Below, one piece after another: positions 1-44,532 of a stretch of DNA of 44,532 bases. The notes under the pieces were generated by a model. It searched no databases. It was not told the origin of the DNA and worked only from the letters and a program-made list of their open reading frames with translations. Origin of the DNA: Exiguobacterium sp. FSL W8-0210 (GTDB lineage: Bacteria > Bacillota > Bacilli > Exiguobacteriales > Exiguobacteriaceae). Each line of letters opens with the position of its first letter. The stretch's first letter is position 1. Made by a program: the position numbers and the translations under genes. The stretch spans positions 1-44,532 of the forward strand of contig NZ_JBBOUK010000004.1 in the NCBI RefSeq assembly GCF_038006045.1. The letters are read 5' to 3'.

Positions 1-111
1 ACGGTGCCAAACCGGCAAAAATAAGCCTAGTGAGGCCTTTTAAGCGCCCCGAGGAGACAAAGACGGAAAAAACCAAGTTCGAAAACATCAAAAACGAAAA
101 GAGGAAAACCA
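1..111 (+). repeat. 3' end of repeat copy C, with gene leader
   Basis: This is the continuation of the repeat that begins at 44087: position 1 aligns with 40227 of copy B directly after 44532 aligns with 40226. It holds a weak hairpin around AAGCC/GGC (about 22-40) and an A-rich leader at 78-110 ending in an AGAGGA ribosome site. The same leader recurs before 40336 and, in diverged form, before 462. Confidence 0.85.
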
Positions 112-327
112 ATGAAACCAGTTCAAGAGATTACAGTCTTAGGATTCATCAATTATTGTTTGAAAGCAGATTATGACTCGCTAAAACAGTACTTATGGTG
201 TACTCAAGAAATATCTGAAAATGAAGAAGATTTTTTAGATAAGATTGAAAATATGCTTAATCTAATTGCTGAAGCAAAGTTAGATGGAACGTTTTTCTTT
301 ATCGATGAAAGTAAAATAAATAACTAA
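112..327 (+). CDS. small acidic hypothetical protein
   Basis: A 71-residue acidic protein rich in Asp and Glu, with no family I recognise. It starts 6-7 nt after AGAGGA inside the leader shared with 40336. It has no signal peptide; residues 8-18 are mildly hydrophobic and the C-terminal half looks helical. It is the first gene after structured repeat C on the circular map and points toward the candidate oriT. Small acidic proteins in plasmid leading regions are often anti-defence factors, but that is context-based inference only. Confidence 0.6.
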   Translation: MKPVQEITVLGFINYCLKADYDSLKQYLWCTQEISENEEDFLDKIENMLNLIAEAKLDGTFFFIDESKINN

Positions 328-461
328 TTTTAGTTTAAAAATAGTGTAAAATTATACTTTTGGTGTTATAATAGATATAGGAGGTGAGAGAGGGGAAGCT
401 TGTAACACCAAGAGTTTTACCAAATTCGAAGACATAAAAAACGAAAAGAGGAATGTCATTT
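328..461 (+). promoter_or_regulatory. promoter and leader of the radC-like gene
   Basis: An extended -10 box (TGTTATAAT, TATAAT at 367-372) is visible, with no good -35 box. A TTTAGTTTAAA motif at about 330-340 resembles the iterons around the ParM operon. The downstream leader (about 417-452) is a diverged copy of the leaders at 78-111 and 40302-40335 and carries the AGAGGA ribosome site. Confidence 0.55.
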
Positions 462-911
462 ATGATGCTAGAGTCAGTCGTAGAAGTAGTTAGAATTGTT
501 CAAGAAACTAAGATTCGAAAAGGGCGAATTGCTACTCCAATTAGTAGCCCTAACGACGTCGCAAATTTAGCTTCGTTTTATATCGGTGATGAAGATCGCG
601 AAGTTCTACTAGTAATCGGTTTAAGCACTAAGAATAAAATCAATATGGTTAACAGAGCGCATATGGGATCGCTTAGTTCTTCGATTGTTACGCCCAGAGA
701 GGTTTTCAAACCTCTTATTCTTAATAACTGTGCTTCATTTGTAATCTGTCATAACCATCCGAGCGCCGATTTAAGACCTAGTCATGAAGACATTCAGTTA
801 ACTAAACGATTTGCTGAAGTTGGAGAATTGATGGGTATCAAATTGCTCGATCATTTGATTGTAAATAATGAGACAGGCTTCCTTTCATTAAAATCTGAAG
901 GATTGTTCTAA
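462..911 (+). CDS. radC: RadC-like JAB/MPN-domain protein
   Basis: A 149-residue protein consisting essentially of the C-terminal RadC (JAB/MPN metalloprotease fold) domain. The metal-binding signature HNHPS..., followed by S and D (SADLRPSHED), lies at about residues 96-110, and IGLSTKN is the preceding strand. It lacks the N-terminal helix-hairpin-helix domain of chromosomal RadC. ATG 462 is preferred over 453 because only it is 9 nt from the AGAGGA site. Short RadC-like proteins are common on plasmids and integrative elements; their real function is unresolved despite the old DNA-repair name. Hairpin 919-942 follows it. Confidence 0.85.
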   Translation: MMLESVVEVVRIVQETKIRKGRIATPISSPNDVANLASFYIGDEDREVLLVIGLSTKNKINMVNRAHMGSLSSSIVTPREVFKPLILNNCASFVICHNHPSADLRPSHEDIQLTKRFAEVGELMGIKLLDHLIVNNETGFLSLKSEGLF

Positions 912-918
912 CAACGAA

Positions 919-942
919 CGGTGAGGAGTAAAATCCTCACCG
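919..942 (+). other. intergenic hairpin
   Basis: A perfect 9-bp stem CGGTGAGGA / TCCTCACCG with a 6-nt loop, just after the radC-like stop codon. No T-run follows, so it may stabilise or process the message rather than terminate it. Confidence 0.5.
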
Positions 943-978
943 CCCTATTATTGCAAAAGACAAGGAGATGGTCAGGCA

Positions 979-1293
979 ATGAGTAAATTAACTGTCGATG
1001 AATATATGAAGATGCACAATGTAAAGAATCACCATGTACTAAACGATATATCTAAATTAGGAAGCCCGTTGATTGAACTAAAAACATACGGTGATTTCTA
1101 TGATTCATATGGGGAATCAAAAACAAAAACGGAACGCCTCTTTTACTTAACGTGTAAAACGGCTAAAGAAATTATTGAAAATGTTGTTAATACCATGAGG
1201 TCTGAATTAGAAGAATGGACTTACGATGAAACCTGGTTAGTATATCGCATTGCGAAAGATCGAAAGCTTTTGGTTTCTGAAAAAATGATATAA
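979..1293 (+). CDS. hypothetical protein
   Basis: A 104-residue soluble protein I do not recognise, with mixed charge and several aromatic residues. It starts 12 nt after an AAGGAG site (961-966). It sits in the + strand run between the radC-like gene and the zinc-ribbon gene, separated from each by a hairpin. No signal peptide, membrane segment or known motif is visible. Confidence 0.6.
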   Translation: MSKLTVDEYMKMHNVKNHHVLNDISKLGSPLIELKTYGDFYDSYGESKTKTERLFYLTCKTAKEIIENVVNTMRSELEEWTYDETWLVYRIAKDRKLLVSEKMI

Positions 1294-1298
1294 GGAGA

Positions 1299-1323
1299 CT
1301 TTCCGAGGCGTTGCCTCGGAAAG
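1299..1323 (+). other. intergenic hairpin, terminator-like
   Basis: A perfect 11-bp inverted repeat CTTTCCGAGGC / GCCTCGGAAAG with a GTT loop, between two co-directional genes. It is followed by TTTATATT rather than a clean T-run, so it may be a leaky terminator or processing hairpin. Confidence 0.5.
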
Positions 1324-1352
1324 CTTTATATTAAAAGACGGGAGACATGGAG

Positions 1353-1934
1353 ATGAAGACTTGTATTTATTGTGGTGGGAAGGTTGAACTGTTTTCGGGT
1401 GAAATATATAAGTGTTCGTTCTGTAACGTTAACCTTGGTCCGAATAGTCCTTATGGTGAAGTAGGCAAAGATGGTTCTCGACCTCAGATAAACGGTTTTA
1501 CGACAGGAATTATCTTAAGAGATGAAGATTATTTAGCAGAATTAACTGTTGATGAGCTATTAAATACAATGACATTAAGCATGATTTACTCTATTTTAAA
1601 GGAAATGAGACTAATCCGTTCTGATTCATATCTCCTTTTAAAAAATGCAAAAGACTTTTTAAAAGAGAATATGGAACTCTTAACAGCAAAAGAAATACGT
1701 GAGTTTCAAGAGTCGATTGATTCTCAGGGAAAAACCTATGAGTTTTGGACAAGAAAAATGTGGATGGTTGAAAATGTTTGTATAAAGAAATTTGGTTACT
1801 GTCCTGCAGCTATTCAAGAAAGGACTTTAGATCAAATGGAACAGACTACGATTAAGTTATCTAAACGATCTATGAAGATCAATAATACTAAAACAAATGT
1901 AAGTTACGTTTCACGTGAAACCGCTATTAGTTAA
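1353..1934 (+). CDS. zinc-ribbon hypothetical protein
   Basis: A protein of about 193 residues with an N-terminal zinc ribbon: CIYC near residues 4-7 and CSFC near 21-24. The rest is a charged, mostly helical domain of unknown family. ATG 1353 is chosen over 1347 because GGAG at 1341-1344 is correctly spaced only for 1353. Two intrinsic terminators follow (1989-2017 and 2029-2064), so this closes the operon that begins near 367. A nucleic-acid or protein-binding role is only inferred from the ribbon. Confidence 0.65.
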   Translation: MKTCIYCGGKVELFSGEIYKCSFCNVNLGPNSPYGEVGKDGSRPQINGFTTGIILRDEDYLAELTVDELLNTMTLSMIYSILKEMRLIRSDSYLLLKNAKDFLKENMELLTAKEIREFQESIDSQGKTYEFWTRKMWMVENVCIKKFGYCPAAIQERTLDQMEQTTIKLSKRSMKINNTKTNVSYVSRETAIS

Positions 1935-1988
1935 ATGTATGAATTGGTATTGTTTTCGAGTTATCTTTGTTAAAATGAATACATGAGG

Positions 1989-2018
1989 AATTAAAGCTCT
2001 TTTCGCTTTAATTTTTTC
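1989..2018 (+). terminator. intrinsic terminator
   Basis: AATTAAAGC / GCTTTAATT stem (1989-1997 / 2005-2013) followed by TTTTTC. Confidence 0.7.
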
Positions 2019-2028
2019 GAATTTGGTT

Positions 2029-2064
2029 AGAGTATTCTTGCGGAAACAAGAATACTCTTTTTTT
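2029..2064 (+). terminator. strong intrinsic terminator
   Basis: A perfect 12-bp stem AGAGTATTCTTG / CAAGAATACTCT (2029-2040 / 2047-2058) followed by a T-run to 2064. Confidence 0.85.
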
Positions 2065-2240
2065 AATGTAATTAAAATTTAAATTTAGATTTAATTTAAA
2101 CTAAAATTAAAATTATTTTTAGTTTAAATTATAGTTAATTAGTGATATAATTTACTTGTAAGCAAACAAAGACTGTTAAATAGTTTAAATAAAACTATTG
2201 ATAGTTTATTTTTAAACCAAATTCGAAAGGGGTCATTTAT
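2065..2240 (+). promoter_or_regulatory. promoter and iteron-like centromere region of parM operon
   Basis: A very AT-rich region with repeated TAGTTTAAAT, TTATAGTT and AAACTAT motifs in both orientations. An extended -10 TGATATAAT lies at 2143-2151. By analogy with other type II partition loci, the repeats would bind the ParR-like protein, serving as both centromere and operator. Matching motif clusters lie beyond the operon at 4586-4785. The ribosome site is AAAGGGG at about 2226-2232. Confidence 0.6.
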
Positions 2241-3476
2241 ATGACATACTCACTAATTACAGGATTGGACACTGGAAACACCAGCACTAAGACTAGCTAC
2301 ATTGATTCGAAATCTGGTGATATTGTATCTTTTCCGATTCCTTCAGTAATTGCTCCAGCTCCTCCAAGTGTGATCGAGTTACATACTGAAGCAAGCAACC
2401 ATAAGATTAATCCAGAAGAAATGTTGCACGTATATATTGAAACAGACTCGTTGGAACAGCATCAAAGAAAGAGTTACTTCTATGTTGGCCAATATGCTAT
2501 TGATAAAGCAGACATGCAACAACCACAAATTGATACTGACAAACATAATAGCTCACTTCATAAGATTGTGTCGTTAACGTCATTAGCTGTTGCAGCCTTA
2601 AAGGATAGTATTGCAAGTCCTGAGAATGAAATCGAAGTTGAAATCAACTATTCTGGTGGGCTTCCTATTGAGGAACATAAAAAAGTGGGTCAGAAACCGT
2701 TAGAAGATCTAAAAGGAAAACATAAAATTCAGTTTTTAGATGGTCCTGCTAAAGGGAAGACAGTAGTATTGAATATCACAGGTGGAAAGCTTCGGGTTGA
2801 GGGCGCGACTAGTGGTGTTTCCCTATCATTCGATATTCAATCTAATGAGCTTGTTGCTACGAAAGATCAAAATCTCCTGACTTCACCTGAAGCGAATTAT
2901 ATTGTTGCCGATCTTGGAGCTGGTACGTTAGATGAAGCCCTATATGAAAACAGTCAACTCAATAAAGTGGCATCAAGAAACGTTAACCTTGGTACTAACA
3001 CGTATGTTGATCAGTTACTTGAGAAAGTGCTTGAACTACCTGAATTTGAATCAATCATTGAGGCGTTGAAAGCAAACGATCAGGATGGGAAACCATACCG
3101 TACTCGTGAAGAGTTCATGAAACAAGTAATTTATCCAGGTGTAAAGCTAGCTGTTGAAGGAAAAACACCTAAGTTCACAGTATCTTGGGGACGCAAACGT
3201 AACATCGATTTTACTAAGCAGACATTAGAAGTGATGGAAGCGTACGCTTCAGATGTAATGAAAGAAGTAGATTCTTACTGGAGTGTTAAAGGTGTCAATG
3301 CAGAGCACTTCTATTTAGTTGGTGGTGGCGTTCTCTTTGGTTATGAATTCTTTAAAAATGAAGAAGATATCAAGTTACCGGATGCATCAATCATTTGGGA
3401 ATCACCTTTCATTACGAGTCGTGCTTACTTGATCGCTAACTATTTTGAACAAAAATTAGCAAGTGCTGTGAATTAA
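2241..3476 (+). CDS. parM: ParM/Alp-type actin-like plasmid segregation ATPase
   Basis: A 411-residue actin-fold ATPase. Phosphate-1 loop LDTGNTSTKTS is at residues 9-19, phosphate-2 loop VADLGAGTLDEA at about 223-234, and the adenosine motif VGGGVLFGY at about 360-368. Such proteins polymerise into filaments that push or pull sister plasmids apart with a DNA-binding adaptor. The length fits Gram-positive ParM/Alp proteins better than MreB. The adaptor-like gene follows 18 nt later, and iteron-like repeats flank the pair. The exact Alp subtype cannot be told from the sequence alone. Confidence 0.9.
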   Translation: MTYSLITGLDTGNTSTKTSYIDSKSGDIVSFPIPSVIAPAPPSVIELHTEASNHKINPEEMLHVYIETDSLEQHQRKSYFYVGQYAIDKADMQQPQIDTDKHNSSLHKIVSLTSLAVAALKDSIASPENEIEVEINYSGGLPIEEHKKVGQKPLEDLKGKHKIQFLDGPAKGKTVVLNITGGKLRVEGATSGVSLSFDIQSNELVATKDQNLLTSPEANYIVADLGAGTLDEALYENSQLNKVASRNVNLGTNTYVDQLLEKVLELPEFESIIEALKANDQDGKPYRTREEFMKQVIYPGVKLAVEGKTPKFTVSWGRKRNIDFTKQTLEVMEAYASDVMKEVDSYWSVKGVNAEHFYLVGGGVLFGYEFFKNEEDIKLPDASIIWESPFITSRAYLIANYFEQKLASAVN

Positions 3477-3494
3477 CTAGGGGAGTGAATCGAT

Positions 3495-4055
3495 ATGGCA
3501 AGAGCAAAAAATCATAAGCCTGGCCTATCACCAGGAGAAGGTTTGACGTACACACCTAGTAATGATGCGACTTATACAGAAGCATTTAACGATTACTTGA
3601 AAAAGCGTAATATTAACCGAAATCAGGCAATTGGAGAGCTTATTACAATAGCTCTCCAAACGCTTAAGGATTCATATGATTTACCAGATCCAACAGCAGT
3701 ACACTATATGAATAATCAAATTCCAATTTACCCATCACCAAATCTAATAAATCATTCTCGTGAGATTCCTAAATCCACATCTAAAATCATTGAAGAGAAG
3801 CAAGATGATACTAGCAATCCCTTAAAAAAAGAGGATTCTAGTGAAGATGTTCCCTTGGAAAAGGCGATTGAGAACAAACGAAAAGTACTATCTGATTTCA
3901 TTAATACTGTTTCTACTGAAGAAAGTACTAAAGCTAGCTCTAGTAATAAGGAAGAACAAAATGATCCTTCTAAATCTGAGGAAGCTCGAAATGATTCAAG
4001 GAAGAATAGTACAGATATAAATGATCTTGCTCTTATGTTAAAAGGTATGGAATAA
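3495..4055 (+). CDS. ParR-like DNA-binding partner of ParM
   Basis: A 186-residue protein. Residues about 1-60 are basic with a helix-turn-helix or ribbon-helix-helix-like pattern (YTEAFNDYLKKRNINRNQAIGELI). Residues about 75-170 are Ser-, Glu- and Lys-rich and look disordered, and a hydrophobic C-terminal tail (LALMLKGME) may bind the filament. A DNA-binding head with a C-terminal filament-binding tail is the usual ParR plan. The AGGGGAG site is well placed. It probably binds the flanking TATAGTTT repeats and represses its own operon. Confidence 0.75.
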   Translation: MARAKNHKPGLSPGEGLTYTPSNDATYTEAFNDYLKKRNINRNQAIGELITIALQTLKDSYDLPDPTAVHYMNNQIPIYPSPNLINHSREIPKSTSKIIEEKQDDTSNPLKKEDSSEDVPLEKAIENKRKVLSDFINTVSTEESTKASSSNKEEQNDPSKSEEARNDSRKNSTDINDLALMLKGME

Positions 4056-4082
4056 ACTTTTTACACAAGCAGGGCGGTTTAT

Positions 4083-4232
4083 GGCTCATAGAAGTGTCTG
4101 TAGCGCATTTCATGCTGACAGACACTAATCTACCGCTACTGCCTTGTTCAAGCCGATAACAACGATCCTATGCGCTTCTAGCGCAGGATTCGTATGTTCC
4201 TGGCTTTCACTTAACAGGCAGTACGGAGCGTA
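4083..4232 (+). repeat. structured element, copy A
   Basis: About 150 nt that is GC-rich compared with its surroundings and homologous to 39782-39932 and 44088-44238. Helices: GTGTCTGT/ACAGACAC (4094-4101 / 4118-4125); CTGCC/GGCAG, with outer CCG/CGG; ATCCT..GCGCT/AGCGCAGGAT; and a closing GCTC/GAGC. Helix sequences differ from copies B and C but pairing is kept, so the fold is under selection as RNA or single-stranded DNA. It starts about 28 nt after the parR-like gene and ends about 20 nt before the 45-residue ORF. Confidence 0.75.
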
Positions 4233-4252
4233 AAAAAGGAGAGAGATACTAC

Positions 4253-4390
4253 GTGGGTGTTGTTATTTACGCTGCATCGAGATTTACTAATAAAAAGAAT
4301 ACTGTAGCAAGCAAATTTGATTCCAAGATGCTGGAGACGATGTTCAAACGAATCGAAGAAATAAAAAAAATAGAGCAAAAGAAGTCATAA
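4253..4390 (+). CDS. small basic protein, GTG start
   Basis: A 45-codon ORF starting with GTG, 11 nt after a GGAG site (AAAAAAGGAGAGAG) and just downstream of structured element A. The product is basic and ends in an amphipathic helix (about residues 24-45) rich in Lys, Glu and Ile. Its stop codon lies inside the left arm of the terminator at 4374-4431. Position after a structured element matches the small genes after copies B and C. No known family is recognised. Confidence 0.45.
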   Translation: MGVVIYAASRFTNKKNTVASKFDSKMLETMFKRIEEIKKIEQKKS

Positions 4391-4431
4391 AAAAAACGCA
4401 TTAAGCGTTTTTTTTTATGACTTCTTTTGCT
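4374..4431. terminator. long bidirectional terminator
   Basis: An inverted repeat of about 26 bp, near perfect, with arms 4374-4399 and 4405-4431. The inner stem carries A8 on one arm and T9 on the other, so it should terminate from both directions. The left arm encodes the last residues of the 45-codon ORF. Confidence 0.8.
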
Positions 4432-4955
4432 GAACGTACACATAATTTTTAAACAAATTCCGATTAATACATAAAAAGTAACAAATCACTTTAGGAAACT
4501 CACTAATTTGCGTTTTTCCGTTAGATACTTCAAAAAGTAGTAAATAAGCTCAAAAGAAATACTTTATAAGTGTTCTTGAAGACATTTTATAGTTTTAAAA
4601 TAAACTAATTAAAAACTATAAATAATCTTTTTAAATTTATAAATAAACTATTTTTAAGCTCATTTAAATAACTGAATTATTGGAATTTACTTTTATATTA
4701 TAAAAACCTAAATAAAAAGGTATAAAATACCGATATTTATAGTTTTAGATTAAACTAAATATAGTTTAAAACAAATATTTAAAATGTAGGTAAATCGGAA
4801 AATTATTCAAGAAAATGAGATATTAGGACTTTACAAAACCATTCTTTATCCTTAATCTGATAAAGAAGTCATGGAATATCCATGTAAATCCATCTAAAGT
4901 CATCTATGAACAAATAAATAATGTAATTTTACACTTTGAGGTGGTGAGACTTTAT
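4432..4955. repeat. AT-rich non-coding region with TATAGTTT iterons
   Basis: About 500 nt without a credible gene. Copies of TTTATAGTTTTA, AAACTATAAAT and TATAGTTTAAAA cluster at about 4586-4650 and 4735-4785 in both orientations, mirroring those before parM (2065-2220). A candidate promoter, TTTACA (4830-4835), 17 nt, TAATCT (4853-4858), may drive the next small genes. This may be the second half of a type II centromere. Confidence 0.55.
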
Positions 4956-5165
4956 TTGTATACTATCGCTTTGATATTTTATGTACTTATTGCGTTAGTT
5001 ATTGGTTACCTGTTCGTTAAAGCAACATATTGGATGGTTCAGCTCATTTTTGGAAGGGTTCTAGCGATTCTAAGTTCTACGATTGTAGGGATCTTCTTCT
5101 TGATCTCGATTATTGTATTTATCAAATTTGTTAACAGTAGTTTAGAAGGAACACTGAATAGTTAG
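4956..5165 (+). CDS. small two-span membrane protein
   Basis: About 69 residues and very hydrophobic, with two predicted membrane helices (roughly residues 3-25 and 34-58) and a short polar tail. A TTG start at 4956 is preferred because it lies after GAGGTGGTGA; the GTG at 4941 overlaps that site. It lies between the partition region and the candidate oriT. Function is unknown; entry exclusion or a membrane accessory role are possibilities without direct evidence. Confidence 0.5.
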   Translation: MYTIALIFYVLIALVIGYLFVKATYWMVQLIFGRVLAILSSTIVGIFFLISIIVFIKFVNSSLEGTLNS

Positions 5166-5205
5166 GAATATCGAATAAAATCATCAAAAGTTAGGTAGTG
5201 GAATT

Positions 5206-5400
5206 ATGGGGAATCAACGTTGGACTATAGAAGGATGGGCACATAAATTCGGAGTAGCCTTACCAAAGGAACGAGAAATCGGAGAGTTGCCTTCAGTAAG
5301 ATCAAGTGGGGAATCAATAAATCTTGATCAGATTTATTTACAGGAAGATGTAGCTAAATTGGCTTTAGATCGATTTGCAAAGAGCATTGGGAAAAACTAA
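5206..5400 (+). CDS. small hypothetical protein
   Basis: A 64-residue soluble protein that I do not recognise, with only a weak GGTAGTGG ribosome site. It ends 44 nt before a strong bidirectional terminator (5444-5471), which separates it from the candidate oriT and the transfer operon. Confidence 0.45.
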   Translation: MGNQRWTIEGWAHKFGVALPKEREIGELPSVRSSGESINLDQIYLQEDVAKLALDRFAKSIGKN

Positions 5401-5443
5401 AACTGTAAAACCAAATCGTCCCTTAGAAACCAAGTGACGATCC

Positions 5444-5471
5444 TTTTTTGGACTAAGTTCGGTCCAAAAAA
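5444..5471. terminator. bidirectional intrinsic terminator
   Basis: A perfect 10-bp stem TTTTTTGGAC / GTCCAAAAAA, with an A/T run on each side suitable for termination in both directions. It insulates the oriT-like region from upstream genes. Confidence 0.8.
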
Positions 5472-5479
5472 ATAGGCAG

Positions 5480-5640
5480 GATAAGAGACGTGTGCCACGT
5501 CTTGGTACAGATGCCAGGCAAAGCCTGTCACTGAGCCAATCTAGCGTGTGCTAGATTGTGTGCTAAAGATGAACCGATTTATAAAATCGTGTGCTGTCAT
5601 TCATTTGAACGTTTTGATAGAACGGTTTGGGAGTGTGACA
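5480..5640. other. oriT: candidate origin of transfer (oriT)
   Basis: A dense series of hairpins directly before the relaxase operon: AGACGT/ACGTCT (5486-5502), CAGGC/GCCTG (5515-5527), CAATCTAGC/GCTAGATTG (5537-5558) and CGATTT/AAATCG (5575-5589). GTGTGC occurs four times, at 5490, 5546, 5558 and 5589, twice between the arms of a hairpin. Relaxases of this kind act on an oriT near their gene. The nic site cannot be assigned. A promoter TTGTGT (5556), 18 nt, TATAAA (5580) may overlap it. Confidence 0.55.
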
Positions 5641-5662
5641 GATGAAGAAAGGAGGTGATGCA

Positions 5663-6052
5663 GTGAATAAAAGGGTACACATTTATCTTCCTGAAAACGT
5701 GGTGGAAGAGATTGATAACTTATCAGAAGAGTTTGGTATTAATCGATCAAACCTGATTGAAAAAGCGTGTCTACAATACATTGAAAACGAAACGAAAGAG
5801 TCGGTAAAAGACTCCATCGTAGCAGATTTAACGAAGGCTCTCGATAATGCACTGGATCCTAAAATTGAACGACTAGCTAAATTATTGTCTAAAGGAGCAA
5901 TCTTCTCAGGGGTAGCCCAAAATCTTCTAATCGAGTATTTAGACGAGGCTACTACATTTGATGTTCTAAGCTCATACACCAAAGCTCGAGTAAAGGCTGT
6001 AGAGGATCTAAAAAAACCATTTGAGACAGTGATGGGAGGCGGTCTTAAATGA
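5663..6052 (+). CDS. ribbon-helix-helix relaxosome accessory protein
   Basis: A 129-residue protein whose N-terminus (KRVHIYLPENVVEEIDNL, then INRSNLIEKA) is a typical ribbon-helix-helix DNA-binding domain; the rest is helical and probably binds the relaxase. GTG 5663 is chosen because AAAGGAGGTGAT is ideally spaced for it, whereas ATG 5642 has a weak site. It overlaps the relaxase by 4 nt (ATGA), which suggests coupled translation. Likely role: binds oriT and recruits the relaxase, like MobC or Aux proteins. Confidence 0.8.
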   Translation: MNKRVHIYLPENVVEEIDNLSEEFGINRSNLIEKACLQYIENETKESVKDSIVADLTKALDNALDPKIERLAKLLSKGAIFSGVAQNLLIEYLDEATTFDVLSSYTKARVKAVEDLKKPFETVMGGGLK

Positions 6053-8460
6053 ATTCTCCTTTGATAGTGAAGATGCGGTTTAAAACTCCTACAGCAACGA
6101 ATCAGAAGTTGAATCGTAATTATGCGACGTACATTGCAACTCGACCAGGAACAGTCATGAATAATACAAAAAGCGTATTAGATGAGTTTTCACCTGAAAC
6201 GGCTGCAGGACATGTCAAATATGCATCTGAAAGACCTGGATCACATGGACTTTTTGGAAAAAGCCAAGATGAAATTATTTCACTTACTACTATTCAAAAT
6301 GAATTATCAAAGCATAAGGGGATTGTTTGGCAGTACATAATTTCATTAAGGGGAGATGATGCAGCCAACCTTGGATTCGAAAAAAAAGGAGATTGGGAAA
6401 GATTCATGCGTGCTACAACCGATCAAGTCTTTAAAGAGATGGGCATCAATAGTAGCAATGGAAAATGGGTAGCAGCTTACCATGAAGAATTAGGACATCC
6501 TCATGTGCATCTAATGATGTGGGAGAAAAACCCTCAAAAAGAAGAAGGAAAACTAGATCGTAAAGAAATGAGAAATGTACGAAATATTTTTCTGAAGCAT
6601 ATTGCTAAAGAGGAACGACAACAGCTAAATATTTTAAAAACAATAAGTAGAGACAACATTGGTGAAGTTGCAAAACAGCTTTTAGATAAGAGTGTTCTAA
6701 GTCTTGTCGGAAAAGAGAGTGACATTCCAAATGAAATTAAGCTGGAACCTAAACAACTAAAGGCAGTGTATGCAGAGTTTAATCAACTTGCAGAGATGAT
6801 CCCTACTAAAGGACGACTTGCATACGGGTATATGCCTGAAGAGGTTAAAACAGAATTGAATAATTTCTCGAAGTGGATACTAAACCAACCACAGTTTAAA
6901 TCTGAAATGTCTAATTATCTTGAAGCCGTTCAAAAATTAGCGAAGTTTCATTTGAAAGACGAACAAAAAATTGAGGACTCTACAAATAATGCTCTCAAGG
7001 ATTTAGAAAAGAGACTATCAAATCAAATTTTAAAATCGGTTGATCTATATCGGAAATCAAATCGTGTAGAGGTAAAGCAAAAAAACGTTCTAGATTTTGA
7101 ACAGGCACTTTTGAATTCTAAAGCTCCTATTAAGTCTTTGGAGAAACAAGTAACTGAAGTTACGAAAAGTCTTTTACTAGATAAGGGCTTGAATAAGAAC
7201 GAAATGGTTAAGGTGTTTGAAGAATTGAAAGAAAACGCCGGGATGGGAATAACGCTTAAGGAGTTTCTAGACACTAATAGAGTAGAGGTAACCAATGTTG
7301 AGTCTAAAGTAAGTGACTTAGCAATGTATTCACCTTTTCTGAAAGCTAAATTTAATCTCGATGCACCTTCAACAAACTTAAGTAAGAAATTAAGCATGAA
7401 CAAAATGGAGTGGGAAATGCTAAAGCGTTCCTTGAATTTAAAAAGCGAACCACCATTTGAAGTTGTACGGAAATTAGAATTACTAGTTGAAAAGAAGGAA
7501 CTTACTCAAGCACTTTCAAATATGATTTTGTCTGAACATGACATGAGAAATACGGTGTTCAAACAATTGATTATTATGAAAGAGGCTAATATAGATCCGA
7601 CTAAGCAACTATCCGTATTAAAAAATTGCTTAGAGAAAAATAATATACAGTTTGAATCACAATCTAACTGGATTGAACAACAATTTAGTAAAGTAGCGAC
7701 TCAAAAGTTCATGGCCGGACAAAATGTCTGGACTAAGCTCACAAATGAATCTGGATTAAACATGAAATATCCATTCTCGAACACATATGAGTTTAGCCCA
7801 AACAGGGAGAGCGCAGTTAAAGTCCTTCGGGAAGTAGAGATGAAGGTTGATAAGAGTAACCTTGAATCATTATCTCCAAGTCACATCAAGTCACTTCAAA
7901 AGCTCATTGATCTGTCAAAAGTGACGTTAGAAAATCCAGACTTGAAGCAACTCCTGGAACGAAAAGGACAGAAAAACCAAAAAATCATCAATTTAAATGC
8001 TCTTAACGATAAATGGGAGCTAAAAAACACTGAGCGTATCACTTTAAACAGAGCAGCTACAGTGCTCATATCAAGTGGGATGGACGAACAACAAGTTACT
8101 GCAGCATTGAGTAAGTGGAACATTAATACGCAAAGTCAGATTCCAGAGAAAAATATTAAGGCTGTAGTAAAGGCTGTAAACAGCAGAAATTTAGAAATGG
8201 AAAGATACGGAGGGAATGTATCGCTTACTAAACAAGAGTACAGATATATGCTCTCAGATTTAAAGTTAAGTGGTCTAAAGGACGTTTATAACTATCCAAA
8301 AGAAAATGTACAGATTAGTGTAATTACGGATTTATGGAAAGGTGCATTTAAAGGGCTTCGAAATGATATCAACCAATCGGAGTACGAAGCTCAAAGAAGA
8401 CTTCGTAGAAGATTGATCAAAGAGAAGAACAACGAGAGGAAGAACTCACGGGAAAGGTAA
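6049..8460 (+). CDS. MobL-type relaxase
   Basis: An 803-residue DNA-nicking enzyme for conjugation. The N-terminal catalytic part has NRNYATYIATRPG (Tyr25 and Tyr28 are candidate nucleophiles) and the metal-binding motif HEELGHPHVHLMMW, with His150, His152 and His154. These fit the MobL family first described for plasmid pLS20. The remaining roughly 550 residues are helical and charged, with a very basic C-terminus (RRLRRRLIKEKNNERK). It is coupled to the RHH gene upstream and followed 9 nt later by the coupling protein. Confidence 0.88.
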   Translation: MNSPLIVKMRFKTPTATNQKLNRNYATYIATRPGTVMNNTKSVLDEFSPETAAGHVKYASERPGSHGLFGKSQDEIISLTTIQNELSKHKGIVWQYIISLRGDDAANLGFEKKGDWERFMRATTDQVFKEMGINSSNGKWVAAYHEELGHPHVHLMMWEKNPQKEEGKLDRKEMRNVRNIFLKHIAKEERQQLNILKTISRDNIGEVAKQLLDKSVLSLVGKESDIPNEIKLEPKQLKAVYAEFNQLAEMIPTKGRLAYGYMPEEVKTELNNFSKWILNQPQFKSEMSNYLEAVQKLAKFHLKDEQKIEDSTNNALKDLEKRLSNQILKSVDLYRKSNRVEVKQKNVLDFEQALLNSKAPIKSLEKQVTEVTKSLLLDKGLNKNEMVKVFEELKENAGMGITLKEFLDTNRVEVTNVESKVSDLAMYSPFLKAKFNLDAPSTNLSKKLSMNKMEWEMLKRSLNLKSEPPFEVVRKLELLVEKKELTQALSNMILSEHDMRNTVFKQLIIMKEANIDPTKQLSVLKNCLEKNNIQFESQSNWIEQQFSKVATQKFMAGQNVWTKLTNESGLNMKYPFSNTYEFSPNRESAVKVLREVEMKVDKSNLESLSPSHIKSLQKLIDLSKVTLENPDLKQLLERKGQKNQKIINLNALNDKWELKNTERITLNRAATVLISSGMDEQQVTAALSKWNINTQSQIPEKNIKAVVKAVNSRNLEMERYGGNVSLTKQEYRYMLSDLKLSGLKDVYNYPKENVQISVITDLWKGAFKGLRNDINQSEYEAQRRLRRRLIKEKNNERKNSRER

Positions 8461-8468
8461 GGTGATCC

Positions 8469-10400
8469 ATGTTAAAAGCAAAGATATTCGTAGTGCTAGC
8501 AATAGCAATAGCAGATTTAATGTTCATTCCATCTCTTTTACGTATTCCTGAGTACATTGATAGAAATCCTGTTGAGACTATTAAAAAATGGGCTTCTTCA
8601 GTTGATCTTATAGAATCCTGGTTCCTAATGCTTGATTCTGAAGTGACATTGAGATTGTTTATGTACGTTCAAGCACCAGTCTTATTGTTTACACTTTCTC
8701 TATTTTTAATGGGACCTATAAAAATAAAAAATGAAAAATTAAAAGGGTTAGGTGGACCTGAAGCGACTGGTAAAGGACAGTTTGGAACTGCTCGTTTCTC
8801 GACTGATAAAGAAATGCAGAAATCTAATGGTACATGGGTCATGACGAATGGAACTCGTCCTGAGTCAGGTGGGGTGGTTCTAGGTATGGACACCAAAACC
8901 GAAAGAGCATATTACGTTCATGATGCCTCACATACTTTACTTTTAGGTTCTACACGGTCAGGTAAATCTCGTAAATCGTTGATGCCTTCAATTTATGTAA
9001 CAGGTAAAGCTGGTGAAAGTATGGTCATAACGGATCCTAAAGGTGAACTGTTTAACCTTACAAGTGGATATCTGAAAAGTGAAGGATACAAGGTAATAAA
9101 AATCGATTTAAGGGATCCAGGAAAAAAGAGCAACACATGGAACCCTATGCAAACAGTCATAGAAGCTCTAAATGATCCGAACCTCTCGAAACAAGATCAA
9201 ATGGCCCTAGCGACTGAACGTGCGCGCGATTTAGCTTACATGATCGTATTCCAAAAAGAGCGAAAAGGAGATCCAATTTGGGCGAATGGTGAGCTTTCAG
9301 TAACTACAGCACTAATTATGTATATAGCGATTGAAGAAACCAACCCGGCAAAACAAAATTTAATTTCTGTATTTAGATTGTTACGTGATTATGGGCAACC
9401 AATCGTTGATCCAGATACATCTGAAGAATACATTCCTCTTAACAATTTAATGATGGAGCTCAATCATGAACACCCTGCAAGGGACGCCTTCACAGTTGCA
9501 GCCTTAGCACCAGCTAGACAACGAGGAAGCTTCTTTAGTGGTGCAGCATCCAATCTGTTATTGTTCTCAGACCCAAACATTGCCTTGATGACTGAGGAGA
9601 ATGATCACCGTCTTGAAGATATAGGAACAGTAAAGTCCGTTGTGTTCTTAGTTATTCCTGATGAAACGACTTCAAGACATTTATTAGCCAGTCTATACAT
9701 TGACCAACTCTATTCGAAATTAGTAAAAGAAGCGAATCATTACGGTGGAAGGTTACCCGTTCAAGTAAATTTCTTCTTGGATGAGTTCGGGAATATGCCT
9801 CAAATTTCAAAATTTGATACCAAAATCACTGTAGCAGCTGGTCGGGGAATGAGATTCACTTTAGCTCTTCAAGATTTGAATCAGCTGAAAACGACATATG
9901 GCGATGCTGCAAAAACTATTACAGGGAACTGTTTAGTTTGGATTTTCTTAAGAACAACTGATTTAGATACGGCTAAAGCCATTTCAGAGAAAACAGGTAA
10001 ATATACCATTTCGACTAATAGCGTATCTAATAACTACAAAAACTTAGAGCCTAGTGGAACGACAAGTACTAGCTTAACAAGTCGCTCATTACTTCTACCT
10101 GATGAAATCGAAAGATGGCCAAGTGGGATGACGCTCGTATTAAGATCAGGGCAATTTCCTTCCAAGTTGACTGCTCCTGATATATCAGAGTGGTCGGCTA
10201 TGAATGAATTCAATAAGTACAAACCAGTAGTCATTGAAAGGAGGAATGCCGAACCTCTACCTAAGGTGATCAAGGTAGTGGAAAAAGAAATGGAAGTCAA
10301 AACAGAAAGTGTAAAAAAAGAAAAATCAGCATTAGATCAAATTCGAGAACTAGAAGGAGGAACTGAAGTAGATGAACTTCAAGAAGAACAAGCAAATTAA
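8469..10400 (+). CDS. virD4: VirD4/TraG-type conjugative coupling ATPase
   Basis: A 643-residue type IV coupling protein that brings the relaxosome to the transfer channel. There are two N-terminal membrane segments (about 3-25 and 55-80). Walker A GSTRSGKS is at about residue 160 and Walker B FFLDEFGN at about 435, with the TraG/TrsK pattern MVITDPKGEL between. The C-terminus is acidic and disordered. The AAGGTGAT site is well placed. It overlaps the next gene by 29 nt. Confidence 0.93.
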   Translation: MLKAKIFVVLAIAIADLMFIPSLLRIPEYIDRNPVETIKKWASSVDLIESWFLMLDSEVTLRLFMYVQAPVLLFTLSLFLMGPIKIKNEKLKGLGGPEATGKGQFGTARFSTDKEMQKSNGTWVMTNGTRPESGGVVLGMDTKTERAYYVHDASHTLLLGSTRSGKSRKSLMPSIYVTGKAGESMVITDPKGELFNLTSGYLKSEGYKVIKIDLRDPGKKSNTWNPMQTVIEALNDPNLSKQDQMALATERARDLAYMIVFQKERKGDPIWANGELSVTTALIMYIAIEETNPAKQNLISVFRLLRDYGQPIVDPDTSEEYIPLNNLMMELNHEHPARDAFTVAALAPARQRGSFFSGAASNLLLFSDPNIALMTEENDHRLEDIGTVKSVVFLVIPDETTSRHLLASLYIDQLYSKLVKEANHYGGRLPVQVNFFLDEFGNMPQISKFDTKITVAAGRGMRFTLALQDLNQLKTTYGDAAKTITGNCLVWIFLRTTDLDTAKAISEKTGKYTISTNSVSNNYKNLEPSGTTSTSLTSRSLLLPDEIERWPSGMTLVLRSGQFPSKLTAPDISEWSAMNEFNKYKPVVIERRNAEPLPKVIKVVEKEMEVKTESVKKEKSALDQIRELEGGTEVDELQEEQAN

Positions 10401-10758
10401 TGTAATGGGGAACAAGATTAAAAAGAATTGGAATGCATTAGTTACTCTATCGCTTGCGATGATGGTTTTAGTCCTTACAAGTCCTTTAGCAGAAGCAGCT
10501 GCTAAGAAAAAATCTACACCGACTTTATTCTCAAACACGAAAACACTTTTAGGTGATGCAGGTGGATGGGTCGTTGGTATTGCCGGAGCTGTAGCAGGGT
10601 TTATCATGATTGGATTGGGTCTCAAATATGCTATGACAGATGATCCAGGTTCACGTAACGAAATCAAGAAACAAATGAAGAATGTAATCATTGGTCTTGC
10701 AATCTGTCTATCGGCAGTGTCATTAATCGCGGTCATCGTAACGTACTACGTAGCGTAA
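10372..10758 (+). CDS. VirB2/TrbC-like membrane protein of the transfer channel
   Basis: 128 residues, with a signal-peptide-like segment ending LAEAAA (about 24-44) then two hydrophobic helices (about 62-82 and 105-126) separated by a polar loop. This is the topology of VirB2/TrbC-like pilin subunits of Gram-positive systems. It starts within the coupling protein gene, about 12 nt after AAGGAGG; ATG 10405 is an alternative. It lies directly before the VirB6-like gene, as expected for a transfer operon. Confidence 0.7.
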   Translation: MNFKKNKQINVMGNKIKKNWNALVTLSLAMMVLVLTSPLAEAAAKKKSTPTLFSNTKTLLGDAGGWVVGIAGAVAGFIMIGLGLKYAMTDDPGSRNEIKKQMKNVIIGLAICLSAVSLIAVIVTYYVA

Positions 10759-10759
10759 G

Positions 10760-11632
10760 ATGGGCGGATTCCTTTCAAAAGCAATTAACACGCTATTTGA
10801 AGACTGGATTGATGGAGCTATCGATTTTATTTTAGTGTTACTTGCTCAAATAGGTGGATCTGGAATAAAGATTTTAGAAATGGATATTGTTGTAGATGCG
10901 ATCATATACGCCCAAGGAATAGGGATTACGCTTTTATCTGTTGTTGTAGCAAAAGAGATGTTATTCCGTTACATCCTTCAAGAATCTGGTGATGAGGTTG
11001 CTGACCCAACAAAAATACTCATTCGTGTGATCAAATCGGTAGCAGTTATTATGAGTGTTCCATGGATAGTAACCACTATCTACAAGTTTGGAACTTCTCT
11101 AGCAGTAGATGTAGCAAAACTAGAAGGTGGCGGTTTCGGTAGTCCAGCAGGTAAAGGATCACTGAAGGATATGCTGAAAGCATTCTCAGCATTACAATAC
11201 TTGCCGTTATTTATCTTAGTAATGGTGATCTCAATTGTTATTTTGATGTTTATTATTGTCATTCAAGCATCAATTCGTGCAGCTGAGTTGGCTTTTCTAG
11301 CTGTTGCTGGTTGTTTCATGGCGGTATCTCTAATGAACCCCAACAGTGAAATGTATTCCTCATGGTGGAGACAACTACTAGCAATATCGCTAGCACAAGC
11401 TTCACAGCTATTGTTAATAAAAATAGGATTCGAGTCTTTACAGACCATGTTTAAAGGTCCAGAAGAAGCCTTATTAGGATTCTGTTTGTTCTTTGGTGTA
11501 CTAATTGTAGCTGTTAAAGTACCAACGATTCTCAAAGAACACATTCACTCTACAGGTACAGGGAAAATGGGATCAAACAGTGGTCAACAATTTAGTATGA
11601 TGGCAGTTTCAAGAATGGTCATGAAAAAATGA
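10760..11632 (+). CDS. virB6: VirB6/TrbL-like polytopic channel protein
   Basis: A 290-residue protein with about six membrane helices (roughly 20-40, 50-72, 92-115, 140-170, 178-200 and 235-255). It begins 1 nt after the previous stop codon with a poor ribosome site, which suggests translational coupling. Gram-positive conjugation operons place such a protein just before PrgI and VirB4. It would form part of the inner-membrane pore for DNA transfer. Family assignment rests on topology and order. Confidence 0.72.
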   Translation: MGGFLSKAINTLFEDWIDGAIDFILVLLAQIGGSGIKILEMDIVVDAIIYAQGIGITLLSVVVAKEMLFRYILQESGDEVADPTKILIRVIKSVAVIMSVPWIVTTIYKFGTSLAVDVAKLEGGGFGSPAGKGSLKDMLKAFSALQYLPLFILVMVISIVILMFIIVIQASIRAAELAFLAVAGCFMAVSLMNPNSEMYSSWWRQLLAISLAQASQLLLIKIGFESLQTMFKGPEEALLGFCLFFGVLIVAVKVPTILKEHIHSTGTGKMGSNSGQQFSMMAVSRMVMKK

Positions 11633-11640
11633 GGTGAATC

Positions 11641-11991
11641 ATGAATTTCGATTTAGAAAAGATGATGAACCAACAAACTGAAACAAAATACATCATTCCC
11701 AAAAACATTAAAGCTAGATTCGAAATTTTCGGTATAGGATTGCGAGAAATCATCGCAATCCTCATTGCCGGAATAGTTGGACTGCTTATCATTTCAACAG
11801 TAGATCTAATTGTTGATGTAAAAGGTTTGGTAAAGGCATTGGTCGTTTTAGTTTTTGGTGGTGTTTCATTCTTACTTATTGTCGAAGATCCAAGAGAAGG
11901 TGTATCGGTCATAAAGTTTGTTCAATACTATAAAGACTTTCTAAAAAGACCTAGAAAGTATCTATATTCGAAACTTGATAGAGGTGAATAG
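11641..11991 (+). CDS. prgI: PrgI-family (VirB3-like) protein
   Basis: A 116-residue protein with a short N-terminal cytoplasmic part, two adjacent membrane helices (about 36-56 and 62-82), and the tail motif FVQYYKDFLKRPRKY typical of PrgI proteins. PrgI is the Gram-positive counterpart of VirB3 and partners the VirB4 ATPase. AGGTGA gives a good start. Its stop overlaps the region that carries the ribosome site for the next gene, which starts at ATC. Confidence 0.85.
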   Translation: MNFDLEKMMNQQTETKYIIPKNIKARFEIFGIGLREIIAILIAGIVGLLIISTVDLIVDVKGLVKALVVLVFGGVSFLLIVEDPREGVSVIKFVQYYKDFLKRPRKYLYSKLDRGE

Positions 11992-11993
11992 AC

Positions 11994-12647
11994 ATCTTTA
12001 CATTTAAAAGAAAAGAAGTAACGACTGAAGAAAAAAATAAGCTTGAAATGAACAGTAATAAGCAAAATGCTCAAAATTGGTTCAATATTTCTGATGTGAA
12101 TGATCAATTGATTTTAAGAAAAGATCAAAAGGTTATTTCACTTATCAGAGTCGGAACAGTAAACATGTCACTTTTATCTAAAACCGAAAAGGACATGAGG
12201 ATTCGGCAACTTTTTGAGGTCATGAATGGGATTGACACAAGGTATAAAATCTTTTCAATCGCAAGACCCGTAGATTTGGATGGTTTCATTGAACAACTGA
12301 AGGTAAAACAATCACAAGAACCAATTGGTATGAAGAAAAGACTATTAAGTAATGCCATGTCACATGCGGCCATTATGGCGTCTGGTGGTGAAGCAGTTGA
12401 ACAACAATTCTATCTTTTACTCGAAGGAGATATTTCGACGAATCCAGAGTATGAAAAGAATTCATTGATTCGAAGAACAAAAGAGATTGCAGCTAATTTA
12501 ACTTCAGCTGGATTAGGCGGTCATTTATGTACCAATCAAGAAATCCGAGATCTATTATTTATTTTTTCGAATCCTCAACAGGCAGCTTATGAGAGAGCGC
12601 CACAAGATAACGGACCATATTTTACTAACTATGTGGAGGGTAAGTGA
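11994..12647 (+). CDS. TrsD/TraD-like conjugation protein, probable ATC start
   Basis: About 217 residues, soluble. Its place between PrgI and VirB4 and its size match TrsD/TraD of staphylococcal pSK41/pGO1-type transfer operons. The first ATG (12048) has no ribosome site. The reading frame stays open upstream to ATC at 11994, exactly 9 nt after GAGG of GAGGTGA (11981-11987), and the added residues (FTFKRKEVTT) look like a normal start. Only ATA and ATC are available near that site. The assigned function is by position and is moderately certain; the ATC start is inference. Confidence 0.68.
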   Translation: MFTFKRKEVTTEEKNKLEMNSNKQNAQNWFNISDVNDQLILRKDQKVISLIRVGTVNMSLLSKTEKDMRIRQLFEVMNGIDTRYKIFSIARPVDLDGFIEQLKVKQSQEPIGMKKRLLSNAMSHAAIMASGGEAVEQQFYLLLEGDISTNPEYEKNSLIRRTKEIAANLTSAGLGGHLCTNQEIRDLLFIFSNPQQAAYERAPQDNGPYFTNYVEGK

Positions 12648-12649
12648 AG

Positions 12650-14494
12650 ATGGCAAAAAAGGTAGAGCAAACATCACCATTGATTGAACAAATTTCTCCA
12701 ATGGTGATTGAATTTAAGCCAAAAAAAGTAGTATGGGGAGATCGGGTAGCGCGCACTTACGTCATCACACAGTATCCTAACCAGGTTTCGGCTGCATGGT
12801 TATCTCGAGTGGCGAATATGGAGGGTGTGACAGTATCGATTCAAATTGATCCTACAGATCCTTTTGAACTTGTAAGAGAAATTAGACGGTCTAGTGGTGA
12901 GTTATCTTCTCGACTAATGGAAGTCAAAAATCCATTTGAACAACAACGTACAGAAGATCAACTAAAAGATGTTCAACAGTTATTAAAAGAGATTGATAGA
13001 GATCAACAAAGTGTTGTGAATTTAACTACTCTTCTCTTAGTAGGGGCAGAAAATGACGAATCCTTAGAAGCCCGATGTAGACGAGTTGAAGCAGAGTTAG
13101 CTGCAGGCGGACTTAGAGCACGAACGCCGATTCTTAGACAAGAAGATTGCTTAAAGGGACTCACTCCATGGGAAATGGTACCGAAAAATATCACTGCAAT
13201 TGGACAACGAAATATGACCGCCAAAACGGCTGCTGCAAGTTACCCCTTTGTATTTTCTGGATTGAACGACGGTAAAGGAATTTTATTGGGTACGGATACA
13301 GCTGGAGGAATTGTGTTAACGGATTTTTGGGTTCGGCAGTCAGACCGAACGAACAGTAACGTTACGGTTATCGGAAAACCTGGTGTAGGTAAGTCAACCT
13401 TAGTAAAGAAAATATTAGCTAATGAATGGGCTCAAGGATCTAAAGTAATCGTAATTGACCCTGAAAATGAATATGGAGATCTGTGTAAGAATCTTGGAGG
13501 ACAGTATATTGATGCTGCAGGAGATCCAAAAGGTCGCATTAATCCTTTGCAAGTCAGAGCAGTACCAGCTGACGATGATGAAGAAAGTGATCCACTTTTT
13601 GAAACTGAAGTAGATGATGGGAAAGCTAAACGTGGACCTCTAGCACAACATTTTCAGGTTCTCCGGTCATTCTTCAGAATGTACTTAAAAGACATGACGG
13701 TTTTAGAAGAAGTTTTACTAGAAAGAGCTCTGGAAGTGCTTTATAAGAGCAAGGGTATCACTTGGACGACCGAACCTACATCGTTATCAAACGAAGAATG
13801 GCCGACTCTTGAAGAGCTATACGAACTAATTTTAGAAGCTTCTAAAACAAATACTGAAAATGAACAGTCCAGCGATGAAGCAGAAAAAGAGTGGAAAACT
13901 TTAGCGATGCGATTGCGATCAAGTGCAATCGGTGCAGATTCATTTTTGTGGAATGGAGCAACGACAATTAAAGCTGAAAGTGACTTCATTGTTCTCAATA
14001 TAAATAAATTACTTGAAGCAGATGAACGAACTATGAGAGCTCAGTTTTATAACATCTTAGGATGGGTTTGGGACGAGGTGAGTAGAGATAAGGAAGAACG
14101 AGTATTTATTGCTGTTGATGAAACATACTTGTTAGCTGATCCAGATCATCCGCAGCCACTTCAATTTTTACGCAACACTTCTAAACGTATTCGTAAACGT
14201 GAAGGTGGGTTAATGTCCATTTTTCATAACCTAGTAGATATGTTAGATCCTTCAGTTCAAAGATATGGCCAAGCGTTAATTGATAACCCGGTCTATAAAT
14301 TCATTATGGGTCAAGGGGATAAGGATATCGAAGCGTTACAAAAGCTCATGTCGCTCTCTGAAAGAGAGGTACAGACACTAGCAGATGGTAGACGTGGGGA
14401 AGCTCTATTTGTTGCAGGAAGTAAAAGATTGCATTTGAAAATAGACGTCACTCAAGAAGAACTTGAGTTATTCGGGGCTGGAGGTGGACGTTAA
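12650..14494 (+). CDS. virB4: VirB4/TraE-type conjugative ATPase
   Basis: A 614-residue motor ATPase of the type IV secretion channel. Walker A GKPGVGKST is at about residue 242 and Walker B VFIAVDE at about 484, with a CagE/TrbE/VirB4-like N-terminal region before them. ATG 12650 is preferred over GTG 12644 because GGAGGG (12635-12640) is 9 nt away. It is the last recognisable core channel gene before the pilus block, which follows without a terminator. Confidence 0.92.
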   Translation: MAKKVEQTSPLIEQISPMVIEFKPKKVVWGDRVARTYVITQYPNQVSAAWLSRVANMEGVTVSIQIDPTDPFELVREIRRSSGELSSRLMEVKNPFEQQRTEDQLKDVQQLLKEIDRDQQSVVNLTTLLLVGAENDESLEARCRRVEAELAAGGLRARTPILRQEDCLKGLTPWEMVPKNITAIGQRNMTAKTAAASYPFVFSGLNDGKGILLGTDTAGGIVLTDFWVRQSDRTNSNVTVIGKPGVGKSTLVKKILANEWAQGSKVIVIDPENEYGDLCKNLGGQYIDAAGDPKGRINPLQVRAVPADDDEESDPLFETEVDDGKAKRGPLAQHFQVLRSFFRMYLKDMTVLEEVLLERALEVLYKSKGITWTTEPTSLSNEEWPTLEELYELILEASKTNTENEQSSDEAEKEWKTLAMRLRSSAIGADSFLWNGATTIKAESDFIVLNINKLLEADERTMRAQFYNILGWVWDEVSRDKEERVFIAVDETYLLADPDHPQPLQFLRNTSKRIRKREGGLMSIFHNLVDMLDPSVQRYGQALIDNPVYKFIMGQGDKDIEALQKLMSLSEREVQTLADGRRGEALFVAGSKRLHLKIDVTQEELELFGAGGGR

Positions 14495-14511
14495 ATAAGG
14501 GGATGACCAAG

Positions 14512-14685
14512 ATGATGAAGTCAAAGGAACAAGACTATAACTGCTGTATCAAGTTTACGTTAGATCAAAAAGTTGAACTTGAAAGTATCGCTAAAGATTA
14601 CGGGCTATCAATCACTCAAATCATTAAAGTGATCACTTTAAAAAAATTAAAAGAGTATAAAGAGGCACCTAATCAATTTATCTGA
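14512..14685 (+). CDS. small ribbon-helix-helix-like protein
   Basis: About 57 residues. A predicted strand (NCCIKFTLDQ) precedes a helix-turn-helix stretch (KVELESIAKDYGLSITQIIKVI), like Arc/CopG repressors. ATG 14512 is favoured since ATG 14503 abuts the AAGGGG site. It lies between virB4 and the TadZ-like gene and may regulate the transfer or pilus genes. This is inference from fold pattern only. Confidence 0.55.
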   Translation: MMKSKEQDYNCCIKFTLDQKVELESIAKDYGLSITQIIKVITLKKLKEYKEAPNQFI

Positions 14686-14702
14686 TCGAAAGGGGGAGCA
14701 AT

Positions 14703-16010
14703 ATGTACGGAATAATTTCTAGTCCAGGCAATCATCATTTATTTAAATCTGTAACTAATGAAGAATTGGTTTTTGAGGCTATAGATCAATTTGGTGATAT
14801 CGAGTTTCTAAATGAGTGTATAAAAGTCTCGAGAGTGACACTAAATTACGTTTTAGTTGATCTTACTTGTGCTTCTGAAGATGCTCTTGTAAAAGGAATA
14901 ATCAATATTGTATTAAATAAGCCAACCACTCGAATCATTCTAGCAGGATTTGATCTACAGGTAGGAGATAGAACGCTAGTTTTACTTATAAATTCTGGTG
15001 TTTATGATATTGTCTCCCTTCAAGATCCTACTGGTGCAGACTATCAAGAAATATATGAAATGAATCAAGACAAATTAACAGCAGCAATCGAAGAAAGAAA
15101 GATTTTAGCTGATGCAATCAGATGGAAAAGTAGTATGGAACGCTCAGAAATGCTTATTGAGGACGAAGAACCAGAAGTCGCAAGTGGTTCTAAAGAAATT
15201 AAGGTCAAAGAAAAAATTGTAGTCAAAGAAGTAGTGAAAACCAAAGTTATTAACGTAGAAGCAGACAGCTGGTTTGTAGTTAACCTTACTCGAAGAGCTG
15301 GAGCAAGTCTGATCACTCAATCTTTAGCAAAATATTTAGCTGATTTGGACTTTGATGTACGTGTGACCGAATCTCCTTTTAACAAGCCTACTTTTTTGTA
15401 CTCTACAGGTGAACATTACGAATTACCAAGTTCCGTAATTGATTTAGAAAGCGATTCGCCCTACCAACCTTATGAGTATAAAAAAATTAAATGGGATCTT
15501 AAAACAACATATAAAGAAATTTCTGATGCAGATGTAGATTTTCTGAAGCTACTTATAAAGATAAGACAAGGTCTTAATTTAATTGATGTTGGTGATAGCT
15601 ACTTTGAAAGACCACAGATTTTAAAAGATGCTCGAAAACTCATTGTAGTTTTAGAACCTGATATTAATGGACTTTGGGAGTGTACAGAGCGGAAAAGACA
15701 AATAAATACCTTGAGTAAAAAAGGCATGGAAATTATCTACGTCATAAACAAATCCCATGATCTGATTTCTAATGAATTTGCAAGCAACAATGGATTCGAA
15801 AATCATGTATTTTTACCAGCTTTGGATCCAGAGATTATTTATAAAAGATCGTTAAAAAGCCAACTTCTTTTAAATTCAACCGATGATATAGATGGTGCAT
15901 TTATCCAAGGCTTAAATAGCCTTTCTAAGCTAATGAATATTCCTGTATATAAAGATGCAAGAGAACCTAGGAGAAGAAGGAAGTTCATACTACCATTCTT
16001 GAAAAACTGA
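14703..16010 (+). CDS. TadZ/CpaE-like pilus assembly protein, degenerate P-loop
   Basis: 435 residues. Residues about 1-150 resemble a receiver-like domain; a charged linker (KEIKVKEKIVVKE) follows; residues about 185-420 resemble a MinD/ParA-type domain (VVNLTRRAGASLITQSLAKYLADL) in which the Walker A lysines are lost. TadZ/CpaE proteins place Tad pilus machines in the cell and often have degenerate sites. A second, shorter MinD-like protein lies at 21538. AAAGGGGGAG is a strong ribosome site. Confidence 0.65.
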   Translation: MYGIISSPGNHHLFKSVTNEELVFEAIDQFGDIEFLNECIKVSRVTLNYVLVDLTCASEDALVKGIINIVLNKPTTRIILAGFDLQVGDRTLVLLINSGVYDIVSLQDPTGADYQEIYEMNQDKLTAAIEERKILADAIRWKSSMERSEMLIEDEEPEVASGSKEIKVKEKIVVKEVVKTKVINVEADSWFVVNLTRRAGASLITQSLAKYLADLDFDVRVTESPFNKPTFLYSTGEHYELPSSVIDLESDSPYQPYEYKKIKWDLKTTYKEISDADVDFLKLLIKIRQGLNLIDVGDSYFERPQILKDARKLIVVLEPDINGLWECTERKRQINTLSKKGMEIIYVINKSHDLISNEFASNNGFENHVFLPALDPEIIYKRSLKSQLLLNSTDDIDGAFIQGLNSLSKLMNIPVYKDAREPRRRRKFILPFLKN

Positions 16011-16127
16011 TTGACCTTATTACCAAGTATAGGAATTTACTTTAGTTAGTTTAATTGGTATCCTATATATAGGAAGAAAAGCGGATAAAAGCATTCAAAT
16101 GCCTATATCATAGGGAGGAAATGTTTT
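16011..16127 (+). promoter_or_regulatory. regulatory gap before secreted-protein genes
   Basis: A 117-nt gap carrying an imperfect dyad (CCTATATATAGG at about 16063-16074) with matching AGTATAGGAA upstream, and an AGGGAGG ribosome site. TTGACC at 16011 has no convincing -10 partner. An internal operator or promoter is plausible but not proven. Confidence 0.35.
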
Positions 16128-17381
16128 ATGAAAAAGAGTCTATCAGCAGTAATCGCAGCCACAGTATTTTTATCTGGAGTTCCTAGTGTAAGCATTCTTG
16201 AGAATGCTCCAGGACAAGTAACAAAAGTGGAAGCAGCAACATTTAAACAGTTTAAAGGTACGTCTACTGCAGATTTAAATGTACGAAGTGGTCCAAGTAC
16301 GAAATATAAAAAATTGGGTCTACTTAAAAAGAAGAGTGTAGTTACGGTAAAAGGAAGTAAGAATGGTTGGTATCAGATCACATACAAAGGTAAAAAGGCA
16401 TATGTTTCAGCTAAGTACATTAAAAAGAATCCATCAGTAAGTACGTTCAAACAGTTTTCGGTTACTACGACTGATGCTCTAAACGTTCGTCAGTCAAGAT
16501 CTGCAAAAGCTAAAAAATTAGGACAGCTTGCCAAGGGAAGTAAAGTTACAGTAATCGGTTCAAAATCAGGTTGGTACACAATCAAGTACAAAGGCAAAAC
16601 TGGTTACATTTCTTCAAAGTACACAAAGAAAGTTTCTACATCTCTTAAAGTTCAATATTACGCTTCAGTAATTCCAGCTAAAGCATATGTACTAACTGGT
16701 GCATCAGCTAAGTACAAGGTTGTAGGGTCATTAAAGAAAGGAACAAAAGTAGGGGTTTATGGTACTAGCAATGGTTTTTCAAAAATTTTGTTCCAAAAGT
16801 CATATCGTTTTATTAAATCGTCAGATATTAAAAAGGCTGTCATTTCTACAAAGCCTACAGTTCCATCAAAGCCCACAGTCCCTACAACTCCTCCAAAAGA
16901 TACATCAAATAAACCGAGTAATGTATCAGGATACGAGCTGCAGACAGGTAGCTACGCTCTAGCTTTAAAATTTGATGATGTTGATCAAGTGAAAATCTCA
17001 AATTCATTTTCTTATGATGCGAAAGTGAGAGAAACAAAGGCTATTGCGGATGCTTTAGGTGCTAAATCAAGCGGATCTGTAATTAATTTAGTAAACACTG
17101 TGGATGGGTTTGAATCTTTGGATGATGTTAAAATTGCTTACGATTTTGCATACGGATCAAAAAAATTCAAAATGTATTACTCCAGCGGACGTGATTTACG
17201 AATCAAAGAGAGTAAGTACATCATGAAGCTCATGTTGAAACCATATTTACCTAATGGCTATGAATCCGTAATAAATAAATACTTTGATGAACAGTACTAC
17301 GGTGGGGATGGTTATGGTCCTTATAACGTCGATGGTTACACGGTTACTTTCAACGCTGGAAGTATTCGTTTTGAGAAATAA
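16128..17381 (+). CDS. secreted SH3b-domain protein
   Basis: 417 residues. The signal peptide has a cleavage region near VEAA (about 33-37). Two clear SH3b domains (about 44-95 and 105-157; LNVRSGPS, LNVRQSRS) and a third diverged one (about 165-225) follow, then a Thr/Pro linker and a C-terminal domain (about 265-417) of unknown type with many aromatic residues. SH3b domains bind peptidoglycan, so it is likely to sit on the wall, either anchoring the pilus or helping envelope passage. It is the first of two large secreted proteins inside the Tad block. Confidence 0.75.
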   Translation: MKKSLSAVIAATVFLSGVPSVSILENAPGQVTKVEAATFKQFKGTSTADLNVRSGPSTKYKKLGLLKKKSVVTVKGSKNGWYQITYKGKKAYVSAKYIKKNPSVSTFKQFSVTTTDALNVRQSRSAKAKKLGQLAKGSKVTVIGSKSGWYTIKYKGKTGYISSKYTKKVSTSLKVQYYASVIPAKAYVLTGASAKYKVVGSLKKGTKVGVYGTSNGFSKILFQKSYRFIKSSDIKKAVISTKPTVPSKPTVPTTPPKDTSNKPSNVSGYELQTGSYALALKFDDVDQVKISNSFSYDAKVRETKAIADALGAKSSGSVINLVNTVDGFESLDDVKIAYDFAYGSKKFKMYYSSGRDLRIKESKYIMKLMLKPYLPNGYESVINKYFDEQYYGGDGYGPYNVDGYTVTFNAGSIRFEK

Positions 17382-17400
17382 GCATATCGGAGGGTTCTGA

Positions 17401-20205
17401 ATGAAGCTGAAGAAAGTATCGCTTATTTTATTGACTATGTTCCTGCTTACAAGCACATCTATTGCAGAAGCTAGTACAGTCAGTGTAGGCGATAATGAAC
17501 AAAATGCAGTCAACATTCAAGATGTTGAATTTATTGAAAGCAATGGGATGAAATCGTTTTTTGATTCATCAATAAGCAGGACTAAAGGGAAAGTTCCTAT
17601 TCATTCATGGAAAGATTTAGAAGGCAAAATGATCACATCAGATAGTGGAAAAGTTGTCAAACTAATTGATGCGGATCATAACGGGGAAGTAATCGTTACT
17701 GAAAGTAAACAGCCTACAGTATTTGCTACTTATCGAACAATCGGAGCAGCTGTTCAAAATACGAATTCCGGTTATTCATCTTTAGCGATCCAGGCATGTG
17801 GTGATACAGACTGGCTATCATACGTAAAAAGTATTGGTGTACCTACAGTCTCAAACAGAATTAGTGGCAAGACTTACAATTTAAATCCGAGTCTCTCACG
17901 AAAATATAGATTATTAATTTATGGAACACCTAAAGATGTCAATGACAGTAGCTATGGAAATGACTACTCAGGTGGCCAGTGGCGATATCTTGGTTATTCT
18001 CGCTATGGCGGACTGATGATTAATGAAGACTATCCTGAATATATCGGTATCAGTAAATTTGATGCCGATCTATTCTTGAAGTCCGAAAATTATGCAACAC
18101 GAGTTAAATATGCTTATGCAATGAAAGATGTTTTTTACTCTCCAAGAGGAAGTCTCTATAATGAAGCAGTTAAAACCATGGGTTACTTTTCTTGGTTAGG
18201 AAAAAAGCTACTCGATTATAAGACTGGATCTTGGTGGTTAAAGAACGAAGATGAAGCTAGAATTCGCATTCAAAGTCTTCGGAGAGGGTACGAGGCAGGA
18301 TTAGCAGTTACTCAGTATAGAGATCCAAATTCAGGTGTGTACTGGTATCAAGCTTATATCGTTAAAGCACTAGACTTCCCTGAATGTCCAGAACCAGATA
18401 TGAAAGCAAATTCTTTAACAGCTTCGCGTTCATCAAATAATGTCAATTTGACATTTAAAGTTCAAAACGCCTCACCAGATAAACAAATCGTAACTTCCAA
18501 AGTAGCGGTACCATGGACTGTAAGATGGAATTTTGATGGTATTGATGCAAAAGGAAAAGCTGTTTCAAAGAGTGGGACGCTCTCAACAGCAACATTGCCA
18601 AAGTACGGCAAATCATTTCCATATGGAACAGTGTATAGCAAGTCTTACGGGTTTAATCCCAATATAACCACGACATGGGCGGGCGTGTTTAAGTTTACCG
18701 CAGAGTTCAATCCTAATGGAAGTAAGGACATGACGGAGGAGAGTTATGCTAACAATAGTGCTAGCACTAGCTTAAGTTGGAGTCCTAAAAGCGTTCCGCC
18801 ACCTAAACCAGGTACATGTCAAATTGAAGATATAGATCCTCCAGAATATCGATATGACTATGAATTGGATTTATCGGTTGAACGGCTTGAAACCAAAACT
18901 ACGGACTCTAATGCAGCAACTACAACACCGATTTCCGTTTATAGAGCAAGCTACGCAGCAAATCGTTTAAAAGCAAAAAATGCAATTAATAAAGACTTAT
19001 CTTCAAAAAAAGCTACAAAAGCAAGTCAGGAATCAAAAAAAGCACAATATCAATTGGAATTGGTTTCTTTGAATAAGAAATTGGCGGATGCCAAAAAAGG
19101 TGAAGAAGTAGAAAGTTGTGTAATTGATGGTAACGGTAAAGAACAATGTACTACTAAAACAGTCGTAAACCCTGCTGAAGTCAATGCAGCACAGACAGCA
19201 GTGAACAATAAACAGACACAAATTAACGATATGGAATGCAATATCGGTCAAACCGATCAATGGATCGACCACTACGAAAAAGAGTTAGATGAGGTAAATG
19301 CTGATGAATCTAAGTACAGCAGCACTAACCCAAATTTAACGCTTAAAGTAAATAACGAAGTTAAAGGAGAAACACACGTTTCACTAAAAGAAGGAGAGCG
19401 AAAAACAATCAGCTTATCTTGGACAGTAGAAGATGAAGCAACTGTAGTGGCAGAAATCAATGAAGATGGAACATATGAAGAATATGTTGATGGAGTAGAA
19501 GATGTTTATGCAAACAATGTCCGAGAAACCACAATCTTTACCCCTTCTAGAGAAGTTGGAATGTGTGGACCGACTTCTGAGGTAAGTGGACCAGTAGTTA
19601 CTATAAGCGATTCGGTATTAGGAGAAAGAACGTACACAGAGACGCTTAAAGGATCTATAAACAGTGTCTTCCCTAAAAAGTTAAGAGCTGGATATGGGTT
19701 TACGTATACAGTCGATACTCAGTATTTTAATGAATACAAACCTTTATTCAACGGCACAGCTAAGAATGCAGCAGTACAGTATGGCTACTCAGCAAGTGGA
19801 TTAGATACTATGCAGTATCTTGAACGCATTACAGACACTGGTCAATTTGCTAGATTCGTTCCTAAAAACGTATATGTCTCTAAAAAATCAGGGGTAGTTT
19901 TTGACAACGATAATCCAGCTCAATCTTCAGAAGAATTGATTGACGGTGGTCGAAAATGGTATTCGGACTTCGAACAAAAGGATGGCAAATACCCATTTGA
20001 AGTGAATGTAGGTCGTGGAGGAATCAACGACTTAGGACTTTGCTTAACAAGCGAAACAGAAATTAAGGGAACGGCAATGGATGATTTTGTACGAAGATCA
20101 GTTTCCCCTAGTAAGCCGTTTCCTGGAGGTAACGGTTGGGATTGGTTAGGTAAAGTGAGTTTGCTAAACGGTCTAGAGGATTGGATCGTGGGAGGTAAAC
20201 AATGA
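17401..20205 (+). CDS. large secreted protein of the Tad locus, possible adhesin
   Basis: 934 residues with a signal peptide (about 1-25, cleaved near AEA). Its parts include beta-rich stretches ending NNSASTSLSWSP (about 445-460) that resemble CARDB/Ig-like modules, a Lys- and Ala-rich predicted coiled coil (about 510-630) holding paired cysteines (ESCVIDGNGKEQC), a second NNxxxTT-type module (about 640-715), and a C-terminal domain. It overlaps the next gene by 4 nt. A tip or surface adhesin of the pilus is plausible, but I recognise no complete named domain. Confidence 0.6.
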   Translation: MKLKKVSLILLTMFLLTSTSIAEASTVSVGDNEQNAVNIQDVEFIESNGMKSFFDSSISRTKGKVPIHSWKDLEGKMITSDSGKVVKLIDADHNGEVIVTESKQPTVFATYRTIGAAVQNTNSGYSSLAIQACGDTDWLSYVKSIGVPTVSNRISGKTYNLNPSLSRKYRLLIYGTPKDVNDSSYGNDYSGGQWRYLGYSRYGGLMINEDYPEYIGISKFDADLFLKSENYATRVKYAYAMKDVFYSPRGSLYNEAVKTMGYFSWLGKKLLDYKTGSWWLKNEDEARIRIQSLRRGYEAGLAVTQYRDPNSGVYWYQAYIVKALDFPECPEPDMKANSLTASRSSNNVNLTFKVQNASPDKQIVTSKVAVPWTVRWNFDGIDAKGKAVSKSGTLSTATLPKYGKSFPYGTVYSKSYGFNPNITTTWAGVFKFTAEFNPNGSKDMTEESYANNSASTSLSWSPKSVPPPKPGTCQIEDIDPPEYRYDYELDLSVERLETKTTDSNAATTTPISVYRASYAANRLKAKNAINKDLSSKKATKASQESKKAQYQLELVSLNKKLADAKKGEEVESCVIDGNGKEQCTTKTVVNPAEVNAAQTAVNNKQTQINDMECNIGQTDQWIDHYEKELDEVNADESKYSSTNPNLTLKVNNEVKGETHVSLKEGERKTISLSWTVEDEATVVAEINEDGTYEEYVDGVEDVYANNVRETTIFTPSREVGMCGPTSEVSGPVVTISDSVLGERTYTETLKGSINSVFPKKLRAGYGFTYTVDTQYFNEYKPLFNGTAKNAAVQYGYSASGLDTMQYLERITDTGQFARFVPKNVYVSKKSGVVFDNDNPAQSSEELIDGGRKWYSDFEQKDGKYPFEVNVGRGGINDLGLCLTSETEIKGTAMDDFVRRSVSPSKPFPGGNGWDWLGKVSLLNGLEDWIVGGKQ

Positions 20206-20654
20206 GTAAAATGATTTGGTTTGGTTTGGCAGTATCAATTTTCACTATGTGTTTTGCTTTTCAAATTGATACCACTGTTTTAAATGCCAGCATGATTGAT
20301 AATCGTGATGCTGTTAAACAAGCCTCAGAAGCTTCAATTCAGAGAGCAATCAATAAGGGTACACTTCGCGTGAGTGAAAGAATTGAAATTGACCAATCTG
20401 TATTTAATAAGGAATATGAAGACTTTTATAAATCAAATAACGATTTTAATTACGAAGGTAGTACTAGGAATTTTAAAGTCGTTAAATTTAATACCTCTCC
20501 TGCAATGGTAGCAGTTGAAGGAGAGGTAACAAATAAATCTACATTTATGAAGACCACTAAAGATGAAGATGAAGACGTTAGCCTAGTATTTAAAAATATC
20601 GTTATTTATGAATCTAAAAGTAAGATCAAAATGCCTGGAGGTAACGTAGATTGA
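20202..20654 (+). CDS. TadE-like single-span pseudopilin
   Basis: 150 residues with one N-terminal membrane helix (about 4-24) and an extracellular domain with predicted strands. The layout is that of TadE/TadF-type minor pilins or the similar small proteins of Firmicute Tad loci. It overlaps both neighbours by 4 nt, so it is tightly coupled with the adhesin-like and CpaB-like genes. Confidence 0.6.
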   Translation: MSKMIWFGLAVSIFTMCFAFQIDTTVLNASMIDNRDAVKQASEASIQRAINKGTLRVSERIEIDQSVFNKEYEDFYKSNNDFNYEGSTRNFKVVKFNTSPAMVAVEGEVTNKSTFMKTTKDEDEDVSLVFKNIVIYESKSKIKMPGGNVD

Positions 20655-21526
20655 AAAAATTAAAAAAACAAACCAAGCGAAAGGTTGTAGCAGCTGCTCT
20701 CTCATTAGCCGTCGTAGGTTCTATGTACGCTTACAATGCCTATGCTGTTGAAACTGCTGTTAATCCTACAAAAGTAGCCTTAGTAAAGAACGACATTCAG
20801 CCACATACCAAAATTACTGAAGATATGATTTTTGAACGAGATGTGCCAGGGAATGCAATACCACCTAATGCCTACACATCTAAAGATCAGATTGTTGGTA
20901 AGTATACGACTGAGGGGTTCGGAATATCAGCAAATAGCTTTTTCTTAAAGAATAATGTCAAAAGTAAAAACGAATTACCTGATGCAGCCATTCTATCTTT
21001 AGAAGAAGGAGAAGTAGCATTTCCATTGTTAGTTGATTTAGAAACTAGCTCTGGAAACTCAATAGTCCCTGGAACATATGTAGATCTATATTTTTTAAAT
21101 ATGGAAGGTGCACGAGGGGAACTGATGACAGATGAAAGCAATCAAAGTGTTCTATTCGGAGGTTTATTCCCTCAAGTCAGAGTAACGAGCGTGAAGGACG
21201 GAGACACGAATGATGCGTTTCGGGAAGAACAAGATTCCAATGGAGAAACGAAAGAAGTTAAGAGCGCTGCTAGATTGTACACTTTAGCCGTTACACCTGC
21301 TCAATTGCAATATCTAAATAGGGCCAAAAAGTTAGGAACAATAATGCCTGTTGCATCTCAAAATGGTGATAAAGAAAACAGTGAGAAATTAGTCACTTCC
21401 TTCAATCAAGTATCTGATCAATCAGTGATTTTAAAATACATCGAAGATAAATCTAAAAATAAAATTGGTGAGCATGTTAAGCAACAATTAAATTTCGGAA
21501 AAGACTTTAACTTAGTCAAAAAATAA
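20651..21526 (+). CDS. cpaB: CpaB/RcpC-like pilus assembly protein (SAF domain)
   Basis: 291 residues, starting with TTG after GGAGG (20637-20641). There is an N-terminal membrane helix (about 12-32) and then a SAF-type segment (VALVKNDIQPHTKITEDMI, GNAIPPNAY, VGKYT) at about 40-90, with a CpaB-like domain after it. CpaB/RcpC helps export or stabilise Tad pili; in Gram-positives it likely contacts the wall. Confidence 0.82.
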   Translation: MKKLKKQTKRKVVAAALSLAVVGSMYAYNAYAVETAVNPTKVALVKNDIQPHTKITEDMIFERDVPGNAIPPNAYTSKDQIVGKYTTEGFGISANSFFLKNNVKSKNELPDAAILSLEEGEVAFPLLVDLETSSGNSIVPGTYVDLYFLNMEGARGELMTDESNQSVLFGGLFPQVRVTSVKDGDTNDAFREEQDSNGETKEVKSAARLYTLAVTPAQLQYLNRAKKLGTIMPVASQNGDKENSEKLVTSFNQVSDQSVILKYIEDKSKNKIGEHVKQQLNFGKDFNLVKK

Positions 21527-21537
21527 GGAGGGTTTAC

Positions 21538-22338
21538 ATGTCAATGATAATTTCCTTTAGAAGTATTAGTCGAGGATCAGGAGCGTCAACGTTAGCAACT
21601 ACGTTTGCTAAGGAAACAGCAAAATTAAAAGCTAAAGTTCTTTACATTGAAGCTAACTTAGTAAGTCCATCCTTCGCAGTAAACACTGGATTTACTCATC
21701 CAACCAAAAACTTTCTAAATCTAGTTAACCAAGGAAGTACTAGCTATAAGATCACAAATTATATTGCTACGAAAGAGGATATGGATAAAAAAATAGCAAG
21801 TCAACTGTTTGGAATTGAGGTGTTGTCAGTTCCGAAATTCCAAGGGAAATATGATCAAGTTAAATTAGAGGATCCTAACTCGTGGACTGAAAAATTTATG
21901 AGTATACTCAGAGATTTACCTTACGATTATATCGTTATAGACATTCCGACTGAACTGGATGAATTTACAGCGTATCCAATCATCAAATCGTCTGATCAGG
22001 TAATCAGTGTTGTAGAGGGGACGCCTAAGTCCTTACTAGAGTATAGAAACGAAAAGGCTTGGTTATCTGAAAACAACCTTGATTTTAACGAAACGTTAAT
22101 TGTAAATAAGCACGATAAAGACTATCAAGGGGATATCGTAGAATTTATTGATGATATTCAATACATTCCAATTCCTTATGATCCTTTAAGAGTTAGGGAA
22201 GAATGGCTGCTTAATATTGGTAGTGACTTGATTGATGTGAAGATTCAATCTTTACAAGCTGTGTTAGGAGTTCAAGGAGTAGGATATGCTGAAAAACCTA
22301 AAACTTCTATCAAGAGCTTACTAACTTTTCGCAAATAA
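21538..22338 (+). CDS. MinD/CpaE-like ATPase-fold protein
   Basis: 266 residues. The MinD/ParA fold is seen in SISRGSGASTLATTFAKE (residues about 9-26), where the P-loop lacks the usual lysines, and in DYIVIDIPTELDEF (about 139-152). It sits directly before the CpaF gene, the usual TadZ/CpaE position. Its stop codon overlaps the ribosome site of cpaF, which appears to start at ATT. Confidence 0.75.
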   Translation: MSMIISFRSISRGSGASTLATTFAKETAKLKAKVLYIEANLVSPSFAVNTGFTHPTKNFLNLVNQGSTSYKITNYIATKEDMDKKIASQLFGIEVLSVPKFQGKYDQVKLEDPNSWTEKFMSILRDLPYDYIVIDIPTELDEFTAYPIIKSSDQVISVVEGTPKSLLEYRNEKAWLSENNLDFNETLIVNKHDKDYQGDIVEFIDDIQYIPIPYDPLRVREEWLLNIGSDLIDVKIQSLQAVLGVQGVGYAEKPKTSIKSLLTFRK

Positions 22339-22352
22339 AGGAGTGAGAAAAA

Positions 22353-23789
22353 ATTAGTACAAAAATCGATCTCATAAATAGTCCTGGCACAAAAAATCTC
22401 AACAAAATTGATTTATACACATTGTCTTATGCTGACAAGCAAAGTAAAGCAAAGTTGTTGGGAGAAGAAGCGCAAGACCTAATTGATGAATCAGTTGAAA
22501 GGCTTCGTAAGTATTTAATTGAAACTAATAAATCTTTATTAGAATCATCTTTCCTAGACCGAAAAAAGCGCGACAAGTTGAGTTCGAAAATTTCTGAGTA
22601 TATTCAGCAAAATAGTATTGCAATTCCTAATATTGAACAACATGAATTGGTCAACTCAATTCTTGATGAAATTACGGGTTTTGGGATTCTGCAACCTCTT
22701 ATTGAGAGAGAAGACATTACGGATATTTTCGTCAACGGAACAAAGTCTATTCGCTATATCGGTCCTGAAGGGGATACATTGTTTGTTGATCCACTAACAA
22801 AAGAAGTAATTAATTTCTCTACAGAGGATGAAATCTTAAGATTGGCATATCGCTTAGTGAACGTAACGGAATCTACTCTAACTACGGCTAAACCCTATAC
22901 AGATGCCTCGTTACCAAGACTTCGAATGAACATTATGAAGTCAGATATATCAGGCATTGGAACTTCAATCTCAATTCGGAAAAGTTCAAGTGAGCTTAGA
23001 GCTACCAGAGAGCAGATGCTCTTGACGAATCAAGCATCGGATGATGAATTGGATTTGTTTAAAGCAGCTGTGCAAGCTAAGCTTAAAATTTTGATTGTGG
23101 GGGGAACTGGAACGGGGAAGACGGAACTTATCAAGCACTTGGCACAACATATTCCTAATAATGAGCGAACTCTCGTAGCCGAAGATGATCCTGAATTGTT
23201 TCTGCATGAGCTTTATCCTGAAAAACATTTTTATACCTTTGAGTGTCGAATGACAGGTAACGTAGAGACCGATATTCCATATAGCATTGGATTGAAGTTA
23301 GGGCTTCGTCAACATCCTCGACGCATTATTGTTGGAGAAAGTCGTGGAGAAGAAGCTATGCAAATGATTGAATTCTTTGAATCTGGTCATAGTGGAATGA
23401 CTACTATTCATGCTGAAAGTAGTGAAGAAGCTATGCAACGATTGAAAAAAATGTGTTTACGATCTGGAGTTAATTTAAGTGGAAACGACATACTACAGTC
23501 TATCGCTGGTGCTTTTGACTTGATTATCGTAATGGAAAAATTAGAAGACAATAATCGGTATGTAACTCAAATATCTGAAATAGCAGGCTACGATCATGAA
23601 AGACAACAAGTTACTCTAAATGACATTTTTCTATTTGACTATCAAAAAGATAATTTTGAAATTGATCAACATGGAAAAATCTTAAAACTTAACGGAAAAC
23701 ATGTACTAAAAAATAAATTTTCTAAACGTCTCACTAGAAAATTATCACGCTCTTTAGCAGAACCGAAACTCATAGAAAAATTGATTTGA
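22353..23789 (+). CDS. cpaF: CpaF/TadA secretion ATPase, probable ATT start
   Basis: A 478-residue hexameric ATPase that powers Tad pilus assembly. Walker A GGTGTGKT is at about residue 250 and Walker B RRIIVGESRGEEA at about 322-334, with the GHSGMTTIHA His box following. The only canonical start in the upstream part is TTG 22422, which has no ribosome site and would drop 23 residues. ATT at 22353 lies 9 nt after GGAG of AAAGGAGTGA and the frame is open from there. ATT starts are rare (infC is the classic case). Function is certain; the start is inference. Confidence 0.92.
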   Translation: MSTKIDLINSPGTKNLNKIDLYTLSYADKQSKAKLLGEEAQDLIDESVERLRKYLIETNKSLLESSFLDRKKRDKLSSKISEYIQQNSIAIPNIEQHELVNSILDEITGFGILQPLIEREDITDIFVNGTKSIRYIGPEGDTLFVDPLTKEVINFSTEDEILRLAYRLVNVTESTLTTAKPYTDASLPRLRMNIMKSDISGIGTSISIRKSSSELRATREQMLLTNQASDDELDLFKAAVQAKLKILIVGGTGTGKTELIKHLAQHIPNNERTLVAEDDPELFLHELYPEKHFYTFECRMTGNVETDIPYSIGLKLGLRQHPRRIIVGESRGEEAMQMIEFFESGHSGMTTIHAESSEEAMQRLKKMCLRSGVNLSGNDILQSIAGAFDLIIVMEKLEDNNRYVTQISEIAGYDHERQQVTLNDIFLFDYQKDNFEIDQHGKILKLNGKHVLKNKFSKRLTRKLSRSLAEPKLIEKLI

Positions 23790-23800
23790 AGAGGTGACAG

Positions 23801-24718
23801 ATGAACCTGTTGATTTCACTATGTTTACTCGTTCTTGTATACACATTTATACGTGTAGTCCTTCAACCTAAAAGCACGATCTCCGAGTTGATGACTGATA
23901 ACGACAACAGGAACGAAAACAAAATTAGAACTGATGTTACTAAACACTCGAGATATAGTTTAAGTCCAAAGAAGTTAAGAGAGGAAGCACTAGAGTACGA
24001 GTGGGATTTAAGCCCAGTTAAATGGCTACTAATCACATTAGTATCAGTAGTATCAATTTCATTATTTGCTTATTTCAGCTTTGGAAAAGAAGAACTACTA
24101 TTGTTGCTTGGTTTTTCAGGAATAGTTGTTCCAAAAATCTTGTTGAATCACAAGAAACGAAAACATCGAATTGTTTTATTGGATCGACTCTTAGTATTTT
24201 TAAATGCCTTTACTTCTACTTTGTTAGTCACGCACCAACCAGTAAAGGCATTGAAAGAAATTAAAGGATTACAACACCCTACCGTTCAAGAAGAAATTGA
24301 AAAGATTATCATTAGTCTTTCTTCTGGTATTAGTGTAAAAAAATCTTTTGATAATTTAATTAAAAAATATCCTTTTAAGATGCTTAATTTTTATGTCGAT
24401 CAGCTTGACATAGCTATTACCGATGGCGGAAACGACACATATAAAATTTTGACAAGTGTAGTCAATGATATTGAATCAGAGAAAACACTTATAGCAAAAC
24501 TGAAGACTGAATTAGTAAAAGAAAAAAGAGCATTTTATCAAAACGCAGTGTTCGTATTAGCAATGCCCTTTGCGTTTAACTTTATGCCTAAAATTGCTGA
24601 AGCATTAACAGAAAGTTTGCCAGGTAAGGTTGTTATTGTTTTTAATTTCCTTGCAGTCATCGTGATATATTTCATCGTTAGAAGATTGGCAAACTTTAAT
24701 CCTATGTCGGAGAAGTAA
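23801..24718 (+). CDS. tadB: TadB-like inner-membrane platform protein
   Basis: 305 residues with four predicted membrane helices in the T2SSF pattern: one at the N-terminus, one pair at about 80-118 and two near the C-terminus (about 248-298). The middle cytoplasmic helical domain (about 125-240) is typical of TadB. It follows cpaF and precedes tadC, the canonical order. Confidence 0.85.
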   Translation: MNLLISLCLLVLVYTFIRVVLQPKSTISELMTDNDNRNENKIRTDVTKHSRYSLSPKKLREEALEYEWDLSPVKWLLITLVSVVSISLFAYFSFGKEELLLLLGFSGIVVPKILLNHKKRKHRIVLLDRLLVFLNAFTSTLLVTHQPVKALKEIKGLQHPTVQEEIEKIIISLSSGISVKKSFDNLIKKYPFKMLNFYVDQLDIAITDGGNDTYKILTSVVNDIESEKTLIAKLKTELVKEKRAFYQNAVFVLAMPFAFNFMPKIAEALTESLPGKVVIVFNFLAVIVIYFIVRRLANFNPMSEK

Positions 24719-24730
24719 GGGGGGAATAAT

Positions 24731-25570
24731 TTGGAGCTATTTATAGCAGCAATTCTGTTCATAGTTGTTTCAACAGCACTTTACTTTATCATGACTCCTA
24801 ATAAGGGGGTCACAGCATCTGAAATCTTATTGGAAGGGGGTGATAACCTTACAAATGGTAAGAAGCTTAGTAGAGTGAAAAAATCAGAAGAGAGCATAGC
24901 AGTTACGGATCTTCAGAAAAAACTTATGATTTCTGGAATGAATATGACTGTCAAAAAATTTAAGCAAACAAAGATTTTATATGCAGTCATGTTCACTACA
25001 GCATCTTTATTAGGAGTTGCGATCATTGGTTCACTACAGTTTAAAATCATGGCAGCTGTTTCTCCGTTTTTCTATTTCTACCCTAACTACCAGTTAAAGC
25101 AAAGAATTAAAAGGGCAGCTTGGGAACGAAAATTAGAATTGCCAGGTTACTTGAAAATTGTTGCCACATTGTTAAAGAACCATACACCTTCAAAAGCCAT
25201 TAAAAAGTCGGTTGATTATGCTGGTCCATACTTGAGCCCTCATGTTAATGAGCTAGCCATGGACTTAGAAACTAAACCTGGAGATGACTATGTATTAAAA
25301 AAGTTTGCTAAGAACTTAGACATTGCAGAAGCACACACATTTGTAATTGCTATTAAGCAAGCTTCTGAAGTGAATAAAGAAGGAGCCCTTGCGATTCTAG
25401 ACGATCAAATAGAATTAATGGATAAGTTACGCCAAGAAAATTATAACTATTTGATATCATCTAAACCTTTAGCTTTTGCTAAGTGGAATTTCATTGTAGT
25501 CATGCTGATACTTTTATATCCATTGGTAATCCTATATGTAACTTTTACGCAAACCATGCAATCGATGTAA
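24731..25570 (+). CDS. tadC: TadC-like inner-membrane platform protein
   Basis: 279 residues with a TTG start after AAGGGGGG. It has an N-terminal helix (about 2-19), a central pair (about 80-118) and a C-terminal helix (about 252-275), with a helical cytoplasmic domain in between. It partners TadB beneath the pilus. A 145-nt gap to the first pilin gene follows. Confidence 0.85.
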   Translation: MELFIAAILFIVVSTALYFIMTPNKGVTASEILLEGGDNLTNGKKLSRVKKSEESIAVTDLQKKLMISGMNMTVKKFKQTKILYAVMFTTASLLGVAIIGSLQFKIMAAVSPFFYFYPNYQLKQRIKRAAWERKLELPGYLKIVATLLKNHTPSKAIKKSVDYAGPYLSPHVNELAMDLETKPGDDYVLKKFAKNLDIAEAHTFVIAIKQASEVNKEGALAILDDQIELMDKLRQENYNYLISSKPLAFAKWNFIVVMLILLYPLVILYVTFTQTMQSM

Positions 25571-25715
25571 ACAATGGATTAGGAAAATTAGACTTCGAAA
25601 GGAGTGAAGGCATTAAAACCATCAATTTGTAATAGAAAAAATTAGTGTGATCTATGTAAAAACAATATCAAGAACGAAAAACAAACAACAAACAACTATG
25701 AATGGAGATAGACTA
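25571..25715 (+). promoter_or_regulatory. gap before pilin genes
   Basis: A good ribosome site AAAGGAGTGA (about 25599-25608) is followed by a 6-codon frame from ATT 25614 that soon stops, so it could be a leader peptide or a remnant. The last bases (ATGAATGGAGATAGA) are repeated before the second pilin, showing that the duplicated unit includes the ribosome site. No clear -10 box is visible. Confidence 0.35.
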
Positions 25716-25967
25716 ATGAATTTAATGATTATCTTAACACTTGTATTGCTAATGGTAGCGCTAGCGCAATTGCTAGCACCTAAATGGGTTGCATCTGAAG
25801 TGTCACAAAACTCTTCTGATATCGGTATGTGGATCGTTGGAACAATCTTTGCAGCAATGATGGCGATCGGTATCATCTACGCAGCACTTCAAGGATCATT
25901 CACTAATTATGGAAACCGTTTAAAAGATTCATCTACAAAAATCGATCCTACTACATGGGGTAAATAA
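25716..25967 (+). CDS. putative major pilin, copy 1
   Basis: 83 residues. A hydrophobic leader (about 2-20), then KWVASEVSQNSSDIG, a second hydrophobic helix (about 37-58) and a polar tail ending TWGK. ATG 25716 is chosen because it matches the start of copy 2 and has GGAGAT 9 nt before it; longer frames from 25647 are not credible. It lies at the Flp pilin position, between tadC and the TadE-like/prepilin peptidase genes. The classic cleavage motif with Glu at +5 is not evident, so the pilin call rests on context. Confidence 0.65.
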   Translation: MNLMIILTLVLLMVALAQLLAPKWVASEVSQNSSDIGMWIVGTIFAAMMAIGIIYAALQGSFTNYGNRLKDSSTKIDPTTWGK

Positions 25968-26008
25968 GTTAACTTAAAAAATACTAAAAATGAATTGGAG
26001 ATAGAAAA

Positions 26009-26260
26009 ATGAACTTAATGATTATCTTGACACTCGTATTGCTAACGGTAGTTTTTGCACAATTGCTAGCGCCTAAATGGGTTGCATCTGAAGTATCACA
26101 GAACTCTTCTGATATCGGTATGTGGATTGTTGGAACAATCTTTGCAGCAATGATGGCGATCGGTATCATCTATGCAGCACTTCAAGGATCATTCACTAAT
26201 TATGGAAACCGTTTAAAAGATACATCTACAAAAATCGATCCAGGAACTTGGGGGAAATAA
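26009..26260 (+). CDS. putative major pilin, copy 2
   Basis: 83 residues, almost identical to the product of 25716-25967. Differences are confined to about residues 13-16 of the leader (LMVAL versus LTVVF), one Ser/Thr and one Thr/Gly near the end. Tandem duplication includes the ribosome-site region. An attenuator-like hairpin follows, so pilin expression may exceed that of downstream genes. Confidence 0.65.
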   Translation: MNLMIILTLVLLTVVFAQLLAPKWVASEVSQNSSDIGMWIVGTIFAAMMAIGIIYAALQGSFTNYGNRLKDTSTKIDPGTWGK

Positions 26261-26277
26261 TCGTAACTGATGATGCA

Positions 26278-26310
26278 GAGAGAAGGTGAATACCTCCTCT
26301 CTTGCTTTTA
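26278..26310 (+). terminator. hairpin after pilin genes, probable partial terminator
   Basis: GAGAGaAGGT / ACCTcCTCTC with a GAAT loop, followed by TTGCTTTT. One internal mismatch and an interrupted T-run suggest a leaky terminator that would lower expression of the genes after the pilins. Confidence 0.5.
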
Positions 26311-26333
26311 TCGGTATGAGAGGGGCGTAAAAA

Positions 26334-26729
26334 TTGCAAAACACCGTTGCAACTGCAATGTTCATCACGTTACTAGTTCTTCTTGTTTTATTGATTCCAG
26401 AAGGTTTGATGATGAGTAACGAAAAAACCAATATACAAAACTTAGCGAATGATGCGGTTGAATTAGCCGAAAGACAAGGTGGTTTTGATTATGAATATGA
26501 AGGTGTTCGACATTCAATTATTGGTCAAATAGAAAGCCGTATGGAAAAAGAAAATCTTGCTGACTATAAGATTACTTACACAAAAGGGCGAGTACAGCAT
26601 AATGAGCCACTGTCATTCGAAATTCAAGGAACATATCGATATGAAATATTCAATTTAATAGGGATAACAAATATGGATTTTTCATTGCACGCTAAGAAAA
26701 ATGGAGTAAGCGAGGTTCTATTTAGATGA
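26334..26729 (+). CDS. TadE-like/DUF4320-like protein
   Basis: 131 residues with a TTG start after GAGGGG. One N-terminal membrane helix (about 7-26) followed by an extracellular domain (NLANDAVELAERQGGF) like DUF4320/TadE-type minor pilins found with Gram-positive Tad genes. It overlaps the prepilin peptidase by 4 nt. Confidence 0.65.
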   Translation: MQNTVATAMFITLLVLLVLLIPEGLMMSNEKTNIQNLANDAVELAERQGGFDYEYEGVRHSIIGQIESRMEKENLADYKITYTKGRVQHNEPLSFEIQGTYRYEIFNLIGITNMDFSLHAKKNGVSEVLFR

Positions 26730-27322
26730 TTAAGTCTCCACTATCTTATTTTTCTTTTAATGAATTATTGGGAGTTTTTTCAGTAGATCAATGGTTGCTA
26801 TTAGGGGCGTTTTTTCTATTCGCGCTATATGTAGTGATGAATTTGTATACAGATATCCAATATAGAAAAACTTCAAACATACAGCATTTGTTTTCGTTAA
26901 TTGTAGGACTAAGCTACTTCAGTTACACACATCAGGGTAGTTTTTTAGTTCTAGTTATTATGTTGATCGGTTTAGTATTTGGGTTGATTTTAGAACGTAT
27001 GAATACCTCGAGTCCTGGAGATACAAAGATGTTTGTTGTTATGAGCGTGTGGATCACTTCATTTGCACAAGAAAATCTCATTTTACATGCTCTAATCTTT
27101 TGTACAATCACTTATTCATTTCAGTTAGCTTTTAGTTGGATTGCATGGGTACGGAAAAAAGGATTAGTTAAAGCAGTGGCTGAACAAAAGGAGCAACTGA
27201 TCTTACTGTTCACTCCAGGAGTATCTTTAGGAAAAGAAGTAATTTTCGAAAACTGGCCGGGGGCTGTTAATATGTGTTTAGGAGCAATATTTACACTATT
27301 AGCAGGGGGATTAATGATGTGA
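26726..27322 (+). CDS. tadV: A24-type prepilin peptidase (TadV/CpaA-like)
   Basis: 198 residues, polytopic (about five or six helices). The two catalytic aspartates fit TDIQYRKTSN (Asp about 43) and SPGDTKM (Asp about 100), the GxGD-type pattern of aspartic prepilin peptidases. It would cleave the pilin and TadE-like leaders. It overlaps the next gene by 4 nt. Confidence 0.82.
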   Translation: MIKSPLSYFSFNELLGVFSVDQWLLLGAFFLFALYVVMNLYTDIQYRKTSNIQHLFSLIVGLSYFSYTHQGSFLVLVIMLIGLVFGLILERMNTSSPGDTKMFVVMSVWITSFAQENLILHALIFCTITYSFQLAFSWIAWVRKKGLVKAVAEQKEQLILLFTPGVSLGKEVIFENWPGAVNMCLGAIFTLLAGGLMM

Positions 27323-28008
27323 AGAAAATGTGGACTTCTGAGCTTCAAAGAAAAGCAGAGTATAGAATGATTAATGCATTTCTTATCTGTTTGACAGGTC
27401 TTGCTTTATACTACGGGCTTTCAAAATCAAATGGCGTCCTACCAATTATAAGCAAAATAAGCAGCATAATTTTTTTGAGTGGATATTCATACCTGATTAT
27501 TTGCATATTTTTATGGATATACTCCAGGAAAAAAGTAGACCCCGAAAAAGATGGTGACAAACTTAGTAAAGAACTAGGAATAAAAAAGCTCTCTTTCTGT
27601 AAATTGAGTGACGGAAGTTATGAAATGCATCATAAAAAGTATTCAAAACATGAAATGGAAGAAATGATTCGTAAGGGCATGTCTTCTGAGGAAATAATAA
27701 AGTTTTGGAAAATAGATCTCGTAAGTGACTTTAAACGACTCGAGTCGTTTATTAAAGCAAAAGAATTAAAGGGAGAGTCTGTGATCATCCACACCTATAC
27801 ACATATTAAGATGTATAAAACTTGGAACAAAATAGCCCGAGATGCAGGACTTGAATTAGAAGTGATGAAAGGCAATAATCAGAAACCAGTAGGGTTTAAA
27901 TGGCTTATATGGAAAAGGGATGTTTATCTTACAAGTGGTAAGGTAGCCCCAAAAGGTTCTATTCCAACAGAATGGAATAAATATGTGGTGACTTCTAAAG
28001 CCATATAA
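27319..28008 (+). CDS. two-span membrane protein of unknown function
   Basis: 230 residues starting at GTG 27319, which overlaps the tadV stop (GTGA); the frame extends upstream but only inside tadV. Two membrane helices (about 15-35 and 45-65) precede a basic cytoplasmic domain with many Lys, Trp and Tyr residues. I recognise no family. As the last tightly coupled gene of the Tad run, it may be a plasmid-specific accessory. Confidence 0.6.
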   Translation: MKKMWTSELQRKAEYRMINAFLICLTGLALYYGLSKSNGVLPIISKISSIIFLSGYSYLIICIFLWIYSRKKVDPEKDGDKLSKELGIKKLSFCKLSDGSYEMHHKKYSKHEMEEMIRKGMSSEEIIKFWKIDLVSDFKRLESFIKAKELKGESVIIHTYTHIKMYKTWNKIARDAGLELEVMKGNNQKPVGFKWLIWKRDVYLTSGKVAPKGSIPTEWNKYVVTSKAI

Positions 28009-28142
28009 AGACGCATTTCCAACTACCAATTATTGGTTCGTATTGCATCTTTATATCACTTTGTGACATTATGAAGTTAGAAAAGTCTTCTTCTTCATAA
28101 CCTGTACACGAAGAAAATCTTTAGAAAGAACAGGGATGCTAT

Positions 28143-28535
28143 ATGCCATTTAAAACATTTGCGGTACGCAATGAAGTAATCCTACCTATCCATTACCTTA
28201 GAGGCTTAAGCAAGTTAAAAGAAAAGGAAATGGGATGGAATGAAATTTTTGATAACGGTCTTGGAGTGGTTAAAGAAATCAAGGAACGAAATCATAAAAT
28301 AATTGCCCCACCAACAACCGGTGTACGAAAAGAACGAATGGGACATGATTTTAAGGATGGCGTTTTTGATGAAATGAAAGTATATGCAAAGCATTTTGGC
28401 TTGAAACAGGCTGAATTGATCGAGTTGTTTGCTTGGATATACTTTTCCACTCAATTTACTGAACAAGAAAAAGAATTCTTTCGACTAAATGATTGGGTAT
28501 TTTATGTAGAAAGTGATTCTGATACTGAACAGTAA
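28143..28535 (+). CDS. hypothetical protein
   Basis: A 130-residue soluble protein without a signal peptide or known motif, with a possible helical DNA- or protein-binding segment (EMKVYAKHFGLKQAELIELFAWIYF). AGGGATG is a modest ribosome site. The 134-nt gap before it holds an ATGAAG/CTTCAT hairpin (about 28071-28100). Confidence 0.5.
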   Translation: MPFKTFAVRNEVILPIHYLRGLSKLKEKEMGWNEIFDNGLGVVKEIKERNHKIIAPPTTGVRKERMGHDFKDGVFDEMKVYAKHFGLKQAELIELFAWIYFSTQFTEQEKEFFRLNDWVFYVESDSDTEQ

Positions 28536-28585
28536 ATCTTTACTTCTAAACCTGCAGCTTAATAATTAGCTGAGGAGACGACTTT

Positions 28586-30214
28586 ATGATGCTAAAAATT
28601 AAACTAGCTTCTTTTGCAGTTAAGCATTGGAAGGAGCTAGCGGGCGCAGTAGGTGTAATCTTAGCGATTATTCTTACTGTGCCTTTTCTTGTCTTTACGG
28701 GCTTTATGCCAGGAGGAGAAGAAGACAAGGTAAAAGAATACGCGAATGTAGCTAGTGAATTCGGTATAGATTGGCAAGAACTCATTGCATTTGACATGGT
28801 GCGTTTTGATAATGATCTAGATAAGGGAGATCCAGAAGAAGCAGCATTGTATTTTATTGAGTTGAGCGTAGAAAAATTAAAGATAGAGAATGTCAAATGT
28901 GAAAAGAAAAATAAGAAAGGCGAGTGCATTAAAGGCGGAGGAACTGTAGAAAAGGTTATATCTAAAAAGAACTACAAAGGTAAGAATCAAATTTTATCTT
29001 TTATAAAAAGTAGTGGTGGGAGCACGAAGAACATAGCAGAATCGCTAAGAGAAATTGGTGCTAAATCAACATATAGAGTATCGATGTCTTCACATGGAAT
29101 TGACGAAGCTATGAATCTTGCGAAGTTTACTAAAGTGATGAAAAGAGACGTCAAGCGTATTCTTGATAGTGGGATGCTCATGGAGATGTATCCTGATCTT
29201 CAATCAGTATCAGGAGGGATTGGTCTTTGTATTGGTGACGTGGCTCCTGGAGGAAGTGCTAAAGGTGTCACAGACAACGTGAAAGGCTACAAGTCCCTTA
29301 TTGAAAAATATGCAAAGAAATATGGCGTAGAACAATATACAGGATGGCTTATGGCTATGATGCAACAAGAAAGTTCAGGAATGGGAACGGATCCAATGCA
29401 AGCTTCAGAAGGTCCATATAATACGCGATATCCTAAAGGACCTAATGGTATTCAAAATGCTGAATACTCAATCCAGGCAGGTGTACAAGAGTGGAAAGCA
29501 TCGATACAAAAGGCTGGAGGCGACATGATGATCGCTGTTCAAACCTATAATTTCGGTGGCGCTTTCTTACCCTGGATTAAGTCACACGGAAACAAATATA
29601 CACTAGAAAAAGCACAAGAGTTTTCTAAGTACTGGTGTTCGTCACACCCCTCTCAATTAGGATGCGGTGATGGGGTACACGGAACACCTCAACATGCCAT
29701 GATGGTGTTGAAGTATTATAACAACCCTGGTAAAGCATCATGCGATTCGATGGGTGGAGATTTCATTGTAGGTAAGGGTGATTTCATTTCACCTATGCCA
29801 AAAGATACTTACACTAAAGGTACCTGGCATCAATTTAGATCGCCAGCATGGCACGCAGGTGTTGATTTGAACGTTCATTCTTGGGCAGATGAAGGGAAGA
29901 TTGGGATCTATTCGATTGCTGCAGGCAAAGTAACTAGAGCAGAATACTCATCTTCTTACGGAAATGTTGTATATATCAAGCACAAGGTGAAAGGTAAAAG
30001 TTTTGAGTCGGTGTATGCTCATCTAGCTTACACGCCGTTAGTTAAAACAGGGATGAGTGTCAAGCAAGGACAAAAGATTGGAATGGTAGGGAATACGCCT
30101 GGAGTACCATGGTCCACTTTCCCACACTTACACTTTGAGGTACATTCTCCAGCCTGGACTGTCGATAAAAAGAATGCAATTAATCCAGAACTAGTAGTAA
30201 AGGGGCTGTTTTGA
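28586..30214 (+). CDS. lytic transglycosylase/M23 peptidase (VirB1-like)
   Basis: 542 residues. A membrane helix (about 20-42) anchors the protein. A lysozyme-like domain (about 225-370) has its catalytic Glu in MMQQESSG, with the EYSIQAGVQEW...YNFGG pattern of CwlT/phage-type transglycosylases. A C-terminal M23 zinc peptidase has HAGVDLN (about 423-429) and HLHFE (about 514-518). Two-domain wall hydrolases are standard in Gram-positive conjugation, where they open a hole in peptidoglycan. AGGAGA is the ribosome site. Confidence 0.9.
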   Translation: MMLKIKLASFAVKHWKELAGAVGVILAIILTVPFLVFTGFMPGGEEDKVKEYANVASEFGIDWQELIAFDMVRFDNDLDKGDPEEAALYFIELSVEKLKIENVKCEKKNKKGECIKGGGTVEKVISKKNYKGKNQILSFIKSSGGSTKNIAESLREIGAKSTYRVSMSSHGIDEAMNLAKFTKVMKRDVKRILDSGMLMEMYPDLQSVSGGIGLCIGDVAPGGSAKGVTDNVKGYKSLIEKYAKKYGVEQYTGWLMAMMQQESSGMGTDPMQASEGPYNTRYPKGPNGIQNAEYSIQAGVQEWKASIQKAGGDMMIAVQTYNFGGAFLPWIKSHGNKYTLEKAQEFSKYWCSSHPSQLGCGDGVHGTPQHAMMVLKYYNNPGKASCDSMGGDFIVGKGDFISPMPKDTYTKGTWHQFRSPAWHAGVDLNVHSWADEGKIGIYSIAAGKVTRAEYSSSYGNVVYIKHKVKGKSFESVYAHLAYTPLVKTGMSVKQGQKIGMVGNTPGVPWSTFPHLHFEVHSPAWTVDKKNAINPELVVKGLF

Positions 30215-30723
30215 TGGGGTACAAACGATTTATTTTAATTTTAATCGGTACGTTTATAGTTACGACCACCTTGATCATTACAGCTGCAGTAAAAATTGGT
30301 GAAATAAGACATGAAAAACAGGAGGTTGAGACTGCTAATAATAACTCTCAAGAGCCTCTCTCTACATTTTTACATGAACTTCCTAAAGTGAACGTAAAGA
30401 GTAGGGCTGAAGAGTTCGGTAAATCGGTTGTAGATGGATATTCTTTATTTAGCTACTTCTCACCTGAAGCCTTTGGGGTAAAGGGATCACCTGAGGTAAT
30501 TGAAGGCCCAAATGGAGAGAGCCCAGAAGAGATGGATCAATTAATTATGGATAAGGTGAAACCATATGGATTTGTAAAGGAGTATAAGATAAAACAAATA
30601 AAAGAGATTGAGAGTAATACTGAAGCTTTATTTGAATTCACTACGGCTAAAGAAAAAGTGTATGAGGTAAAGCTTTTATACAATGATAAAGGGCTAATAA
30701 TCACTAAAATAGTTACGGATTAA
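30214..30723 (+). CDS. single-span protein at end of transfer block
   Basis: About 169 residues. One N-terminal membrane helix (about 6-28) and an extracellular domain with alternating strands and helices (YGFVKEYKIKQIKEIESNTEALFEFTT) that could adopt an NTF2-like fold as in VirB8/TcpC proteins. ATG 30214 overlaps the previous stop by 1 nt and follows AAAGGGG. The VirB8-like role is inference from topology and position. Confidence 0.5.
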   Translation: MGYKRFILILIGTFIVTTTLIITAAVKIGEIRHEKQEVETANNNSQEPLSTFLHELPKVNVKSRAEEFGKSVVDGYSLFSYFSPEAFGVKGSPEVIEGPNGESPEEMDQLIMDKVKPYGFVKEYKIKQIKEIESNTEALFEFTTAKEKVYEVKLLYNDKGLIITKIVTD

Positions 30724-30738
30724 GCAATAAATAATCGT

Positions 30739-30776
30739 GTTTTATAGTTATTTATGATATAATTAAACTATAAAAC
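30739..30776 (+). promoter_or_regulatory. promoter with palindromic operator of the Fic module
   Basis: Extended -10 TGATATAAT (TATAAT 30758-30763) lies between perfect arms GTTTTATAGTT (30739-30749) and AACTATAAAAC (30766-30776). A dyad centred on the -10 box is a textbook repressor site. The same half-site is repeated around the ParM operon. Confidence 0.75.
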
Positions 30777-30791
30777 AAGGAGGAGATATAC

Positions 30792-30989
30792 ATGAAAAAA
30801 CTCCAAAATGCCGATAAAATGCTTGAGCTATTACCAGGTTTTTTAGCTTCTTCTGCAGCTGAAGGATTGCCTATAGAAGAAGATCTAGTAAAGAAGATTA
30901 AAGAAATGTTGTTATTAGGATTAGATCCTACTGAAGAAATTGATGCTTACTATGATGAAAAATTAAAAGAACTATCTTCTAATACGTAA
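30792..30989 (+). CDS. VbhA-type Fic antitoxin
   Basis: A 65-residue helical protein upstream of the Fic gene. SSAAEG at residues 20-25 fits the inhibitory helix motif (S/T)xxxE(G/N) of class I Fic regulators, whose Glu blocks ATP binding by the toxin. AAGGAGGAG gives strong translation. The separate small antitoxin gene followed by the toxin matches VbhA/VbhT-type organisation. Confidence 0.82.
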   Translation: MKKLQNADKMLELLPGFLASSAAEGLPIEEDLVKKIKEMLLLGLDPTEEIDAYYDEKLKELSSNT

Positions 30990-31003
30990 GGGGAGGGAAT
31001 GAA

Positions 31004-31675
31004 TTGAGTACAGATCCTTATTCTCGAGATGGTGTATTGAAGAATAAGTTCGGTGAAACGGATCCAAAAAAACTAGAGATTCTAGAAAAGAGGTCTACAA
31101 TTCGTGGATGGATCAAGTTACAAAACGAATTGATAGCCACACCGAATTTAAAGCTGGATGCTGCTTTAATAAAAAAGATTCATAAAAACTTGTTTGAGGG
31201 TGTATATGATTGGGCCGGCGAATATAGAACGGTGAATATCGTTAAAGGAAAAACAATGTTTGCCAATGCTCTATATGTACCAGCTGCACTAGAAGATTTA
31301 GTTACAAAATTAAATAGAGATATCACGTCGAAGTCTATTACGGCCAATAACATAAGTGAAAAGCTAGCTTATTATTATGGTGAATTGAACATGATCCACC
31401 CGTTTAGGGAGGGGAACGGACGTACACAAAGAATATTTATTGAAAAGGTAGCAGATAAACTGGGATACTCTCTCCAGTTAGAAAAAGTAGACTCAAAAAA
31501 ATTACTCGAGGTAACAATTGAGTCAGTTAATGGAACTGGAAGACCTTTAAAGAAAGTATTCGAAGAGGTAATTGAAACCAAGTACTTTAAAGGTAAGTCT
31601 GAGCAACCACATATAAATAGTAAAAGTATCACTTCAACAAATGTAACTAGAAACAACTACGATCTAGAAAGATGA
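31004..31675 (+). CDS. Fic-domain toxin (AMP transferase)
   Basis: 223 residues with the complete catalytic motif HPFREGNGRTQR at about 132-143, typical of enzymes that add AMP to targets such as DNA gyrase and topoisomerase IV. It starts at TTG 31004 after GGGGAGGG, 14 nt downstream of the antitoxin gene. The long C-terminal tail (about 190-223) is polar. With the antitoxin it probably serves plasmid maintenance. Confidence 0.88.
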   Translation: MSTDPYSRDGVLKNKFGETDPKKLEILEKRSTIRGWIKLQNELIATPNLKLDAALIKKIHKNLFEGVYDWAGEYRTVNIVKGKTMFANALYVPAALEDLVTKLNRDITSKSITANNISEKLAYYYGELNMIHPFREGNGRTQRIFIEKVADKLGYSLQLEKVDSKKLLEVTIESVNGTGRPLKKVFEEVIETKYFKGKSEQPHINSKSITSTNVTRNNYDLER

Positions 31676-31701
31676 ACTAAAAAATAGAGTTAAAGACAAA
31701 A

Positions 31702-31748
31702 GGCTAAATCAAAACTTCTTTTGAAGTAAATGACTTAGCCCTTTTTTT
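31702..31748 (+). terminator. intrinsic terminator
   Basis: GGCTAAaTCA / TGAcTTAGCC outer stem with an inner ACTTC/GAAGT stem, followed by seven Ts. It closes the Fic operon. Confidence 0.75.
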
Positions 31749-31830
31749 GTTGAAAAAATCAAAGAAGCGTTTTAACCAATGAAAAAAGGTTATTATAAGA
31801 ACATATATTCTTATTTAGAGGAGGCGCGAC

Positions 31831-32175
31831 ATGTATAAAGATCGAGGTAACTTAAAGTGGATACCATTTCTTATGCCAGAGCATAAAGCATTATTATATG
31901 AGTACTATAAAGAAAAGCAAAAGATTCCGATGCCAGAGATGGATGAGCAAATGATGTTTGTTTATGAGGAAGCAATCAACGAAGCGTTAATTAACGGCAA
32001 TCAAATAAAGATAACGTATTATGATAGTACTTCTGGTGATATGAAGTCTTGTAAAGGATATATACAACGGATAGATGACGTTGAACGTTGTGTAAGGCTA
32101 ATTGGAAGTAACACTAGTACAGGGAAAATAGATTTTGAAAAGATTGTTGGAATAGAGTTATTAAGTGATATATAA
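31831..32175 (+). CDS. YolD-like protein
   Basis: 114 residues with the YolD family opening ([15 protein letters not shown]) and a compact beta domain ([24 protein letters not shown]). YolD-like proteins are often paired with UvrX/DinB-type lesion-bypass polymerases; no polymerase gene is next to it here. GAGGAGG precedes the start, and a perfect terminator follows. Confidence 0.82.
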
Positions 32176-32177
32176 AA

Positions 32178-32215
32178 AGTCAAAAGATCTCCTATCAATA
32201 GGAGATCTTTTGACT
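32178..32215. terminator. bidirectional terminator
   Basis: A perfect 17-bp stem AGTCAAAAGATCTCCTA / TAGGAGATCTTTTGACT with a TCAA loop, between the convergent YolD-like gene and the minus-strand gene. Confidence 0.82.
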
Positions 32216-32229
32216 AACTAAATGTATCT

Positions 32230-32664
32230 TTAGAACTTTGATTGTTGAATAGTAATCAAATCAACCTTCGTTGGGATTACACCAACAATTTGATCAATAA
32301 ATAGTACAAAATGAGATAAATTCAAAACTTTATTTTGTGAAGTCAATACTTGAACATCTTCTAAAGTAATACACGGAATCTCATTTGCAACATCTTTCTT
32401 TTCTTCGGCAGTTTCAAAGTTATATAATCCTGCAGCTATATCTATAAAACTAACAGGGACTTCTTCGCTTCGACGATGATCCAATGCCTCTTCGATCTTA
32501 TCGAGACTTTCAAATACTAAAGGGTTAACACTTAATTTTTTTCCTACAACCATTGCATTTGAAGTGATGTAAGTTAAGTAATCAGAATCTTGATCTCCAT
32601 TAAACTCTGTGACAGCAACTTTCGCATTAATTAATTGATTAATGTAAATAGATTTAGTAGACAT
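32230..32664 (-). CDS. hypothetical protein
   Basis: 144 residues, acidic, with no recognised family. The start at 32664 is chosen because GGAGG (plus 32671-32675) lies 6 nt before it; the frame extends upstream to 32787 without a ribosome site. A -10 box TATAAT lies on the minus strand at plus 32699-32704. Two SPX-like short hydrophobic stretches but no membrane helix are visible. It is transcribed away from the recombinase operon. Confidence 0.6.
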   Translation of the reverse strand: MSTKSIYINQLINAKVAVTEFNGDQDSDYLTYITSNAMVVGKKLSVNPLVFESLDKIEEALDHRRSEEVPVSFIDIAAGLYNFETAEEKKDVANEIPCITLEDVQVLTSQNKVLNLSHFVLFIDQIVGVIPTKVDLITIQQSKF

Positions 32665-32698
32665 ATAATACCTCCAAAGTTTTTTTATTCTGAATGCA

Positions 32699-32704
32699 AT
32701 TATA
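32699..32704 (-). promoter_or_regulatory. -10 box of the minus-strand gene
   Basis: TATAAT on the minus strand, about 35 nt upstream of the start codon; no convincing -35 box. Confidence 0.5.
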
Positions 32705-32764
32705 CTATAATTTAAGTTCAAAATAGTCAGACATGTCTTTTGTCGATTTTTTATACCAAACGGT

Positions 32765-32942
32765 CGTTTAATATAAAAAACCAACATGCTAATAAATTTA
32801 GTATAATAAGCAGGAAAGTGTTATATTTTCTCGTATATTAATCAATATCTATTTATCGATAAGATTTAACGTTTTATATAAAAAAACCCTCGCTACGAGA
32901 TTATTGTTTGCTCGAGCAAACAAAAAAACAGGAGGTGTCTTG
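32765..32942 (+). promoter_or_regulatory. intergenic region before the recombinase, candidate res site
   Basis: A divergent intergenic region holding a perfect palindrome (TTGTTTGCTCGAGCAAACAA, about 32903-32922) close to the start of the recombinase gene, an ATCGAT centre at about 32856, and repeated TTTTATATAAAA-like tracts. Resolvases usually act on dyads directly upstream of their gene, so a res site is plausible. AGGAGGTGT is the ribosome site. Confidence 0.45.
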
Positions 32943-33506
32943 ATGGCGAACATCGGATATGTCAGAGTATCGACCATTGAACAAAATTTAGAACTGCAGC
33001 TTGATGCAGTTAAAGCAGCTGGTTGTGAAAAGATTTTTGAAGAAAAGAAGAGTTCAGTAAAAGATCGCCCAGAGTTTGAAGCTTGTTTAAATTATTTACG
33101 TCCTGGAGATACTTTAGTCGTTTGGAAATTAGATCGCTTAGGTCGTCAAACTAAAAAGTTACTCGAGTTATCAGAGTGGTTAGAAGAAAACGGTATTGGA
33201 CTAAAGATAATTACTTTAGGTGTTGATACCAACACACCAGCCGGTAAGCTGTATTTCACGATTATGGCAGGTCTTGCAGAAATGGAGAGGGAATTAACCA
33301 TTGAGCGAACTAAAGCAGGATTAGCTGCAGCAAGAAGTAGAGGAAGAGTTGGTGGTAGAAAGCCAATTGAGCAATCAGTCATTGATAAGGCTAACATGAT
33401 GTTTGAAGCTGGAATGACTGTAAAAGATATTTGTGATGTCTTGCCACTGAAACCACCTACGTTCTATAAGTACCGTCAAAAAAAGCTGAGGAAGTATGAG
33501 GTGTAA
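32943..33506 (+). CDS. serine recombinase (resolvase/invertase family)
   Basis: 187 residues. The catalytic Ser10 lies in GYVRVSTIEQN; WKLDRLGR and EMERELTIERTKAGLAAARSRGR form the dimer/E-helix region; a C-terminal helix-turn-helix (about 155-180) binds DNA. ATG 32943 follows AGGAGGTGT; the frame upstream is not needed. It probably resolves plasmid multimers. It overlaps or abuts the parA gene (TAATG). Confidence 0.9.
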   Translation: MANIGYVRVSTIEQNLELQLDAVKAAGCEKIFEEKKSSVKDRPEFEACLNYLRPGDTLVVWKLDRLGRQTKKLLELSEWLEENGIGLKIITLGVDTNTPAGKLYFTIMAGLAEMERELTIERTKAGLAAARSRGRVGGRKPIEQSVIDKANMMFEAGMTVKDICDVLPLKPPTFYKYRQKKLRKYEV

Positions 33507-33508
33507 TG

Positions 33509-34309
33509 ATGCCTGGAGAAGTAATTGCAGTCATAAGTAATAAGGGTGGGGTGTTGAAAACATCCATGACGACAAACCTTGCTGGTCAACTCTCTTTAAT
33601 AGATAAAAAGGTCTTAATTGTGGATATGGACATACAATCAGATGTGGCTGTAACGTTTGGTCAAAACCCAGATCTGTTAGAAGAAGATGTGGAGTTTTCT
33701 TTATATGATGCACTCATTAAAGGGGTAGACCCTAAAAAAGCGTTAGTCAGTGTTGATAAAAATATCGATCTTCTGGTTACAAATGATGGTATGCTCTCAT
33801 TTGAATTCGATGTATTGTTAGATGCAAGGCAATTTCCTACACAAAAGCGATTTTCATTGCTCAAAGAAGTTATTGAAAAAATTAAGATGGACTACGATTA
33901 TGTATTAATCGATACACCAACAAGTTTCGGTTTAATACAAGGAAACATTTTAGTGGCGTGCCAGGATATGATTATTCCGTTCCAACCCGAAAAATATGCT
34001 ATGCGATCATTGCAAAAAACCTTGAAGATAGTAAATGATTTTAAGAGTCAAATGAATCCTGAGTTACGTGTCCGAGCAATTGTCCCTACGCTAGTAAATC
34101 AAAGAACACTTTTACATAGAGGGATTATGGAACTTTTACAAGATTACGCAATGAACTCGAAAATAAAGGTCACTAAAACATTTATACCGACAACAATCGA
34201 GTTTGCATCTAGTGTTGGTTTTGATCAGAGACCTTTGTCTTTAGCAGCTCCTACTTCCAAAGGAGCAAAAATATACAATGAATTATTAAAAGAATTGAAG
34301 CTTGGATAA
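33509..34309 (+). CDS. parA: ParA-type partition ATPase
   Basis: 266 residues. Deviant Walker A KGGVLKTS (12-19), Walker A-prime VDMDIQSD, Walker B DYVLIDTP. These proteins position plasmids on the nucleoid with a DNA-binding partner, here most likely the next gene. ATG 33509 is better spaced from GAGGTG than ATG 33506. The plasmid thus has both a type I and a type II partition ATPase. Confidence 0.9.
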   Translation: MPGEVIAVISNKGGVLKTSMTTNLAGQLSLIDKKVLIVDMDIQSDVAVTFGQNPDLLEEDVEFSLYDALIKGVDPKKALVSVDKNIDLLVTNDGMLSFEFDVLLDARQFPTQKRFSLLKEVIEKIKMDYDYVLIDTPTSFGLIQGNILVACQDMIIPFQPEKYAMRSLQKTLKIVNDFKSQMNPELRVRAIVPTLVNQRTLLHRGIMELLQDYAMNSKIKVTKTFIPTTIEFASSVGFDQRPLSLAAPTSKGAKIYNELLKELKLG

Positions 34310-34321
34310 GGAGACTATGAA

Positions 34322-34597
34322 ATGAGTAATAAAGAAAGAAAGCTAAAGGGTTTTAATGAAGTTGCTAATGATCCATTTGATAACACTAGCAATAACAATA
34401 GTGAAAATGTAAATAATAGTGCTCTTAAAGAAATTTTGCACGCAAAAAGAAGTAATACAGTGTACACAGGATTTTATATAGAAGAAGACTTATCGAAGGT
34501 TTTAAATAGTCTTCAACAAAGAGGACAACGAGGAGTAAAGTCTGCTACTGTAAACCTCGCCTTAAGAGAATTATTTAAAAGAGAGGGTTATTTATGA
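34322..34597 (+). CDS. ParB-like small RHH partition protein
   Basis: 91 residues with a disordered Asn-rich N-terminus (about 15-33) and a C-terminal ribbon-helix-helix-like domain (YTGFYIEEDLSKVLNSLQQ, then VKSATVNLALRELFKREG). Small RHH partners are typical of type Ib ParA systems. It starts 12 nt after parA and overlaps the next gene by 4 nt. Confidence 0.75.
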   Translation: MSNKERKLKGFNEVANDPFDNTSNNNSENVNNSALKEILHAKRSNTVYTGFYIEEDLSKVLNSLQQRGQRGVKSATVNLALRELFKREGYL

Positions 34598-35586
34598 GTT
34601 ATAAAGGTTTAACAGGTAAAGAATTATATTCAGAAAGAAATTTCCCCACAGCACACGATGTATTAAAGTATGATGAAATATCAGAAAAAGTAAGAGTACA
34701 AATCTTTCATCAAATGAATACTCTCTTAAACGATTTAGAAAGTAAAGCGGGATATCCAGATCGCGATACTGTCTTTTACAACGCAATGCGCAATATAAAG
34801 CAAAGACGTGGAGTCCTGTCTTATCATAATTTACTTCCTAAAACGACTCTTGAGAGAATAACTATCGACAATGAGTTTAGTTACCTATACTCTTATTTAT
34901 CTGACGACGAATTAGAATTTTATACTCTACTCATCTATGCTGACGCTACTGATTATTTATTGATTTTAGATTTAATCGAATTGATATCTTATTGGGTTAA
35001 TGAGTTATATGTAGATCAATCCTCTAAAATAGTAGATCAAATGATTAATGAATTAATCAGAACTAATGGTATAGGTTACGAATTAATAAATAATAATATT
35101 ATTCATAAAGGAAATGAGGTCGTCCATAAAGGTGTAGTCCGGCCAGCTCTTTATTTATTATCAGAACCTATCTACGATGGAGCAAATAGCGAAATGTTAC
35201 AAGCATTTGACAAATTCAAAGAGAACGATTTCAAAGGATCTATTCACAACGCAAGTAATGCTTTTGAAAGTACCATGAAGATAATTATCGAAAAAAATAA
35301 CTGGCAACTAGTAAATCCAAATCCTCGTCAATCAGTACCTACGTTAGAAAAAGCGACAGCTTCTGTGTTAATTCATACTATAAGCAAGAATAGTGATCTC
35401 GAAGGTTTTGAATCGTTAGCTTTTAAAAGCTTAAAAGACACCCTTCAGGTGTTATCAAACCTTAGGAACAGTCATACAGGTCATGGTCAAGGATCAAAAA
35501 TCAAAGAAACGCATATAAGACACTGTGAATTTGCATTGCATACTGCAGCAGCAAATATACTGTTTTTGATCAGAACATATGGATGA
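34594..35586 (+). CDS. abortive-infection (Abi_C, HEPN-like) protein
   Basis: 330 residues. The C-terminal half (about 190-330) matches the Abi_C pattern: FENDFKGSIHNASNAFESTMK-like helix pairs and the LRNSHTGHGQG motif with Arg291 and His297 forming the Rx5H catalytic motif of HEPN ribonucleases. The N-terminal half is helical. It is coupled to the RHH gene (ATGA overlap), so a defence gene shares the partition operon. RNA cleavage on infection is inferred from the fold. Confidence 0.78.
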   Translation: MSYKGLTGKELYSERNFPTAHDVLKYDEISEKVRVQIFHQMNTLLNDLESKAGYPDRDTVFYNAMRNIKQRRGVLSYHNLLPKTTLERITIDNEFSYLYSYLSDDELEFYTLLIYADATDYLLILDLIELISYWVNELYVDQSSKIVDQMINELIRTNGIGYELINNNIIHKGNEVVHKGVVRPALYLLSEPIYDGANSEMLQAFDKFKENDFKGSIHNASNAFESTMKIIIEKNNWQLVNPNPRQSVPTLEKATASVLIHTISKNSDLEGFESLAFKSLKDTLQVLSNLRNSHTGHGQGSKIKETHIRHCEFALHTAAANILFLIRTYG

Positions 35587-35588
35587 AA

Positions 35589-35621
35589 GGAAGAAAGGGT
35601 TATATCCTTTCTTCCTTTTTT
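35589..35621 (+). terminator. intrinsic terminator
   Basis: A perfect 10-bp stem GGAAGAAAGG / CCTTTCTTCC followed by T6. It closes the recombinase-ParA-RHH-Abi operon. Confidence 0.85.
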
Positions 35622-35735
35622 ATTTTAAAAGAAAGCTAGCACTAATGCTATTGCTAATAGTAAAGGATTTTATTTTTCGTTGTTTATTTTGTAGGTATTT
35701 GTGATATAATTAATCATAGTAAGAGAGGTGATTGT
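35622..35735 (+). promoter_or_regulatory. promoter of the repeated-RHH-like gene
   Basis: Extended -10 TGATATAAT (TATAAT 35705-35710) with a weak TTGTTT -35 at 35680. Upstream, GCTAGCACTAATGCTATTGCTAATAG (35635-35660) resembles the dyads at 39951-39982, 41029-41063 and 44257-44288. AGAGGTGAT is the ribosome site. Confidence 0.6.
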
Positions 35736-36635
35736 ATGAAACGCTATAATTTTTATGTATCAAAATCTGTTAATAGAGCTTTCCAGGCGAAAAAGTTTGG
35801 ACGACAAGGTAGTAAGCAACTTCGAGAAGTGTTGGATAAAGGATTAGATAAAGCTGAATTAATCAAATACATTCGTGACAATAAAATGAGTGACAAAAAC
35901 GACGTAGAAAAAGAAATTAAGTTGTTAACTTTAACTGAATTTCAGAGTAAAGAAATTGATGATCTTTGTGACAGCTTAAAACAGATGGGTTTGAATGCTA
36001 ATAGATCTACAATCATCGAATATCTTCTTACAGTCTTAGAACCTAAAGGGCAAAAAGAATTAAAAAAACGTATGTATTATGTACCGAAAGACATATTGGA
36101 GTTACTGGATGTTGCCATAAAAAAACAAACTACAACGGTAAATTCTAATGGAACCTTTGTACGTAGAAAAGACGAGATCATACGGTTTATAGATGAAGGT
36201 CTTTATAAGCCGTTAGAAAGCTTAAGAGAATACGAGTTATACAACCATTGGTCAGATGAAAAGCATCAATTACAGCTTGTTTTAGACATAGATACTGATG
36301 AATATATTGGAGAACAATCCATTCGATTGTTTGGGAATGATGAATCAAAGAATCGAATTAAAATTTTATGTGATGTATTTAGGCAGTACGTTAAATACAC
36401 CGAAGAAGACACTATGAGTAAAATTAGAGAGGTGAAATTACTAATGCATAAAGCAATTGAACGCTCTGTTGATCTTGTAGGATGGAATGAATCAAAAGAA
36501 ATTGTTAATGAAGTTATGGAAGTATATGAATTAGAAGGGGGTCAAACTATGTATCCGACTGGCAAAGAAGAATTAGTTTATCCAGGGCATGAATCAGAAG
36601 TAGAATACACAACTAAAAAAACTAGCGAAAAATAA
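35736..36635 (+). CDS. protein with repeated RHH-like modules
   Basis: 299 residues. Three or four stretches each look like a beta strand followed by helix-turn-helix: KRYNFYVSKSVNRAF (1-16), KLLTLTEFQSKEIDDL with NRSTIIEYLL (about 67-105), KRMYYVPKDILELLD with RRKDEIIRFIDEGL (about 109-160), and possibly HQLQLVLDIDTDEY (about 182-195). It is the gene before rep and may regulate replication or form a large DNA-binding scaffold. I recognise no named family. Confidence 0.6.
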   Translation: MKRYNFYVSKSVNRAFQAKKFGRQGSKQLREVLDKGLDKAELIKYIRDNKMSDKNDVEKEIKLLTLTEFQSKEIDDLCDSLKQMGLNANRSTIIEYLLTVLEPKGQKELKKRMYYVPKDILELLDVAIKKQTTTVNSNGTFVRRKDEIIRFIDEGLYKPLESLREYELYNHWSDEKHQLQLVLDIDTDEYIGEQSIRLFGNDESKNRIKILCDVFRQYVKYTEEDTMSKIREVKLLMHKAIERSVDLVGWNESKEIVNEVMEVYELEGGQTMYPTGKEELVYPGHESEVEYTTKKTSEK

Positions 36636-36754
36636 CCTTGTCCTATATAGCTTTTCCGAGTATTGTTAATGTAATGCGAGTAATTATGGAATATTTTTTA
36701 CAAAGAAAATTAAAAATGAAACGCTTGATAATATATAAAAACTAAAATCGAATA

Positions 36755-36893
36755 AAGGAAAAGGACCTGAATCATAGATTCAAGTCCTCAGAGAACATGC
36801 ATACCCACTCAATTGTCTTTGGCCGGACGGGAGATGAATTTGCTGTTCTAATTAACATACTTATGACCTCATATTAGCATGCTTAAACATGTC
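36755..36893 (-). ncRNA. putative countertranscript RNA controlling rep
   Basis: On the minus strand, promoter TTGGAG (plus 36924-36929), 17 nt, TATAAC (plus 36901-36906) leads to a transcript of about 135-140 nt. It ends at a terminator whose stem GGACTTGAATC / GATTCAGGTCC (plus 36763-36787) pairs fully only as minus-strand RNA (with a G-U pair), then TTTTCCTTT. It covers arm 1 of the rep leader, so it would prevent the arm 1-2 pairing and let the rep terminator form, as in pIP501/pAMbeta1 control. Confidence 0.68.
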
Positions 36894-36934
36894 TGACAAG
36901 GTTATAAGTATAAAAAGCGTGACCTCCAATATAC

Positions 36935-36993
36935 GGGTGTGCATGTTCTCTGTTGCTTTTACTAAAAATCAACGGGAACAGCATACCCTTTTT
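36935..36993 (+). terminator. attenuator terminator in rep leader
   Basis: GGGTGTGCATGTTCTC..GTTG / CAAC GGGAACAGCATACCC with a 14-nt loop and one bulged A, followed by TTTTT (36989-36993), 35 nt before the rep start codon. Confidence 0.72.
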
Positions 36994-37027
36994 GTGTGCT
37001 CTTCTTACTAGTTGGAGGAGAAGTCTG

Positions 37028-38560
37028 ATGAACTCGAGTCTTTCTAAAAGTCCTGTAAGACAGCATTCGTATTTAGAACAAAAAGTTTTAGAGACTATTT
37101 TCGGTCGTGGAATTGGATTATATGACAACTATGCCAATAATGTACCGAGATCAATCAAACAAAAGTGTGATTTCGAGTTGAAGACTCAAGGAAGTATCCG
37201 GGTTGCTTATAGTAAAGAAAGTATTTTTGACCTCTCTTTAGGAGGTCAAGATATTGCTCGAAGTATACAGGGTGTTTTGCATTACCATAACAATAGTCAT
37301 ACTGGAGTAACCCATTTTACTCCAAATACATATTATAAGGCCGTAAAGCCATCTGACATTGCTGATGAAAACTTAAGACGGGTTAGAACATATTGTTTTG
37401 ATATCGATCAAAAAACATCAGTACAACAAATCCTGTTTGCTTTCGAAGTAGCAGGAATCCCGTGTAAACCGGCATTGATTTTAAAAACTCCAAAGGGAGT
37501 ACAATTTTTTGTTGTGTTCGCAGATAATGAAGCGTGGTACGGTTCAGCTGCTGCTGTTCAATACGCAAAAGCTATTGGAGAAGCATTACGTTCTTCTTTG
37601 TATGAACAAGGCTTACAAATTGACTTGAACAACTCACTTTTTGGATGGGCTCGCTTTCCAAGAGAAGAAACAATTATGTACTTTGAAAAGGAAAACGTTT
37701 GGTCTAAAAGCGAAGCTACTGAGTGGTTTCAAGAATTAGGTCTAAAGCGTGGTAATGCATCAGTCAATGGATCATGGTTAACTAGCAAGGCAGGACGTGC
37801 TCTTTGGAATATGGACGAAAAAGGAACTCGAAACATGGCAGCTTTTGAATTAAGTGTCATGGCTAAGAGAGACGGATATGAGCTCGAGGATACTCTTATA
37901 ATGCTGAAAGAGCGAAATGTAAAAGCTACCTATCCTATGGGTAACAGACGACTTGAGAAAGCCGTAAAAAGTGCATATAAGAAAGATTACTTTGTAAGAC
38001 CAGATGTGGTTGAAATGATTTGTGGCGTGCGTCCACAGTTACGTGGTTACTATAAGCACAAAAAGTCTAAAGAAGAACGTGCCTATGAAAAAATAGAAGA
38101 GCTTGTAGAACGCACTATTGATCACCTTGAAAAAAGGTTGCCCGTTGGGGAGGGGGGCAGTCTGTCGATTAGTGCCTCACAACTTGCAGAAGAAATGAAT
38201 CATGAAAAAGCACAAGTCAAAAGTTTGACTCGTGCTTTTAAGAAAGTCTCTAAATCTAAATTCATTATCCGTAAAAAAAGAGATTTAAAAGGTAATGTAA
38301 TGAAAGGTAGATATGCTGGATTCGTTATTTATCGGACCCAGGACTTCATGCTGGAGATCTCCAAACAGAAGCAGAAGATTCAATTACTTAGAGGTACGTA
38401 TAATGCATTATGTGCATTAGAAAAGACAAAAGAATATTCTTCAAAATTAATGTGTCAATTGCCAAAACACTTAGGTACCGTATCCCGCCTGTCTGTTTTG
38501 ACCTTGATTTATACAAGTGGTTGTTTGCCAGGACCTGGACTATGGTGGTTGGACGAATAA
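37028..38560 (+). CDS. rep: plasmid replication initiator with primase-like domain
   Basis: 510 residues. YCFDIDQK (about residues 122-129) supplies an aspartate pair, followed by LILKTPKGVQFFVVF and LFGWARFPR (about 203-211), the layout of archaeo-eukaryotic primase-like Rep proteins of Firmicute plasmids. The middle (about 255-320) looks like a primase C-terminal helical domain, and the part after about 370 has helix-turn-helix-like stretches that could bind the origin. ATG 37028 follows TGGAGGAG; a longer frame from 36953 would run through the attenuator and is rejected. Confidence 0.75.
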   Translation: MNSSLSKSPVRQHSYLEQKVLETIFGRGIGLYDNYANNVPRSIKQKCDFELKTQGSIRVAYSKESIFDLSLGGQDIARSIQGVLHYHNNSHTGVTHFTPNTYYKAVKPSDIADENLRRVRTYCFDIDQKTSVQQILFAFEVAGIPCKPALILKTPKGVQFFVVFADNEAWYGSAAAVQYAKAIGEALRSSLYEQGLQIDLNNSLFGWARFPREETIMYFEKENVWSKSEATEWFQELGLKRGNASVNGSWLTSKAGRALWNMDEKGTRNMAAFELSVMAKRDGYELEDTLIMLKERNVKATYPMGNRRLEKAVKSAYKKDYFVRPDVVEMICGVRPQLRGYYKHKKSKEERAYEKIEELVERTIDHLEKRLPVGEGGSLSISASQLAEEMNHEKAQVKSLTRAFKKVSKSKFIIRKKRDLKGNVMKGRYAGFVIYRTQDFMLEISKQKQKIQLLRGTYNALCALEKTKEYSSKLMCQLPKHLGTVSRLSVLTLIYTSGCLPGPGLWWLDE

Positions 38561-38614
38561 ATAGGTGTTTTTCAACGAGTATGGTGATTGAAATATTGTA
38601 AGGATTAAGAAGGA

Positions 38615-39727
38615 TTAAGATGGTTTACTGAAGTGTTTTATCATTGATCCCAGTATCTTTTGCCAGTCGATTTCATTTTTGATTTCTTCAGTATCAACAA
38701 ATGAATCAATAGCCTCTGTTAGATGATTCATATCCTGTAAAAGTATTTGGTCGTCTAATATGCTTTCACTGTTTGTGAAAAACAAGTCTGTAAAGTTAGG
38801 ACCATTTAAGTTGTAATGGAGAGTGTTTCGATACTCTTTTAATTTTATATTGGAATCAGATCCGTATTTCTCAAGAATATAGTTTAAGTCTGATTTACTT
38901 TTGTTATTAAGATCTTTGAATCGTTCTGGTAAATGTACTTTAACGGTTCCCAAGGAGCTAAGTATACTGTCAAATCTTATAGTTATAATTCTCTGGTGAT
39001 AATAATGATCTAATAGATTAGGATTATTGATGTTTGGAAAATAGTCTTGTACAAACCATTTTAAAACGGTCAATTCATGTTGTATGAGTAATAGACGAAA
39101 GATAAAAGTGTTATATGCAGGATCCTCTGAAATAAAAATGTTCGAGTGGTTTGTATCTTTGTAATACATATCTCGAAGGATTTCTGATTTGGTAGGAACG
39201 TATTTCTCTTCTTTTAAATTGAGTATAAATTCATGTGGAACATGAGTTTTTAACTTATTAGAGAGTTCAGGAAGTAATTTAGCAAGCCTGGTTGCTAAAT
39301 AATAAGCTGCAGGTGGCGTTTTGTCCTCTCGTATTACTTTTGCCTCTATACACTCAACAAGATACATCTCATACATGGTACTACCTATGAGTTCATCGTA
39401 TTGGTTGAAATACACACCTATATTTTTGGTATTAGTTCCAAATTCATCAGTATGTCTTTTTAGAACGGCCTTAAATATTTTTTGGTTTTTAGCTTTATTA
39501 TCAAGCTTGATTTTATGACGTAATTTATGAATAACGTCCATATCCTTAGTTTTAAACTTAAAGTCAGTATCAATTTGATAAACAGTAAGTGCTAAATCTC
39601 TCAGAATAGGAAAGTTAATCATGGGATCATTAATTTTTGCGTACTCTATAAACCTTTTTAAAAATTGTAGATGGGCTTCACAATCATAATAGGCTGTAAT
39701 GTAACTAGATTTAGGGTTTAAAAGCAT
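38615..39727 (-). CDS. hypothetical protein, possible cargo/defence gene
   Basis: A 370-residue soluble, mostly helical protein that I do not recognise. Near the C-terminus, EYRNTLHYNL resembles the short Arg-Asn-His signatures of HEPN-like proteins but with non-standard spacing. ATG 39727 has GGAGG 13 nt upstream; an in-frame ATA is closer. It is convergent with rep and starts next to structured repeat B. Opposite strand and isolation suggest an acquired cargo gene. Confidence 0.65.
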   Translation of the reverse strand: MLLNPKSSYITAYYDCEAHLQFLKRFIEYAKINDPMINFPILRDLALTVYQIDTDFKFKTKDMDVIHKLRHKIKLDNKAKNQKIFKAVLKRHTDEFGTNTKNIGVYFNQYDELIGSTMYEMYLVECIEAKVIREDKTPPAAYYLATRLAKLLPELSNKLKTHVPHEFILNLKEEKYVPTKSEILRDMYYKDTNHSNIFISEDPAYNTFIFRLLLIQHELTVLKWFVQDYFPNINNPNLLDHYYHQRIITIRFDSILSSLGTVKVHLPERFKDLNNKSKSDLNYILEKYGSDSNIKLKEYRNTLHYNLNGPNFTDLFFTNSESILDDQILLQDMNHLTEAIDSFVDTEEIKNEIDWQKILGSMIKHFSKPS

Positions 39728-39753
39728 TATTAAGAATACACCTCCATACAATA

Positions 39754-39759
39754 AGTATA
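39754..39759 (-). promoter_or_regulatory. extended -10 box of the minus-strand gene
   Basis: TGGTATACT on the minus strand (TATACT at plus 39754-39759), an extended -10 without a clear -35, 27 nt upstream of the start codon. Confidence 0.45.
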
Positions 39760-39780
39760 CCATTAGATTATGAATGATTA

Positions 39781-40335
39781 GGGCTCATAGAAGGTCCTGT
39801 AGCGCATATACATGCTGACAGGACCTAACTACCGCTGACAGCCTACTCCGGCCGATAACGACGTTTCCTAAGCGCCAAGGCGCTAGGATCCGTACGTTCC
39901 TGTCCATCGTTTAACGGCTGCCACGGAGCGTAGGTCAAAATCAAAAGCATTATGATAGCACTAGCGTTAACGCTAGCATTAAAAAAGGAAGTCCGGCCAA
40001 CGCCGGACGAGAGCATTTTTCCGATTTGCCCCTCGGAGCGTACACTTCACTGACCAGGGCTGGAGATGGAGGACCCGAGCCTCCGCTTCGCTTCTCGGGA
40101 TCCTCCAGCCCCTAGACCTGGACTCCTCATCAAGGGACGAAAACTTTGTATTATTCTCTGAAGATCGGAGAATAAAAGTTTCCTCAAGAGCTCCCTTGAC
40201 ACGTCGTAGGCAGCGAGTGTCCGCATTCGGTGTCAAATCGGCAAAAATAAGCCTTATTGAGGCTTTTAGCGCCCCGAGGAGACAAAGACGGAAAAAACCA
40301 AGTTCGAAAACATCAAAAACGAAAAGAGGAAAAGC
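39781..40335 (+). repeat. long structured repeat, copy B
   Basis: 555 nt, about 98% identical to copy C over 446 nt. The first 151 nt (39782-39932) is the element shared with copy A: GGTCCTGT/ACAGGACC, CAGCC/GGCTG and an AGCGCC/GGCGCT hairpin. After it come a palindrome ACTAGCGTTAACGCTAG, a GTCCGGC/GCCGGAC hairpin (39992-40009), the large stem GGGCTGGAG/CTCCAGCCC with CCCGAG/CTCGGG inside, and TCAAGGGA/TCCCTTGA around an AAACTTT/AAAGTTT stem. The minus-strand ORF across it is a shadow. Confidence 0.88.
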
Positions 40336-40683
40336 ATGAACCTTAAAAAGCTATCAAAAGACTTACAAGATGAAATCGAAGAAATTTACAACATGACGTT
40401 TACTTACGAAAATTTATCTCAGATTCATGTTCGAGAAGTAGACAGAAGTAAGGAGTGTGGAAGTATAAAACTAATGTACTCTAACGTTAAAAATGAGACG
40501 GCTTCTACATTAGATTATCAGTACGACGAAGAAGAAGAGACATTTGAAAGAAGACTAATAGTAAGTTATTTAGAAGGAGATTGGTCCACCTTATTAGATC
40601 AAAAGTTAAAGGGAATAGATCCTGAAGATCTTTTAGATGATCTTAAGTCTGTATTTGATTTAATGACACTTACACCGTACTAA
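40336..40683 (+). CDS. small acidic hypothetical protein
   Basis: 115 residues, strongly acidic (Asp/Glu-rich DYQYDEEEETFE and IDPEDLLDDL). It starts 5-6 nt after AGAGGA in the leader also found before 112. It is the first gene after repeat B and heads a series of small + strand genes. Acidic DNA-mimic anti-restriction proteins are a known theme in such positions, but no family match is visible to me. Confidence 0.6.
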   Translation: MNLKKLSKDLQDEIEEIYNMTFTYENLSQIHVREVDRSKECGSIKLMYSNVKNETASTLDYQYDEEEETFERRLIVSYLEGDWSTLLDQKLKGIDPEDLLDDLKSVFDLMTLTPY

Positions 40684-40712
40684 AATCACTTATCTAATTG
40701 GAGGAAACTAAA

Positions 40713-41018
40713 ATGATGCATGCGACTGTTACCGTGGGAATGAACACTAAAAAAAACAGTAAGTCGATTCAAAGAAAACAATATTTCACGTTACCACATC
40801 AAAAAGAATTATTTTTCAATGCTTTGGAGAGCTATGGTATTAACGATCAGATGGATCCAGTAAATTTAGAAATTAAAAAAGAAGATGTTCTGATTGAGAA
40901 GTGGTCCAATGTTACAGTAGATTATCGCGACTTAGAAAAGCTAAGTAAAGACGTGTACTGCTCTTCTTCGCTAAACGAAATTACCGAACATCTCGAGATG
41001 TTTTTAGAAAGTATATAA
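40713..41018 (+). CDS. hypothetical protein
   Basis: A 101-residue soluble protein of unknown family. ATG 40713 is 8 nt after GGAGG; the upstream TTG is part of the ribosome site. It begins with a strand-rich segment (MHATVTVGMNTKKNSK), and the C-terminal half is acidic and helical. It is in the small-gene run after repeat B. Confidence 0.6.
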   Translation: MMHATVTVGMNTKKNSKSIQRKQYFTLPHQKELFFNALESYGINDQMDPVNLEIKKEDVLIEKWSNVTVDYRDLEKLSKDVYCSSSLNEITEHLEMFLESI

Positions 41019-41028
41019 TTTTTATAAA

Positions 41029-41063
41029 AGCATTAATGCTAGCAATAGCACTAGCATTAATGC
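41029..41063. repeat. nested palindromes of AGCATTAATGCT type
   Basis: AGCATTAATGCT occurs near both ends, separated by AGCAATAGCACT. The pattern recurs in altered form at 35635-35660, 39951-39982 and 44257-44288. It lies just upstream of the next gene, so an operator is possible. Confidence 0.5.
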
Positions 41064-41084
41064 TAATTTTAAGGAGGTCATTAT

Positions 41085-41480
41085 ATGAGTGATTCAATTA
41101 ATTTTAAGGTCTTTGTAGGGCTAGATATAGATATTGAAATGAGCAAACTTCAAACTTATATTCATTCAAACTCAAGTAAACTACAGATTTTGCAAGGGCT
41201 TCAAGAGATCATTAAAGAAGAGTTAGCAGCTGAAGCAAACTGTAATGTAAGCAGTCCAGGACCAACTATAATGCGTTTCTATGATACTCATAACGAATTA
41301 GAGCATTTCACGGATATTCTAGAATCGCATAGCTCGACAATAGGCAATCTAAATAAGGTGAATCCTGATATATATCCGGTTCTAAAGCACTTATCAGAGT
41401 GTGACGCAATGATAGAGATTGAAGATCCAGAGGATCCATATATGGTGACTTTAAGTGAACAGGAGACTGAACATGAATAA
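41085..41480 (+). CDS. acidic hypothetical protein
   Basis: A 131-residue acidic protein of unknown family with an AAGGAGGTC ribosome site. The N-terminus (INFKVFVGLDIDIEMSKLQTYI) looks like strand-helix and the tail is Glu-rich. It overlaps the next gene by 8 nt. Confidence 0.6.
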   Translation: MSDSINFKVFVGLDIDIEMSKLQTYIHSNSSKLQILQGLQEIIKEELAAEANCNVSSPGPTIMRFYDTHNELEHFTDILESHSSTIGNLNKVNPDIYPVLKHLSECDAMIEIEDPEDPYMVTLSEQETEHE

Positions 41481-41853
41481 TACAACTTTGATGAACATCA
41501 TAAACAAATTATGTACAGAAACGAATAATAGTAGAGAACGTCGGATAAGCGTTTCTGTACAATTAGGTGTCCTTAGAAATGCATTTGGTTTAAAGAACGA
41601 TGCTCATTTAAAAACTAAAAGTGATCATCGTCTTCAACCAGTGTTGACTCAAAAGGAAATTAAAAATGAAGCACTTTGGTATAGTGAAATTTTTCAGCTG
41701 CAGCAGAAAAATAATCAACACGAAAAGTTAAGAGAAACGTTTGTAAGTCTTTTAGCAACAATCGATGCAATTGAGATCTTCGATAAGGATTTAGCACTTA
41801 ATATAACAAGGGAATTGGACACAATCCTCCGTACTGGAGCAACAGTCAAATAA
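41473..41853 (+). CDS. hypothetical protein
   Basis: A 126-residue helical protein of unknown family. ATG 41473 has CAGGAG 8 nt upstream; the earlier in-frame GTG at 41455 would overlap that site. It is coupled to the preceding gene and followed by two terminators. Confidence 0.58.
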   Translation: MNNTTLMNIINKLCTETNNSRERRISVSVQLGVLRNAFGLKNDAHLKTKSDHRLQPVLTQKEIKNEALWYSEIFQLQQKNNQHEKLRETFVSLLATIDAIEIFDKDLALNITRELDTILRTGATVK

Positions 41854-41868
41854 TCTAAAAGAAGAAAG

Positions 41869-41902
41869 GAGAAAGTAGCTATTGCTACATTTCTCTTTTT
41901 TT
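41869..41902 (+). terminator. intrinsic terminator
   Basis: GAGAAAgTAGC / GCTAcaTTTCTC stem followed by T7; closes the operon beginning at 40336. Confidence 0.78.
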
Positions 41903-41945
41903 CGAAAGGAAGTAATACTACGTATTACTATTGAATTAATTTTTT

Positions 41946-41974
41946 CGCACGCATCGAGCGTGCGTTTTATTTTA
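41946..41974. terminator. second intrinsic terminator
   Basis: A perfect 7-bp stem CGCACGC / GCGTGCG with an ATCGA loop, followed by TTTTATTTTA and preceded by TTTTTT. Confidence 0.65.
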
Positions 41975-42016
41975 GGCTATTCATTTTCCTGGATGATGTA
42001 AAAAAAACAAAAGCAT

Positions 42017-42300
42017 AGGACCCCTGTTCTTGTCACGTTAGTTCACTATTATTTTTTGGCAAGGGTGAAAAATAAACCCTTCATTCCATGATTTATAAGA
42101 ACCAGGAAACTCCTCGACCTCATGCGTCGTCAAAAATTCTGATAGCTACGCTAGATTTTTGACTCCTCTGATCCCCGGAGTCTCACTGAACCTAATAAAT
42201 ATTCCAATCAGTTACGCTAAAGCGTATTTTTTTTTGCACTTTTCCTTGCCAAAAAATCATCACGTTCACTCAACAGACTTCGAACAGGGGAGATGGTCCT
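42017..42300. other. structured non-coding region D
   Basis: About 285 nt bounded by inverted arms: AGGACCCCTGTTC (42017-42029) against GAACAGGGG...TCCT (42282-42300), and ATTTTTTGGCAAGG (42051-42064) against its exact complement (42244-42257). Inside lie GTCAAAAAT/ATTTTTGAC (42129-42163), GACTCC/GGAGTC (42161-42182) and the terminator ACGCT/AGCGT plus T9 (42214-42235). It precedes the genes at 42326 and 42677. It is not homologous to repeats A-C as far as I can see. Confidence 0.6.
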
Positions 42301-42325
42301 CGAATTTACAAAAGGAGTGAATCGT

Positions 42326-42643
42326 ATGTATTCGTCGTTTGAACATCTAAGAAGTGAAATTTCGCAAAAGCTCATCTATGAATATGGAGGAACTGGTTAT
42401 CATATCGATAGAAAAGGAAAAAAAATCTCAGTGAATTTTTTAGGTAATGATTATCTGTTTCATGTGACAGATTTTATTCTTGAATCAGATAGTAAAGTGA
42501 ATGTCATTGATGACATTTTTAATTGGGAACTTGAGCGAGTAACAACACATCAATATGAATCAGTAGCAATTGATAATGTTCAAGAACTCCTTATTAATAT
42601 CTGGACAAAAGAGGAGAAAGGAAGAACTAATTTACTAGCTTAA
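42326..42643 (+). CDS. hypothetical protein
   Basis: A 105-residue soluble protein of unknown family. ATG 42326 follows AAAGGAGTGA at ideal spacing; the upstream ATG at 42293 lies inside region D. Strand-rich middle (KKISVNFLGNDYLFHVTDF). First gene after region D. Confidence 0.6.
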   Translation: MYSSFEHLRSEISQKLIYEYGGTGYHIDRKGKKISVNFLGNDYLFHVTDFILESDSKVNVIDDIFNWELERVTTHQYESVAIDNVQELLINIWTKEEKGRTNLLA

Positions 42644-42676
42644 TTGCTAGTAAATCAGTTCTAAGGAGAATCTATA

Positions 42677-42970
42677 ATGAACCTACTAGAAATAAGATAT
42701 AACGACGGAAAAGAAGAAGTAGTTCAGTTACAAACTGAAGAAGATTTTCTTCAGTTTGTAACTGAACTTTGTTGGGAGAGATTTCAATGGACACCTTTAT
42801 TAGAAATTTGTGATGGTATTATTTTTGTTCATTCAGAGACTTGGGAAAAAGATTATTATTCTGAATCAGGTAAGAAAGAATGGCTTCGAAAAAATATTGA
42901 TATTGAAAATGACTCTGATTGTATTTTCTATGAAAAATTGAAAAAACTTTTAAAATTTAAATCTAATTAG
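42677..42970 (+). CDS. acidic hypothetical protein with internal 22-bp inverted repeat
   Basis: A 97-residue acidic protein of unknown family, with an AAGGAGAA ribosome site. Codons about 16-31 are formed by a perfect inverted repeat at 42721-42768 that stays in frame and encodes QLQTEEDFLQFVTE-like sequence. A terminator shared with the convergent DUF4062 gene follows. Confidence 0.6.
   Translation: MNLLEIRYNDGKEEVVQLQTEEDFLQFVTELCWERFQWTPLLEICDGIIFVHSETWEKDYYSESGKKEWLRKNIDIENDSDCIFYEKLKKLLKFKSN
42721..42768. repeat. perfect 22-bp inverted repeat inside a gene
   Basis: AGTTCAGTTACAAACTGAAGAA (42721-42742, described here by its arms only: AGTTCAGTTAC...CTGAAGAA), a GATT loop, and the exact complement at 42747-42768. 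It is not followed by a T-run. Confidence 0.85.
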
Positions 42971-42980
42971 TAAGCAGAGA

Positions 42981-43024
42981 AGACAAACTTTAAAACTAAT
43001 ACTATTTTTAAAGTTTGTCTTTTT
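42981..43024. terminator. bidirectional terminator between convergent genes
   Basis: A perfect 14-bp stem AGACAAACTTTAAA / TTTAAAGTTTGTCT (42981-42994 / 43007-43020) followed by TTTTC. The right arm includes the DUF4062 stop codon. Confidence 0.78.
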
Positions 43025-44018
43025 CCTGATTAATAGCCATGAAGAATTTTAATCCCTCTCCAGTCAGTCGATATGTAACTGCAACTGAGTCGTTAGAGTT
43101 TCTCGTCATAAATGGATTGACTAAATGGTTGGAACTTAAGAACCCTATCAAATTTTGCGAAATGTAATATCTTAATACATCATTTGGAGATTCATGATTA
43201 GTAATATCTGAAGCAATTTCTTTCTGAACTTGGTTGATTTTAAGGACTGATAACATATCAGTAAAATGAGCATTTATCCCTGTATATGGTGCTAATTCTT
43301 TGGCAGAAACCATAGATAATGCAGCGACATCCATCAATTGTGAGAATTTTAATGTTGATTCGCTAGCATGACCAGACGAACGACGACTAAAATCGTTTTG
43401 CTCGGTTAAAATTCTGTTCTCACTTTTCAAAAGCGATATTTCAGACTTTAGTTCTTCAATTTGTTGTATGAATAATTGATTATCAGCAGAAGAGTCATTG
43501 CTTCTGACCCATCCTTCGATGTTTGCGTCATCCTCAAAAAATCTCAATGAACCCATAACAGCTGAGTCAATTTGAAAAATATTCTCTAAATACTTTACAA
43601 CACTACCAGTTTTAGTTTGTTCAATAAAAGAAGCCAGTTTTTTAGGGCTTTTAATTTCGCGAAAATCATCAAAAGACCGATTTGAATTTGTATATTTATC
43701 TTTAATCATTTGTTCAGTTAAAATTAGTGTGAAAATCGGCATATTTTTCTCTAATGCATATTCGTATTCAAGATGAGTGTAGCTTTTTTGAGTAGCTGGA
43801 TCTAGAGAACCATAGCGTCCTCCGAGAATAAGCATAAATACATCTGACTCATCAATCCACTGTCTAATTACTTTCATCTGATCCTGATTATTTGCTTTGA
43901 AAAGCTCCATTCCAGCAGGTATATGGTTTGAATCTAAAACAGCCGTTACCGCTCGTTGTCGTTCTTCAATCAAATCTGTATAAGTAGATGATATAAATAC
44001 CTGAAATTTCTTTTTCAA
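43008..44018 (-). CDS. DUF4062-domain protein, possible defence sensor
   Basis: 336 residues. The N-terminal DUF4062 domain (about 1-150) is marked by KKFQVFISSTYTDLIEERQ and DVFMLILGGRYGSL, a TIR/SIR2-like Rossmann arrangement. A coiled coil (about 190-220) links to a C-terminal domain of unknown type with a possible winged-helix tail. DUF4062 proteins often occur in prokaryotic immune and signalling proteins; a plasmid-borne defence role is inference. The AGGAGGAA ribosome site is clear on the minus strand. Confidence 0.78.
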   Translation of the reverse strand: MKKKFQVFISSTYTDLIEERQRAVTAVLDSNHIPAGMELFKANNQDQMKVIRQWIDESDVFMLILGGRYGSLDPATQKSYTHLEYEYALEKNMPIFTLILTEQMIKDKYTNSNRSFDDFREIKSPKKLASFIEQTKTGSVVKYLENIFQIDSAVMGSLRFFEDDANIEGWVRSNDSSADNQLFIQQIEELKSEISLLKSENRILTEQNDFSRRSSGHASESTLKFSQLMDVAALSMVSAKELAPYTGINAHFTDMLSVLKINQVQKEIASDITNHESPNDVLRYYISQNLIGFLSSNHLVNPFMTRNSNDSVAVTYRLTGEGLKFFMAINQEKDKL

Positions 44019-44086
44019 CTGGTATTCCTCCTAAATGTTCATACTTTAAATAGTAACATTTATTGGTTACAAATATTTAAACATTT

Positions 44087-44532
44087 GGGCTCATAGAAGG
44101 TCCTGTAGCGCATATACATGCTGACAGGACCTAACTACCGCTGACAGCCTACTCCGGCCGATAACGACGTTTCCTAAGCGCCAAGGCGCTAGGATCCGTA
44201 CGTTCCTGTCCATCGTTTAACGGCTGCCACGGAGCGTAGGTCAAAATCAAAAGCATTATGCTAGCACTAGCGTTAACGCTAGTGCTAAAAAAGGAAGTCC
44301 GGCCAACGCCGGACGAGAGCATTTTTCCGATTTGCACCTCGGAGCGTACACTTCACTGACCAGGGCTGGAGATGGAGGACCTGAGCCTCCGCTTCGCTTC
44401 TCAGGATCCTCCAGCCCCTAGACCTGGACTCCTCATCAAGGGACGAAAACTTTGTATTATTCTCTGAAGATCGGAGAATAAAAGTTTCCTCAAGAGCTCC
44501 CTTGACACGTCGTAGGCAGCGAGTGTCCGCAT
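44087..44532 (+). repeat. long structured repeat, copy C (5' part)
   Basis: 446 nt nearly identical to 39781-40226, with about seven differences. Two of these (CCTGAG/CTCAGG in place of CCCGAG/CTCGGG) compensate within a stem. Others make the central palindrome perfect (AGCACTAGCG / CGCTAGTGCT, about 44263-44286). It continues at base 1 on the circle and leads to the gene at 112. The 44149-44337 minus-strand ORF is a shadow. Confidence 0.9.

Follow-up and report, generated by a model that had tools for sequence, protein, structure and literature searches.

Tad-type pilus genes within a co-directional run of conjugation genes on an Exiguobacterium plasmid and in related Bacillota elements

The way in which Gram-positive donor cells locate recipients and keep hold of them is still an open question. 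The part of a 2025 review consulted here describes Gram-positive systems as having neither VirB11 homologues nor conjugative pili, and names Patescibacteria as a possible exception for pili (PMC12857230). The 44.5-kb Exiguobacterium contig studied here (44,532 nt, the window), which matches a circular plasmid, carries Tad-type pilus genes among conjugation genes, and the question it raises is whether these genes serve mating contact.

The initial annotation had described a composite of MobL, type IV secretion (T4SS) and Tad genes in one direction, which is confirmed by profile matches and by the co-directional run. All listed genes between 5642 and 30723 lie on the + strand, with a longest gap of 134 nt. 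Their order is MobL, VirD4, VirB2, VirB6, PrgI-like, TrsD-like and VirB4, then a secreted pair and a Tad-type set (TadE-like, CpaB, TadZ, CpaF, TadB/C, small pilins, DUF4320 and a probable prepilin peptidase), then a VirB1-like hydrolase. Matches were called with the curated Pfam cut-offs, and NCBIfam was used as a second profile set. The transfer genes are:

5642..6052, +, CopG/ribbon-helix-helix protein, probably an auxiliary relaxosome or regulatory protein by its sequence (RHH_3, 33.5 bits, above cut-off)
6049..8460, +, MobL-family relaxase (PF18555, 72.9 bits; the pEYLC1.2 orthologue is annotated MobP3, mobP3)
8469..10400, +, VirD4 coupling ATPase, CD1115 family (PF02534, 208.7 bits)
10372..10758, +, VirB2-like T4SS pilin, T4SS_pilin/TrbC (PF18895, 47.5 bits)
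10760..11632, +, VirB6-like protein, TrbL_4 (PF19597, 151.6 bits)
11641..11991, +, PrgI/VirB3-like protein (PF12666, 22.7 bits, below the cut-off of 27)
12048..12647, +, TrsD-like protein, similar to the N-terminal part of VirB4 (NCBIfam VirB4_plasma 33.9 bits and TrsD 23.9 bits, both below cut-off; TrsD cut-off 200)
12644..14494, +, VirB4 ATPase (P-loop_TraG, PF19044, 52.5 bits, above cut-off; NCBIfam VirB4_plasma 392.8 bits across residues 11-610, below its cut-off of 590)
28586..30214, +, VirB1-like cell-wall hydrolase, Lysozyme_like plus M23 (PF13702, 118 bits; PF01551, 74.8 bits)
30211..30723, +, 170-aa protein with a single transmembrane segment by sequence and topology, closing the run

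Relaxase, VirD4 and VirB4 stand together in this co-directional run, as in a Gram-positive conjugative T4SS, and VirB6- and VirB1-like parts are represented by the TrbL_4 and the Lysozyme_like plus M23 proteins. A VirB8/TcpC-like part was recognised neither by Pfam profiles over the window nor among structural relatives of the 30211-30723 protein, for which no significant solved relative was found; a VirB8-like role for this protein is a conjecture from topology only. The genes between VirB4 and the hydrolase are:

14703..16010, +, first TadZ-like protein, 435 aa (gene context in relatives; no relevant Pfam match)
16128..17381, +, secreted protein of 417 aa with three SH3 domains (PF08239, 135.3 bits, three stretches), possibly wall-binding by its sequence
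17401..20205, +, p934, a secreted multi-Ig/coiled-coil protein of 934 aa (family alignment with a conserved C-terminal base)
20202..20654, +, DUF5411, TadE/F-like membrane protein (23.8 bits, below the cut-off of 30)
20651..21526, +, RcpC/CpaB (PF16976, 46.9 bits, cut-off 28.8; SAF 25.7)
21538..22338, +, TadZ/MinD-like ATPase (AAA_31, 27.5 bits against a cut-off of 27, marginal and a broad family)
22422..23789, +, CpaF/TadA motor ATPase (T2SSE, 94.6 bits, above cut-off)
23801..24718, +, TadB platform protein (T2SSF, 16.7 bits, below the cut-off of 25.2; the Parageobacillus orthologue is annotated T2SSF)
24731..25570, +, TadC platform protein (position and family profile; no Pfam match)
25647..25967 and 26009..26260, +, two tandem small Flp-like pilins (alignment of 18 pilins)
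26334..26729, +, DUF4320, TadE-like pseudopilin (PF14208, 52 bits, above cut-off)
26726..27322, +, probable prepilin peptidase with two Asp motifs (TD and GD, invariant in 13-row alignments)
27274..28008, +, o244, a membrane protein that evolves fast and accompanies the Tad core (homologues adjoin Tad blocks)
28143..28535, +, o130, a conserved 130-aa protein (present in Parageobacillus and Exiguobacterium p4 too)

The near-complete Tad set that had been claimed to follow VirB4 in the same direction is borne out, with CpaB, TadZ, CpaF and DUF4320 above cut-off and the other parts named from position, relatives or motifs. Of the parts by which a Tad system is recognised, CpaF/TadA, RcpC/CpaB and TadZ/CpaE are supported by profile scores, TadZ marginally. 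The first TadZ-like protein, TadC, both pilins and the peptidase gave no relevant Pfam or NCBIfam family match, with at most unrelated families below cut-off, and their names are based on position, conserved relatives and motifs. Homologues of the first TadZ-like protein adjoin the Tad block in Parageobacillus, Bacillaceae C02, Priestia and Exiguobacterium p4, and the DUF5411 protein is kept near p934 and CpaB in relatives. The CpaF-like ATPase scored 149 bits with solved CpaF against 78 bits with VirB11. With CpaF matches ahead by about 70 bits, an assignment as VirB11 was ruled out on score, and the sequence comparison classifies the ATPase as a Tad motor.

The canonical prepilin motif of Flp pilins is G-x4-E-Y/F. 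In the alignment of 18 pilins, a glycine stands at -1 before the hydrophobic stretch in 16 rows and an alanine in the two G320 rows, and the pilins of the window lack the glutamate at +5 and bear an additional N-terminal hydrophobic stretch. The term Tad-like is therefore used for the system in preference to canonical Flp/Tad pilus. Among 22 rows of DUF4320 proteins, G-F-x3-E-Y occurs in five, all of the Brevibacillus type (G376 twice, G242 and both Brevibacillus plasmids); two of these five were compared with Pfam and matched no family, TadE included. The probable peptidase had no Pfam A24 match, its profile matched true A24 weakly (1.2%), and its predicted model was of low confidence with no clear PDB match. 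In Brevibacillus relatives, a true A24 gene adjoins DUF4320.

Separate promoters or strong terminators between the two blocks would have counted against a single operon. On the + strand no intergenic terminator-like site was found in a scan of 5000-33000, where terminator-like sites were no more numerous than in shuffles (8 against 7.8 and 6 against 6.6). The promoter part of the objection found some support in one spacer:

16011..16127, +, promoter-like conserved spacer of 117 nt ahead of the secreted proteins and the Tad block (DNA alignment of four plasmids)

This spacer is strongly conserved in all four related plasmids and matches the sigma-A consensus by eye at 8 of 12 positions, under the threshold of the promoter scanner; the Tad block may thus also have transcription of its own. 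A serine resolvase is encoded at 32904-33506 and does not adjoin p934.

Because the arrangement might be a local accident of one plasmid, its recurrence is informative. That possibility was rejected, as the set or much of it recurs on related plasmids and chromosomal elements of Parageobacillus, Virgibacillus, Priestia, Bacillaceae C02, Brevibacillus, Paenibacillus, an Enterococcus contig, two Bacilli MAGs and further Bacillota. In a census of 398 Bacilli genomes, 11 carried p934 loci scoring 100 bits or more, 13 loci in all. The search for further elements pairing VirB4 with CpaF was successful: VirB4 and/or VirD4 lay within about 27 kb of CpaF on one contig in 12 of these loci, and both did in 11. 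Eight of the 13 were already known from CpaF searches; four of the five new ones are composite, three being close kin. Among 19 ordinary Bacilli Tad loci, none had VirB4 or VirD4 on its contig within a distance of 100 kb, a length that 8 of the 19 contigs do not reach, and 13 of the 19 control genomes had a VirB4-type match elsewhere. For distant CpaF loci with flanks of up to 10 kb, VirB4 or VirD4 was found in 3 of 80. False profile matches in the relatives were ruled out for the 10 proteins checked, five of five VirD4 and five of five VirB4 scoring above the Pfam cut-off. Weaker p934 matches occurred in seven more genomes, of which G056, G156 and G335 were inspected and G394, G065, G146 and G104 left out; a further homologue search matched 15 other genomes, with G570 and G731 inspected.

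The place of the Tad block differs between elements: after VirB4 in Exiguobacterium, between VirD4 and VirB6/VirB4 in Parageobacillus, between VirB4/VirB1 and VirD4 in G320, G376b and B. marinus, and before VirB4 in G335. The 11 p934 plasmid records contain CpaF in 10, VirB4 in nine, VirD4 in nine and both of the latter in eight (of 16 plasmid records matched, six were left out, their match being confined to the N-terminal part of the Priestia protein). MOB-suite calls via PLSDB class 10 of the 11 as non-mobilizable and one as mobilizable, and thus have a blind spot for p934 plasmids carrying both VirB4 and VirD4.

The association has exceptions. The Tad block of E. acetylicum p4 is separate and opposite in direction to VirB4, G118 carries Tad genes and p934 in a genome with neither VirB4 nor VirD4, and Bacillaceae C02 has VirD4 and no VirB4. 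In G156 and Heyndrickxia, p934 occurs and CpaF is absent from the sequence read (26.1 of 31.5 kb for Heyndrickxia). Nine of 11 distant loci with DUF5411 and CpaF had no VirB4 or VirD4 in their flanks, which are often short. Distances of CpaF and VirB4 are correlated (r=0.61, p=0.003, n=11), those of CpaF and VirD4 (r=0.19, p=0.08) and of p934 and VirB4 (r=0.28, p=0.09) not significantly, with six near-duplicate elements left out. In a CpaF tree built with 39 of 77 distant controls, 11 of the 39 fall among the 29 composite rows, which include G056, G118a, G118b, C02 and B. pumilus, all without VirB4/VirD4 in the stretch used.

Comparison of close relatives delimited a block within the run:

20145..28004, +, exchangeable Tad-core cassette, a divergent block (borders against G033)
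28009..28142, +, highly conserved non-coding spacer bordering the cassette on its right (four-plasmid alignment, 95% mean column identity including gene ends)

Against G033, nucleotide identity falls from 95% to 77% at 20145 and rises from 73% to 93% at 28004; of these two borders, the left-hand one was the one tested by shuffling. Against G028 the right edge is also 28004 and the left edge 19736. In the comparison with pEYLC1.2 the borders are best placed at 21466 and 27784, the left signal being much weaker (gain 24.8) because pEYLC1.2 has diverged over much of the run. Raised mutation as the source of the divergence was rejected, given the sharp borders against G033 and flanks 93-95% identical. 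These alignments indicate that the Tad core forms a cassette open to exchange, sharply delimited when compared with the closest relative, which is new here. Core exchange was seen in Exiguobacterium and G320; in Brevibacillus-like pairs the core is not diverged, with 91-100% amino-acid identity from DUF5411 to DUF4320.

The annotation had also spoken of two large secreted proteins. This holds for p934, the second being an SH3-repeat protein of only 417 aa. Among window ORFs of at least 100 aa, none has an LPxTG-like motif at its C-terminus. We propose that p934 is a tip or surface adhesin; its AlphaFold model covers the C-terminal part only and the fold match was uninformative. In two other lineages, G320 and the Brevibacillus-like group, alignments show a variable p934 head, exchanged on a constant base, which is likewise new here. 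Head variability was not found in the Exiguobacterium set.

Selection on the pilus genes bears on whether they are maintained. They are open reading frames in all four Exiguobacterium plasmids, and dN/dS is 0.03-0.15 for seven of the eight genes from DUF5411 to DUF4320 where dS is unsaturated, DUF4320 being outside the measurable set; for o244 it is 0.27-0.39 (six pairs). The measurable Tad core genes are under purifying selection. A decaying or chance acquisition without function, to which the high divergence of several parts from described families could point, is therefore very improbable.

The IncI thin pilus belongs to the T4b class. We consider it probable that the plasmid is a conjugative monoderm element whose transfer operon includes its own Tad-type pilus and a large adhesin-like secreted protein, working much as the IncI thin pilus does. 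The plasmid would be nicked by MobL and passed by VirD4 to a VirB4/VirB6/VirB2/PrgI channel, while the VirB1-like enzyme would open the wall. CpaF would power TadB/TadC, with CpaB and TadZ, to extrude short Flp-like pilins processed by the plasmid's own peptidase. The pilus would display p934, perhaps with the SH3 protein, p934 would bind the recipient, and retraction or adhesion would draw donor and recipient close, letting the T4SS act. Expression, pilus assembly, the place of p934 on the pilus, recipient binding and a need for the pilus in transfer are inferred here. A functional tie to conjugation is better supported than at the outset because the composite is real, recurs over several Bacillota families and has measurable core genes under purifying selection.

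R64 and TP114 resemble the elements described here in that their conjugative plasmids encode a type IV pilus next to a T4SS, and in an adhesin, here a proposed one, with constant and variable parts; the TP114 pilus is needed in broth and gut and dispensable on solid support, according to the sections of PMC9045228 used here. IncI plasmids are Gram-negative and use PilS/PilV with a shufflon varying the PilV C-terminus, whereas here the parts are Tad-type, the hosts monoderms, the genes inside the transfer operon, the variable head N-terminal and the variation between elements. The analogy is strengthened by the exchangeable pilus cassette and by the variable-head, constant-base protein in other lineages. 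The R64-like mating-contact device suggested at the outset is partly supported; the Tad block may also be transcribed separately. Counting against the mating-contact reading are the divergent TadB, TadC, pilins and peptidase, the promoter-like spacer, the p4 block orientation, G118, C02, the nine distant DUF5411 loci, the non-significant CpaF-VirD4 and p934-VirB4 correlations, the lack of head variation in Exiguobacterium and the uninformative p934 fold match.

Alternatively, the pilus could be cargo, an adhesion or biofilm trait benefiting the host and placed in the operon for co-expression, with no mating role. Of the type IV filament systems compared in PMC6668835 (in the part available), Tad is the one found on plasmids at the highest frequency, and the spacer ahead of the Tad block and the set in G118 agree with cargo. 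So do the linear plasmids of Cutibacterium acnes, where tad genes lie near VirB4-, TcpC- and FtsK-like genes and are interpreted as possible host-colonisation factors, the authors leaving a link between pili and conjugation undecided (PMC5696575, as excerpted). Compared by description, not sequence, these plasmids differ in being linear and actinobacterial, with tad downstream of a different set, and the excerpt reports no p934/DUF5411/DUF4320 family. A cargo trait would not be expected to lie inside the transfer operon at a position that changes from genus to genus, or to accompany VirB4/VirD4 in 12 of the 13 strong loci when none of the 19 controls does so; we regard this reading as rather unlikely.

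We think it quite unlikely that Tad motor, platform and pilus form part of the DNA conduit, with CpaF in the role of VirB11, as proposed for PAPI-1 of Pseudomonas aeruginosa. There, VirB4/VirD4 are accompanied by a type IV pilus on which DNA transfer depends (PMC12857230, in the portion seen). Gram-positive systems are said there to be without VirB11, a related motor is present here, and the Pfam profiles recognised no VirB8 over the window. However, VirB4 and VirD4 are the sole clear T4SS parts of PAPI-1 in that account, whereas the window adds VirB2, VirB6, PrgI-like and VirB1 genes that such a channel would not need; CpaF is nearer to CpaF than to VirB11, and p934 resembles a surface protein, not a channel part.

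The mating-contact reading has partial precedents in the Cutibacterium tad plasmids and in a VirB11-like gene reported on pAW63. The tra region of pAW63 (Bacillus thuringiensis) has this gene beside VirD4 and VirB4 homologues, but a pilus set is not mentioned in the excerpt of PMC9673590, from which the comparison is by description, not sequence. Gram-positive T4SS that use surface adhesins, such as that of pCF10 with PrgB, share the VirD4/VirB4/VirB6/VirB1 backbone type but are described, in the sections of PMC12857230 at hand, without a pilus or a VirB11-type ATPase, whereas the window has a near-complete pilus set. In Myxococcus Kil, a Tad pilus works where the cells make contact, together with part of a second secretion apparatus, and several tips influence partner recognition (PMC12075869, partial text); that system differs in that it serves predation, belongs to a Gram-negative and has a partner machine resembling a T3SS, not a T4SS.

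Tentatively, monoderm plasmids and integrated elements may have pilus-based mating types, in which Tad core and adhesin head are exchangeable cassettes on otherwise near-identical transfer backbones and determine which recipients the donor grips or which pilus-targeting phages it escapes, with o244 as a matching exclusion or specificity factor. Recurrent elements that combine a Tad-type motor, platform and pilins with a large surface protein in the transfer operon would change the picture of how Gram-positive donors find and hold recipients, and their recurrence suggests a pilus as the means by which these bacteria take hold of mating partners.

The window spans an entire contig. Among the plasmids in the collection searched, its closest match was pEYLC1.2 of Exiguobacterium acetylicum, a complete circular plasmid of 49,168 bp on which the transfer and Tad genes stand in identical order and the partition and primase-like genes are shared. 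All listed genes from 5642 to 30723 are co-oriented, with gaps of at most 134 nt and several gene overlaps. The following features are referred to below.

Features of the window
16128-17381, in the co-oriented run: SH3, secreted protein
17401-20205, in the co-oriented run: p934, 934-aa secreted protein and proposed surface adhesin
27274-28008, in the co-oriented run: o244, predicted two-helix membrane protein; its start lies inside the peptidase gene, and homologues stand beside several other Tad blocks
34594-35586: AbiJ_NTD4/Abi_C abortive-infection-like gene; pEYLC1.2 carries one too
39777-40076 and 44083-44382: 300-nt direct repeat, 98% identical, copies 4.3 kb apart; between them lie a DUF4062 gene and small uncharacterised genes, and two DUF4062 genes are also present in pEYLC1.2
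72-106 and 419-453: 35-nt repeat (91%) directly 5' of two genes, resembling a common leader

MobL, VirD4, VirB2, VirB6, VirB4, CpaB, a TadZ/MinD ATPase, CpaF, DUF4320 and a lysozyme-M23 hydrolase scored over their Pfam cut-offs; PrgI, DUF5411 and TadB scored below theirs, and the Pfam search gave no relevant match for TadC, the pilins, the first TadZ-like protein (TadZ1) or the peptidase. CpaF reached 149 bits to a solved CpaF versus 78 bits to VirB11. Aligned with short proteins of relatives, the two tandem pilins look Flp-like: a Gly (16 of 18 alignment rows; Ala in both rows from G320, a genome with two chromosomal copies of the locus) stands between a charged leader and a hydrophobic stretch. 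In this alignment, Glu at +5 is absent from the window's pilins, and the Exiguobacterium pilins have an additional N-terminal hydrophobic stretch. The proposed peptidase keeps its T-D and G-D motifs in all 13 rows, and its assignment by position is supported because, in both Brevibacillus plasmids, DUF4320 has a true A24 peptidase gene as its neighbour (52.7 and 76 bits). Since the host also encodes related ATPases and, on its chromosome, a type IV pilus peptidase, and since two further contigs carry VirB4 but no CpaF, the Tad set of the plasmid is not simply that of the cell.

Profiles from the window genes recovered the same Tad set together with p934 in other elements. The gene orders differ.

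Gene orders in elements carrying the Tad set and p934
Exiguobacterium: MobL-VirD4-VirB2-VirB6-PrgI-TrsD-VirB4-TadZ1-SH3-p934-Tad-VirB1
Parageobacillus: VirD4-TadZ1-p934-Tad-VirB6-VirB4-VirB1
G320 (two chromosomal copies) and G376b (one of two loci in its genome): VirB4-VirB1-p934-Tad-VirD4
Brevibacillus marinus plasmid: VirB4-hydrolase-p934-Tad-peptidase-ParM-VirD4
Genome G335: p934-CpaF-TadB-TadC-DUF4320-VirB4-VirB1

On E. acetylicum p4 the parts share one plasmid but lie in separate blocks, with VirB4 opposite in direction to Tad. All 10 VirD4/VirB4 calls checked in relatives pass a Pfam cut-off. A Fic gene is found downstream on the Parageobacillus plasmid as well, perhaps as part of a transfer-linked toxin-antitoxin pair.

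The association of p934 with T4SS genes was quantified in 398 genomes of the class, where p934 was found at 100 bits or more in 13 loci from 11 genomes. Twelve of the 13 loci have VirB4 and/or VirD4 no more than about 27 kb from a CpaF on the same contig, and 11 have both; the one locus with neither, in G118, belongs to a genome that lacks both genes, and in G059 VirB4 is located on another contig. The p934 profile derives from elements initially detected via CpaF, and eight of these loci were already known by that route, two of them having been equated with named plasmids on length and coordinates; of the five new ones (G376 twice, G242, G226 and G118), four are composite, i.e., have the Tad set and p934 near VirB4/VirD4, G376 and G242 being close kin. 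Among 11 plasmid records with p934, ten had CpaF, nine VirB4, nine VirD4 and eight both T4SS genes. Within the family, this CpaF type occurs in 4 of 38 genomes.

As controls we used the 20 CpaF loci of the class that scored next best, one of which was the B. marinus plasmid again, leaving 19. None of the 19 had VirB4 or VirD4 within 100 kb on its contig (eight contigs are shorter than 100 kb), and a VirB4-type match occurred somewhere in 13 of these genomes and a VirD4-type match in six. At distant CpaF loci, 3 of 80 had VirB4 or VirD4 in flanks of up to 10 kb (VirB4 in two Bacilli MAGs, VirD4 on an Enterococcus contig), a comparison that is not quite level, several composites having these genes more than 10 kb away; of the distant loci also having DUF5411, 2 of 11 had VirB4. 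Two Bacilli MAG contigs (L078 and L087) belong to a different CpaF branch and carry DUF5411, CpaB and TadB/C, followed by TrsD and VirB4 at a distance of about 7 kb downstream from CpaF.

In a CpaF tree of 87 rows, made by a quick method and with long branches, which included the 19 Bacilli controls and 39 distant ones, the composite labels require 6 changes versus 24.5 with shuffled labels. A 49-row clade contains all 19 Bacilli controls and only two composite-labelled rows, G056 and G118b, neither with a T4SS gene beside it; 11 of the 39 distant controls were placed among the composites. Distances for CpaF and VirB4 were correlated (r=0.61, p=0.003, n=11), and correlations were non-significant for CpaF and VirD4 (r=0.19, p=0.08, n=13) and for p934 and VirB4 (r=0.28, p=0.09, n=8).

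Four Exiguobacterium plasmids share a common backbone, and the one closest to the window is that of G033. In 500-nt windows, nucleotide identity to G033 is 88-98% over 5501-20000, 69-82% over 20001-28000 and 88-95% over 28001-31500. The left change point lies at 20145 (95% to 77%), 60 bp short of where p934 ends, with a log-likelihood gain of 284 versus at most 8.2 in 200 shuffles, and the right one at 28004 (73% to 93%), where o244 ends. Against the relative G028 the right change point is likewise 28004 and the left one 19736; those against pEYLC1.2 differ and are weaker (21466 and 27784). Across most of the Tad core the closest kin are pEYLC1.2 and G028, and in MobL they are the window, G033 and pEYLC1.2. 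Because the change points against G033 are sharp and kinship switches between the Tad core and MobL, the Tad core is, on these comparisons, exchanged, or retained as old alleles, as one unit. At the right border, a non-coding spacer with a small palindrome (28009-28142) is near-identical in the four plasmids.

An independent case is G320, whose two copies have about 15 kb in common. In 1-kb windows covering VirB4, VirB1 and the base of p934, nucleotide identity rounds to 100%; it is only 65-76% in the Tad core, which flanks p934 on the opposite side. In pairs with unsaturated dS, dN/dS was 0.03-0.15 for seven of the eight genes from DUF5411 to DUF4320, DUF4320 itself not being measurable. The peptidase gave 0.14-0.18 and o244 0.27-0.39, which makes o244 the fastest-evolving among the run's measured genes; at such high dS, all of these ratios are rough. 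A role of o244 in exclusion or specificity is only a guess.

In the p934 family, the C-terminal part is best kept and the N-terminus varies. The two G320 copies are 56-72% identical over the first 300 residues and 94-100% thereafter. Variable heads were also seen in G376 and G242, termed Brevibacillus-like because they belong to the same family as the genome holding the B. marinus plasmid: G376a versus G376b, and G376b versus G242, are 41-60% identical over the first 375 residues and 80-100% over the rest apart from a short last window, and G376a and G242 have one head type in common. In these pairs, much of the upstream stretch encoding other secreted proteins could not be matched to G376b at the nucleotide level, and amino acid identity is 91-100% for Tad-core genes and 88-95% for VirB4, VirD4 and VirB1. 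Comparison of head and base showed no such variation in the Exiguobacterium set. The p934 model, confident only after about residue 330, contains two long helices in addition to Ig-like domains. On an 85-kb Bacillus pumilus plasmid, the p934 relative adjoining CpaF bears the annotation of a thioester-domain protein, a class known from covalent Gram-positive adhesins. A 31-kb Heyndrickxia oleronia plasmid has two copies of a gene pair for an S-layer protein and a p934-like protein, with the same protein accessions; VirB4 and VirD4 are absent from it, and no CpaF was present in the 26.1 of 31.5 kb read.

The initial annotation had named independent promoters and strong terminators between the conjugation and Tad blocks as refuting its composite-locus reading, and at most half of this was found. 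The 117-nt spacer before the secreted-protein genes is strongly conserved in the four plasmids with a promoter-like arrangement, making a promoter possible there. The terminator scan of 5000-33000 found no + strand terminator-like sites between genes, and counts of such sites there equalled those in shuffled sequence.

The proposed contact device resembles that of IncI plasmids, in which PilV variants determine recipient specificity (PMC9045228). In the Kil system, a Tad pilus is able to act with another secretion machine at cell contact (PMC12075869). The pilus of the composite elements may be a contact helper only. Alternatively, it may form part of the channel, as proposed for the type IV pilus of PAPI-1 in a paper that also credits Patescibacteria T4SS with the ability to make pili (PMC12857230). 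Other papers state that Tad is present in many Gram-positives (PMC3244431) and often plasmid-borne (PMC6668835), that pAW63 has a VirB11-like ATPase (PMC9673590), and that Cutibacterium acnes plasmids carry Tad genes near VirB4- and TcpC-like genes, the authors leaving a link to conjugation open (PMC5696575). Our search of open-licence PMC papers found no description of the composite-element family, its exchangeable Tad core or the p934 heads. A device built by the element, kept with VirB4/VirD4 while its exposed part and pilus allele are exchanged, is what a mating-pair pilus with its adhesin would look like.
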